Assembly: GCA_947650365.1 (NCBI GenBank)
Contig: OX393551.1
Location: forward strand, 61,497,173 to 61,561,172
Direction of reading: 5' to 3'
DNA: 64,000 nucleotides
Source: Chamaelirium japonicum
Taxonomy: Eukaryota > Streptophyta > Magnoliopsida > Liliales > Melanthiaceae
Below the pieces are notes generated by a model. The model did not search any database. It was given only the letters and a program-made list of their open reading frames with translations, and was not told the DNA's origin. The translations under genes were made by a program, and so were the position numbers. Each line of letters opens with the position of its first letter. Position 1 is the first letter of the stretch. Below, one piece after another: positions 1-64,000 of the stretch.

Positions 1-1289
1 GAATGAATTAGAATTGATCGTGCGAATGAATTAGAATGGATTGCACGAATGAATTAGAATGGATACATTCGAGCGAATGAAGTAGAATTGATCGTACGAA
101 TGAATTAGAATGGATCGTACGAATGAATTAGAATGAATCGTACGAATGAATTAGATGGATACATTCGAACGAATGAATTAGAATAGATCGTAGGAATGAA
201 TTAGAATGGATCATACGAATGAATTAGAATTGATCGTGCGAATGAATTAGAATGGATTGTACGAATGAATTAGAATGGATACTTTCGTACGAATGATGTA
301 GAATGGATCGTACGAATGAATCAGAATGGATCGTACGAATGAATGAATTAGAATTGATCGTGCGAATGAATTAGAATGGATTGTACGAATGAATTAGAAT
401 GGATACATTCATGTGAATGAAGTAGAATGAATCGTACGAATGAATTAGAATGGATTGTACGAATGAATTAGAATGAATCGTACGAATGAATTTGAATGGA
501 TACATTCGAACGAATAAATTAGAATAGGTCGTAAGAATGAATTAGAATGGATCATACGAATGAATTAGAATTGATCGTGCGAATGAATTAGAATGGATTG
601 TACGAATGAATTAGAATGGATACATTCGTGCGAATGAAGTAGAATGGATCGTACGAATGAATTAGAATGGATACATTCGTGCGAATGAAGTAGATTGGAT
701 CATACGAATGAATTAGAATGGATCGTACGAATGAATTAGAATGAATCGTATGAATGAATTAGAATGGAAACATTCGAACGAATGAATTAGAATAGACCGT
801 ACAAATGAATTAGAATGGATCGTACGAATGAATTAGAATGGATCGTACGAATGAATTAGAATGAATCGTACGAATGAATTAGAATGGATACATTCGAACG
901 AATGAATTAGAATAGATCGTAGGAATGAATTAGAATGGATCATACGAATGAATTATAATTGATCGTGCGAATGAATTAGAATGGATACATTCGTGCGAAT
1001 GAATTAGAATAGATCTGGATAGTGCGAATGAATTTGAATGGATTGCACGAATGAATTAGAATGGATACATTCGTGCGAATAAAGTAGAATGGATCGTACG
1101 AATGAATTAGAATGGATCGTACGAATGAATCAGAATAGATCGTACGAATGAATTAGAATGGATCGTACGAATGAATTAGAATGGATACATTCGAACTAAT
1201 GAATTAGAATAGATCATAGGAATGAATTAGAATGGATCATACGAATGAATTAGAATTGATCGTGCGAATGAATTAGAATGGATTGCACG
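1..1289 (+). repeat. Satellite block, forward orientation
   Basis: Tandem 23-bp monomers with core GAATGAATTAGAATGGATCG, called forward here. They are mixed with 28-bp variants containing GGATACATTCG. Variants follow a fixed order (TTGATCGTG, GGATTGTAC, long CATTCGTG, GAAGTAG, GGATCGTAC, GAATCGTAC, long CATTCGAA, ATAGATCGTAGG, GGATCATAC), which is the 9-monomer higher-order repeat seen across the window, here with some units lost or gained. The block continues beyond the left edge of the window. Confidence 0.95.
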
Positions 1290-4200
1290 TACGATCCATT
1301 CTACTTCATTCGCACGAATGTATCCATTCTAATTCCTTCGTACAATCCATTCTAATTCATTCGCACGATCAATTCTAATTCATTCGTATGATCCATTCTA
1401 ATTCATTCCTACGATCTATTCTAATTCATTCGTTCGAATGTATCCATTCTAATTCATTCGTACGATTCATTCTAATTCATTCGTACGATCCATTCTAATT
1501 CATTCGTACGATCCATTCTACTTCATTCGCATGAATGTATCCATTCTAATTCATTCGTGCAATCCATTCTAATTCATTCGCACGATCAATTCTAATTCAT
1601 TCGTATGATCCATTCTAATTCATTCCTATGATCTATTCTAATTCATTCGTTCGAATGTATCCATTCTAATTCATTCGTACGATCCATTCTAATTCATTCG
1701 TACGATCCATTCTAATTCATTCGTATGATCCATTCTAATTCATTCCTACGATCTATTCTAATTCATTCGTTCGAATGTATCCATTCTAATTCATTCGTAC
1801 GATTCATTCTAATTCATTCGTACGATCCATTCTAATTCATTCGTACGATCCATTCTACTTCATTCGAATGAATGTATCCATTCTAATTCATTCGTGCAAT
1901 CCATTCTAATTTATTCGCACGATCAATTCTAATTCATTCGTATGATCCATTCTAATTCATTCCTATGATCTATTCTAATTCATTCGTTCGAATGTATCCA
2001 TTCTAATTCATTCGTACGATTCATTCTAATTCATTCGTACGATCCATTCTAATTCATTCGTACGATCCATTGTACTTCATTCGCACGAATGTATCCATTC
2101 TAATTCATTCGTACAATCCATTCTAATTCATTCACACGATCAATTCTAATTCATTCGTATGATCCATTCTAATTCATTCCTACGATCTATTCTAATACAT
2201 TCGTTCGAATGTATCCATTCTAATTCATTCGTACGATTCATTCTAATTCATTCGTACGATCCATTCTAATTCATTCGTACGATCCATTCTACTTCATTCG
2301 CACGAATGTATCCATTCTAATTCAGTCATATGATCCATTCTAATTCATTCGCCCGATCCATTCTATTTCATTTATACGATCCATTCTAATTCATTCGTAC
2401 GATCCATTCTAATTCATTCGCACAATCTATTCTAAGTCATTCGTACGATCCATTCTAATTCATTAGCATGATCCATTCTAATTCATTCGTACGATCCATT
2501 CTATTTCATTCATACGATCCATTCTTACTCATTCGTACGATCCATTCTAATTCATTCGCATGAATGTATCCATTCTAATTCATTCGTACGATCCATTCTA
2601 ATTCATTAGCACGATCCATTCTAATTCATTCGTACGATCCATTCTATTTCATTCGTACGATCCATTCTTACTCATTCGTACGATCCATTCTAATTCATTC
2701 GCATTAATGTATCCATTCTAATTCATTCGTACGATCCATTCTAATTCATTCGTACGATTCATTCTAATTCATTCGTACAATCCATTCTAATTCATTCGTA
2801 CGATCCATTCTAATTCATTCGTACGATCCATTCTAATTCATTCGTATGATCCATTCTAATTCATTCCTACGTTCTATTCTAATTTATTCGTACGAACCAT
2901 TCTACTTTATTCGCACGAATGTATCCATTCTAATTCATTCGTACAATCCATTCTAATTCATTCGCACGATCAATTCTAATTCATTCGTATGATCCATTCT
3001 AATTCATTCCTACGATCTATTCTAATTCATTCGTTCAAATGTATCCATTCTAATTTATTCGTACGATCCATTCTAATTCATTCGTACGATCCGTTCTACT
3101 TCATTCGCACGAATGTATCCATTCTAATTCATTCGTACAATCCATTCTAATTCATTCGCACGATCAATTCTAATTCATTCGTATGATCCATTCTAATTCA
3201 TTCCTACGATCTATTCTAATTCATTCGTTTGAATGTATCCATTCTAATTTATTCGTACGATTCATTCTAATTCATTCGTACGATCCATTCTGATTCATTC
3301 GTACGATCCGTTCTACTTTATTCGCACGAATGTATCCATTCTAATTCATTCGTACAATCCATTCTAATTCATTCGCACGATCAATTCTAATTCATTCGTA
3401 TGATCCATTCTAATTCATTCCGACGATCCATTCTACTTCATTAGCACGAATGTATCCATTCTAATTCATTCGTACAATCCATTCTAATTCATTCGCACGA
3501 TCAATTCTAATTCATTCGTATGATCCATTCTAATTCCTTCCTACAATCTATTCTAGTTCATTCGTTCGAATGTATCCATTCTAATTTATTCGTACGATTC
3601 ATTCTAATTCATTCGTACGATCCATTCTGATTCATTCGTACGATCCATTCTACTTCATTCGCGCGAATGTATCCATTCTAATTCATTCGTACAATCCATT
3701 CTAATTCATTCGCACGATCAATTCTAATTCATTCGTATGATCCATTCTAATTCATTCTATGATCTATTCTAATTTATTCGTTCGAATGTATCCATTCTAA
3801 TTCATTCGTACGATTCATTCTAATTCATTCGTACGATCCATTCTAATTCATTCGTACGATCCATTCTACTTCATTCGCACGAATGTATCCATTCTAATTC
3901 ATTCGTACAATCCATTCCAATTCATTCGCACGATCAATTCTAATTCATTCGTATGATCCATTCTAATTCATTCCTACGATCTATTCTAATTCATTCGTTC
4001 GAATGTATCCATTCTAATTCATTCGTACGATTCATTCTAATTCATTCGTACGATCCATTCTGATTCATTCGTACGATCCATTCTACTTCATTCGCAGGAA
4101 TGTATCCATTCTAATTCATTCGTACAATCCATTCTAATTCATTCGCTCGATCAATTCTAATTCATTCGTATGATCCATTCTAATTCATTCCTACGATCTA

Positions 4201-6544
4201 TTCTAATTCATTCGTTCGAATGTATCCATTCTAATTCATTCGTACGATTCATTCTAATTCATTCGTACGATCCATTCTAATTTATTCGTACGATCCATTC
4301 TACTTCATTCGCACGAATGTATCCATTCTAATTCATTCGTACAATCCATTCTAATTCATTCGCACGATCAATTCTAATTCATTCGTATGATCCATTCTAA
4401 TTCATTCCTACGATCTATTCTAATTCATTCGTTCGAATGTATCCATTCTAATTCATTCGTACGATTCATTCTAATTCATTCGTACGATCCATTCTAATTC
4501 ATTCGTACGATCCATTCTACTTCATTCGCACGAATGTATCCATTCTAATTCATTCTTACAATCCATTCTAATTCATTCTTACGATCAATTCTAATTCATT
4601 CGTATGATCCATTCTAATTCATTCCTACGATCTATTCTAATTTATTCATTCGAATGTTTCCATTCTTATTCATTCGTACGAATCATTCTAATTCATTCGT
4701 ACGATCCATTCTGATTCATTCGTACGATCCATTCTAATTCATTCGTACGATCTATTCTACTTCATTCGCACGAATGTATCCATTCTAATTCATTCGTACA
4801 ATCCTTTCTAATTCATTCGCACGATCAATTCTAATTCATTCGTATGATCCATTCTAATTTATTCCTACGATCTATTCTAATTAATTCGTTTGAATGTATC
4901 CATTCTAATTCATTCGTACGATCCATTCTAATTCATTCGTACGATCCATTCTACTTCATTCGCACGAATGTATCCATTCTAATTCATTCGTACAATCCAT
5001 TCTAATTCATTCGCACGATCAATTCTAATTCATTCGTATGATCCATTCTAATTCATTCCTACGATCTATTCTAATTCATTCGTTCGAATGTATCCATTCT
5101 AATTCATTCGTACGATTCATTCTAATTCATTCGTACGATCCATTCTAATTCATTCGTACGATCCATTCTACTTCATTCGCACGATCAATTCTAATTCATT
5201 CCTACGATCTATTCTAATTCATTCGTTCGAATGTATCCATTCTAATTTATTCGTAATATTCATTCTAATTCATTCGTACGATCCATTCTAATTCATTTGT
5301 ACGATCCATTCTACTTCATTCGCACGAATGTATCCATTCTAATTCATTCGTACAATCCATTCTAATTCATTCGCACAATCAATTCTAATTCATTCGTATG
5401 ATCCATTCTAATTCATTCGTACGATCCATTCTAATTCATTTGTACGATCCATTCTACTTCATTCGCACGAATGTATCCATTCTAATTCATTCGTACAATC
5501 CATTCTAATTCATTCGCACGATCAATTCTAATTCATTCGTATGATCCATTCTAATTCATTCCTACGATCTATTCTAATTCATTCGTTCGAATGTATCCAT
5601 TCTAATTCATTCGTACGATTCATTCTAATCCATTCGTACGATCCATTCTAATCCATTCGTACGATCCATTCTAATTCATTCTCATAAATGTAACCTTTCT
5701 AATTCATTTGTACGATCCATTCTAATTCATTCGTACGATCCATTCTAATCCATTCGTACGATCCATTCTAATCCATTCGTACGATCCATTCTAATTCATT
5801 CGCACGAATGTAACAATTCTAATTCATTCGTACGATCCATTCTAATTCATTCGCACAAATGTATCCATTCTAATTCATTCGTTCGATCCATTCTAATTCA
5901 TTCGTATAAATATATCCATTCTAATTCATTCGTACGATCCATTCTAATTCATTCGTACGATCCATTCTAATTCATTCGTCCGATCCATTCTAATTCATTC
6001 ACATGAATGTATTCATTCTAATTCATTCGTACAATCTATTCTAATTCATTCGCACGATCCATTCTAATTCATTCGTATGATCCATTCTAATTCATTCCTA
6101 CGATCTATTCTAATTTATTTGCTCGAATGTATCCATTCTAATTCATTCGTACGATCCATTCTTATTCATTCGTACGATCCATTCAAATTCATTCGCATGA
6201 TCCATTCTAATTCATTCGTACGATCCATTCTTATTCATTCGCTCGAATGTATCCATTCTAAATCATTCGTACGATCCATTCAAATTCATTCACATGATCC
6301 ATTCTTATTCATTCGTACGATCTATTCTAATTCATTCGCTCGAATATATCCATTCTAATTCATTAGCACGATCCATTCTAATTTATTCGTACGATCCATT
6401 CTATTTGATTCGTACGATCCATTCTTACTCATTCGTACGATCCATTCTAATTCATTCGCACGAATGTATCCATTCTATTCTAATTCATTCGTGCAATCTA
6501 TTCTAATTCATTCGTTCGAATGTATCCATTCTAATTCATTCGTA
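1290..6544 (-). repeat. Satellite block, reverse orientation
   Basis: The same satellite in reverse complement (CATTCTAATTCATTCG). The 217-bp higher-order unit is clear from about 1300 to 2300 and 2850 to 5630. From about 2320 to 2830 it is replaced by a different arrangement with CTATTTCATTCG, CTTACTCATTCG and TTAGCACG variants (the 143-bp unit). From about 5630 to 6540 the order is irregular, with TAATCCATTCG and AAATGTAACC variants. Short open frames here are by-products of the repeat. Confidence 0.95.
2463..2748 (-). repeat. Second higher-order repeat, 143-bp 6-mer
   Basis: The marker TTAGCAYGATCC recurs at 2463 and 2606, 143 bp apart, which equals five 23-bp monomers plus one 28-bp monomer. 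The order is TTAGCAY, standard, TTTCATTCG, TTACTCATTCG, standard, then a long monomer with CATTCGCATDAATG. The same order recurs at 39758 and 39901, again 143 bp apart. Confidence 0.75.
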
Positions 6545-8764
6545 TGCGAATGAATTAGAATGGATTGCACGAATGAATTAGAATGGATACATTCGTGCGA
6601 ATGAAGTAGAATGGATCGTACGAATGAATCAGAATGGATCGTACGAATGAATTAGAATGAATCGTACGAATGAATTAGAATGGATACATTCAAACGAATG
6701 AATTAGAATAGATCGTAGGAATGAATTAGAATGGATCATACGAATGAACTAGAATTGATCGTGCGAATGAATTAGAATGGATACATTCGAACGAATGAAT
6801 TAGAATAGATCGTAGGAATGAATTAGAATGGATCGTACGAATGAATTAGAATGGATCGTACGAATGAATTAGAATGGATTGTACAAATGAATTAGATTGG
6901 ATACATTCATGCGAATGAAGTAGAATGGATCGTACGAATGAATTAGAATAGATCGTACGAATGAATTAGAATGAATCGTACGAATGAATTAGAATGGATA
7001 CATTCGAACAAATGAATTACAATAGATCGTAGGAATGAATTAGAATGGATCATACGAATGAATTAGAATTGATCGTGCGAATGAATTAGAATGGATTGTA
7101 CGAATGAATTAGAATGGATACATTCGTGTGAATGAAGTAGAATGGATCGTACGAATGAATTAGAATGGATCGTACGAATGAATTAGAATGAATCGTACGA
7201 ATGAATTAGAATAGATACATTCGAACGAATGAATTAGAATAGATCATAGGAATGAATTAGAATGGATAATACGAATGAATTAGAATTGATCGTGCGAATG
7301 AATTAGAATGGATCGTACGAATGAATTAGAATGGATTGTACGAATGAATTAGATTGGATACATTCATGCGAATGAAGTAGAATGGATCGTACGAATGAAT
7401 TAGAATAGATCGTACGAATGAATTAGAATGAATCGTACGAATGAATTAGAATGGATACATTCGAACGAATGAATTAGAATAGATCGTAGGAATGAATTAG
7501 AATGGATCATACGAATGAATTAGAATTGATCGTGCGAATGAATTAGAATGGATTGTACGAATGAATTAGAATGAATACATTCGTGCGAATGAAGTAGAAT
7601 GGATCGTACGAATGAATTAGAATGGATCGTACGAATAAAATAGAATGGATCGTACGAATGGATACATTCGTGCGAATGAAGTAGAATGGATCGTACGAAT
7701 GAATTAGAATGGATCGTACGAATGAATTAGAATGGATCGTACGAATGAATTAGAATGAATCGTACGAATGAATTAGAATGGATCGTACGAATGAATTAGA
7801 ATGGATACATTCATGCAAATGAATTAGAATGGATCGTACGAATGAGTAAGAATGGATCGTACGAATGAAATAGAATGGATCGTACGAATGAATTAGAATG
7901 GATCGTGCTAATGAATTAGAATGGATCGTACGAATGAATTAGAATGGATACATTCATGCGAATGAATTAGAATGGATCGTACGAATGACTTAGAATAGAA
8001 TGGATCGTACGAATGAATTAGAAATGATCGTAGGAATGAATGAATTAGAATAGATCATAGGAATGAATTAGAATAGATCGTAGGAATGAATTAGAATGGA
8101 TCATACGAATAAATTAGAAATGATCGTGCGAATGAATTAGAATGGATTGTACGAATGAATTAGAATGGATACATTCGTGCGAATGAAGTAGAATGGATCG
8201 TACGAATGAATTAGAATGGATCGTACGAATGAATTAGAATGAATCGTACGAATGAATTAGAATGGATACATTCGAACGAATGAATTAGAATAGATCGTAG
8301 GAATGAATTAGAATGGATCATACGAATAAATTAGAAATGATCGTGCGAATGAATTAGAATGGATTGTACGAATGAATTAGAATGGATACATTCGTGCGAA
8401 TGAAGTAGAATGGATCGTATGAATGAATTAGAATGGATCGTACGAATGAATTAGAATGAATCGTACGAATGAATTAGAATGGATACATTCGAACGAATGA
8501 ATTAGAATAGATCTTAGGAATGAATTAGAATGGATCATACGAATGAATTAGAATTGATCGTGCGAATGAATTAGAATGGATTGTATGAATGAATTAGAAT
8601 AGATCGTACGAATGAATTAGAATGGATCGTATAAATGAATTAGAATGGATCGTGCGAATGAATTAGAATGGATCGTATGACTGAATTAGAATGGATACAT
8701 TCGTGCGAATGAATTAGAATGGATCGTACGAATAGAATGGATCGTACGAATGAATTAGAATGAA
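6545..8764 (+). repeat. Satellite block, forward orientation
   Basis: Forward monomers. The 9-monomer unit is recognisable through most of the block. At about 7840-7960 there is a forward copy of the 143-bp type arrangement (GAATGAGTAAG, GAATGAAATAG, GTGCTAATG). The block opens at CATTCGTATGCGAATG and closes at GAATGAATCCATTC, both inverted-repeat junctions. Confidence 0.93.
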
Positions 8765-9722
8765 TCCATTCTACTTCATTAGCACGATCCATTCAAATTC
8801 ATTCGTACGATCCATTCTAATTCATTCATACAATCCATTCTAATTCATTCGCACGATCAATTCTAATTCATTCGTATGATCCATTCTAATTCATTCCTAT
8901 GATCTATTCTTATTCATTCGTTCGAATGTATCCATTCTAATTCATTCGTACGATTCATTCTAATTCATTCGTACGATCCATTCTAATTCATTCGTACGAT
9001 CCATTCTACTTCATTCGCACGAATGTATCCATTCTAATTCATTCGTACAATCCATTCTAATTCATTCGCATGATCATTTCTAATTCATTCGTATGATCCA
9101 TTCTAATTCATTCCTACGATCTATTCTAATTCATTCCTTCGAATGTATCCAATGAATTAGAATGGATCATACGAATGAATTAGAATTGATCGTGCGAATG
9201 AATTAGAATGGATTGTACGAATGAATTAGAATGGATACATTCGTGCGAATGAAGTAGAATGGATCGTACGAATGAATTAGAATGGATACATTCGTGCGAA
9301 TGAAGTAGAATGGATCTTACGAATTAATTAGAATGGATCGTACGAATGAATTAGAATGAATCGTACGAATGAATTAGAATGGAAACATTCGAACGAATGA
9401 ATTAGAATAGATTGTAGGAATGAATTAGAATGGATCATACGAATGAATTAGAATTGATCGTGCGAATGAATTAGAATGGATTGTACGAATGAATTAGAAT
9501 GGATACATTCGTGCGAATGAAGTAGAATGGATCGTACGAATGAATTAGAATGGATCGTACGAATGAATTAGAATGGATATAATTCATTCGTACGATCCAT
9601 TCTACTTCATTCGCACGAATGTATCCATTCTAATTCATTCGTACAATCCATTCTAATTCATTCGCAGGATCAATTCTAATTCATTCGTATGATCCATTCT
9701 AATTCATTCCTACGATCTATTC
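8765..9722. repeat. Satellite, three short blocks of alternating orientation
   Basis: Reverse from about 8765 to 9150, forward from about 9151 to 9579, reverse from about 9580 to 9722. The last piece is cut by the LINE at 9723 and resumes at 16005. Confidence 0.92.
9711..9722. repeat. Target-site duplication of LINE 1, left copy
   Basis: TACGATCTATTC lies directly before the poly(T) that marks the 3' end of the minus-strand LINE. The same 12 bases follow the LINE 5' end at 16005-16016, and the satellite then continues in the expected monomer order. Because the satellite is repetitive, chance identity is a caveat, but the uninterrupted repeat phase supports a true duplication. Confidence 0.8.
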
Positions 9723-9746
9723 TTTTTTTATTTAATGCTAGGGGAT

Positions 9747-9752
9747 TTTATT
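9747..9752 (-). promoter_or_regulatory. Polyadenylation signal AATAAA of LINE 1
   Basis: AATAAA on the minus strand, about 20 nt before the A-rich tail. The position is right for 3' end formation of the LINE transcript. Confidence 0.6.
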
Positions 9753-9867
9753 AGGGACCCCGCCCATGAAAACAAAGCACTATTACACCTCTGGCCTTTT
9801 ATAAAACAAGGCATCAGAGTAAAGAAACCCAAAAACATCTAGGAACAACTAAAAGAATACAATTTAT

Positions 9868-9963
9868 ACCATGGAACATATATCTCACACCCAATCTGTC
9901 TCCCATAGCAACTGCAAACTACCATGGAACATATATTTCACACCCAATCTGTCTCCCATTAGC
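9868..9963 (-). repeat. 53-bp direct repeat in the LINE 1 3' untranslated region
   Basis: ACCATGGAACATATAT starts at 9868 and again at 9921. About 43 bp after each start are nearly identical (one visible C/T difference), giving a tandem duplication inside the 3' untranslated region, downstream of ORF2. Confidence 0.85.
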
Positions 9964-10007
9964 TTGGAATAATAGCTGCAAACTGTGCCTGAATTAATTT
10001 GCCAAGC

Positions 10008-13000
10008 TCAGTTTAGACTTAAAATTCTGTTGTAACTCTTCCCCACTTTATCATTTTCAATAGCAATACGCAGATTTTCTTTGAAATCATGAGGATACAT
10101 CCTTTCCAACAACTCTGAGTGACTCATTTTGGATAGAATATCAGCTGGTTGATTTCCTTCCCTCCATATATGAGTAATCTGATGCTTATGGAAGCGCTGC
10201 AGCTTAGCTTTAATACTTAAAACCTGATGCTTATTCTTCCAAGGGACATCACAATTTCCATTTATACAATTTACAGCAAGTAAAGAATCAGATTCAATCC
10301 AAAGGCAAGATGTGATTCCTGATGCAATACTGATACCATGCTCAATAGCTTCTAGTTCAACAGAAAGGATATTATTGTAATTCGATTTCCCCATATAAGC
10401 TTCAACTGCATTTCCACTAGAATTCCTTAAAATCCCACCAATAGAAGCCCCTGTAGAATTGATTGCGCCATCAGTATTCAATTTAATTTCATCCTTCTGT
10501 GGCTTCAGCCAAGATATTTGACTGGAAATAGGTATATTTTGCTGAAAATAACAGCCCCATTTAGCTGCAATTATTCGATTCTCCTGGGTATCCACTTCAC
10601 AAATATGAAGCTCATTTACATGGAGTTGAACTAGAGAAGTAATATTAGCCATCAAAACTCTTTTATGCATAGAGGTTTTCTCAAAAATTCTTCTGTTTCT
10701 TTCTTTCCACAGCAGATGAACAACACAACCTGTGACAATTTGTGCAATTGTAGTGATGAGGCCCTTACCATGAAACTTATTCTGAAGCCTAGTAATTTCA
10801 TTTCCAACATTCCCAATCCTGCTAGCCTTTATACCCATTCTAGACAAAGCTGATCTCCAAATCCAGGCAGAGTATGAGCATTTAAAAAAAAGATGATCAT
10901 GGTCCTCTCTGTCAGACCAACATAATGAGCAAAGGGAAGGAACCTGCATACCTCTTTTTTGGAGTTTATCACAAGTAAGAAGTTTTCTTATGAAAACTCT
11001 CCACAAAGTAACGGAGTGCTTTTCAATCCTGTTTTGATGCCAAATCCAATTGTATTCTGTCATAACTGTACCCTGACTTCTAATGGAATGCCAAGCTGAT
11101 TTTAAAGAAAAAATACCATTTGGTGATGGAGTCCAAACATCCAAGTCTGCTAGATTAGTGTGTTGAAGCTTATGTTCAGTCATAATCTGAAACAAATCAA
11201 AAATATTTGCTGAAGTTGGAGTTGGTAAAGACCAGCAGCCATCACAGATGAATTCTTTAACAAGCACATTCTTCTCATACCCCAAATCATAAACAGTTCG
11301 TAAATCAAATCTATCAATCAGTCTGCCATGTGAGGACCAATTATCATACCAGAGTTTAGTATTATATCCATCTCCTAACACCTTTTTAATTTTTGGTAGA
11401 AAAAGCTGTCTGATCTTTAGGATTCCTTTCCAAATTCCTGAAGCATTTGGACTAATTTTGCAATCCCAAATTGAATCATTTTTAAGATATTTCTGCTTAA
11501 TCCATCTCACCCATAGCGAAGAGTCATTGCTGCAAATATGCCAAAGATGTTTAGCTAGAGCAGCTTTATTCCATTCATCCAGTTTTCGAAACCCAAGACC
11601 ACCTTCCTTCTTTGGAAAACAAAGCTTAGACCAAGCTATAGGCACAATTTTCCTACTTAAAGAAGGACCACCCCAAAGAAATCTGCTAAAAATATTCTCA
11701 ATTTCTTTAATAATAGAAGCAGGGAGAGCAAAAATGCTTGACCAGTAAATATGAAGAGAGTTCAAAACCGATTTAATCAATTCCACTCTACCAGCAAGGG
11801 ATAGAAAATTTCTATTCCAAGTGCCTATTCTAGACCGAATTTGGTCTATCAGAGGTTGACAATCAATTCTCTTGAGACTTTTGGAGTTAAGTGGGAGTCC
11901 AAGATATCTGACTGGAAGCTGATCCTCTGCAAAGCCAAGGCAATTTAAAATATCTTGTTTCACTTCCACATTCCTGCTAAAGAAAACGTTGGATTTTGCT
12001 TGATTTATATCCAGTCCAGATTGATTCTTGAAATCCGAAAGAACTTTAGAAATCTCTATAGCTGAATGAGAATCTGCTTTACAAAAGATCAAAAGATCAT
12101 CTGCATAGGCAAGGTGAGAAATAGGGAATCCACCAAGAGCTGGAATAATTATCTTCTTATCATTCACAGCCTTATTTATCAAGCAAGTAAAGACATTCAT
12201 AGAGATTGCAAATAAGTATGGAGAGAGCGGATCTCCCTGTCTGATACCACGAAATCCTTGAAAATATCCTGTGGCCACACCATTGATAATAACTGAGAAT
12301 CTAACAGTAGAAATGCAACATCTGATCCAGTTGATCCACTGAGTTGGGAAGTTCATAATTTCTAAAGTTTGCAGAATGAAGTGATGATTAACTGAATCAA
12401 AAGCCTTCTTCAAATCAATCTTAAGACACATGCGAGGAGTACCTACTGCAGTATGAAAACGATTTAATAACTCATGAGCCACCATATCAGCATCCTGGAT
12501 ATGCCTCCCATTTATAAAAGCTAGCTGATTTTCTTCAATAATATTCGGAAGGAGAGGCTTTAGTCTATTTGCAAGAATGCTAGCTATTATTTTATAAGCA
12601 TAATTGCATAAGGATATTGGTCTGCAATTTGCAAAGCTTGTGATTCTTCCATCTTTCGGAATAAGAGCTAGTAAAGTGTGGTTTAGAGAAGAAATCCTGT
12701 CAGGCTGAGAATAGAAGAAGTTGATCATTCTAATAATATCCTCCTTAATAATGGACCAGCATTTGATGAAGAAAGAAGCCGAGAAACCATCTGCACCTGG
12801 AGTTTTGTTCGGAGGGGAGGAACTGATAACATTAAAAATTTCTTCAACAGAGAAAGGATTGCATAAGGAATTGTGACAATCATCTGATATCTTAGCAAGA
12901 CCATGACAATCCAATTTTCTTTGCCCATTGAACTTGAAAAGTTGAGTAAAATAGTTGATACCCTCTTGTTTGATATCCTCAGTATTATGGAGCATAGTTC

Positions 13001-14159
13001 CATCCGAAGAGAGAATGGAATGAATTCTAGCTTTAGCCCTTCTTCCACCAATAGCTGCATGAAAAAACTTGGTATTTCTGTCACCTTTAGAAAGCCAATT
13101 AATACGGGATTTAGAACACAACAATTCAGTTTCAAGATCTTTTTCATGCTTCAAATTTATCAAAGCATCCCTTTCTTCTGCAGTAAGATTTATATCAAGA
13201 GGGAGAAGACTGATTTTATCCTGTATAGCATCCAACTTCTTTTGAGCCTCAGCACATCTAGTAGAAGTATGGCCAAAATGATTTTTATTCCAAGCTTTGA
13301 GTTTAGCCTTAAGTCTCTTAAGTTTAGAGCAAAAAGATGCAACAGGATCTCCAGGCGCTGGAGAAGACCAATCTTCAAAAACAATTGCCATAAAGTCTTC
13401 ATGCTTTTCCCAAATACTAAAGTATCTAAAAGGGGAAGATCCAAAAACCCAAGAAGAGTCCATTTTGATTAGCATAGGTGAATGATCTGAAGTACCTGGA
13501 TTCAGAAAATTTGCTAGACTGTTTGGAAAGCCAAAATGCCACTTATGATTAATAAGAATACGATCTAGCTTAGCTGCAATCCTTGTAATATCTGCCCTAT
13601 TATTCCAAGAGAAAAGATTACCAGAAAAAACCATATCATCTAAGTCACAAGAGTCTAATACATCATTAAACTCTTTAGTGATACTGAATGGGATCATATT
13701 TCCTCCAGTTTTTTCATGAGAAGCTCTAACCACATTAAAGTCCCCTGCCACTAGCCACGGAGAATCAATATGTCTGCTTAATCCTTTCAGAGTAGTCCAG
13801 AGCTTAACCCTGTCCGATGCCAAATTATGCCCATAGACAGTAGAGAAAAGGAACTCTTTGTTACCCAGTTTCCAATAAACCTTGCAATGAATAATTTGAT
13901 CAGTAATTACCAAATGCTGAATTCCAAAACTATCAGGGTCCCATAACAGAATGATTCTACCAGAAGAATGAGAAGCATGATTAGAAAGAATATCCCACTG
14001 AGGATTAATAGACTGATGAATTCTAATTAGATTGTTCTGCTTTACTTTAGTTTCAACTAAACCCAACAGGCCAATATGATGAGTACTAATCAGCTTACAA
14101 ACATCATGGCATCTGTCCTTGTTGTTTAACCCCCTGACATTCCAAACACCAATATTCAT
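10008..14159 (-). CDS. LINE 1 ORF2: endonuclease - reverse transcriptase - RNase H polyprotein
   Basis: Open for about 1383 codons. It nicks target DNA and copies LINE RNA at the nick. Residues 1-230 are an L1-type apurinic-like endonuclease: N7, E36, D140/N142 in GDFN, and S224-D225-H226 match the known catalytic set. The reverse transcriptase has IDLKKAFDSV, GIRQGDPLSP and the YADD box near residue 685. A zinc-binding zf-RVT-like region (CSLC...HLFFKC) lies near 1020-1110. An RNase H domain at about 1225-1345 shows NTDGA, VELEAIEHG, ESDS and NQPAD, supplying the D-E-D-D residues. The ATG overlaps the ORF1 stop as TGATG, so I chose 14159 over upstream TTG codons in the same frame. No internal stop was seen, so the protein could be functional. 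Confidence 0.93.
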   Translation of the reverse strand: MNIGVWNVRGLNNKDRCHDVCKLISTHHIGLLGLVETKVKQNNLIRIHQSINPQWDILSNHASHSSGRIILLWDPDSFGIQHLVITDQIIHCKVYWKLGNKEFLFSTVYGHNLASDRVKLWTTLKGLSRHIDSPWLVAGDFNVVRASHEKTGGNMIPFSITKEFNDVLDSCDLDDMVFSGNLFSWNNRADITRIAAKLDRILINHKWHFGFPNSLANFLNPGTSDHSPMLIKMDSSWVFGSSPFRYFSIWEKHEDFMAIVFEDWSSPAPGDPVASFCSKLKRLKAKLKAWNKNHFGHTSTRCAEAQKKLDAIQDKISLLPLDINLTAEERDALINLKHEKDLETELLCSKSRINWLSKGDRNTKFFHAAIGGRRAKARIHSILSSDGTMLHNTEDIKQEGINYFTQLFKFNGQRKLDCHGLAKISDDCHNSLCNPFSVEEIFNVISSSPPNKTPGADGFSASFFIKCWSIIKEDIIRMINFFYSQPDRISSLNHTLLALIPKDGRITSFANCRPISLCNYAYKIIASILANRLKPLLPNIIEENQLAFINGRHIQDADMVAHELLNRFHTAVGTPRMCLKIDLKKAFDSVNHHFILQTLEIMNFPTQWINWIRCCISTVRFSVIINGVATGYFQGFRGIRQGDPLSPYLFAISMNVFTCLINKAVNDKKIIIPALGGFPISHLAYADDLLIFCKADSHSAIEISKVLSDFKNQSGLDINQAKSNVFFSRNVEVKQDILNCLGFAEDQLPVRYLGLPLNSKSLKRIDCQPLIDQIRSRIGTWNRNFLSLAGRVELIKSVLNSLHIYWSSIFALPASIIKEIENIFSRFLWGGPSLSRKIVPIAWSKLCFPKKEGGLGFRKLDEWNKAALAKHLWHICSNDSSLWVRWIKQKYLKNDSIWDCKISPNASGIWKGILKIRQLFLPKIKKVLGDGYNTKLWYDNWSSHGRLIDRFDLRTVYDLGYEKNVLVKEFICDGCWSLPTPTSANIFDLFQIMTEHKLQHTNLADLDVWTPSPNGIFSLKSAWHSIRSQGTVMTEYNWIWHQNRIEKHSVTLWRVFIRKLLTCDKLQKRGMQVPSLCSLCWSDREDHDHLFFKCSYSAWIWRSALSRMGIKASRIGNVGNEITRLQNKFHGKGLITTIAQIVTGCVVHLLWKERNRRIFEKTSMHKRVLMANITSLVQLHVNELHICEVDTQENRIIAAKWGCYFQQNIPISSQISWLKPQKDEIKLNTDGAINSTGASIGGILRNSSGNAVEAYMGKSNYNNILSVELEAIEHGISIASGITSCLWIESDSLLAVNCINGNCDVPWKNKHQVLSIKAKLQRFHKHQITHIWREGNQPADILSKMSHSELLERMYPHDFKENLRIAIENDKVGKSYNRILSLN

Positions 14160-15988
14160 CAACAATGTGTGTTTTGGGCTTCATCTATGCCCATACAGTC
14201 CTTATCATTTGAACTCTTTCTCTCTTCTTCATCAGATAACTCAGCTGCATGTATATGATCTATAAGAACATCATCTGGAGGTTGATTTGTATTACTGATA
14301 ACAGTCATATCCTCCAATCTGTTTTTAGCCCTGCAAGCTTGAATACAAGTTTTTGGAGCTGCCAAAGAAGTCAATCTCTTAGCTGCAAGATAATCTTGGA
14401 CAAACTTGGATTTAATAGAGCTCTCAGTGTCAGAAGCATCCATTTTCTTATCAGTAGCCATATTTCCTATATATTCAGCATTATTATGAGCTTTAGAATC
14501 CTTTGCTTTCTGAAGAACCAGCTTGTCAACTTGAACATTCAAAGTAGTACTCTGAGAAACTTCATGATCTCCTTCCATATTCTCTGTACTAGATAAGATA
14601 TCATATTTATTTGAAGTTATCAGAGTAAATTTCTTTCCTGGAATTTGTGGTAGAAATCCAACATGAGGAACTCTCTCAATCCCTTGGTCTGCAATCATAT
14701 CCTGAGGATTTAGGGAATCAACTAATCTAGTTCCATCATCTTTTTTAACCAAACAAGGATTATCAGAACAAAAAGTATCCTGCAGGGTATTATCTTCAAG
14801 ATTAGCAGCAATATTAGCCATCTCTCCTTGTTTCGGAACCCAGACTTTCCTTGGAGGAATCTTTGAGAGACAATACTTTTCCATGTGCCCAATTTTAGAA
14901 CAATGGGAACAGAAAGGTGGTTTCCATTCATAAAGAACAGACTGATTAAAGGCAAACTTTCCACCAATGTAGATAGGGATGTAATCCTGAAGAGAAGCAT
15001 TTGCAGCAACTTCCACACATAATCTTGCATAATCCAGCCGTTTCTTTGCATTTGTGAGACCATCAATCCGGATTGGCTTGCCTAAAACACTGCTTAGTTT
15101 GCTAAAATTCTTAACAGAGTAAAATTCCAGAGGTAAATTTGGTAGACGAACCCATAGAGGAAATTTTTCAAACATCTTCTGTTCAAGTTTCATACCTTCA
15201 TGCCATTCCCAGAGAAATAGAGGACGACCTTCAAATTCCCAGGGACCCGAGTTAAGAATTCGATGATAATCCTCTTCCAGATCAAATTTAAAAATAATGA
15301 TACCATTTTCAAGTGTCTCCATGAAGAAATATCCTCTACATTTCCAAGATCTTAGTAAAGAAGATCTAAGAGTTTTATAGAATGGTTTTTTTCCCATGAG
15401 ACAGCCAATCATAGTTCTTTTCCAATGAGCTGATCCATCTGCAATATCTTCAATGGAGAAATCAGCACTAGGCTTTCCTTCTACAAGATTAGGATCAAGG
15501 AATTCCATTAAAGGACTAATAGCTGGTTCTTTAAGGAGAGAAACCCAAGATCGACCTTGATCAGTCTTTATAGTCGGTGGCAAGACTTTCTTTGCAGAAG
15601 ATGATTTACAAACCTGATCCTTTGGAGAAGAAGAATCGTCATCCACATGGATATCTTGACTACTTTGATCCGTGAGATAAGGAGATTTGCAGCCAGAAGC
15701 AGCAGGGAGTGTAGAAGATGAATTGTCTAAAACTTGATTCACGGCCAACTGATCAAGAACTGAACAAACTTGATTTTAAGCAGATGAATTTGACGAGAAT
15801 GGCTGCACTGAATCAACTTTGATGAAGCTCTCGACGAAAGAATGACTTGAAGAATCATCAGGGATGGATCTTGAGAGAGGAAGCTGCCCATCAGATCCAG
15901 AAGAAGGAATTTCCTTCAAAGCTCTGTTTTCCCGCGAATCGCCTGAATTTCCTATTACACTCTCTCTCCTCTCTCCTCTCTCCCTCAT
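14159..15988 (-). pseudogene. LINE 1 ORF1: nucleic-acid-binding protein with one nonsense codon
   Basis: ORF1 of plant L1 elements binds the element RNA. From an ATG at 15988 the frame runs 610 codons to the stop at 14159-14161 but is interrupted at codon 71 by TAA (15776-15778). The aligned codon in LINE 2 is CAA (Q), so this looks like a simple C-to-T nonsense change. After it, 538 codons stay open. A DUF4283-like region begins near residue 188 (LMGKKPFYKTL) and continues through GPWEFEGRPLFLWEW. A CCHC knuckle, CSHCSKIGHMEKYC, lies at about residues 360-373 (14870-14911). The C-terminal third is acidic and low in complexity. Whether a downstream ATG gives a working shorter protein is unknown. 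Confidence 0.85.
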
Positions 15989-16004
15989 CTCTCCTCTCGC
16001 CCAT
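15945..16004 (-). promoter_or_regulatory. GA-rich 5' end of LINE 1
   Basis: On the minus strand the element opens with ATGGG and then a purine tract of GAGAG and GGAG units, overlapping the first codons of ORF1. Only about 16 nt precede the ORF1 ATG. LINE 2 has the same opening and GA tract. GA repeats can act in plant promoters through GAGA-binding BPC proteins; a promoter role here is inference. Confidence 0.45.
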
Positions 16005-16016
16005 TACGATCTATTC
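16005..16016. repeat. Target-site duplication of LINE 1, right copy
   Basis: TACGATCTATTC immediately beyond the LINE 5' end, identical to 9711-9722. Confidence 0.8.
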
Positions 16017-17966
16017 TAATTCATTCGTTCGAATGTATCCATTCTAATTCATTCGTACGATTCATTCTAATTTATTCGTACGATCCATTCTACATCATTC
16101 GTACGATCCATTCTACTTCATTCGCACGAATGTATCCATTCAAATTCATTCGTACAATCCATTCTAATTCATTCGCACGATCAATTCTAATTCATTCGTA
16201 TGATCCATTCTAATTCATTCCTACGATCTATTCTAATTCATTCGTTCGAATGTATCCATTCTAATTCATTCGTACGATTCATTCTAATTCATTCGTACGA
16301 TCCATTCTAATTCATTCGTACGATCCATTCTAATTCATTCGCACGAATGTATCCATTCTAATTCATTCGTACAATCCATTCTAATTCATTCGCACGATCA
16401 ATTCAAATTCATTCGCATGATCAATTCTAATTCATTCGTATGATCCATTCTAATTCATTCCTACGATCTATTCTAATTCATTCGTTCGAATGTATCCATT
16501 CTAATTCATTCGTACGATTCATTCTAATTCATTCGTACGATCCATTCTAATTCATTCGTACGATCCATTCTACTTCATTCGCACGAATGTATCCATTCTA
16601 ATTCATTCGTGCAATCCATTCTAATTCATTCGCACGATCATTTATAATTCATTCATATGATCCATTCTAATTCATTCCTACGATCTATTCTAATTCATTC
16701 GTTCGAATGTATCCATTATAATTCATTCGTATGATTCATTCTAATTCATTCGTACGATCCATTCTAATTCATTCGTACGATCCATTCTACTTCATTCGCA
16801 CGAATGTATCCATTCTAATTCATTCGTACAATCCATTCTAATTCATTCGCACGATCAATTCTAATTCATTCGTATGATCCATTCTAATTTATTTCTACGA
16901 TCTATTCTAATTCATTTGTTCGAATGTATCCATTCTAATTCATTCGTACGATTCATTCTAATTCATTCGTACGATCCATTCTAATTCATTCGTACGATCC
17001 ATTCTACTTCATTCGCACGAATGTATCCATTCTAATTCATTCGTACAATCCATTCTAATTCATTCGCACGATCAATTCTAATTCATTCGTATGATCCATT
17101 CTAATTCATTCCTACGATCTATTCTAATTCATTCGTTCGAATGTATCCATTCTAATTCATTCGTACGATTCATTCTAATTCATTCGTACGATCCATTCTA
17201 AATCATTCGTACGATCCATTCTACTTCATTCGCACGAATGTATCCATTCTAATTCATTCGTACAATTCATTCTAAATCATTCGCACGATCAATTCTAATT
17301 CATTCGTATGATCCATTCTAATTCATTCGTATGATCCATTCTAATTCATTCGTACGATCCATTCTAATTCATTCGTACGATCCATTCTAATTCATTCGTA
17401 CGTTCCATTCTAATTCATTCGTACGATCCATTCTACTTCATTCGCACGGATGTATCGATTCTAATTCATTCGTACAATTCATTCTAATTCATTCGCACGA
17501 TCAATTCTAATTCATTCGTATGATCCATTCTAATTAATTCCTACGATCTATTCTAATTCATTCGTTCGAATGTATCCATTCTAATTCATTCGTACAATCC
17601 ATTCTAATTCATTCGCACGATCAATTCTAATTCATTCGTATGATCCATTCTAATTCATTCCTACGATCTATTCTAATTCATTCGTTCGAATGTATCCATT
17701 CTAATTCATTCGTATGATTCATTCTAATTCATTCGTACGATCCATTCTAATTCATTCATACGATCCATTCTACTTCATTCGCACGAATCTATCCATTCTA
17801 ATTCATTCGTACAATCCATTCTAATTCATTCGCACGATCAATTCTAATTCATTCGTATGATCCATTCTAATTCATTCGTACGATCCATTCTACTTTATTC
17901 GCACGAATGTATCCATTCTAATTCCTTCGTACGATCTATTCTAATTTATTCGTTCGAATGTATCCA
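16005..17966 (-). repeat. Satellite block, reverse orientation
   Basis: Continues the reverse block interrupted by LINE 1: TACGATCTATTC runs straight into TAATTCATTCGTTCG, as in uninterrupted copies elsewhere. Good 217-bp higher-order units run through most of the block, with irregular monomers near 17320-17440. Confidence 0.95.
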
Positions 17967-19182
17967 TGAATTAGAATGGATACATTCATGCGAATGAAGT
18001 AGAATAGATCGTACGAATGAATTAGAATGGATCGTACGAATGAATTAGAATGAATCGTATGAATGAATTAGAATGGATACATTCGAACGAATGAATTAGA
18101 ATAGAACATAGGAATGAATTAGAATGGATCATACGAATGAATTAAAATTGATTGTGCGAATGAATTAGAATGGATCTATTCGTGAGAATGAAGTAGAATG
18201 GATCGTACGAATGAATTAGAATGGATCGTACGAATGAATTAGAATCAATCATACGAATGAATTAGAATGGATACATTCGAACGAATGAATTAGAATAGAT
18301 CGTAGGAATGAATTAGAATGGATCATACGAATGAATTAGAAATGATCGTGCGAATGAATTAGAATGGATTGTACGAATGAATTAGAATGGATAAATTCGT
18401 GCGAATGAAGTAGAATGGATCGTACGAATGAATTAGAATGGATCGTACGAATGAATTAGAATGAATCGTACGAATGAATTGGAATGGATACATTCGAACG
18501 AATGAATTAGAATAGATCGTAGGAATGAATTAGAATGGATCATACGAATGAATTAGAATTGATCGTGCGAATGAATTAGAATGGATTGTACGAATGAATT
18601 AGAATGGATACATTCGTGCGAATGAAGTAGAATGGATCGTATGAATGAATTAGAATGGATCGTATGAATGAATTAGAATGAATCGTATGAATGAATTAGA
18701 ATGGATACATTCGAACGAATGAATTAGAATAGATCGTAGGAATGAATTAGAATGGATCATACGAATGAATTAGAATTGATCATGCGAATGAATTAGAATG
18801 GATTGTACGAATGAATTAGAATGGATACATTCGTGCGAATGAAGTAGAATGGATCGTACGAATGAATTAGAATGGATCGTACGAATGAATTAGAATGAAT
18901 TGTACGAATGAATTAGAATGGATACATTTGAACGAATGAATTAGAATAGATCGTAGAAATGAATTAGAATGGATCATACGAATGAATTAGAATTGATCAT
19001 GCGAATGAATTAGAATGGATTGTACGAATGAATTAGAATGGATACATTCGTGCGAATGAAGTAGAATGGATCGTACGAATGAATTAGAATGGATCGTACG
19101 AATGAATTAGAATGAATCGTACGAATGAATTAGAATGGATACATTCGAACGAATGAATTAGATTAGATCGTATGAATTAGAA
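17967..19182 (+). repeat. Satellite block, forward: model 217-bp higher-order units
   Basis: The cleanest place to read the higher-order period. The single GAAGTAG monomer per unit starts at 18407, 18624, 18841 and 19058, exactly 217 bp apart each time. Each unit has nine monomers: seven of 23 bp and two of 28 bp (161 + 56 = 217). Confidence 0.96.
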
Positions 19183-21468
19183 TAATTCATTCGTATGATC
19201 CATTCTAATTCATTCCTACGATCTATTCTAATTCATTCGTTCGAATGTATCCATTCTAATTCATTCGTACGATCCATTCTAAATCATTCGTACAATCCAT
19301 TCTACTTCATTCGCACGAATGTATCCATTCTAATTCATTCGTACAATCCATTCTAATTCATTCGCACGATCAATTCTAATTCATTCGTATGATCCATTCT
19401 AATTCATTCGTATGATGCATTCTACTTTATTCGCACGAATGTATCCATTCTAATTCATTCGTACAATCCATTCTAATTCATTCGCACGATCAATTCTAAT
19501 TCATTCGTATGATCCATTCTAATTCATTCCTACGATCTATTCTAATTCATTCGTTCGAATGTATCCATTCTAATTCATTCGTACGATTCATTCTAATTCA
19601 TTCGTACGATCCATTCTAATTCATTCGTACGATCCATTCTACTTCATTCGCACGAATGTATCCATTCTAATTCATTCGTGCAATCCATTCTAATTCATTC
19701 GCACGATCAATTCTAATTCATTCGTATGATCCATTCTAATTCATTCCTACGATCTATTCTAATTCATTCATTCGAATGTATCCATTCTACTTCATTCGTA
19801 CGATTCATTCTAATTCATTCGTACGATCCATTCTAATTCATTCGTACGATCCATTCTAATTCATTCATACGATCCATTCTAATTCATTCATACAATCCAT
19901 TCTAATTCATTCGCATGAATATATCCATTCTAATGCATTCGTACGATCCACCCTAATTCCTTCGTATGATCCATTCTAATTCATTCGGACGAATGTATCC
20001 ATTGTAATTCATTTGTACGATCCATTCGAATTCATTCATACGATCCATTCTAATTCATTCATACGATCCATTCTAATTCATTCGCACGAATGTATTCATT
20101 CGGACAATCTATTCTAATTTATTCGTACGATCCATTCTAATTCATTAGCACGATCCATTCTAATTCATTCGTACGATTCATTCTAATTCATTCGTACGAT
20201 CCATTCTAATTCATTGGTACGATCCATTCTACTTCATTCGCACGAATGTATCCATTCTAATTCATTCGTACAATCCATTCTAATTCATTCGCACGATCAA
20301 TTCTAATTCATTCGTATGATCTATTCTAATTCATTCCTACGATCTATTCTAATTCATTCGTTCGAATGTATCCATTCTAATTCGTTCGTACGATTCATTC
20401 TAATTCATTCGTACGATCCATTCTAATTCATTCCTACGATCTATTCTAATTCATTCGTACGATCCATTCTAATTCATTCGCACGAATGTATCCATTCTAA
20501 TTCATTCGTACAATCCATTCTAATTCATTCGCACGATCAATTCTAATTCATTCGTATGATCCATTCTAATTCATTCCTACGATCTATTCTAATTCATTCG
20601 TTCGAATGTATCCATTCTAATTCATTCGTACGATTCATTCTAATTCATTCGTACGATCCATTCTGATTCATTCGTACGATCCATTTTAATTCATTCGTAC
20701 GATCCATTCTACTTCATTCGCACGAATGTATCCATTCTAATTCATTCGTACAATCCATTCTAATTCATTCGCACGATCAATTCTAATTCATTCGTATGAT
20801 CCATTCTAATTCATTCCTACGATCTATTCTAATTCATTCGTTCGAATGTATCCATTCTAATTCATTCGTACGATTCATTCTAATTCATTCGTACGATCCA
20901 TTCTAATTCATTCGTACGATCCATTCTACTTCATTCGCACGAATGTATCCATTCTAATTCATTCATACAATCCATTCTAATTCATTCGCACGATCAATTC
21001 TAATTCATTCCTATGATCCATTCTAATTCATTCCTACGATCTATTCTAATTTATTCGTTCGAATGTATCCATTCTAATTCATTCGTACGATTCATTCTAA
21101 TTCATTCGTACGATCCATTCTAATTCATTCGTACGATCCATTCTACTTCATTCGCACGAATGTATCCATTCTAATTCATTCGTACAATCCATTCTAATTC
21201 ATTCGCACGATCATTTCTAATTCATTCGTATGATCCATTCTAATTCATTCCTACGATCTATTCTAATTCATTCTTCGATCCATTCTAATTTATTCGTACG
21301 ATCCATTCTACTTCATTCGCACGAATGTATCCATTCTAATTCATTCGTACAATCCATTCTAATTCATTCGCACGATCAATTCTAATTCATTCGTACGATT
21401 CTATCTAATTCATTCCTACGATCTATTCTAATTTATTCGTTCGAATGTATCCATTCTAATTCATTCGT
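19183..21468 (-). repeat. Satellite block, reverse orientation
   Basis: Reverse monomers. Regular 217-bp units are broken by an irregular stretch at about 19860-20170 with variants such as CACCCTAATTCC and CATTCGGAC. It ends at the hairpin-like junction CATTCGTGCGAATG. Confidence 0.93.
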
Positions 21469-21945
21469 GCGAATGAATTAGAATGGATCGTACGAATGAA
21501 TTAGAATGAATCGTACGAATGAATTAGAATGAATCGTACGAATGAATTAGAATGGATACATTCGAACGAATGAATTAGAATAGATCGTAGGAATGAATTA
21601 GAATGGATCATACGAATGAATTAGAATTGATCGTGCGAATGAATTAGAATGGATTGTACGATCCATTCAAATTCATTCTTACGATCCCATTCTAATTCAT
21701 TCGTACGATCCATTCTACTTCATTCGCACGAATGTATCCATTCTAATTCATTCGTACAATCCATTCTAATTCATTCGCACGATCAATTCTAATTCATTTG
21801 TATGATCCATTCTAATTCATTCCTACGATCTATTCTAATTCATTCGTTCGAATGTTTCCATTCTAATTCATTCGTACGATTCATTGTAATTCATTTGTAC
21901 GATTCATTCTAATTCATTCGTACGATCCATTCTAATTCATTCGCA
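21469..21945. repeat. Satellite, short forward then reverse blocks
   Basis: Forward from about 21469 to 21660, then reverse from about 21661 to 21945. The internal junction reads GGATTGTACGATCC, almost a perfect palindrome. The right junction is CATTCGCACGAATG. Confidence 0.9.
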
Positions 21946-22441
21946 CGAATGAATTAGAATGGATACATTCGAACGAAAGAATTAGAATAGATCGTAGGAA
22001 TGAATTAGAATGGATCATACGTATGAATTAGAATTGATCGTGCGAATGAATTAGAATGGATTGTACGAATGAATTATAATGATACATTCGAACGAATGAA
22101 TTAGAATAGATCGTAGGAATGAATTAGAATGGATCATACGAATGAATTAGAATTGATCGTGCGAATGAATTAGAATGGATTGTACGAATGAATTAGAATG
22201 GATACATTCGTGCGAATGAAGTTGAATGGATCGTACGAATGAATTAGAATGGATCGTACGAATGAATTAGAATGAATCGTACGAATGAATTAGAATGGAT
22301 ACATTCGAACGAATGAATTAGAATAGATCGTAGGAATGAATTAGAATGGATCATACGAATGAATTAGAATTGATCGTGCGAATGAATTAGAATGGATTGT
22401 ACGAATGAATTAGAATGGATACATTCGTGCGAATGAAGTAG

Positions 22442-25400
22442 AATGGATCGTACAAATGAATTAGAATGGATCATACGAATGAATTAGAATGAATCGTACG
22501 AATGAATTAGAATGAATACATTCGAACGAATGAATTAGAATAGATCGTAGGAATGAATTAGAATGGATCATACGAATAAATTAGAATTGATCGTACGAAT
22601 GAATTAGAATGAATAAATTCGTGCGAATGAAGTAGAATGGATTAGAATGGATCGTAGGAATGAATTAGAATGGATCGTACGAATGAATTAGAATAGATCG
22701 TAGGAATGAATTAGAATGGATCATACGAATGAATTAGAATTGATCGTGCGAATGAATTAGAATGGATTGTACGAATGAATTAGAATGGATACATTTGTGC
22801 GAATGAAGTAGAATGGATCGTAGGAATGAATTAGAATGGATCGTACGAATGAATTACCATGGATCGTACGAATGGATTAGAATGGATCGTACGAATGAAT
22901 TAGAATGGATCATACAAATGAATTAGAATGGATAGTGCGAATGAATTTGAATAGATCGTGCAAATGAATTAGAAAGGTTAAATTTGTGTGAATGAATTAG
23001 AATGGATCGTGCGAATGAATTAGAATGGATTGTACGAATGAATTAGAATGGATACATTCGTGCGAACGATGTAGAATGGATCGTACGAATGAATTAGAAT
23101 GGATCGTACGAATGAATTAGAATGAATCGTAGGAATGAATTAGAATGGATTGTACGAATGAATTAGAATGGATACATTCGTGCGAATGAATTAGAATGGA
23201 TCGTACGAATGAATTAGAATGGATCGTACGAATGAATTAGAATGGATACATTCGTGCGAATGAATTAGAATGGATCGTACGAATGAATTAGAATGGATCG
23301 TACGAATGAATTAGAATGAATCGTACGAATGAATTAGAATGGATACATTTGAACGAATGAATTAGAATAGATTGTAGGAATGAATTAGAATGGATCATAC
23401 GAATGAATTAGAATTGATCGTGCGAATGAATTAGAATGGATTATACGAATGAATTAGAATGGATACATTCGTGCGAATGAAGTAGAATGGATCATACGAA
23501 TGAATTAGAATTGATCGTGCGAATAAATTAGAATGGATTGTACGATTGAATTAGAATGGATACATTCGTGCGAATGAAGTAGGATGGATCGTACGAATGA
23601 ATTAGAATGGATCGTACGAATGAATTAGAATGGATCATACGAATGAATTAGAATTGATTGTGCGAATGAATAAGAATGGATTGTACGAATGAATTAGAAT
23701 GGATACATTCGTGCGAATGAAGTAGAATGGATCGTACGAATGAATTAGAATGGATCGTACGAATGAATTAGAATGAATCGTACGAATGAATTAGAATGGA
23801 TACATTCGAACGAATGAATTAGAATAGATCGTAGGAATGAATTAGAATGAATCATACGAATGAATTAGAATTGATCGTGCGAATGAATTAGAATGGATTG
23901 TACGAATGAATTAGAATGGATCGTACGAATGAATTAGAATGGATACATTCGAACGAATGAATTAGAATAGATCGTAGGAATGAATTAGAATGGATCATAC
24001 GAATGAATTAGAATTGATCATGCGAATGAATTAGAATGGATTGTACAAATGAATTAGAATGGATACATTCGTACGAATGAAGTAGAATGGATCGTACGAA
24101 TGAATTAAAATGGATCGTACTAATGAATCAGAATGGATCGTACGAATGAATTAGAATGAATCGTACGAATGAATTAGAATAGAAACATTCGAACGAATGA
24201 ATTAGAATAGATCGTAGGAATGAATTAGAATGGATCATACGAATGAATTAGTATTGATCGTGCGAATGAATTAGAATGGATTGTACGAATGAATTAGAAT
24301 GGATACATTCGTGCGAATGAAGTAGAATGGGTCGTACGAATGAATTAGAATGGATCGTACGAATGAATTAGAATGAATCGTACGAATGAATTAGAATGGA
24401 TACATTCGAACGAATGAATCAGAATAGATCGTAGGAATGAATTAGAATGGATCATACGAATGAATTAGAATTGATCGTGCGAATGAATTAGAATGGATTG
24501 CACGAATGAATTAGAATAGATACATTCGTACGAATGAAGTAGAATGGATCGTACGAATGAATTAGAATGGATCGTACGAATGAATTAGAATGAATCGTAC
24601 GAATGAATTAGAATGGATACATTCGAACGAATGAATTAGAACAGATCGTAGGAATGAATTAGAATGGATCATACGAATGAATTAGAATTGATCGTGCGAA
24701 TGAATTAGAATGGATTGTACGAATGAATTAGAATGGATACATTCGTGCGAATGAATCAGAATGGATACATTCGTGCGAATGAATTAGAATGGATCGTACA
24801 AATGAGTAAGAATGGATCGTAGAATTAGAATGGATCGTACGAATGAATCAGAATGGATCGTACGAATGAATTAGAATGAATCGTACGAATGAACTAGAAT
24901 GGAAACATTCGAACGAATGAAATAGAATAGATCATAGGAATGAATTAGAATGGATCATATGAATGAATTAGAATTGATCGTGCGAATGAATTAGAATGGA
25001 TTGTACGAATGAATTAGAATGGATACATTCGTGTGAATGAAGTACATGGATCGTACGAATGAATTAGAATGGATTGTACGAATGAATTAGAATGAATCGT
25101 ACGAATGAATTAGAATGGATACATTCGAACGAATGAATTAGAATAGATCGTAGGAATGAATTAGAATGGATCATACGAATGAATTAGAATTGATCGTGCG
25201 AATGAATTAGAATGGATTGCACGAATGAATTAGAATGGATCGTACGAATGAATTAGAATGAATCGTACGAATGAATTAGAATGGATACATTCGAACGAAT
25301 GAATTAGAATAGATCGTAGGAATGAATTAGAATGGATCATACGAATGAATTAGAATTGATCGTGCGAATGAATTAGAATGGATTGCACGAATGAATTAGA

Positions 25401-25644
25401 ATGGATACATTCATGCGAATGAAGTAGAATGGATCGTACGAATGCATTAGAATGGATCGTACGAATGAATTAGAATGAATCGTACGAATGAATTAGAATG
25501 GATACATTCGAACGAATGAATTAGAATAGATCGTAGGAATGAATTAGAATGGATCATACGAATGAATTAGAATTGATCGTGCGAATGAATTAGAATGGAT
25601 TGTACGAATGAATTAGAATGGATACATTCGTGCGAATGAAGTAG
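22442..25644 (+). repeat. 3203-bp tandem duplication, copy 1
   Basis: Many private variants repeat exactly 3203 bp downstream: TACAAATG at 22451/25654, TTACCATGG at 22855/26058, the TACTAATGAATC variant near 24118/27321, and CGTAGAATTAG near 24819/28022. By eye I found one difference (GAACTAG near 24891 against GAATTAG near 28094). Similarity starts near 22242 in copy 1 and ends near 28856 in copy 2, so the exact breakpoint is ambiguous over about one 217-bp unit, as expected for unequal exchange. Confidence 0.9.
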
Positions 25645-28600
25645 AATGGATCGTACAAATGAATTAGAATGGATCATACGAATGAATTAGAATGAATCGT
25701 ACGAATGAATTAGAATGAATACATTCGAACGAATGAATTAGAATAGATCGTAGGAATGAATTAGAATGGATCATACGAATAAATTAGAATTGATCGTACG
25801 AATGAATTAGAATGAATAAATTCGTGCGAATGAAGTAGAATGGATTAGAATGGATCGTAGGAATGAATTAGAATGGATCGTACGAATGAATTAGAATAGA
25901 TCGTAGGAATGAATTAGAATGGATCATACGAATGAATTAGAATTGATCGTGCGAATGAATTAGAATGGATTGTACGAATGAATTAGAATGGATACATTTG
26001 TGCGAATGAAGTAGAATGGATCGTAGGAATGAATTAGAATGGATCGTACGAATGAATTACCATGGATCGTACGAATGGATTAGAATGGATCGTACGAATG
26101 AATTAGAATGGATCATACAAATGAATTAGAATGGATAGTGCGAATGAATTTGAATAGATCGTGCAAATGAATTAGAAAGGTTAAATTTGTGTGAATGAAT
26201 TAGAATGGATCGTGCGAATGAATTAGAATGGATTGTACGAATGAATTAGAATGGATACATTCGTGCGAACGATGTAGAATGGATCGTACGAATGAATTAG
26301 AATGGATCGTACGAATGAATTAGAATGAATCGTAGGAATGAATTAGAATGGATTGTACGAATGAATTAGAATGGATACATTCGTGCGAATGAATTAGAAT
26401 GGATCGTACGAATGAATTAGAATGGATCGTACGAATGAATTAGAATGGATACATTCGTGCGAATGAATTAGAATGGATCGTACGAATGAATTAGAATGGA
26501 TCGTACGAATGAATTAGAATGAATCGTACGAATGAATTAGAATGGATACATTTGAACGAATGAATTAGAATAGATTGTAGGAATGAATTAGAATGGATCA
26601 TACGAATGAATTAGAATTGATCGTGCGAATGAATTAGAATGGATTATACGAATGAATTAGAATGGATACATTCGTGCGAATGAAGTAGAATGGATCATAC
26701 GAATGAATTAGAATTGATCGTGCGAATAAATTAGAATGGATTGTACGATTGAATTAGAATGGATACATTCGTGCGAATGAAGTAGGATGGATCGTACGAA
26801 TGAATTAGAATGGATCGTACGAATGAATTAGAATGGATCATACGAATGAATTAGAATTGATTGTGCGAATGAATAAGAATGGATTGTACGAATGAATTAG
26901 AATGGATACATTCGTGCGAATGAAGTAGAATGGATCGTACGAATGAATTAGAATGGATCGTACGAATGAATTAGAATGAATCGTACGAATGAATTAGAAT
27001 GGATACATTCGAACGAATGAATTAGAATAGATCGTAGGAATGAATTAGAATGAATCATACGAATGAATTAGAATTGATCGTGCGAATGAATTAGAATGGA
27101 TTGTACGAATGAATTAGAATGGATCGTACGAATGAATTAGAATGGATACATTCGAACGAATGAATTAGAATAGATCGTAGGAATGAATTAGAATGGATCA
27201 TACGAATGAATTAGAATTGATCATGCGAATGAATTAGAATGGATTGTACAAATGAATTAGAATGGATACATTCGTACGAATGAAGTAGAATGGATCGTAC
27301 GAATGAATTAAAATGGATCGTACTAATGAATCAGAATGGATCGTACGAATGAATTAGAATGAATCGTACGAATGAATTAGAATAGAAACATTCGAACGAA
27401 TGAATTAGAATAGATCGTAGGAATGAATTAGAATGGATCATACGAATGAATTAGTATTGATCGTGCGAATGAATTAGAATGGATTGTACGAATGAATTAG
27501 AATGGATACATTCGTGCGAATGAAGTAGAATGGGTCGTACGAATGAATTAGAATGGATCGTACGAATGAATTAGAATGAATCGTACGAATGAATTAGAAT
27601 GGATACATTCGAACGAATGAATCAGAATAGATCGTAGGAATGAATTAGAATGGATCATACGAATGAATTAGAATTGATCGTGCGAATGAATTAGAATGGA
27701 TTGCACGAATGAATTAGAATAGATACATTCGTACGAATGAAGTAGAATGGATCGTACGAATGAATTAGAATGGATCGTACGAATGAATTAGAATGAATCG
27801 TACGAATGAATTAGAATGGATACATTCGAACGAATGAATTAGAACAGATCGTAGGAATGAATTAGAATGGATCATACGAATGAATTAGAATTGATCGTGC
27901 GAATGAATTAGAATGGATTGTACGAATGAATTAGAATGGATACATTCGTGCGAATGAATCAGAATGGATACATTCGTGCGAATGAATTAGAATGGATCGT
28001 ACAAATGAGTAAGAATGGATCGTAGAATTAGAATGGATCGTACGAATGAATCAGAATGGATCGTACGAATGAATTAGAATGAATCGTACGAATGAATTAG
28101 AATGGAAACATTCGAACGAATGAAATAGAATAGATCATAGGAATGAATTAGAATGGATCATATGAATGAATTAGAATTGATCGTGCGAATGAATTAGAAT
28201 GGATTGTACGAATGAATTAGAATGGATACATTCGTGTGAATGAAGTACATGGATCGTACGAATGAATTAGAATGGATTGTACGAATGAATTAGAATGAAT
28301 CGTACGAATGAATTAGAATGGATACATTCGAACGAATGAATTAGAATAGATCGTAGGAATGAATTAGAATGGATCATACGAATGAATTAGAATTGATCGT
28401 GCGAATGAATTAGAATGGATTGCACGAATGAATTAGAATGGATCGTACGAATGAATTAGAATGAATCGTACGAATGAATTAGAATGGATACATTCGAACG
28501 AATGAATTAGAATAGATCGTAGGAATGAATTAGAATGGATCATACGAATGAATTAGAATTGATCGTGCGAATGAATTAGAATGGATTGCACGAATGAATT

Positions 28601-28847
28601 AGAATGGATACATTCATGCGAATGAAGTAGAATGGATCGTACGAATGCATTAGAATGGATCGTACGAATGAATTAGAATGAATCGTACGAATGAATTAGA
28701 ATGGATACATTCGAACGAATGAATTAGAATAGATCGTAGGAATGAATTAGAATGGATCATACGAATGAATTAGAATTGATCGTGCGAATGAATTAGAATG
28801 GATTGTACGAATGAATTAGAATGGATACATTCGTGCGAATGAAGTAG
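25645..28847 (+). repeat. 3203-bp tandem duplication, copy 2
   Basis: Second copy, directly adjacent and in the same orientation. Beyond about 28856 the sequence (CGTATGAATG) departs from the corresponding point of copy 1 (CGTACAAATG). Confidence 0.9.
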
Positions 28848-29130
28848 AATGGATCGTATGAATGAATTAGAATGGATCGTACGAATGAATTAGAATGAAT
28901 CGTACGAATGAATTAGAATGGATACATTCGAACGAATGAATTAGAATAGATCGTAGAAATGAATTAGAATGGATCATACGAATGAATTAGAATTGATCGT
29001 GCGAATGAATTAGAATGGATTGTACGAATGAATTAGAATGGATACATTCGTGAGAATGAAGTAGAATGGATTGTACGAATGAAGTAGAATGGATCGTACG
29101 AATGAATTAGAACGAATCGTACGAATGTAT

Positions 29131-31050
29131 CCATTGATCGTGCTAATGAAGTAGAATGGATCGATTCTAATTCATTTGCACGATCCATTCTAATTCATTC
29201 GTACGATCCATTCTACTTCATTCTTACGATCCATTCTACTTCATTCGCACGAATGTATCCATTCTAATTCATTCGTACAAATCATTCTTATTCATTCGCA
29301 CGATCAATTCTAATTCATTCGTATGATCCATTCTAATTCATTCCTATGATCTATTCTAATTCATTCGTTCGAATGTATCCATTCTAATTCATTCGTACGA
29401 TTCATTCTAATTCATTCGTACGATCCATTCTAATTCATTCGTACGATCCATTCTACTTCATTCGCACGAATGTATCCATTCTAATTCATTCGTACAATCC
29501 ATTCTAATTCATTCGCACGATCAATTCTAATTCATTCGTATGATCCATTCTAATTCATTCCTACGATCTATTCTAATTTATTCGTTCGAATGTATCCATT
29601 CTAATTCATTTGTACGATTCATTCTAATTCATTCGTACGAACCATTCTAATTCATTCGTACGATCCATTCTACTTCATTCGCACGAATGTATCCATCCTA
29701 ATTTATTCGTAAAATCCATTCTAATTCATTCGCATGATCAATTCTAATTCATTCGTATGATCCATTCTAATTCATTCCTACGATCTATTCTAATTCATTC
29801 GTTCGAATGTTTCCATTCTAATTCATTCGTACGATTCATTCTAATTCATTCGTACGATCCATTCTAATTCATTCGTACGATCCATTCTACTTCATTCGCA
29901 CGAATGTATCCATTCTAATTCATTCGTACGATCCATTCTACTTCATTTGCACGAATGTATCGTACGAATGAATTAGAATGGATCATACGAACGAATTAGA
30001 ATTGATCGTGCGAATGAATTAGAATGGATCGTGCGAATGAATTAGAATGGATCGTACGAATGAATTAGAATGAATCGTACGAATGAATTAGAATGGATAC
30101 ATTCGAACGAATAAATTAGAATAGATCGTAGGAATGAATTAGAATGGATCATACGAATGAATTAGAATTGATCGTACGAATGAATTAGAATAGATCGAAG
30201 GAATGAATTAGAATGGATCATATGAATGAATTAGAATTGATCGTGCGAATGAATTAGAATGGATTGTACGAATGAATTAGAATGGATACATTCGTGCGAA
30301 TGAAGTAGAATGGATCGTACGAATGAATTAGAATGGATCGTACGAATAAATTAGAATGAATCGTACGAATGAATTAGAATGGATACATTCGAACGAATAA
30401 ATTAGAATAGATCGTAGGAATGAATTAGAATGGATCATACGAATGAATTAGAATTGATCGTGCGAATGAATTAGAATGGATTGTACGAATGAATTAGAAT
30501 GGATACATTCCTGCGAATAAAGTAGAATGGATCGTACGAATGAATTAGAATGGATCGTACGAATGAATTAGAATGAATCATACGAATGATTTAGAATGGA
30601 TACATTCGAACGAATGAATTAGAATAGATCGTAGGAATGAATTAGAATGGATCATACGAATGAATTAGAATTGATCGTGCGAATGAATTAGAATGTTTTG
30701 TACGAATGAATTAGAATGGTACGATCCATTCTAATTCATTAGCACGATCCATTCTAATTCATTCGTACGATCCATTCTATTTCATTTGTATGAACGAATG
30801 AATTAGAATGGATCGTACGAATGAATTAGAATGAATCGTACGAATGAATTAGAATGGATCATACGAATGAATTAGAATAGATCGTAGGAATGAATTAGAA
30901 TGAATCGTACGAATGAAGTAGAATGAATCGTACGAATGAATTAGAATGGATCGTACGAATAAATTAGAATGGATACATTCATGCGAATGAATTAGAATGG
31001 ATCGTGCGAATGAATGAGAATGGATCGTACGAATGAATTAGAATGGATCG
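29131..31050. repeat. Satellite, rapidly alternating orientation
   Basis: A patchwork near 29120-29163, reverse from about 29163 to 29959, forward from about 29960 to 30719, reverse from about 30720 to 30790, forward from about 30791 to 31050. Junctions include GAATGGTACGATCC and GGATCGTACAATCC, both near-palindromes. Confidence 0.88.
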
Positions 31051-34000
31051 TACAATCCATTCTAATTCATTCGCACGATCAATTCTAATTCATTCGTATG
31101 ATCCATTCTAATTCATTCCTACGATCTATTCTAATTAATTCGTTCGAATGTATCCATTCTAATTCATTCGTACGATTCATTCTAATTCATTCGTACGATC
31201 AATTCTAATTCATTCGTACGATCTATTCTACTTCATTCGCACGAATGTATCCATTCTAATTCATTCGTACAATGCATTCTAATTCATTCGCACGATCAAT
31301 TCTAATTCATTCGTATGGTCCATTCTAATTCATTCCTACGATCTATTCTAATTCATTCGTTCGAATGTATCCATTCTAATTCATTCATACGATTCATTCT
31401 AATTCATTCGTACGATCCATTCTAATTCATTCGTACGATCCATTCTACTTCATTCGCACGAATGTGTTTCCGAATTTGCTGATCCATTCTAATTAATTCG
31501 TACGATCCATTCTAATTCATTCGCACAAATGTATCCATTCTAATTCATTCGCTCGAATATATCCATTTTAATTCATTCGTACGATCCATTCTAATTCATT
31601 CGTACGATCCATTCTACTTCATTCGCACGAATGTATCCATTCTAATTCATTCGTACAATCCATTCTAATTCATTCGCACGATCATTTCTAATTCATTCGT
31701 ATGATCCATTCTAATTCATTCGTGCTAATTCATTCGCACGATCAATTCTAATTCATTCGTATGATCCATTCTAATTCATTCCTACGATCTATTCTAATTC
31801 ATTCATTCGAATGTATCCATTCTAATTCATTCGTACAATTCATTCTAATTCATTCGTACGATCCATTCTAACTCATTCGTACGATCCATTCTACTTCATT
31901 CGCACGAATGTATCCATTCTAATTCATTCGTACAATCCATTCTAATTCATTCGCACGATCAATTCTAATTCATTCGTATGATCCATTCTAATTCATTCCT
32001 ACGATCTATTCTAATTCATTCGTTCGAATGTTTCCATTCTAATTCATTCGTACGATTCATTCTAATTCATTCGTACGATCCATTCTGATTCATTCGTACG
32101 ATCCATTCTAATTCATTCGTACGATCCATTCTACTTCATTCGCATGAATGTATCCATTCTAATTCATTCGTACAATCCATTCTAATTCATTCGCACGATC
32201 AATTCTAATTCATTCGTATGCTCCATTCTAATTCATTCGTACGATCTATTCTAATTCATTCGTTCGAATGTATCCATTCTAATTCATTCGTACGATCCAT
32301 TCTAATTCATTCGTACGATCCATTCTACTTCATTCGCACGAATGTATCAATTCTAATTCATTCGTACAATCCATTCTAATTCATTCGCACGATCAATTCT
32401 AATTCATTCGTAGGATCCATTCTAATTCATTCCTACGATCTATTCTAATTCAATTCGTACGATCCATTCTAATTCATTCGCACGAATGTATCCATTCTGA
32501 TTCATTCGCACGAATGTATCCAGTCTAATTCATTCGTACAATCCATTCTAATTTATTCGCACGATCAATTCTAATTCATTCGTATGATCCATTCTAATTT
32601 ATTCGTACGATCCATTCTAATTCATTCCTACGATCTATTCTAATTTATTCGTTCGAATGTATCCATTCTAATTCATTCGTACGATTCATTCCAATTCATT
32701 CGTACGATCCATTCTAATTCATTCGTACGATCCATTCTACTTCATTTGCACGAATGTATCCATTCTAATTCATTCGTACAATCAATTCTAATTCAGTCGC
32801 ACGATCAATTCTAATTCATTCGTATGATCCATTCTAATTCATTCCTACGATCTATTCTAATTCATTCGTTCGAATGTATCCATTCTAATTCATTCGTATG
32901 ATTCATTCTAATTCATTCGTACGATCCATTCTAATTCATTCGTACGATCCATTCTACTTCATTCGCACGAATGTATCCATTCTAATTCATTCGTACAATC
33001 CATTCTAATTCATTCGCACGATCAATTCTAATTCATTCGTATGATCCATTCTAATTCATTCCTACGATCTATTCTAATTCATTCATTCGAATGTATCCAT
33101 TCTAATTCATTCGTACGATTCATTCAAATTCATTCGTACGATCCATTCTAATTCATTCGTACGATCCATTCTACTTCATTCGCACGAATGTATCCATTCT
33201 AATTCATTCGTACAATCCATTCTAATTCATTCGCACGATCAATTCTAATTCATTCGTATGATCCATTCTAATTCATTCCTACGATCTATTCTAATTTATT
33301 CGTTCGAATGTATCCATTTTAATTCATTCGTACGATTCATTCTAATTCATTCGTACGATCCATTCTAATTCATTCGTACGATCCATTCTACTTCATTCGC
33401 ACGAATGTATCCATTCTAATTCATTCGTACAATCCATTCTAATTCATTCGCACGATCAATTCTAATTCATTCGTATGATCCATTCTAATTCATTCCTACG
33501 ATCTATTCTAATTTATTCGTTCGAATGTATCCATTCTAAGTCATTCGTACGATTCATTCTAATTCTTTCGTACGATCCATTCTAATTCATTCGTACGATC
33601 CATTCTACTTCATTCGCACGAATGTATCCATTCTAATTCATTCGTACAATCCATTCTAATTCATTCGCACGATCAATTCTAACTCATTCGTATGATCCAT
33701 TCTAATTCATTCCTACGATCTATTCTAATTCATTCGTTCGAATGTATCCATTCTAATTCATTCGTACGATTCATTCTAATTCATTCGTACGATCCATTCT
33801 AATTCATTCGTACGATCCATTCTAATTCATTCGTACAATCCATTCTAATTCATTCGTACGATTCATTCTAATTCATTCGTGCAATCCATTCTAATTCATT
33901 CGCACGATCAACTCTAATTCATTCGTATGATCCATTCTAATTCATTCCTACGATCTATTCTAATTCATTCGTTCGATCCATTCTACTTCATTCGCACGAA

Positions 34001-35742
34001 TGTATCCATTCTAATTCATTCGTACAATCCATTCTAATTCATCCGCACGATCAATTCTAATTCATTCCTACGATCTATTCTAATTCATTTATTCGAATGT
34101 ATCCATTCTAATTCATTCGTACGATTCATTCTAATTCATTCGTACGATCCATTCTAATTCATTCGTACGATCCATTCTATTTCATTCGTACGATCCATTC
34201 TCACTCATTCGTACGATCCATTCTAATTCATTCGCATGAATGTACCCATTCTAATTCATTCGTACGATCCATTCTAATTCATTCGTACGATTCATTCTAA
34301 TTCATTCGTATGATCCATTCTAATTCATTTGTACGATCCGTTCTACTTCATTCGCACGAATGTATCCATTCTAATTCATTCGTGCAATCCATTCTAATTC
34401 ATTCGCACGATCAATTCTACTTCATTCGCACGAATGTATCCATTCTAATTCATTCGTACAATCCATTCTAATTCATTCGCACGATCAATTCTAATTCATT
34501 CGTACGATCCATTCTAATTCATTCCTACGATCTATTCTAATTCATTCGTTCGAATGTATCCATTCTAATTCATTCATACGATTCATTCTAATTCATTCGT
34601 ACGATCCATTCTAATTCATTCGTACGAATCATTCTACTTCATTCGCACGAATGTATCCATTCTAATTCATTCGTACAATCCATTCTAATTCATTCGCACG
34701 ATCAATTCTAATTCATTCGTATGATCCATTCTAATTCATTCCTACGATCTATTCTAATTCATTCGTTCGAATGTATCCATTCTAATTCATTCGTACGATT
34801 CATTCTAATTCATTCGTACGATCCATTCTAATTCATTCGTACGATCCATTCTAATTCATTCGTCCGATCCATTCTAATTCATTCACATGAATGTATCCAT
34901 TCTAATTTATTCGTACAATCCATTCTAATTCATTCGCACGATCAATTCTAATTCATTCGTATGATCCATTCTAATTCATTCCTACGATCCATTCTAATTC
35001 ATTCGCATGAATGTATCCATTCTAATTCATTCGTACGATCCATTCTAATTCATTAGCACGATCCATTCTAAATCATTCGTACGATCCATTCTATTTCATT
35101 CGTACGATCCATTCTTACTCATTCGTACGATCCATTCTAATTCATTCGCATGAATGTATCCATTCTAATTCATTCGTACGATCCATTCTAATTCATTCGT
35201 ACGATCCATTCTAATTCATTCGTACGATCCGTTCTACTTCATTCGCACGAATGTATCCATTCTAATTCATTCGTACAATCCATTCTAATTCATTCGCACG
35301 ATCAATTAGAATTCATTCGTATGATCCATTCTAATTCATTCCTACGATCTATTCTAATTTATTCGTTCGAATGTATCCATTCTAATTCATTCGTACGATT
35401 CATTCTAATTCATTCGTACGATCCATTCTAATTCATTCGTACGATCCATTCTACTTCATTCGCATGAATGTATCCATTCTAATTCATTCGTACAATCCAT
35501 TCTAATTCATTTGCACGATGAATTCTAATTCATTCGTATGATCCATTCTAATTCATTCCTACGATCTATTGTAATTCATTCGTTCGAATGTATCCATTCT
35601 AATTCATTCGTACGATTCATTCTAATTCATTCGTACGATCCATTCTAATTCATTCGTACGATCCATTCTACTTCATTCGCACGAATGTATCCATTCTAAT
35701 TCATTCGTACAATCCATTCTAATTCATTCGCACGATCAATTC
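31051..35742 (-). repeat. Satellite block, reverse orientation
   Basis: About 4.7 kb of reverse monomers, with regular 217-bp units especially from 32600 to 33780. It includes a private non-satellite tag at 31464-31480 and some 143-type monomers near 34180 and 35040-35150. Confidence 0.94.
31440..31610. repeat. Inverted duplicate A with private tag
   Basis: Contains GTGTTTCCGAATTTGCT (31464-31480), which is not satellite. The exact reverse complement AGCAAATTCGGAAACAC is at 38269-38285. Flanking monomers with rare variants (CATTCGCTCGAATATATCC, CCATTTTAATTC) also match in inverted order for at least about 150 bp. Confidence 0.88.
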
Positions 35743-37433
35743 GAACGAATGAATTAGAATAGATCGTAGGAATGAATTAGAATGGATCATACGAATGAAT
35801 TAGAATGGATCGTTCTAATGAATTAGAATGGTACGATCCATTCTAATTCATTCGTACGATTCATTCTAATTCATTCGTACGATCAATTCTATTTCATTCG
35901 TACGATCCATTCTACTTCATTCGCACGAATGTATCCATTCTAATTCCTTCGTACAATCCATTCTAATTCATTCGCACGATCAATTCTAATTCATTCGTAT
36001 GATCCATTCTAATTCATTCCTACGATCTATTCTAATTCATTAGTTCGAATGTATCCATTCTAATTCATTCGTACGATTCATTCTATTTCATTCGTACGAT
36101 CCATTCTAATTCATTCGTACGATCCATTCTACTTCATTCGCACGAATGTATCCATTCTAATTCATTCGTACAATCCATTCTAATTCATTCGTACGATCAA
36201 TTCTAATTCATTCGTATAATCCATTCTATTTCATTCCTACGATCTATTCTAATTCATTCATTCGAATGTATCCGTTCTAATTCATTCGTACGATTCATTC
36301 TAATTCATTCGTAGATCCATTCTGATTCATTCGTACGATCCATTCTACATCATTCGCACAAATGTATCCATTCTAATTCATTCGTACAATCCATTCTAAT
36401 TCATTCGCACGATCAATTCTAATTCATTCGTATGATCCATTCTAATTCATTCCTACGATCTATTCTAATTTATTCGTTCGAATGTATCCATTCTAATTGA
36501 TTCGTACGATTCATTCTAATTCATTCGTACGATCCATTCTAATTCATTCGTACGATCCATTCTACTTCATTCGCTCGAATGTATCCATTCTAATTCATTC
36601 GTGCAATCCATTCTAATTCATTCGCACGATCAATTCTAATTAATTCGTATGATCCATTCTAATTCATTCCTACGATCTATTCTAATTCATTCGTTCGAAT
36701 GTATCCATTCTAATTCATTCGTACGATTCATTCTAATTCATTCGTACAATCCATTCTAATTCATTCGTACGATTCATTCTAATTCATTCCTACGATCCAT
36801 TCTAATTCATTCGTTCGAATGTTTCCATTCTAATTCATTCATACGATTCATTCTAATTCATTCGTACGATCCATTCTAATTCATTCGTACGATCCATTCT
36901 ACTTCATTCGCACGAATGGATCCATTCTAATTCATTCGTACAATCCATTCTAATTCATTCGTACGATTCATTCTAATTCATTCGTACGATCCATTCTAAT
37001 TCATTCGTACGATCCATTCTACTTCATTCGCACGAATGTATCCATTCTAATTCATTCGTACAATCCATTCTAATTCATTCGCACGGTCAATTCTAATTCA
37101 TTCGTTCGAATGTATCCATTTTAATTCATTCGTACGATCCATTCTAATTCATTCGGACAATCTATTCTAATTTATTCGTACGATCCATTCTAATTCATTA
37201 GCACGATCCATTCTAATTCATTTGTACGATCTATTCTATTTCATTTGTATGATCCATTCTTACTCATTCGTACGATCCATTCTAATTCATTCGCACGAAT
37301 GTATCCATTCTAATTCAGTCATACGATCCATTCTAATTCATTCGCACGATCCATTCTAATTCATTTATACGATTCATTCGTACGATCCATTCTGATTCAT
37401 TTGTACGATCCATTCTACATCATTCGCACGAAT
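35743..37433. repeat. Satellite, short forward then reverse block
   Basis: Forward from about 35743 to 35832 (under 100 bp), then reverse from about 35833 to 37433. Its right end, CATTCGCACGAATGTACG, is the same junction as at 45455. Confidence 0.9.
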
Positions 37434-38413
37434 GTACGAATGAATTAGAATGGATCATACGAATGAATTAGAATTGATCGTGCAAATGAATTAGAATGGA
37501 TTGTATGAATGAATTAGAATGGATCATACGAATGAAGTAGAATGGATCGTACGAATGAATTAGAATGGATCGTACGAATGAATTAGAATGAATCGTACGA
37601 ATGAATTAGAATGGATACATTCGAACGAATGAATTAGAATAGATCGTAGGAATGAATTAGAATGGATCATACGAATGAATTAGAATTGATCGTGCGAATG
37701 AATTAGAATGGATTGTACGAATGAATTAGAATGGATACATTCGTGCGAATGAAGTAGAATGGATCGTACGAATGAATTAGAATAGATTGTTTGAATGAAT
37801 TAGAATGGATACATTCGAACGAATGAATTAGAATAGATCGTAGGAATGAATTAGAATGGATCATACGAATGAATTAGAATGGATCGTACGAATGAATTAG
37901 AATGAATCGTACGAATGAATTAGAATGGTGGATATCGTGCGAATGAAGTAGAATGGATCGTACGAATGAATTAGAATGGATCGTACGAATGAATTAGAAT
38001 GAATTGTACAAATAAATTAGAATGGATACATTCGAATGAATGAATTAGAATAGATTGTAGGAATGAATTAGATTGGATCATACAAATGAATTAGAATTGA
38101 TCGTGCGAATGAATTAGAATGGATCGTATGAATGAATTAGATCGTACGAATGAATTAGAATGGATCGTACGAATGAATTAAAATGGATATATTCGAGCGA
38201 ATGAATTAGAATGGATACACTTGTAAGAATGAATTAGAATGGATCGTACGAATGAATTAGAATGGATCAGCAAATTCGGAAACACATTCGTGCGAATGAA
38301 GTAGATATGATCATTCGAATGAGTTAGAATGGATCATATGAATGAATTAGAATGGATAGACTCATGCAAATGAATTAGAATTGATCGTGCGAATGAATTA
38401 GAATGGATTGTAC
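37434..38413 (+). repeat. Satellite block, forward orientation
   Basis: Forward monomers. From about 38140 to 38310 the block holds the inverted partner of 31440-31610, including the private tag. Confidence 0.9.
38140..38310. repeat. Inverted duplicate B with private tag
   Basis: The tag AGCAAATTCGGAAACAC at 38269-38285 is the reverse complement of 31464-31480, and the flanks match in inverted order with a few differences. The pair is about 6.8 kb apart. Confidence 0.88.
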
Positions 38414-38826
38414 GACGATCCATTCTAATTCATTCGTACGATCCATTCTAATTCATTCGCACGATCAATTCTAATTCATTCGTACGATCCATTCTACTTC
38501 ATTCGCACGAATGTATCCATTCTAATTCATTCGCACGATTCATTCTAATTCATTCGTACGATCCATTCTAATTCATTCGTACGATCCATTCTAATTCATT
38601 CGTACGATCCATTCTACTTCATTCGCACGAATGTATCCATTCTAATTCATTCGTACAATCCATTCTAATTCATTCGCACGATCAATTCTAATTCATTCGT
38701 ATGATCCATTCTAATTCATTGGATACATTCGAACGAATGAATTAGAATAGATCGTAGGAATGAATTAGAATGGATCATAGGAATGAATTAGAATTGATCG
38801 TGCGAATGAATTAGAATGGATTGTAC
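38414..38826. repeat. Satellite, short alternating blocks
   Basis: Reverse from about 38414 to 38719 and forward from about 38720 to 38826. Junctions: TTGTACGACGATCC, ATTCATTGGATAC and ATTGTACGATCC. Confidence 0.87.
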
Positions 38827-40411
38827 GATCCATTCTAATTCATTCGTACGATTCATTCTAATTCATTCGTACGATCCATTCTAATTCATTCGTACGATCC
38901 ATTCTACTTCGAATTCATTCGTACAATCCATTCTAATTCATTCGCACGATCAATTCTAATTCATTCGTATCATCCATTCAAATCCATTCCTACGATCTAT
39001 TCTAATTCATTCGTTCGAATGTATCCATTCTAATTCATTCGTACGATTCATTCTAATTCATTCGTACGATCTATTCTAATTCATTCGTACGATCCATTCT
39101 ACATCATTCGCATGAATGTATCCATTCTAATTCATTCGTGTAATCCATTCTAATTCATTCACACGATCAATTCTAATTCATTCGTATGATCCATTCTAAT
39201 TCATTCCTATGATCTATTCTAATTCATTCGTTCGAATGTATTTATTCTAATTCATTCGTATGATTCATTCTAATTTATTCAGACGATCCATTCTAATTCA
39301 TTCGTACGATCCATTCTACTTCATTCGCACGAATGTATCCATTCTAATTCATTCGTACAATCCATTCTACTTCATTCTTATGATCCATTCTACTTCATTC
39401 GCACGAATGTATCCATTCTAATTCATTCGTACAATCCATTCTAATTCATTCTTTCGATCCATTCTAATTCATTCGTACGATCCATTCTACTTCATTCGCA
39501 CGAATGTATCCATTCTAATTCATTCGTACAATCCATTCTAATTCATTCGCACGATCAATTCTAATTCATTCGTATGATCCATTTTTATTCATTCCTACGA
39601 TCTATTCTAATTCATTCGTTCGAATGTTTCCATTCTAATTCATTCGTACGATTCATTCTAATTCATTTATACGATCCATTCTAATTCATTCGTACGATCC
39701 ATTCTAATTCATTCGCACAATCTATTCTAAGTCATTCGTACGATCCATTCTAATTCATTAGCACGATCCATTCTAATTCATTCGTACGATCCATTCTATT
39801 TCATTCGTACGATCCATTCTTACTCATTCGTACGATCCATTCTAATTCATTCGCATGAATGTATCCATTCTAATTCATTCGTACGATCCATTCTAATTCA
39901 TTAGCACGATCCATTCTAATTCATTCGTACGATCCATTCTATCTCATTCGTACGATCCATTCTTACTCATTCGTACGATCCATTCTAATTCATTCGCATG
40001 AATGTATCCATTCTAATTCATTCGTACAATCCATTCTAATTCATTCGCACGATCAATTCTAATTTATTCGTATGATCCATTGTAATTCACTCCTACGATC
40101 TATTCTAATTCATTCGTTCGAATGTATCCATTCTAATTAATTCGTACGATTCATTCTAATTCATTCGCACGATCCATTCTAATTCATTCATACGATCCAT
40201 TCTACTTCATTCGCACGAATGTATCCATTCTAATTCATTCGTACAATCCATTCTAATTCATTCGCACGATCAATTCTAATTCATTCGTATGATCCATTCT
40301 AATTCATTCCTACGATCTATTCTAATTCATTCGTTCGAATGTATCCATTCTAATTCATTCGTACGATCCATTCTAATTCATTCGTACGATCCATTCTACT
40401 TTATTCGTACG
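38827..40411 (-). repeat. Satellite block, reverse, with 143-bp units
   Basis: Reverse monomers. At 39758 and 39901 the TTAGCACG marker recurs 143 bp apart, a second location of the 6-monomer unit first seen at 2463. The right end carries the ATTCGTACGAATGG junction shared with 60652. Confidence 0.91.
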
Positions 40412-41291
40412 AATGGATACATTCGTGCGAATGAAGTAGAATGGATCGTACGAATGAATCAGAATGGATCGTACGAATGAATTAGAATGAATAGTACGAA
40501 TGAATTAGAATGGATACATTCGAACGAATGAATTAGAATAGATCGTAGGAATGAATTAGAATGGATCATACGAATGAATTAGAATTGATCGTGCGAATGA
40601 ATTAGAATGGATTGTACGAATGAATTAGAATGGATACATTCGTGTGAATGAAGTAGAATGGATCGTACGAATGAATTAGAATGGATCGTACAAATGAATC
40701 AGAATAGATCGTACGAATGAATTAGAAATGATCGTACGAATGAATTAGAATGGATACATTCATGCGAATGAATTAGAATTGATCGTGCGAATGAAGTAGA
40801 ATGGATCGTACGAATGAATTGGAATGAATCGTACGAATGAATTAGAATGGATACATTTGAACGAATGAATTAGAATGGATCGTACGAATGAATTAGAATG
40901 GATCGTACGAATGAATTAGAATTAATCGTGCGAATGAATTAGAATGGATTGTACGAATGAATTAGAATGGATACATTCGTGCGAATGAAGTAGAACGGAT
41001 CGTACGAATGAATTAGAATGGATCGTACGAATGAATTAGAATGAATCGTACGAATGAATTAGAATGGATCGTACGAATGAATTACAATGGATCATACGAA
41101 TGAATTAGAATGGATACATTCGTGCGAATGAAGTAGAATGGATCGTAGGAATGAATTAGAATGGATCATACGAATGAATTAGAATTGATCGTGCGAATGA
41201 ATTAGAATGGATTGAACGAATGAATTAGAATGGATACATTCGTGCGAATGAAGTAGAATGGATCGTGCGAATGAATTAGAATGGATTGTAC
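40412..41291 (+). repeat. Satellite block, forward orientation
   Basis: Forward monomers in irregular order with partial 217-bp units. It ends at GGATTGTACGCATTC. Confidence 0.9.
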
Positions 41292-41959
41292 GCATTCTAA
41301 TTCATTCGCACGATCAATTCTAATTCATTCGTATGATCCAATCTAATTCATTCCTACGATCAATTCTAATTCATTCGTTCGAATGTTTCCATTCTAATTC
41401 ATTCGTACGATTCATTCTAATTCATTCGTACGATCCATTCTAATTCATTCGTATGATCCATTCTACTTCATTCGCACGAATGTATCCATTCTAATTCATT
41501 CGTACAATCCATTCTAATTCATTCGCACGATCAATTCTAATTCATTCGTATGATCCATTCTAATTCATTCCTACGATCTATTCTAATTCATTCGTTCGAA
41601 TGTATCCATTCTAATTCATTCGTACGATTCATTCTAATTCATTCGTACGATCCATTCTGATTCATTCGTACGATCCATTCTAATTCATTCATACGATCCA
41701 TTCTACTTCATTCGCATGAATGTATCCATTCTAATTCATTCGTACAATCCATTCTAATTCATTCGTACGATCCATTCTAATTCATTCGTAGGATCCATTC
41801 TACTTCATTCGCACGAATGTATCTATTCTAATTCATTCGTACAATCCATTCTAATTCATTCGCACGATCAATTCTAATTCATTCGTATGATCCATTCTAA
41901 TTCATTCCTACGATCTATTCTAATTCATTCGTTCGAATGTATCCATTCTAATTCATTCG
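41292..41959 (-). repeat. Satellite block, reverse orientation
   Basis: About three 217-bp equivalents in reverse. It ends at CATTCGTGCGAATG, the same hairpin junction as at 21469. Confidence 0.9.
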
Positions 41960-44031
41960 TGCGAATGAATTAGAATGGATCGTACGAATGAATTAGAATG
42001 AATCGTACGAATGAATTAGAATGAATCGTACGAATGAATTAGAATAGATCGTAGGAATGAATTAGAATGGATCATACGTACGAATGAATTAGAATGGATC
42101 GTACGAATGAATTAGAATGAATCGTACGAATGAATTAGAATGGATACATTCGAACGAATGAATTAGAATAGATCGTAGGAATGAATTAGAATGGATCATA
42201 CGAATGAATTAGAATTGATCGTGCGAATGAATTAGAATGGATTGCACGAATGAATTAGAATGGATACATTCGAGCGAATGAAGTAGAATGGATCGTACGA
42301 ATGAATTAGAATGGATCGTACGAATGAATTAGAATGAATCGTACGAATGAATTAGAATGGATACATTCGAACGAATGAATTAGAATAGATCGTAGGAATA
42401 AATTAGAATGGATCATACGAATGAATTAGAATTGATCGTGCGAATGAATTAGAATGGATTGTATGAATGAATTAGAATGGATACATTCGTGCGAATGAAG
42501 TAGAATGGATCGTAGGAATGAATTAGAATGGATCGTACGAATGAATTACCATGGATCGTACGAATGGATTAGAATGGATCGTATGAATGAATTAGAATGG
42601 ATCATACAAATGAATTAGAATGGATAGTGCGAATGAATTTGAATAGATCGTGCAAATGAATTAGAAAGGTTAAATTTGTGAGAATGAATTAGAATGGATC
42701 GTGTGAATGAATTAGAATGGATCGTACGAATGAATTAGAATGGATACATTCGTGCGAATGATGTAGAATGGATCGTACGAATGAATTAGAATGGATCGTA
42801 CGAATGAATTAGAATGAATCGTAGGAATGAATTAGAATGGATTGTACGAATGAATTAGAATGGATATATTCGTGCGAATGAAGTAGAATGGATCGTACGA
42901 ATGAATTAGAATGGATCGTACGAATGAATTAGAATGGATACATTTGAACGAATGAATTAGAATGGATTGTAGGAATGATTTAGAATGGATCATACGAATG
43001 AATTAGAATTGATCGTGCGAATGAATTAGAATAGATTGTACGAATGAATTAGAATGGATACATTTGTGCGAATGAAGTAGAATGGATCGTACGAATGAAT
43101 TAGAATGGATCGTACGAATGAATTAGAATGGATCGTACGAATGAATTAGAATGGATCGTGCGAATGAATTAGAATGGAAACATTGGAATGAATGAATTAG
43201 AATAGATCGTAGGAATGAATTAGAATGGATCATACAAATGAATTAGAATTGATCGTGCGAATGAATTAGAATGGATCATACGAATGAATTAGAATGGATC
43301 GTGCGAATGAATTAGAATGGATTGTACGAATGAATTAGAATGGATACATTCGTGCGAATGAAGTATAATGGATCGTACGATTGTACGAATGAATTAGAAT
43401 GGATACATTCGTGCGAATGAAGTAGAATGGATCGTACGAATGAATTAGAATGGATCGTATGAATGAATTAGAATGAATCGTACGAATGAATTAGAATGGA
43501 TACATTCGAACGAATAAATTAGAATAGATCGTAGGAATGAATTAGAATGGATCATACGAATGAATTAGAATTGATCGTGCGAATGAATTAGAATGGATTG
43601 TACGAATGAATTAGAATGGATACATTCGTCCGAATGAAGTAGAATGGATCGTACGAATGAATTAGAATGGATCGTACGAATGAATTAGAATGAATCGTAC
43701 GAATGAATTAGAATGGATCGTATGAATGAATTAGAATGGATCGTACGAATGAATTAGAATGGATCGTACGAATGAATTAGAATGAATCGAACGAATGAAT
43801 TAGAATGGATCGTACGAATGAATTAGAATGGATACATTCATGCGAATGAATTAGAATTGATCGTGCGAATGAATTAGAATGGATCGTACGAAAGAATTGG
43901 AATGAATCGTACGAATGAATTAGAGTGGATACATTCGAACGAATGAATTAGAATAGATCGTAGGAATGAATTAGAATGGATCATACGAATGAATTAGAAT
44001 TGATCGTGCGAATGAATTAGAATGGATTGTA
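41960..44031 (+). repeat. Satellite block, forward orientation
   Basis: Forward monomers. About 42480-42900 repeats the irregular stretch of 22790-23170 (CCATGGATCG, then GGTTAAATTTGTG) with scattered differences, so it is an older third copy. It ends at GGATTGTACGATCC. Confidence 0.91.
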
Positions 44032-45454
44032 CGATCCATTCTAATTCATTCGTACGATCCATTCTGATTCATTCGTACGATCCATTCTAATTCATTCGTA
44101 CGATCCATTCAACTTCATTCGCACGAATGTATCCATTCTAATTCATTCGTACAATCCATTCTAATTCATTCCTACGATCTATTCTAATTCATTCGTTCGA
44201 ATGTATCCATTCTAATTCATTCGCACGAATCTATTCTAATTCATTCCTACAATCCATTCTAATTCATTCGTACAATCCATTCTAATTCATTCGCACGATC
44301 CATTCTAATTCATTCGTACGATCCATTCTAATTCATTCGTACGATTCATTCTAATTCATTCGTACGATCCATTCTAATTCATTCGTACGATCTATTCTAA
44401 TTCATTCGTACGATCCTTTCTAATTCATTCGTATGATCCATTCTAATTCATTCGTACGATCCATTCTACTTCATTCGCACGATCAATTCTAATTCATTCG
44501 TATGATCCATTCTAATTCATTCCTACGATCTATTCTAATTCATTCGTTCGAATGTATCCATTCTAATTCATTCGTACGATTCATTCTAATTCATTCGTAC
44601 GATCCAAATGAATTAGAATGGATACATTCGAACGAATGAATTAGAATAGATCGTAGGAATGAATTAGAATGGATCATACGAATGAATTAGAATTGATCGT
44701 ACGAATGAATTAGAATGGATTGTACGAATGAATTAGAATGGATACATTCGTGCGAATGATGTAGAATGGATCGTACGAATGAATCAGAATGGATCGTACG
44801 AATGAATTAGAATGAATCGTACGAATGAATTAGAATGGATACATTCGAACAAATGAAGTAGAATGGATCGTACGAATGAATTAGAATGGATCGTATGAAT
44901 GAATTGGAATGAATCGTACGAATGAATTAGAATGGATACATTCGAACGAATGAATTAGAATAGATCGTAGGAATGAATTAGAATGGATCATATGAATGAA
45001 TTAGAATTGATCGTGCGAATGAATTAGAATGGATTGTACGAATGAATTAGAATGGATACATTCGTGCGAATGAAGTAGAATGGATCGTACGAATGAATTA
45101 GAATGGATCGTACGAATGAATTAGAATTGATCGTGCGAATGAATTAGAATGGATTGTACGAATGAATTAGAATGGAATCATTCGTGCGAATGAAGTAGAA
45201 TAGATCATAGGAATGAATTAGAATGGATCATACGAATGAATTAGAATTGATCGTGCGAATGGATCCATTCTTACTCATTCGTACAATCCATTCTAATTCA
45301 TTCGCACGAATGTATCCATTCTAATTCAGTCATACGATCCATTCTAATTCATTCGCACGATCCATTCTAATTCATTTATACGATCCATTCTAATTCATTC
45401 GTACGATCCATTCTGATTCATTCGTACGATCCATTCTACATCATTCGCACGAAT
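44032..45454. repeat. Satellite, reverse - forward - reverse
   Basis: Reverse from about 44032 to 44605, forward from about 44606 to 45262, reverse from about 45263 to 45454. The 45263 flip is at the perfect palindrome GAATGGATCCATTC. The last reverse piece and its right junction match 37260-37440. Confidence 0.9.
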
Positions 45455-46484
45455 GTACGAATGAATTAGAATGGATCATACGAATGAATTAGAATTGATC
45501 GTGCGAATGAATTAGAATGGATTGTACGAATGAATTAGAATGGATACATTCGTGCGAATGAAGTAGAATGGATCATACGAATGAATTAGAATGGATCGTA
45601 CAAATGAAATAGAATGGATCGTAAGAATGAATTAGAATGGATCGTGCTAATGAATTAGAATGGATCGTACGAATAAATTAGAATAATTGTCCGAATGGAT
45701 ACATTCGTGCGAATGAAGTAGAATGGATCGTACGAATGAATTAGAATGGATCATACGAATGAATTAGAATGGATCGTACGAATGAATTAGAATGAATCGT
45801 ACGAATGAATTAGAATGGATACATTCATGCGAATGATGTAGAATGGATCGTACGAATGAATCAGAATGGATCGTACGAATGAATTAGAATGAATCATACG
45901 AATGAATTAGAATGGAAACATTCAAACGAATGAATTAGAATAGATCGTAGGAATGAAAGTAGAATGGATCGTACGAATGAATTAGAATGGATCGTACGAA
46001 TGAATTAGAATGAATCGTACGAATGAATTAGAATGGATACATTCGAACGAATGAATTAGAATAGATCGTAGGAATGAATTAGAATGGATCATACGAATGA
46101 ATTAGAATGGATCATACGAATGAATTAGAATGGATCGTTCGAATGAATTAGAATGAATCGTACGAATGAATTAGAATGGATACATTCGAACGAATGAATT
46201 AGAATAGATCGTAGGAATGAATTAGAATGGATCATACGAATGAATTAGAAATGATCGTGCGAATGAATTAGAATGGATTGTACGAATGAATTAGAATGGA
46301 TACATTCGTGCAAATGAAGTAGAATGGATCGTACGTATGAATTAGAATGGATCGTACGAATGAATTAGAATGAATCGTACGAATGAATTAGAATGGATAC
46401 ATTCGAACGAATGAATTAGAATAGATCGTAGGAATGAATTAGAATGAATTAGAATGGATCATACGAATGAAGTAGAATGGATCG
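45455..46484 (+). repeat. Satellite block, forward, interrupted by the Gypsy element
   Basis: Forward monomers up to the Gypsy insertion. The last five bases (46480-46484, GATCG) are the left target-site duplication. Satellite resumes forward at 59887. Confidence 0.94.
46480..46484. repeat. Gypsy target-site duplication GATCG, left
   Basis: GATCG abuts the 5' LTR (TGTT...) and is repeated at 59887-59891 right after the 3' LTR (...AACA). GATCG is frequent in the satellite, but it lies exactly at both LTR ends. Confidence 0.85.
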
Positions 46485-46599
46485 TGTTGGGGGTAGACAG
46501 AAACCACATATCTTGGGTAGCATTGCAAACGCATCTGAGATAAGAGTTCTCGAGGGAGCCCGTCCAAAAAGCTCGCCCTCCCAGCCCATCAGGAGCCCG

Positions 46600-46790
46600 C
46601 CCCCCCACAGGGAGCTGGATGGACACCTTGTATCTGAGTGCAGCTCGCCTCTCCCAACCCCACAGGAGCTCGCCCCACAGGGAGCTGGATGGACACCTTG
46701 TATCTGAGTGCAGCTCGCCTCTCCCAACCCCACAGGAGCTCGCCCCACAGGGAGCTGGATGGACACCTTGTATCTGAGTGCAGCTCGCAG
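46600..46790 (+). repeat. 70-bp triplication inside the 5' LTR
   Basis: GGAGCTGGATGGACACC begins at 46611, 46681 and 46751, exactly 70 bp apart. The 3' LTR has the same three copies at 58678, 58748 and 58818, so the triplication predates insertion. Confidence 0.93.
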
Positions 46791-46867
46791 GAGTTCGCTC
46801 CCCCGTGCTCACCAAATCACCTTGACAGGGAGCGAGATCCACATTAGGCTGAAAGGGCCCAGGCCAA

Positions 46868-47200
46868 GAGCACTCTTAAGAGCTCGCCTGAGCTCGATGG
46901 AGCTCGCCTGAGATCGCCCAGAAGCTCGCTCAGGAGCTCGCCTGAGCTCGATGGAGCTCGCCCGAGATCGCCCAGAAGCTCGCTCAGGAGCTCGCCCCGC
47001 AGCTCGCCAAGCTCACCCAGGAGCTCGCCTAAGCTCGCTCAGGAGCTCGCCCCGGAGTTCGCCAAGCCCGCGCGAGAACTCGCTGGCAGTGATAGCGGGA
47101 GTTAGACCGTCATGCATAACGAAGACACCGGCATCGCGAACGCCCCTAGCTCGCGCAGGAGCTCGCCCCTAGCTCGCTCAGGAGCTCGCCCAAGCTCGCC
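46868..47200 (+). repeat. AGCTCGCC-rich low-complexity stretch of the LTR
   Basis: Dense degenerate repeats of AGCTCGCC, GAGCTCG and AGATCGCCC, including a unit of about 54 bp present twice near 46890-47000. The same motif is frequent elsewhere in the element. Confidence 0.8.
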
Positions 47201-47614
47201 AGAATTCCCCAGTTTATCGAGGAGGTTGCTCCCGTGAGGTCCGACTCTTGATAGATGTGGAAGAGAAGGCGGAGCAATGGAGGGCGAGCTCACCTTAGCT
47301 CCCCGTCGGAGGTCGCCCACAATGTATGAGAGGATGCCAGGTGTCAAAACCCCACGGAAGCTACGTGGACAAACGTGGTCCACGGAAGCTCACTCGAATC
47401 AGTTCGAGACCTCCCAGACTTGAACATTCCAGAAGGGCCACCTGGCCACGACAAGAAAGATTCCCTCCCCCACTCAAACCGCCTGGCAGGCCTGACGACA
47501 GAATGTCAGGGCGCGAGTACCAAGGACTGTCAGACCCACGCGAGCCAGAACGTGGGGGGTCTAGAAGGCGCCGGAAGAATCTCCACGTGTCGGGCCACGG
47601 TAGGCCGCCGATTG

Positions 47615-47622
47615 CTATAAAT
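47615..47622 (+). promoter_or_regulatory. TATA box of the 5' LTR
   Basis: CTATAAAT sits about 200 bp before the LTR end, in a sensible place for the U3/R boundary. Transcription would start about 30 bp further on. The 3' LTR has the same site near 59682. Confidence 0.7.
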
Positions 47623-47820
47623 GCTCACCCCCAGGCTCCATAGTACAGGTTCGAAATCCCTTTTCCTTCCTCTTTGGTCCATTACAGCTCGCCGTTGTGC
47701 CACTGTGACTGACTTGAGCGTCGGAGGGTCTGCGCTCCTGAGGGAGCCAGCCGTTCTCACGTTCTCTTTTCTTTGTCTTGCAGGCAGCCCGCACGGACCA
47801 GCGAAAAATCCCCCGAACAT

Positions 47821-47838
47821 TTGGCGCCGTCTGTGGGA
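47821..47838 (+). other. Primer-binding site
   Basis: TTGGCGCCGTCTGTGGGA lies just after the 5' LTR. TGGCGCC is complementary to a tRNA 3' end GGCGCCA, as is typical of plant Gypsy elements. I do not assign the tRNA species. Confidence 0.8.
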
Positions 47839-47909
47839 TCTTCGACTGGTTCCTGCGAGAACGCCCACGACCACGCGGTTGAGCGCAGTTCGCTCTCGTA
47901 ACCTCAAGG

Positions 47910-50414
47910 ATGGCTCCGGCGACAAGGGGACGCAGGCGACCGAGGACTCGTGCCAGATCTGCGCGCAGCGAGCCTCCGGTCGAGACCCCTCAGCCCCAGG
48001 TCCCGCTCAGCGACCAACTCTTGTTGGAGATGTTGGCCACCCAGCGGGCGATGATGGAGGAGCTGACACGATTGCGTCAGGCTCCGACGGCCAGCCGACG
48101 ATCTGGGCCGGCGAAGACGGTGTCTCCGGTGCGACCACCGGCGTCAACATCGCGACCGCCCACGGTCGCTCCGGTGCGGCAGGTTTCCCAACCGGAACCC
48201 CCAGTCGGGAGAGCGGCTGTACGCGGGGTGCCGGAAACCCCGCTCACAAGGTTGCAGAAGCTAGTCACCCAGCGATCTAGCAACCAGGCGACCTCGCGCG
48301 CGACCATTCCCTGCCGCCGTAGCCGGAGCGCCGATTCTGAGGGGTCGGAGGCAAGATCTCTAGAGCGGGATCGCGACCCACACCATCGGCGACGAGGGAA
48401 AGAGCCCGCGGTGGAAATATCTTCAGGAGCTCGAGAGGCAACGGCCTCCCACAGACCAACTGACGCGCCGAAGGAATCCGTGGGTGGACAGCAAGGAGCC
48501 CGCCGAGCGGTTGCCCCCGAGGGTCGCCGCGGGGTGGGGCCGACCTCGCCACAAGGGAGCGTACGAGACCGCCTAGGACCTGCGCAGCCGCCTCTGGGAG
48601 TTCTCCCCGGGCGCTGGCGGCGACCTAGTGCGCCAGTAGATTTACTTGAAGACCTTGCCGCCCACGGAGGTAGCTCGCCTTTCACCAGCGAGGTCCACCA
48701 AGGGGGTTTTCCGCACCACTGGACCCCCCCGAAGTTTGTATTGTTCGACGGGTCGCAGGATCCCGTTGACCATCTCTTGGCTTACAGAAAGCTTCTGTTT
48801 TTCCGGGACCAAGACCACGTCTTGTGCCGAGCATTCCCGAGCAGTTTGACCGGCTCGGCATTGAACTGGTTCCACAAGTTGCCGCCCGGCATGATCCCCG
48901 ACTTTCCAACTCTCTCTAGGCTATTCCTGGAGCAGTATCACTGCAATAGGCAGCCCCCGAAGAGAATCGAGTCTCTGTTTACTTTAACCATGGGAGCTCG
49001 CGAGACGCTCCGGTGCTTCGCAACGCGATTCCGGAGCGCCTACCTCGCTCTGGAAGACGCGGCGGGCCAAGATCGTACCGTGGTGAGCGCTTTCAGAAGC
49101 GCCCTCCCCGAGGGTTGCAAGCTTCATGACGCTCTAGTGATCAAGGACCCTCGCACGATGGTTGAACTATTTGCCCTGGTCCAGCAACACATCAAGCTCG
49201 AAGACGCTGTGCTAGACCGAAAGGGAAAGGCAGTCGAGCAGCGACCTCCTCCGGCCCCGCGACCGCTCGTCGTCAAGGCCGTGGAGAGAAGGGAGGTGCC
49301 CCTGGCGGTGGCTTTGCCTGGACCGCCCGCTGTTCCTGCTGAACAGCCCGCTGAAGCCCCCACGGCTGTCGCTGGAAGGCCGGCGAACTGGCGCCTGCCT
49401 CCAGGACCCGGGGAGCGGGATTTCACCGTGCTGACCCACTCGCCAGGACAAATCTTCCATCAGATTCGGAATGAACCTTTCTTCCAGTACCCGCCACCCC
49501 TACAGGTCGGAGAGCCTGGCTCTACCGACAACTCGCGGCGGTGCGCCTTTCATCGAAGCCCTGGGCATCACACTAACAGATGCCGGGCTCTCAAGAACCA
49601 CCTCGAGGATTTGGTCACCCAGGGCCACTTGAATCAGTTTATTTCGCCTCCAAGGAGGTTCGAGGTAGTACCGACACGGGCCCCTCGGGAGGGAGATCGC
49701 CCGGGGCCCGCTGAGCCCGCCCTGCCTCCGCCTCCTGCGGAAGGACCGGCGATCTGCCATACCATTAGCGGGCGGCTGTGCGGCCCGAGATCCAGTAATG
49801 AAGCCCGCCGACGAGTCAGGGAGATGGAGCGGGCACAAAAGGTATTTTCCGTCTCGCTAACTCCTACTTTACTTCAAGCACCAAGGGTGGAAGCCCGCGA
49901 TTTTCTCTGGTTTTCGGAAGATGACATGACTGGGGTCGTTACGCCCCACAATGACCCCCTCGTCATACGCCTGATGATGGCTAACATCGAGGTGAGGCGA
50001 GCTCTGGTTGATCCGGGGAGCGCCGTGGACATCCTTTTTCTGTCGGCCTACCTGCGAATGGGGTTGAGACTCGCCGACCTGTCTCCCTCGACGAGCTCCC
50101 TCAGTGGGTTCACCGGAGAGGTCGCCAGAGTGGCAGGGGAGATAACCCTTACGGTGACCGCTGGCCCGGAGGCTCGCCAAGTCTGCTTCGCGGTAGTGGA
50201 TGGAAGTTCCGCATTTAACGCCATCCTTGGGCGGCCTTGGCTAAGGCAAATGAATGCGGTAGCTTCACCCAACCATCAGGCCCTCAAATTCCCGACTGCG
50301 AGCGGGGTCGTAGTAATTCGGGGTGATCAGGTAGCCGCTACCCGATGCGAGCAGGATGTCCTTCACCTCAGGGACATGGAGGTCGCCGAGGCCAAGAGGC
50401 CCGCACCCTCCTAG
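47910..50414 (+). CDS. gag: Gypsy gag-protease ORF
   Basis: 834 codons from an ATG 90 bp after the LTR. The N-terminal third is basic and low in complexity. A retrotransposon gag core lies at about residues 308-432 (TGSALNWF, FLEQYH, then FRSAYLALED). A zinc-knuckle-like CAFHRSPGHHTNRC lies at about 544-557, in the form usual for Tat elements. The aspartic protease follows near 699-706 with LVDPGSAVD. The pol part begins just downstream in the same frame. In the related Ogre elements expression across the protease-RT boundary is known to involve splicing; whether that applies here is not shown. Confidence 0.92.
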   Translation: MAPATRGRRRPRTRARSARSEPPVETPQPQVPLSDQLLLEMLATQRAMMEELTRLRQAPTASRRSGPAKTVSPVRPPASTSRPPTVAPVRQVSQPEPPVGRAAVRGVPETPLTRLQKLVTQRSSNQATSRATIPCRRSRSADSEGSEARSLERDRDPHHRRRGKEPAVEISSGAREATASHRPTDAPKESVGGQQGARRAVAPEGRRGVGPTSPQGSVRDRLGPAQPPLGVLPGRWRRPSAPVDLLEDLAAHGGSSPFTSEVHQGGFPHHWTPPKFVLFDGSQDPVDHLLAYRKLLFFRDQDHVLCRAFPSSLTGSALNWFHKLPPGMIPDFPTLSRLFLEQYHCNRQPPKRIESLFTLTMGARETLRCFATRFRSAYLALEDAAGQDRTVVSAFRSALPEGCKLHDALVIKDPRTMVELFALVQQHIKLEDAVLDRKGKAVEQRPPPAPRPLVVKAVERREVPLAVALPGPPAVPAEQPAEAPTAVAGRPANWRLPPGPGERDFTVLTHSPGQIFHQIRNEPFFQYPPPLQVGEPGSTDNSRRCAFHRSPGHHTNRCRALKNHLEDLVTQGHLNQFISPPRRFEVVPTRAPREGDRPGPAEPALPPPPAEGPAICHTISGRLCGPRSSNEARRRVREMERAQKVFSVSLTPTLLQAPRVEARDFLWFSEDDMTGVVTPHNDPLVIRLMMANIEVRRALVDPGSAVDILFLSAYLRMGLRLADLSPSTSSLSGFTGEVARVAGEITLTVTAGPEARQVCFAVVDGSSAFNAILGRPWLRQMNAVASPNHQALKFPTASGVVVIRGDQVAATRCEQDVLHLRDMEVAEAKRPAPS

Positions 50415-50441
50415 CAATTACCGCCCGCTACGAGCGAGCTA

Positions 50442-53400
50442 TTGAGGAGCCCGCTGGAGGCCTCCTCGCTTAAGTCCCCTACTCCACCCCCGGGTGGGAG
50501 CGGTGTGGACCTTAAGTTGGAGGAGGGAGGTCGCCCGACAACCCCCAAGAGAGGAAGTTTTCCAATTGCCGAACCACTTCAAGAGGTCGACATTGGCGGC
50601 AAGGAAGGGCCAAGAGTTGTTAGCCTCGGGACCTCGCTAACCAAGGGCGAGGTCCTGGCCATAACCAACTTGCTCAGGGAATACCGTGACGTATTCGCCT
50701 GGAGCTTCGCGGACATGCCTGGGATTGACCCGGAGGTCGCCTGTCATCGTCTGCACACCATGAAAGAGTTCCCGCCGGTCAAGCAGAAAGCTCGGCACAT
50801 ACCTGCTGCAAAGTCCATTGCAGTGGCGGCAGAGATAGACAAGCTGGAGCGAGCCGGCTTCATCCGCGAGGCACACTTCCCCGAGTGGATCTCCAATATC
50901 GTGGCGGTGCCAAAGAAGAGCGGAGCGGTCAGGGTGTGCATCGACTTCTCCGACCTCAACAAGGCATGCCCGAAGGATGGATTTCCTCTTCCGAGAATAG
51001 GCGCACTGGTCGATGCAGCTGTCGGGTTCCAGGCCCTGTCCTTCATGGATGGATATTCTGGGTATAACCAGATACCTCTCCACACCGGCGATCAGGAGAA
51101 GACCGCCTTCTACTCCGGAGCGGGCTACCAGAAGTTGTACTGCTATCGAGTGATGCCGTTCGGACTTAAGAACGCTGGAGCGACCTACCAAAGGCTAGTC
51201 ACTCAGATGTTCAAAGATCAGATCGGCAGAAACATCGAAGTTTATGTAGACGACCTCCTGGTGAAGAGTCGGGAGAGGGAGGGGCATGTTGCCGATCTCC
51301 GCGAAACCTTTGAGGTACTGAGAAAGTACCAAATGAGGCTAAACCCGGCGAAGTGCGCATTCGGGGTGACGTCGGGGAAATTCCTCGGGTACCTGGTCAC
51401 CCACAGGGGGATCGAGGCCGACCCTGGGCAAATCCGAGCACTTGTCGAGATGCCCGCGCCGAGGACCCGGCAGGAAGTCCAGAGGCTGAGCGGGCGAATC
51501 GCCGCGCTCAATCGGTTCATCTCCAAATCCTCCGACAACTGCCGACCTCTTTTCGAGCTGCTACGAAAAGGAGCAAGCATTTGTTGGGATGAGAAGTGCG
51601 AGCATGCCTTCCAAAAGATCAAGGACTACCTGGCGAGCCCACCGATCTTAGCGGCACCCAAAGAGGGCGCCGAACTCGGCGTGTACCTTGCGGTCACTGA
51701 GAATGCGGTGAGCGGGGTCCTGGTTGTGGAAGAAGCAAAGGTGGAGCGGCCTGTCTACTTTGTAAGCCACACGATGCTTCCCGCCGAGCTCCGGTATCGA
51801 CCAATCGAGAAGGTCGCATTGGCCTTGGTCCTTACCGCGAGAAAGCTCCACCCCTACTTCTCGGCGCACCCTGTCAGGGTCATCACAGAGCACCCTCTAA
51901 AGAGCGCGCTCTCCAGGCCCTCAGTAGCCGGCAGGCTCTACCGTTGGTCCGCCGAGCTCGCCGCCTACGGCTTGGAGTATGTCCCTCGAGTTGCGGTCAA
52001 AGGACAGGCGCTCGCCGATTTCTTGGCGGACTTCCCCATAGAAGAACCGGTCCAGTACCGGGAGGATGAGCCAACTGAGGCACACCCTGGGAAGGCGAGG
52101 TTCTTGGACAATCAAGGCGAGCATCCTCCAACTAAGCATTCAGAGGAGGCAGGCTGGGAATTATTCGTCGATGGATCCTCCAACGCTTTGGGGGCTGGGA
52201 TCGGGGTCGCACTGATCGCCCAGTCGGTACTTCTGGAAAAGTCAGTCCGACTGGATTTCGCCGCTACCAACAATGAGGCGGAATATGAGGCGCTGTTGGC
52301 TGGCCTGGAGCTCGCCAAAGAGGTAGGCGCCGAACGCCTGAAGGTCTTTAGCGATTCCCAGCTAATTGTTTGCCAAGTCAATGGGGAGTACGCCTCTCGG
52401 GACGCACGAATGGCGGGCTACGTGGATCTGGTGAAGCACAAGGCCGCGGAGTTCGAAAAGATTTCCTTCGAGCAAATTCCGCGAGCCGATAATAGGCGAG
52501 CTGATGCTTTGGCAAACGCCGCCTCTTTGCTGGGAACATCAGAGGCTCGCCAGATTCTCATCGAAGTCCAAAATCAGTCTCGGCTCCAACTGATGGAGCC
52601 CGCTGTTAACCAAGTCTCCGCCAACGTACCACTCAGCGGGTGGACCGCCCCCATTTTTCGCTTTCTCCAGATGGGCGAGCTACCAGAGGATAGAGAGGAA
52701 GCTCGGCGAGTGGAGAAATGCGCTGGGCGCTATCTCATTCGCTGGGATTGCCTTTTTCGAAGATCCTTTGGCGGGCCAAGTCTCCGTTGCGTCGAGAGCC
52801 CGGAAACCGAAGAAGTTCTAAAGTGCATTCACTCTGGCGAGCTGGGAAACCACGCTGGTGGGCGGTCTCTTGCTGCGAAAGTACGAAGGCAAGGATACTG
52901 GTGGCCCACTCTGGAGCAAGACGCTTTGAAGGTCGCCCAGAGGTGCATCCAGTGCCAGAAGCACGCCACCACGAACCATATGCCCGCAGAAGAACTGCAT
53001 CCTCTGGCGAGCCCCTGGCCTTTCCAGCAATGGGGGTTGGACATTGTGGGACCTTTCCCTGTGTCAGCCCGGCAAAATTAATTCATCCTAGTAGCTACGG
53101 ACTACTTCACCAAATGGGTGGAAGCGGTCCCGCTAGCTAAGATAGGCGAGAAGCAAGTCAAGGACTTCCTTTGGAAGAATATCTTCTGCCGCTTTGGGCT
53201 GCCACGAGTGCTGATCACCGACAATGGTCGCCAGTTCGACAATCGCTTGATCAGAAGCTTTTGTGTTGAATATGGGGTCGACCTAAGGTTCTCATCCCCG
53301 AGGTACCCTCAAAGCAACGGGCAGGCCGAAGCGACGAATCGCGTGATCTTGGACAACCTCAAGAAGAGGCTGGAAGGGAAAAAAGGATTGTGGGAGCAGG

Positions 53401-53876
53401 AGCTCGATGGAGTCTTGTGGGCCTATCGCACTACTCCACGTCGCTCAACTAACGAATCCCCTTTCAGTCTCACTTTTGGTTGCGAAGCCGTGCTACCCAT
53501 AGAGGCCGAGCTGCCCACTGAAAGAAGGTTTGCGTCGGCGGAGGTCGACAACGACAAACTGCTAGTCGACTCCCTTGATCAACTTGAAGAAAGACGAGAG
53601 CGCGCCAATCTACACCTCACCGGATACCGACAAGAGATGAAGCGCGCCTATGATAAAAGAGTCCGCCATCGGGCATTCAAAGCCGGGGACATGGTGATGA
53701 GGAAGGTGTTCGCAAACACTCAAGAGCCTAATGCAGGAAAGCTCGCGGCGAACTGGGAAGGCCCTTACATAATACGCGAAGCGCGAGGCCAGGGGGCTTA
53801 CCAGTTGATGACCGCTGAAGGCGACCTGTTAGAGCGGCCTTGGAATGCTTTACACCTTCGCAAGTTCTATGCCTAA
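50442..53876 (+). pseudogene. pol: Gypsy pol region: RT - RNase H - second RNase H - integrase
   Basis: Domain order: reverse transcriptase (about 50690-51300) with CIDFSDLNKACPKD, MPFGLKNAGATYQ and the YVDD box near 51243; a first Gypsy RNase H (about 51660-52050); a second, archaeal-type RNase H (about 52155-52540) with FVDGSS, NNEAEYEAL, FSDSQL and NRRADALA; and integrase (about 52815-53876) with an HHCC zinc region, a core with TDNGRQF and NGQAEATNR, and a C-terminal chromodomain-less tail. The duplicated RNase H is diagnostic for the Tat lineage. The region looks nearly intact, with about one break, so I list it as a fossil rather than a working gene. Confidence 0.9.
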
Positions 53877-53991
53877 GGAAATTTTTGTAAAATTTTCTTT
53901 TTGAAGAGGTTATGAATGAATGACGGGATTTTCCACAAAGAATTCCACCCGGAAGCTCGCCGCACCAAGAGCTCGCTTAATCTACAAAACA
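53877..53991 (+). other. Spacer between pol and tandem repeats
   Basis: A short AT-rich stretch after pol, then AGCTCGC-type sequence leading into the 78-bp repeats. No gene seen. Confidence 0.6.
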
Positions 53992-54430
53992 GTCCGCCGT
54001 TGTGCGGACTTAAAGCAAGACCGGAATCCTCAGAGGCAGCCAGTGGGCGACCTTGAGCTTCCCGGGGCAGTCCGCCGTTGTGCGGACTTAAAGCAAGACC
54101 GGAATCCTCAGAGGCAGCCAGTGGGCGACCTTGAGCTTCCCGGGGCAGTCCGCCGTTGTGCGGACTTAAAGCAAGACCGGGATCCTCAGAGGCAGCCAGT
54201 GGGCGACCTTGAGCTTCCCGGGGCAGTCCACCGTTGTGCGGACTTAAAGCAAGACCGGGATCCTCAGAGGCAGCCAGTGGGCGACCTTGAGCTTCCCGGG
54301 GCAGTCCGCCGTTGTGCGGACTTAAAGCAAGACCAGGATCCTCAGAGGCAGCCGGTGGGCGACCTTGAGCTTCCCGGGGAAGTCCGCTGCCTAGTGGACT
54401 CTAAACCTAACCAGGATCCTTCGCGTTCAC
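53992..54430 (+). repeat. 78-bp tandem repeats after pol
   Basis: GTCCGCCGTTGTGCGGACTT (one copy has a T in place of a C) starts at 53992, 54070, 54148, 54226 and 54304: five copies at a 78-bp period, followed by a diverged sixth at 54382. Because 78 is a multiple of three, one frame stays open (26 residues per unit), but I see no sign that it is a gene. Tandem repeats between pol and the 3' LTR are common in Tat-lineage elements. Each unit begins with GTCCGC...GCGGAC, an inverted repeat. Confidence 0.95.
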
Positions 54431-54540
54431 CTGCCATGAACGGAAGCATCCTGGCGTTGGCAAACCCCTCAAAGGGCGAGCCCGCCAAACAGGATCATCG
54501 AGAGAAATTAACCGGGCAGGGGGCAGCTAGCACTTATTAG

Positions 54541-54861
54541 TTTCCTTTAAAAATAAAAATCGTTTTAAGTCTCTGAGTGTAGGGAAGTTTTTGAAGTCTT
54601 TTGGTTCGTTTTAACGTTTTCCGGGCTCAGAGACTATCGAGTTTTTACGAGCATGCCGAGTTTTTCGTTTGCATATACTTAAAAATAAAAGGGTTGAATC
54701 GAATTAGCTGCCTCGCCCGGGGTATCGCTCTCGAGGTCGCTGCGAACTTTCAAAGCGGACTCATAAAAGGCACATAGAAAGAAGGAAACGCATATGCGGG
54801 CCCAGAAAGATAAATTTCATTGATTGGCAAAAATTACAAAAGTAGTTACAAGGCAGCAAGC
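54541..54861. other. Non-coding stretch in the Gypsy 3' region
   Basis: Locally AT-rich, with plus-strand AATAAA at 54552-54557 and 54684-54689. It lies between the sense-strand repeats and the 3' end of the antisense ORFs. It may hold RNA 3' end signals; no gene seen. Confidence 0.5.
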
Positions 54862-55395
54862 TCAGGGCTTGCTTGTCTCCGCCCCACTGTCGTCCCCTCG
54901 GCGCCGCTTCTTCGACCTTTCGGTCTTGTATTTCTCCACAGCGGCCAGGGCGCCTTTCTTGAGGAGATCGTCCAGTTGGGCTTGGAGGCGGCCTTGCTGA
55001 GCCCGAAGGCCGTTGGCGTGTGTCTCCTTCAAGGCCGCAATCTCCGTCTTCAGAGCAGCGACCTCGCCTTGAAGTTGAGCCGCCTCCCGCTGTGCGACCT
55101 CCCGGGCGGACACAGCTTCGTCTCGCTCCGCCTTGGCCTTGAGGAGGGCACTAGCGGACAGGCCTTTGGCTACCTCGGCCATGGCGAGGCCTGACGCCAG
55201 GGTTTTGACCCTGCGGTGCAGTGCCTCTGACTCCACCCTCAGCTCCTCGGAGCCCTTGGCTCGCTGAAGCTCGTGGATGTGCTCGTCTACCTTGCGCTCG
55301 GACCCCCGAAGGGAATCATCGAACAAGGCGGCCAGTGCCTTCCCGGCCCCAGCGACCTCCGTGGCTAGCGCCTGGCTCTGCTTCTCCGCCTGCAT
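54862..55395 (-). CDS. Gypsy antisense ORF B (coiled-coil, basic C-terminus)
   Basis: 177 codons on the strand opposite gag-pol. It is rich in A, E, K, L and Q with heptad-like spacing (for example EVAALKTEIAALKET), suggesting a coiled coil. It ends in a basic stretch, KTERSKKRRR, that could be a nuclear localisation signal. It lies directly downstream of antisense ORF A, and a candidate short GT-AG intron (about 55390-55461) spans the junction, so the two may be exons of one antisense gene. Antisense ORFs at this position are known in Tat-lineage elements; their role is not established. Confidence 0.65.
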   Translation of the reverse strand: MQAEKQSQALATEVAGAGKALAALFDDSLRGSERKVDEHIHELQRAKGSEELRVESEALHRRVKTLASGLAMAEVAKGLSASALLKAKAERDEAVSAREVAQREAAQLQGEVAALKTEIAALKETHANGLRAQQGRLQAQLDDLLKKGALAAVEKYKTERSKKRRRGDDSGAETSKP

Positions 55396-55461
55396 AAGGA
55401 AGGTGAAAGAGTTAGCAAAAATTGAGACTAAGATTTATAAGGAGGCAGGTGCGGTGAGTAC
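55390..55461 (-). other. Candidate intron between the antisense ORFs
   Basis: On the minus strand GAG|GTACTC at 55461 and TTATGCAG|GCG at 55390 form a GT-AG pair about 72 nt apart, with a T-rich stretch before the acceptor. This is near the lower size limit of plant introns. Inference from signals only; no RNA evidence. Confidence 0.55.
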
Positions 55462-57411
55462 CTCGGCAAGGCGTTCGCTTATGGAAGCGAAGGGAGCCCG
55501 CGCGAAAACGTTGCGGCCCAGCAGCTGCCGCACGTAGTGGGGCGCCCTCCCCTCCTCCGCAGAGGAGCCCGCGCTGGGACCCCCGGGAGCTCCGGAAGGA
55601 GGGGGCACGCCAGGAGGAGTGGGGGCTATCACCTCCCCCGGGCGAGCTCTGGCTCCTGGCGGGCTCGGAGGGTCCGCGGTGGCCCCCTTGGCCTCTGGCT
55701 CCGAGCTGAAGGACTCGGAGTCGGAGCCAATGTCAACAAAGCTAGGGGACCTATAGACCAGGTCCCCTAAGCCCTGCTGGGAGCCCGCTCCCTCCTGGCC
55801 TTCTGCAGGAGGCGAGGCCGGAGGGGCGGGAGCTGGAGCGGTCGCCGGTGTAGAGGCCGCGGGAGTTGGAGCCGAGGCCGGCAAGGAGGTCGCAGCGACG
55901 GCGTCGGACTCGCCCTGCTGGACCCCTGCCCCGTCGGCGGGAGATGGAGGCTCCTGCCCGCTCGATCCCGGCCCTGGTGCGGGAGCTGATGGAGTCGTGG
56001 GCTTCATCCCTTGGGCGGGAGCAACAGGCTCCGCCCGAGGAGCTTGAGGGGCGGGCTCTTCTTCCTCGGAGCCTGTTGCCTCCTCCGCAGAGTCCGTCCA
56101 GCTGGGCTCCGAGTCCAAGCCCGCCTCCTCCAGCGCTTTCCGCCGTTGCTCCGCCTGGACGTCAGAAGGCGCGGGCCCCGCGCGTTTGGCCTTCTTCTTC
56201 CCGTGGGCCTCCATCTCCGGCGTCAGCACTGCTACACGAAGCGGGACGGTCAGATCGCCCGGGAAGTAGCCCATTAGAATTTGAGCCATCCCGGACTCGA
56301 CTTCCGCCATGGTAAGCGGGAGGTCGATGTTCGGGTCGTCGGGCTCAACCATTTGGATCTTGCGGCGGACAATGGGAGTTGGGGCGGGAGGCTGACCTGG
56401 GCCGGCGTCCGGGCGAGGAGGTTGCGGAGGAGCGGAAGCTTCGCCCTGGTGAAGCATCTCCATGGTATCGGGGTCGTTGAGGCGGATGGGCGAAGCCCGC
56501 CTCCGGACCGTCTTCTTACGGGGGTTGCCTCCCGAGCTCCTGGCCCCCTTGCTGGCCCCTTTGGAGGGAGGGGCGTTCTGCATCGGCGGAATAGCGCCGA
56601 CCTCCTCCTCTTTCTTCTTCCGGACGGTCTTCTGCTTCAGCAGAATAGCACCGGTCTTCCCGTCCTTCAGCTGAAAGGCGAAGTCGGGGGTGGTGATCTT
56701 CTCCGGAGTCCGCCCACCGAGGTAGTGGAGGATCGCATCGTCCAGAGATCGCTCCCGGTCGGGAGCGATGCACTTCTTCTTCCCCGCCTTGTAGAAGGAG
56801 ATCTCCCGGAAGACCGCCGTCGGGGGAACCCCGGGGTGAGCCGGGACTCCGCTGTGCCGCCCGCGCCAGTCGCCGACCGCCACGAAAGGATAGTCCTTCC
56901 AGTGGCGGTCCTTGCTCTCGATGGTGGAGAAGGGGAGCACCTCGCCAGGCCGCCCGGCGAGGTAGAAGTAGCCGCAGCCCGCGGTGCTGAAGACCGGTGA
57001 GGGTTTGAGGAGCCACTTTTTGAGCAAGTAGCTCAGTGGGATCCTCGCCTTCAGAGCGGTCTCCAGCTGGGACAGCCCGTAGAGTATCCCCCAGGAGTTT
57101 CCTGAGAGTTGGGCGGGGCAAAGCCCCGTCAACTCCAGGAGCTCCCCGGCGAGATGACTCAGGGGGAACCGCAGCCCGGACCACAGCAGCCCGACAGAAG
57201 CTACTGTGCCCTGGGGCGGCCTCCCCGAGAGTGGCATCTCGGTGACGAGGATCTCCCGAGGGAGATCGATCGCCGCCCGGATACTATCCCCGACAGGCAC
57301 CCCGACGGGGTTTTGCAGCCAGACCACCGCTCTTTCGGTGGCGGGCTCAGCGGCCTGGGCGGCAGCAGCAGCGGCAGCAACAGCAGCAGCAACGTCAGCA
57401 GCGGAAGCCAT
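55435..57411 (-). CDS. Gypsy antisense ORF A (Tat-type additional ORF)
   Basis: About 658 codons from the ATG at 57411, on the strand opposite gag-pol (the frame is open further upstream, but only through a non-ATG codon). It starts with an alanine run. Residues of roughly 60-180 look folded (LRFPLSHLAGELLEL, SGNSWGILYGL, WKDYPFVAVGDW) and resemble the plant family annotated as putative gypsy-type transposon (PF04195-like). The rest is proline-, alanine- and acid-rich, low-complexity linker. A TATA-like box lies about 100 bp upstream. The long open frame on the wrong strand for pol argues for selection, though the high GC content also lengthens chance frames. Confidence 0.7.
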   Translation of the reverse strand: MASAADVAAAVAAAAAAAQAAEPATERAVVWLQNPVGVPVGDSIRAAIDLPREILVTEMPLSGRPPQGTVASVGLLWSGLRFPLSHLAGELLELTGLCPAQLSGNSWGILYGLSQLETALKARIPLSYLLKKWLLKPSPVFSTAGCGYFYLAGRPGEVLPFSTIESKDRHWKDYPFVAVGDWRGRHSGVPAHPGVPPTAVFREISFYKAGKKKCIAPDRERSLDDAILHYLGGRTPEKITTPDFAFQLKDGKTGAILLKQKTVRKKKEEEVGAIPPMQNAPPSKGASKGARSSGGNPRKKTVRRRASPIRLNDPDTMEMLHQGEASAPPQPPRPDAGPGQPPAPTPIVRRKIQMVEPDDPNIDLPLTMAEVESGMAQILMGYFPGDLTVPLRVAVLTPEMEAHGKKKAKRAGPAPSDVQAEQRRKALEEAGLDSEPSWTDSAEEATGSEEEEPAPQAPRAEPVAPAQGMKPTTPSAPAPGPGSSGQEPPSPADGAGVQQGESDAVAATSLPASAPTPAASTPATAPAPAPPASPPAEGQEGAGSQQGLGDLVYRSPSFVDIGSDSESFSSEPEAKGATADPPSPPGARARPGEVIAPTPPGVPPPSGAPGGPSAGSSAEEGRAPHYVRQLLGRNVFARAPFASISERLAEVLTAPASL

Positions 57412-57506
57412 GAGAGCAGAAGGGCTAAAGCGAGCTGAAAGCACTAGAAGCAAAGGGAGAAGGGAGAGCTGTTTTCACGCAGCAGTAAAAATTGCCCCCC
57501 GTCCCC

Positions 57507-57515
57507 TATTTAAAG
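57507..57515 (-). promoter_or_regulatory. TATA-like box before antisense ORF A
   Basis: On the minus strand CTTTAAATAGGGG lies about 100 bp upstream of the ATG at 57411, a normal spacing for a plant promoter with a 5' leader of about 65 nt. It suggests that the antisense ORF has its own promoter, separate from the LTR. Confidence 0.55.
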
Positions 57516-57814
57516 GCGAGCGAGAGACAGGTGAATCGATCCGCATTTAATGCCCAAGCGCGCTCGGCGAGGCGACGTGACGGCGATCAAAGCGACAGCT
57601 CGCTTCTCTCAAATCGTCGAGCGCCACGTGGACCACGCGTGGAAAAAGCTGCGCCGGCGCCAGCACTGTCCTTTATTGACAGAGAAAGGGACAAATGAGG
57701 AGGAGACACGCGTCTCGCGCCGATCGGGGTCTCATGATGAGATTCGCTGTATCAGCATTGAGCCTCGCGCCGCAGTTAAGGTGAAGCGACCGTTGGAGAT
57801 TCGGTGCGATACCC

Positions 57815-58400
57815 AAGTCACAAGATCGCCCGCGACAGGCGCCCCAAGCTCGCCCGAAGCAGACCCTGACCGCGTGTGACAAGCTCGTACCGGAAGGAGA
57901 TCGCTCGTGGCTGACGCTCGAGGCCCGTCCAGCGTTTGTGAAATACTGGGAGTCAAAACTCTCGACGCAGATCGCTCGCGGCAGGTGCCCGCAGCTCGCC
58001 CGAGGCAGACCCTGGCCGCGTGTGACAAGCTCGCACCGGAAGGAGATCGCTCGTGGCTGACGCTCGTGGCCCGCCCGGCGTTTTTGAAAAGTACTGGGAG
58101 TCAAAACTCTCGACGCAGATCGCTCGCGGCAGGTGCCCGCAGCTCGCCCGAGGCAGACCCTGGCCGCGTGTGACAAGCTCGCACCGGAAGGAGATCGCTC
58201 GTGGCTGACGCTCGTGGCCCGCCCGGCGTTTTTGAAAAGTACTGAGAGTCAAAACTCTCGATGCAGACCGCCCACGGCAGGCGCCCAAGCTTGCCCGAAG
58301 CTGACCCTGACCGCATGTGAGGAGCTCGCATCGCAGGAGATCGCTCATGGCTGATGCTCGTGGCCCGTCCAGCGTTTGTGAAATACTGGCAGTCAAAGCT
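57815..58400 (+). repeat. 148-bp tandem repeats before the 3' LTR
   Basis: AGTCAAA(A/G)CTCTCG begins at 57951, 58099, 58247 and 58391, giving periods of 148, 148 and 144 bp, about four copies. Each contains GATCGCTCGYGG, AGCTCGCCCGA and GTGTGACAAGCTCG segments. The two central copies are nearly identical and the outer ones more diverged, the usual pattern for unequal exchange. Confidence 0.92.
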
Positions 58401-58537
58401 CTCGGCGCAGGCCGCCATCGCTACTATCTCCGCCCCGCAAGAAAACTGTTACGGCAGACATTGATATCAGGCACATTGCCGGGGATAGGAGTTCGCTAAG
58501 ACTCCTGAGCAAGCGTCGAGTTTCCTCGATCACTCCC

Positions 58538-58551
58538 TCAGGAGGGGGTAA
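58538..58551 (+). other. Polypurine tract
   Basis: TCAGGAGGGGGTAA directly before the 3' LTR, the expected plus-strand primer site for Gypsy elements. Confidence 0.8.
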
Positions 58552-59886
58552 TGTTGGGGGTATACAGAAACCACATATCTTGGGTAGCATTGCAAACGCA
58601 TCTGAGATAAGAGTTCTCGAGGGAGCCCGTCCAAAAAGCTCGCCCTCCCAGCCCATCAGGAGCCCGCCCCCCCACAGGGAGCTGGATGGACACCTTGTAT
58701 CTGAGTGCAGCTCGCCTCTCCCAACCCCACAGGAGCTCGCCCCACAGGGAGCTGGATGGACACCTTGTATCTGAGTGCAGCTCGCCTCTCCCAACCCCAC
58801 AGGAGCTCGCCCCACAGGGAGCTGGATGGACACCTTGTATCTGAGTGCAGCTCGCAGGAGTTCGCTCCCCCGTGCTCACCAAATCACCTTGACAGGGAGC
58901 GAGATCCACATTAGGCTGAAAGGGCCCAGGCCAAGAGCACTCTTAAGAGCTCGCCTGAGCTCGATGGAGCTCGCCTGAGATCGCCCAGAAGCTCGCTCAG
59001 GAGCTCGCCTGAGCTCGATGGAGCTCGCCCGAGATCGCCCAGAAGCTCGCTCAGGAGCTCGCCCCGCAGCTCGCCAAGCTCACCCAGGAGCTCGCCTAAG
59101 CTCGCTCAGGAGCTCGCCCCGGAGTTCACCAAGCCCGCGCGAGAACTCGCTGGCAGTGATAGCGGGAGTTAGACCGTCATGCATAACGAAGACACCGGCA
59201 TCGCGAACGCCCCTAGCTCGCGCAGGAGCTCGCCCCTAGCTCGCTCAGGAGCTCGCCCAAGCTCGCCAGAATTCCCCAGTTTATCGAGGAGGTTGCTCCC
59301 GTGAGGTCCGACTCTTGATAGATGTGGAAGAGAAGGCGGAGCAATGGAGGGCGAGCTCACCTTAGCTCCCCGTCGGAGGTCGCCCACAATGTATGAGAGG
59401 ATGCCAGGTGTCAAAACCCCACGGAAGCTACGTGGACAAACGTGGTCCACGGAAGCTCACTCGAATCAGTTCGAGACCTCCCAGACTTGAACATTCCAGA
59501 AGGGCCACCTGGCCACGACAAGAAAGATTCCCTCCCCCACTCAAACCGCCTGGCAGGCCTGACGACAGAATGTCAGGGCGCGAGTACCAAGGACTGTCAG
59601 ACCCACGCGAGCCAGAACGTGGGGGTTCTAGAAGGCGCCGGAAGAATCTCCACGTGTCGGGCCACGGTAGGCCGCCGATTGCTATAAATGCTCACCCCCA
59701 GGCTCCATAGTACAGGTTCGAAATCCCTTTTCCTTCCTCTTTGGTCCATTACAGCTCGCCGTTGTGCCACTGTGACTGACTTGAGCGTCGGAGGGTCTGC
59801 GCTCCTGAGGGAGCCAGCCGTTCTCACGTTCTCTTTTCTTTGTCTTGCAGGCAGCCCGCACGGACCAGCGAAAAATCCCCCGAACA
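58552..59886 (+). repeat. 3' LTR of the Gypsy element
   Basis: 1335 bp, TGTTGGGGG to CCCCCGAACA, the same length as the 5' LTR with about three single differences by eye. It carries the same 70-bp triplication, AGCTCGCC-rich stretch and TATA box. Confidence 0.96.
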
Positions 59887-59891
59887 GATCG
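59887..59891. repeat. Gypsy target-site duplication GATCG, right
   Basis: Matches 46480-46484. The satellite resumes as GATCGTACGAATGAATTAG, the normal monomer sequence. Confidence 0.85.
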
Positions 59892-60366
59892 TACGAATGA
59901 ATTAGAATGGATCGTACGAATGAATTAGAATGGATACATTCGAACGAATGAATTAGAATAGATCGTAGGAATGAATTAGAATGGATCATACGAATGAATT
60001 AGAATTGATCGTGCGAATGAATTAGAATGGATTGTACGAATGAATTAGAATGGATACATTCATGCGAATGAAGTAGAATGGATCGTACGAATGAATTAAA
60101 ATGGATCGTACGAATGAATTAGAATGAATCGTACGAATGAATTAGAATGGATACATTCGAATGAATGAATTAGAATAGATCATAGGAATGAATTAGAATG
60201 GATCATACGAATGAATTAGAATTGATCGTGCGAATGAATTAGAATGGATTGTACGAATGAATTAGAATTGATCGTGCGAATGAATTAGAATGGATACATT
60301 CGTGCGAATGATGTAGAATGAAGTAGAATGAATTAGAATGGATTGTACGAATGAATAAGAATGGAT
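59887..60366 (+). repeat. Satellite block, forward orientation
   Basis: Continues the forward block broken by the Gypsy element. It ends at the perfect palindrome GAATGGATCCATTC, the same kind of flip as at 45263. Confidence 0.94.
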
Positions 60367-60711
60367 CCATTCTAATTCATTCGTACGATTCATTCTAATT
60401 CATTCGTACGATCCATTCTAATTCATTCGTACGATCCATTCTAATTCATTCGCACGAATGTATCCATTCTAATTCATTCGTACAATCCATTCTAATTCAT
60501 TCGCACGATCAATTCTAATTCATTCGTATGAACCATTCTAATTCATTCCTACGATCTATTCTAATTCATTCGTTCGAATGTATCCATTCTAATTCATTCG
60601 TACGATCCATTCTAATTCATTCGTACGATCCATTCTACTTCATTCGTACGAATGGATACATTCGTGCGAATGAAGTAGAATGGATCGTACGAGATCGTAC
60701 GAATCGGTACA
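60367..60711. repeat. Satellite, reverse then short forward block
   Basis: Reverse from about 60367 to 60651, then forward to about 60708. The flip at ATTCGTACGAATGG and about 60 bp on each side match 40352-40470. The last 20 bases before LINE 2 (GAGATCGTACGAATCGGTAC) are slightly scrambled satellite. Confidence 0.92.
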
Positions 60712-63081
60712 ATGGGGAAAATGAAGGGGGGAGAGAGGAGAGAGAGTGCTACAGGGAAAATAGGCGATTCGCGGGAAAATAGAGCTCTGAAGTCTTTTCT
60801 TTCTTCTGAATCTGGAGAGCAATTTCAAATCTCAAGATCTACCCCTGATGATTCTTCAACTCGTTCTTCCGTTGAAAGCTTAAACAAGGTTGATTCGGAG
60901 CTGAGATTCTCGTCGAATTTTCCTGCTCAAAATCAAGATTGCTCAGTTCTTGATCAGTTGGCCGTGGATCAATCTCTAGCAAATTCATCTTCCTCTGTCC
61001 GTTCTTTCTCTGCGCATGCACAGGTGAGCTTTGCGAATTGTGATTCCCTGTCTGAATCTATTTTGTCCAAAGCAGCAGAGCAGTGCATTGATGGTTCGGA
61101 GAAGAGATTTTCTCAAGCTTTTTCTGCTCAGCATCAAGATTGTCCTGTTCTTGGTCCGGTTGCTGTGGATCAAGGCAAGGATTCTTCATCCTCTATGTTT
61201 CAAACCTTCACTGATTTTTCAAAGAGAATCCCTGTGGATCGTAGCTCTCTTTCTTCAACCCTCCCAGAACAGGTTCAGGAGAAATTAGTAGATCATCGGT
61301 CCTCATCTTGGAAGGATTTATTTCGAACTGCACCTTCTCCTACTACTCTTAAATTCTTGCCGCCATTGATCTTAGAGGATGATAGAATGGGTGCTGATAT
61401 TTCTCAAGATGATCTTGATAAGGGAACAAAACTTTGGAGATTCAGTCTTATTGGAAAGCTTATGGGGAAGAGACCTTTTTTCAAGAATCTCAAATCTTTT
61501 CTGTTAAAAACCTGGAGATGTAAAGGTACTTTCTCTATGTCTCCTCTAGAAAATGGATTAATCATTTTCAAATTCTCAGATTGTGCTGATTTTCAAAGAA
61601 TTTTCTAATTCGGGCCTTGGGATTATGAAGGTAGACCTTTATTTCTTTGGGAATGGAAACCAGGTATGAAACTGGACTGTAAGGTGTTTGATTCTTTTCC
61701 CATATGGGTAAGATTTCCTCATTTGCCTCTAGAACTCTATGCCTGGGAGAGTTTTTGCAAGATTGGTAGTGTCCTGGGTAAGCCTATCCGAATTGATGAG
61801 CAAACGAAACTGAAAATCAGACCTAGCGTTGCAAGAATGTGTGTGGAAGTTAATGCATGTTCGAAGCTTGTTGATTCCATTCCTGTCTTCATTAAGGGAG
61901 TTTTTGCTTTTGATCAGCAAGTAGTTTATGAATGGAGACCCCCCTCTTGCTCAAATTGTCAAAAATTTGGTCATGCAGCTATGGATTGCCCTGTTGCCAT
62001 TCCAAAGGTCAAGACGGTGGGAAAACTTAAAGTCTGGGTTCCAAAATCTCAAAATGAACATTCGTGTATCACTTTATCCAATACTTTTGCAGTTCTGGAA
62101 GCAGATGAAGATGAAGTAATTCACTCTGGAGTAAACCTGACAGCAGATTCAATATTAAAGTTACCAGTTGGGAAAGGAAAAGAGGTAGTTACTCAGTATA
62201 AATCTGTCAAGGAAAAGGTCTCTAAAGGTATTGCTAAGCACAGAAATCAGGAGTTTGATATCCTAGTTGATGGAGAGTCTAACAGTTCTACAGCTAATTC
62301 TATAAAGGATGTTGTTATTAACAGTTCTACAGCTAACTCTATGAAGGATGCTGTTATGGAATCTGAGCATAACTCTATAAAGGATGCTGTTACTAACAGT
62401 TATATCTCTGATTCAGATAAGGTTACTGTTCTTGCAGATTCTGAGAGTTCTTTTAATCCTTCAATTGATTTCTCTACTAGTTTTTCTGAGCAGTTTAACA
62501 GCTCTTCAGATTATTCCAAACGAGATATTGTAGAGGAATCTGAGCAAAATTTAAAGCTTAACTCTAGCTTATGTCTAAATGACTCAGAAAAGGATGCTAC
62601 CCTGGCAGTTTCTGAACTTAACTATGGAGCCCCTACACAAAAGGTTTCAAGGGGTGAAGATATTTTCAAATATCAGGAATTTGGGCCTATAGCTGATGGT
62701 AGTTTGAATTCCTCAGTGGATATTTCTACTAGTACACCTGGTAATGGTCTGGGTGAGGAAAGAGATGTTTTAGAAGCCTTAGAGCAGCAAAACTGCAAAT
62801 CAAATATCACAAAGGCAGTAGAAGATTTGAAGGAAAAAGAAATTCTCCAGGTTTTAAGAAACAAGGCCAATGCTAACTATATCATGGCTATAAAAAGATC
62901 AAATACTGAAGGCCCTCAAACAGAAGTGCAAGCTTATAGGAAAGCTGCTCGTATTCGTGTGATAAATTCTTTTGCTTTAGACAGTCATAAATCAGCTGAA
63001 GCAGAAGTCCAAACTGATAAGGAATTGGATAAAAATGACTTTATCTCCATGTCTTCTGTGGGTGACACAATGTACAAATAA
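60712..63081 (+). pseudogene. LINE 2 ORF1: nucleic-acid-binding protein with one nonsense codon
   Basis: A frame of 790 codons from the ATG at the element's first bases, broken once by TAA at 61606-61608. The aligned codon in LINE 1 is AAC (N of ILNSGPWE). The DUF4283-like region runs from about residue 243 (IGKLMGKRPFF) across that stop to GKPIRIDEQTK. The CCHC knuckle CSNCQKFGHAAMDC lies near residues 413-426. It is longer than LINE 1 ORF1 because a segment of about 67 codons is duplicated near the N-terminus (AQNQDCSVLDQLAVDQ and AQHQDCPVLGPVAVDQ) and the C-terminal linker is expanded with short repeats (NSSTANSIKDVV, NSSTANSMKDAV, HNSIKDAV). The stop lies eight bases before the ORF2 ATG. 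Confidence 0.87.
60870..61225 (+). repeat. Internal duplication of about 200 bp in LINE 2 ORF1
   Basis: CTGCTCARMATCAAGATTG occurs at 60923 and 61124, 201 bp apart. The surrounding stretches, including GATTCGGAG/GGTTCGGAG upstream and TCWTCCTCTRT downstream, also align. LINE 1 has this segment once. The copies have diverged clearly, so the event is old. Confidence 0.75.
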
Positions 63082-63089
63082 ATTTACAA

Positions 63090-64000
63090 ATGAATGTTGC
63101 AGTTTGGAATACCAGGGGGTTAAATAGTTCAGACAGGTGTGAGGACACTAGTTCTTTGCTAGCTAAGTATAGTATTGGCATTATGGGGCTAGTAGAGACT
63201 AAAGTCAAGTTGAAGAACATTGAGAGGATTCATCGAAAAATTAATCCTCAATGGGGGATTCTGACTAATCATGATTCTCATGTGGCAGGGAGGATTTTGC
63301 TTATCTGGAATTCCCAGAATTTTGAAGTTTCTAGAATTAAAGAATCTGACCAAATGCTTCACTGTAATGTTAAGTGGAAGCCAGGTAAGAAAGAATTTCT
63401 CTTCTCTATCATTTACGGCCATAACTCTTCTACAGAGAGAAGTATTCTTTGGAAGCAGCTGAAAGATATTAGTCTAGGAGTTAAAGGGCCGTGGCTTGTT
63501 GCTGGAGACTTCAATATGGTTAGAGCCTCTGTGGAAAAAATAGGGGGTAATGCAGTACCCTCTAGTGCCATGAGAGAACTTAACGATACTCTTGAAGACT
63601 GTAATCTAGATGATATGGATTCCTATGGTGCCTTTCATACTTGGAATAATAGAGCTGATACTACTCGTATTGCAGCTAAGTTAGATAGAGCTTTAGTCAA
63701 CCATCATTGGGTTTTTTGGGTTCCCGAATAGTGTGGCCTCTTATTGTAACCAGGGTACCTCTGATCATACTCCAATTATCATCAAAATGAATCATATTTG
63801 GTCTTTTGGCTCCCCACCTTTTAAGTATATGAAGATTTGGGAAACTCATGCAGATTTTCAAAAAATTGTAGCTGATAGCTGGAATGATCCAATCCATGGG
63901 GACCCTTTTTTCAAATTCTGCTCTAAACTCAAGCGCCTCAAGGCTGTTCTTAAGCTATGGAATAAAAATCACTTTGGTCATACCATGCTTCGTTGTAGTC
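63090..64000 (+). pseudogene. LINE 2 ORF2, endonuclease part, frameshifted and cut by window end
   Basis: It starts MNVAVWNTRGLN, matching LINE 1 ORF2, with LVETKV, GDFNMVRAS, RIAAKLDR and, after the break, TSDHTPII, i.e. the endonuclease domain. A run of six T's at 63712-63717 has one T more than the frame needs when compared with LINE 1, causing a +1 shift and a stop at 63729-63731. The following sequence reads on in the shifted frame to the window end (for example FCSKLKRLK, NKNHFGH). Confidence 0.87.

Follow-up and report, generated by a model that had tools for sequence, protein, structure and literature searches.

The CENH3-bound satellite of the holocentric plant Chionographis japonica, Chio1/Chio2, for which published ChIP provides the evidence at the level of the family (PMC10264360), is the closest described counterpart of the DNA considered here. 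In the published descriptions (Kuo et al. 2023, PMC10264360; PMC12722358) its monomers of 23 and 28 bp, which carry dyad symmetries (PMC10264360), differ from one another by 5 bp and one substitution around a TTCGTACGA core, and they form higher-order repeats in mixed forward and reverse arrays, with "frequently alternating" orientation, at several places per chromosome and at an average spacing of about 10 Mb; the monomer types, core, higher-order repeats, mixed orientation and multiple array places are all common to our array. The alternating orientation is thus already in print; a junction-level analysis of the flips was not found in the searched text of the literature, figures and supplements aside. 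The Chama satellite of the sister species Chamaelirium luteum (PMC12722358) shares the 9-bp TTCGTACGA with Chio but, unlike the Chio array, is described as having a 60-bp monomer, a consistent array orientation and a repeat structure that persists across several hundred kb. Centromere-region satellites that switch orientation are also described for Tribolium madens (TmSat1/TmSat2, PMC13081366), where the arrays reuse inversion sites, with thousands of copies that closely resemble one another, and near-identical sites are reused in our array as well. In Tribolium, though, the junctions are of three main types and the subarrays, mostly two, are near-symmetric, whereas the Chio array has many junction types and unequal blocks; symmetric opposed subarrays of the Tribolium kind were not seen here, there being no mirror excess beside the junctions.

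The 64,000 nucleotides analysed (the window) are probably part of a Chio1/Chio2 array of Chionographis japonica, judging by the agreement of monomers, 9-mer and array places with the published features, and the host appears to be a plant with many centromere sites per chromosome. No difference from Chio1/Chio2 was found in the features compared with the published descriptions. The surrounding 264-kb context, which contains zero N, comprises about 222 kb of array. Of 8922 monomers, 6932 measure 23 bp and 1851 measure 28 bp. The shorter type differs from the longer by a 5-bp deletion plus one substitution (CCATTCTAATTCATTCGTACGAT vs. CCATTCTAATTCATTCGCACGAATGTAT), matching what is published for Chio1/Chio2, and the commonest monomer contains TTCGTACGA, the 9-mer printed for Chio (PMC12722358). 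On the + strand lie 4449 of 9131 monomers in this context, and counts of exact dimers likewise put the strand ratio near 50:50 (438,788 vs. 432,691). Among the first 100 matches listed, which cover C1 and part of C2, an exact satellite 35-mer lies on chromosome C1 at about 1-3, 18, 27-31, 40, 49-51, 65-67, 76, 115-119 and 134-136 Mb, which gives several array places on that chromosome, as published for Chio1/Chio2.

The preliminary description had seen some 30 orientation flips in a single array spanning positions 1-60711. A strand map built from a 17-bp monomer core, with flips placed at junction midpoints, resolves the assembled window into 31 blocks and 30 flips, about one per 1.4 kb; all 30 listed flips are present, each within 10 bp (e.g. 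1288 vs. 1290, 9142 vs. 9151, 17957 vs. 17967 and 60656 vs. 60652). They do lie in satellite, but the array is discontinuous, occupying about 1-9723, 16005-46484 and 59887-60700, so that some 41 kb of 1-60711 are 23/28-bp satellite and one LINE and one LTR retrotransposon make up the remainder. Minus-strand blocks lie at 1-1288 (bounded on the left by the marked flip discussed below, which lies at C3:61496986-61497017, some 0.16-0.19 kb before the window starts), 6545-8764, 9143-9579, 17958-19190, 21469-21657, 21945-29160 (about 7.2 kb), 29957-30722, 30792-31051, 35738-35834 (short, with ambiguous order near 35810), 37432-38412 (its left junction much like that at 45452), 38728-38824 (4 monomers), 40418-41287, 41961-44030, 44601-45256, 45453-60365 and 60657-60700, a final remnant before a second LINE. 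Plus-strand blocks alternate with these at 1289-6544, 8765-9142, 9580-17957, 19191-21468, 21658-21944, 29161-29956, 30723-30791 (3 monomers), 31052-35737, 35835-37431, 38413-38727, 38825-40417, 41288-41960, 44031-44600, 45257-45452 and 60366-60656. Blocks of this satellite have a median of 35 monomers, and their lengths are strongly unequal. Three single reverse matches (2455, 31302 and 36636), each overlapping forward monomers, were discarded before the count, and so was the forward member of the overlapping pair 35810/35815.

Blocks 9580-17957 and 45453-60365 each keep a single orientation and are split by a transposon with a target-site duplication. The first holds a plant LINE on the minus strand (9724-16004; ORF1 with DUF4283, ORF2 with endonuclease, RT, zf-RVT and RNase H-like domains), flanked by a 13-bp duplication, TACGATCTATTCT; the second holds a plus-strand Ty3/gypsy-type LTR retrotransposon (46485-59886) with 1335-bp LTRs that differ at 3 positions and a 5-bp duplication, GATCG. 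The 5' part of the second LINE, also on the plus strand, runs from approximately 60705 to the end of the window at 64000, and satellite returns about 3.7 kb beyond.

Flips are not confined to the window, the 264-kb context having 166 of them in its roughly 222 kb of array. Elsewhere they occur in all six 10-kb samples and in six of eight 3.4-kb loci, the other two having none. A uniform array on C1, as long lists of matches on the + strand only might have implied, was rejected, because each of two 10-kb samples from C1 contains 10 flips. The remark in the preliminary description that most satellites run head-to-tail holds in general terms, but for this one an alternating orientation had already been reported.

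Of the nearby flips that were checked, about half seem to be older joins inherited by copying and not flips of separate origin. With a copy defined as a match of at least 97% across the junction ±80 bp, in about 0.3 Mb searched, 93/166 flips have a copy, as against 2/166 artificial junctions serving as the control; in the window itself the figures are 7/30 at this threshold and 10/30 at 95%. Copies at 90% or above were not accepted as descent, since real and artificial junctions hardly differ there (148/166 vs. 134/166). The 166 junctions fall into 66 sequence clusters, where random joins give 158, though the single-linkage clustering lumps independent events at one palindrome, and a 19-member cluster includes several repeat phases. 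A large repeat of at least 25.9 kb, with its second copy about 43.1 kb away at 99.7-99.9% identity and 17 paired junctions, holds 35 of the 166; with one of its copies removed, 68/148 flips still have a copy at 97% or above. The repeat could be an assembly duplicate. Genome-wide, one junction has 47 exact copies (26+/21-), and at no more than 1 mismatch the 1288 junction has 40 (22/18) and the 9142 junction 191 (103/88), while control patterns gave 0. Segmental duplication carries flips along with their flanking sequence, in stretches of some hundred bases up to 26 kb or more, and a single junction has copies in both orientations. Because many flips are copies, flip density is a poor measure of flip rate.

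One family of junctions is marked by an inserted element. A particular boundary between array and element occurs in 94 copies (62+/32-), and a flip that cuts the element of that boundary in 27 (18+/9-), 26 of which adjoin the boundary; intact copies of the marker element lie within unflipped array. Repeated insertion at one preferred site could in part account for the boundary. The marked flip supplies an order of events, with insertion followed by the flip and then by amplification. By coordinates, it forms 7 opposite-strand pairs 1956-2221 bp apart (for instance at C3:61787530-61789782) against 1 same-strand pair; since the inner arms of such an inverted pair have to run in opposite directions, one or more additional flips lie between its two members, and the inverted-pair module suggests at least one fold-back-like inverted duplication. 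Pairing of this kind within 3 kb is absent from two other junction families (2 opposite-strand vs. 1 same-strand among 47 copies, and 0 vs. 1 among 40).

We think it probable, with fair though not strong confidence, that occasional short-homology joins make the flips and that segmental copying then multiplies them. Non-homologous joins, by template switch or end joining, would create a new flip now and then, part of them at short self-complementary monomer sites such as CGTACG and CATTCG..CGAATG, to judge from the junction sequences. At least 6 bp are shared at 18/66 junction clusters, compared with 6.3% of 6000 random joins, and at least 8 bp at 15/66, compared with 3.1%. Taken as a whole, the distribution of overlaps is not distinguishable from that of random joins (Mann-Whitney p 0.26), and filler takes the place of overlap at 16/66 clusters (null 3.1%); short homology therefore accounts for no more than some of the junctions. 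Recombination between oppositely oriented blocks, along with inverted copying, could turn whole junction-bearing segments, in which case neighbouring junctions would lose their pairing and orientations would settle near 50:50. The flips would need no function; CENH3 chromatin may be able to use the 23-bp, partly palindromic monomer either way round.

The main reading of the preliminary description, in which flip density reflects a frequent inversion or fold-back process, survives insofar as some orientation-changing process exists, but many flips are copies and the signals of paired inversion and of general fold-back are at chance. Frequent balanced inversions, each leaving two new junctions, would produce the alternating blocks and the 50:50 strand ratio, but we consider them improbable: un-inverting a block restores the phase of the 217-bp repeat on both sides in only 1 of 155 block triples (about 2 by chance), while artificial inversions were detected in 75/181, and, within the 264-kb context, an exact 17-mer search at the far end of the reversed block beside the marked flips did not find the remaining half of the element that was cut. 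Old inversions with later-edited breakpoints would escape these tests, as would old, edited fold-backs. Fold-back, or hairpin-primed inverted duplication, fares slightly better but is still unlikely as the main source of flips. The dyad symmetries of the monomer (PMC10264360) and the excess of opposite-strand marked pairs argue for it, as does a 34-bp palindromic +- junction found about 2450 times genome-wide; the seven pairs may all derive by copying from a single event, however, and the two other families do not pair in this way. Moreover, the similarity between arms beside a junction does not exceed that of opposite arms taken at random (median 0.923, or 0.940 for uniform arms, vs. 0.967), the match of arms to the 3 kb across the junction does not surpass that in control regions (39/279 vs. 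13.9% at 0.98 or above), and same-phase junctions number 12/166 where about 18 are expected.

Reinsertion of extrachromosomal satellite circles or fragments in either orientation, a route proposed for the spread of Chio by Kuo et al. (PMC10264360), would fit the junctions common to two distant sites, but continuity of phase across a removed block barely exceeds chance (23/155 vs. 17.9 expected, with 106/181 controls detected), and as the cause of the flips it seems to us about as improbable as balanced inversion. Selection for opposed blocks, whose dyad symmetry might aid centromere chromatin as suggested for the macro-dyads of Tribolium, is very doubtful. Reused inversion sites, as in T. madens, and the published CENH3 binding of the array family lend it something, but the blocks are unequal, their arms not mirror-like, and the centromere arrays of C. 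luteum consistently oriented (PMC12722358). Assembly joins are the least likely cause of all, and very improbable, despite the highly repetitive DNA and the near-identical 26-kb repeat, a possible assembly duplicate: if this assembly is the published one, it was made by hifiasm at 58.5x from HiFi libraries of 14-26 kb mean length, which exceeds most blocks; copies of one junction turn up in many locations, in some cases differing by single bases; and the 264-kb context is free of N.

What the junctions add to the published picture is a way to count events: many flips are copies, and the marked one gives an order. Those copied joins whose listing is complete fall only at two satellite sites on chromosome C3, near 30 and 61 Mb and so about 30 Mb from each other, and on seven small contigs, with none on other large scaffolds in four complete genome listings (two junctions, the marked flip and the element boundary). 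It is possible, though we put it forward tentatively and at somewhat less than even chance, that the flips are heritable tags of exchange between centromere units and that the two sites share a private satellite family, characterised by a 217-bp repeat, three or more junction types and a single inserted element. If so, units of the holocentromere pass copies of DNA to each other inside a chromosome, which is one of the routes of spreading left open by Kuo et al. With junction tags of this sort one could ask if DNA is exchanged along the chromosome between the centromere units of a holocentric plant, a question discussed and left open in that paper.

In the 1.52-Gb, 3253-contig assembly, the window, at C3:61,497,173-61,561,172, carries about 41 kb of satellite built of 23- and 28-bp monomers; across the 264-kb context (the window with 100 kb on each side) nine monomers form a 217-bp higher-order repeat, and 8195 of the 8954 steps between monomers keep its register. 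The list of flips, or changes in monomer direction, offered in the preliminary description is borne out by the strand map, which has 31 blocks and 30 flips, each within 10 bp of the position listed. As judged from sequence, the satellite fits Chio1/Chio2, the CENH3-bound centromere satellite of Chionographis japonica (PMC10264360, PMC12722358), a species now listed by NCBI as Chamaelirium japonicum. Both have the same monomer lengths, two forms differing by a 5-bp indel and one substitution, the TTCGTACGA core, higher-order repeats, and arrays at several sites per chromosome. Given this match and the published description of that satellite, its alternating orientation is already known.

The transposons of the window are of plant types. 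A plant-type LINE at 9724-16004 lies within forward satellite, has a 13-bp target-site duplication (TACGATCTATTCT), and contains long open frames, which measure 538 and 1390 aa between stops; a second LINE, starting at about 60705, has the opposite orientation. The Ty3/gypsy-type LTR retrotransposon at 46485-59886, with a 5-bp duplication (GATCG), is young, and its 1335-bp LTRs show 3 mismatches. Its 679-aa antisense open frame (55435-57474) has no Pfam match.

Clustering of the 166 context junctions (60 bp, 93%, single linkage) gave 66 clusters, and that of 166 artificial joins gave 158. When 300-bp windows were searched across the context plus nine additional loci, a copy of at least 97% identity spanning both sides was found for 93 of the 166 real junctions vs. 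2 of the 166 artificial ones; at 90% or more the counts are similar (148 and 134, respectively), so only the stricter level is informative. A segment of at least 25.9 kb (about C3:61592099-61618034, loci L022-L024) recurs about 43.1 kb to the right (L026-L028) with 99.7-99.9% identity and 17 paired flips, its length being a lower bound with the repeat reaching the end of the fetched sequence. Either a large segment was copied recently or the assembly holds it in duplicate; with the second copy left out, 68 of 148 junctions are still copied. Three junctions were searched genome-wide, each having copies in both orientations, with no matches to control patterns: one from the context outside the window has 47 exact copies, while the window flips at 1288 and 9142 have 40 and 191 (at most one mismatch). 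The full lists for the first two fall at C3 ~30.3-31.2 and ~61.3-61.6 Mb and on the small contigs C124, C128, C139, C166, C167, C176 and C240; among 100 of the 191 matches listed, the 9142 flip is found on the same contigs minus C240.

One flip is marked by a short dispersed element of about 150 bp, the 3' part of which occurs at 722 places in the genome (at most 2 mismatches). With forward array around it, the element is intact at 34.4 and 58.7 kb of the context and at loci L036 and L037; at 86.95 and 99.8 kb of the context (the latter 0.16-0.19 kb left of the window) it is cut after GATTGAATCAAA and reverse array follows directly. The array/element boundary has 94 genome copies (62 plus, 32 minus; at most 2 mismatches), every one of them either on the seven small contigs or within two stretches of C3, 30.07-31.48 and 61.38-62.10 Mb. 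The marked flip has 27 copies (18 plus, 9 minus), 26 of them adjoining such a boundary; the other 68 boundaries are without the flip. The boundary copies may stem from several insertions into a single favoured site; the simplest order is element insertion, then the flip, then amplification in both orientations. For seven copies of the marked flip, a partner copy lies in inverted orientation at a distance of 1956-2221 bp, and one pair has the same orientation; since the inner arms of an inverted pair are necessarily opposite, a dyad module is implied, with one more flip between the partners. No such pairing was seen in two other junction families. At about C3:61587173-61587342 (L021) the 3' part of the element stands in forward array with its 5' part missing, and since both flanks are forward this orphan does not come from a simple reciprocal inversion.

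Three features look private to C3 30.05-31.48 and 61.3-62.1 Mb and the seven small contigs: the 217-bp repeat, the families of junctions, and the insertion of the element. For a 58-bp pattern specific to this repeat there are 8846 matches, and those listed for the forward strand begin at C3:30.05 Mb, so there are none on that strand of C1 and C2. One array mis-scaffolded into two places may account for this distribution, much of the family being on small contigs, the four with known lengths measuring 0.74-0.93 Mb; our guess is that all seven are unplaced parts of C3. The 58-bp pattern, with the full listings of junctions and element boundary, suggests a private satellite family common to two places on C3 30 Mb apart.

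The flips had been read in the preliminary description as frequent inversion or fold-back. Repeat phase was restored at both ends, as for paired inversions, in 1 of 155 block triples, by a test that detects 75 of 181 artificial inversions; reversed-block insertion fits 23 of 155 vs. 17.9 expected (control detection 106 of 181). As to fold-back, the phase is the same on both sides at 12 of 166 junctions, with about 18 expected, junction arms are no closer than random pairs, and arm matching within 3 kb is no better than matches to control regions. With each arm extended using 12-mers found in uniform array, at least 6 bp are common to both arms in 18 of 66 clusters vs. 6.3% of 6000 random joins, at least 8 bp in 15 of 66 vs. 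3.1%, and extra bases are present in 16 of 66 vs. 3.1%; the whole overlap distribution does not differ between the 66 clusters and random joins. New flips would arise now and then by short-homology joining or template switching; copying would multiply them after the initial joins, and, we infer, recombination between opposed blocks would scramble junction order.

The array of the context (about 222 kb) holds 9131 monomers, 4449 of them forward, and its 166 flips split evenly between two kinds, 83 each. A 35-mer with a 34-bp perfect palindrome, from a symmetric +- junction, occurs about 2450 times genome-wide, the 100 matches listed being spread over many parts of C1. In 10-kb samples, at non-random sites picked via search matches, there are 4 flips on C139, 2 at C3:31.05 Mb, 6 on C124, 7 on C167 and 10 in each of two samples on C1 (L029-L034, respectively); 6 of 8 loci of 3.4 kb have flips, which are absent from L005 and L006. 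Exact matches to a two-monomer pattern number 438,788 forward vs. 432,691 reverse in the whole genome. With flips in the context and in other samples, and near-equal strands genome-wide, flipping therefore looks like a trait of the satellite generally, not one peculiar to the window.
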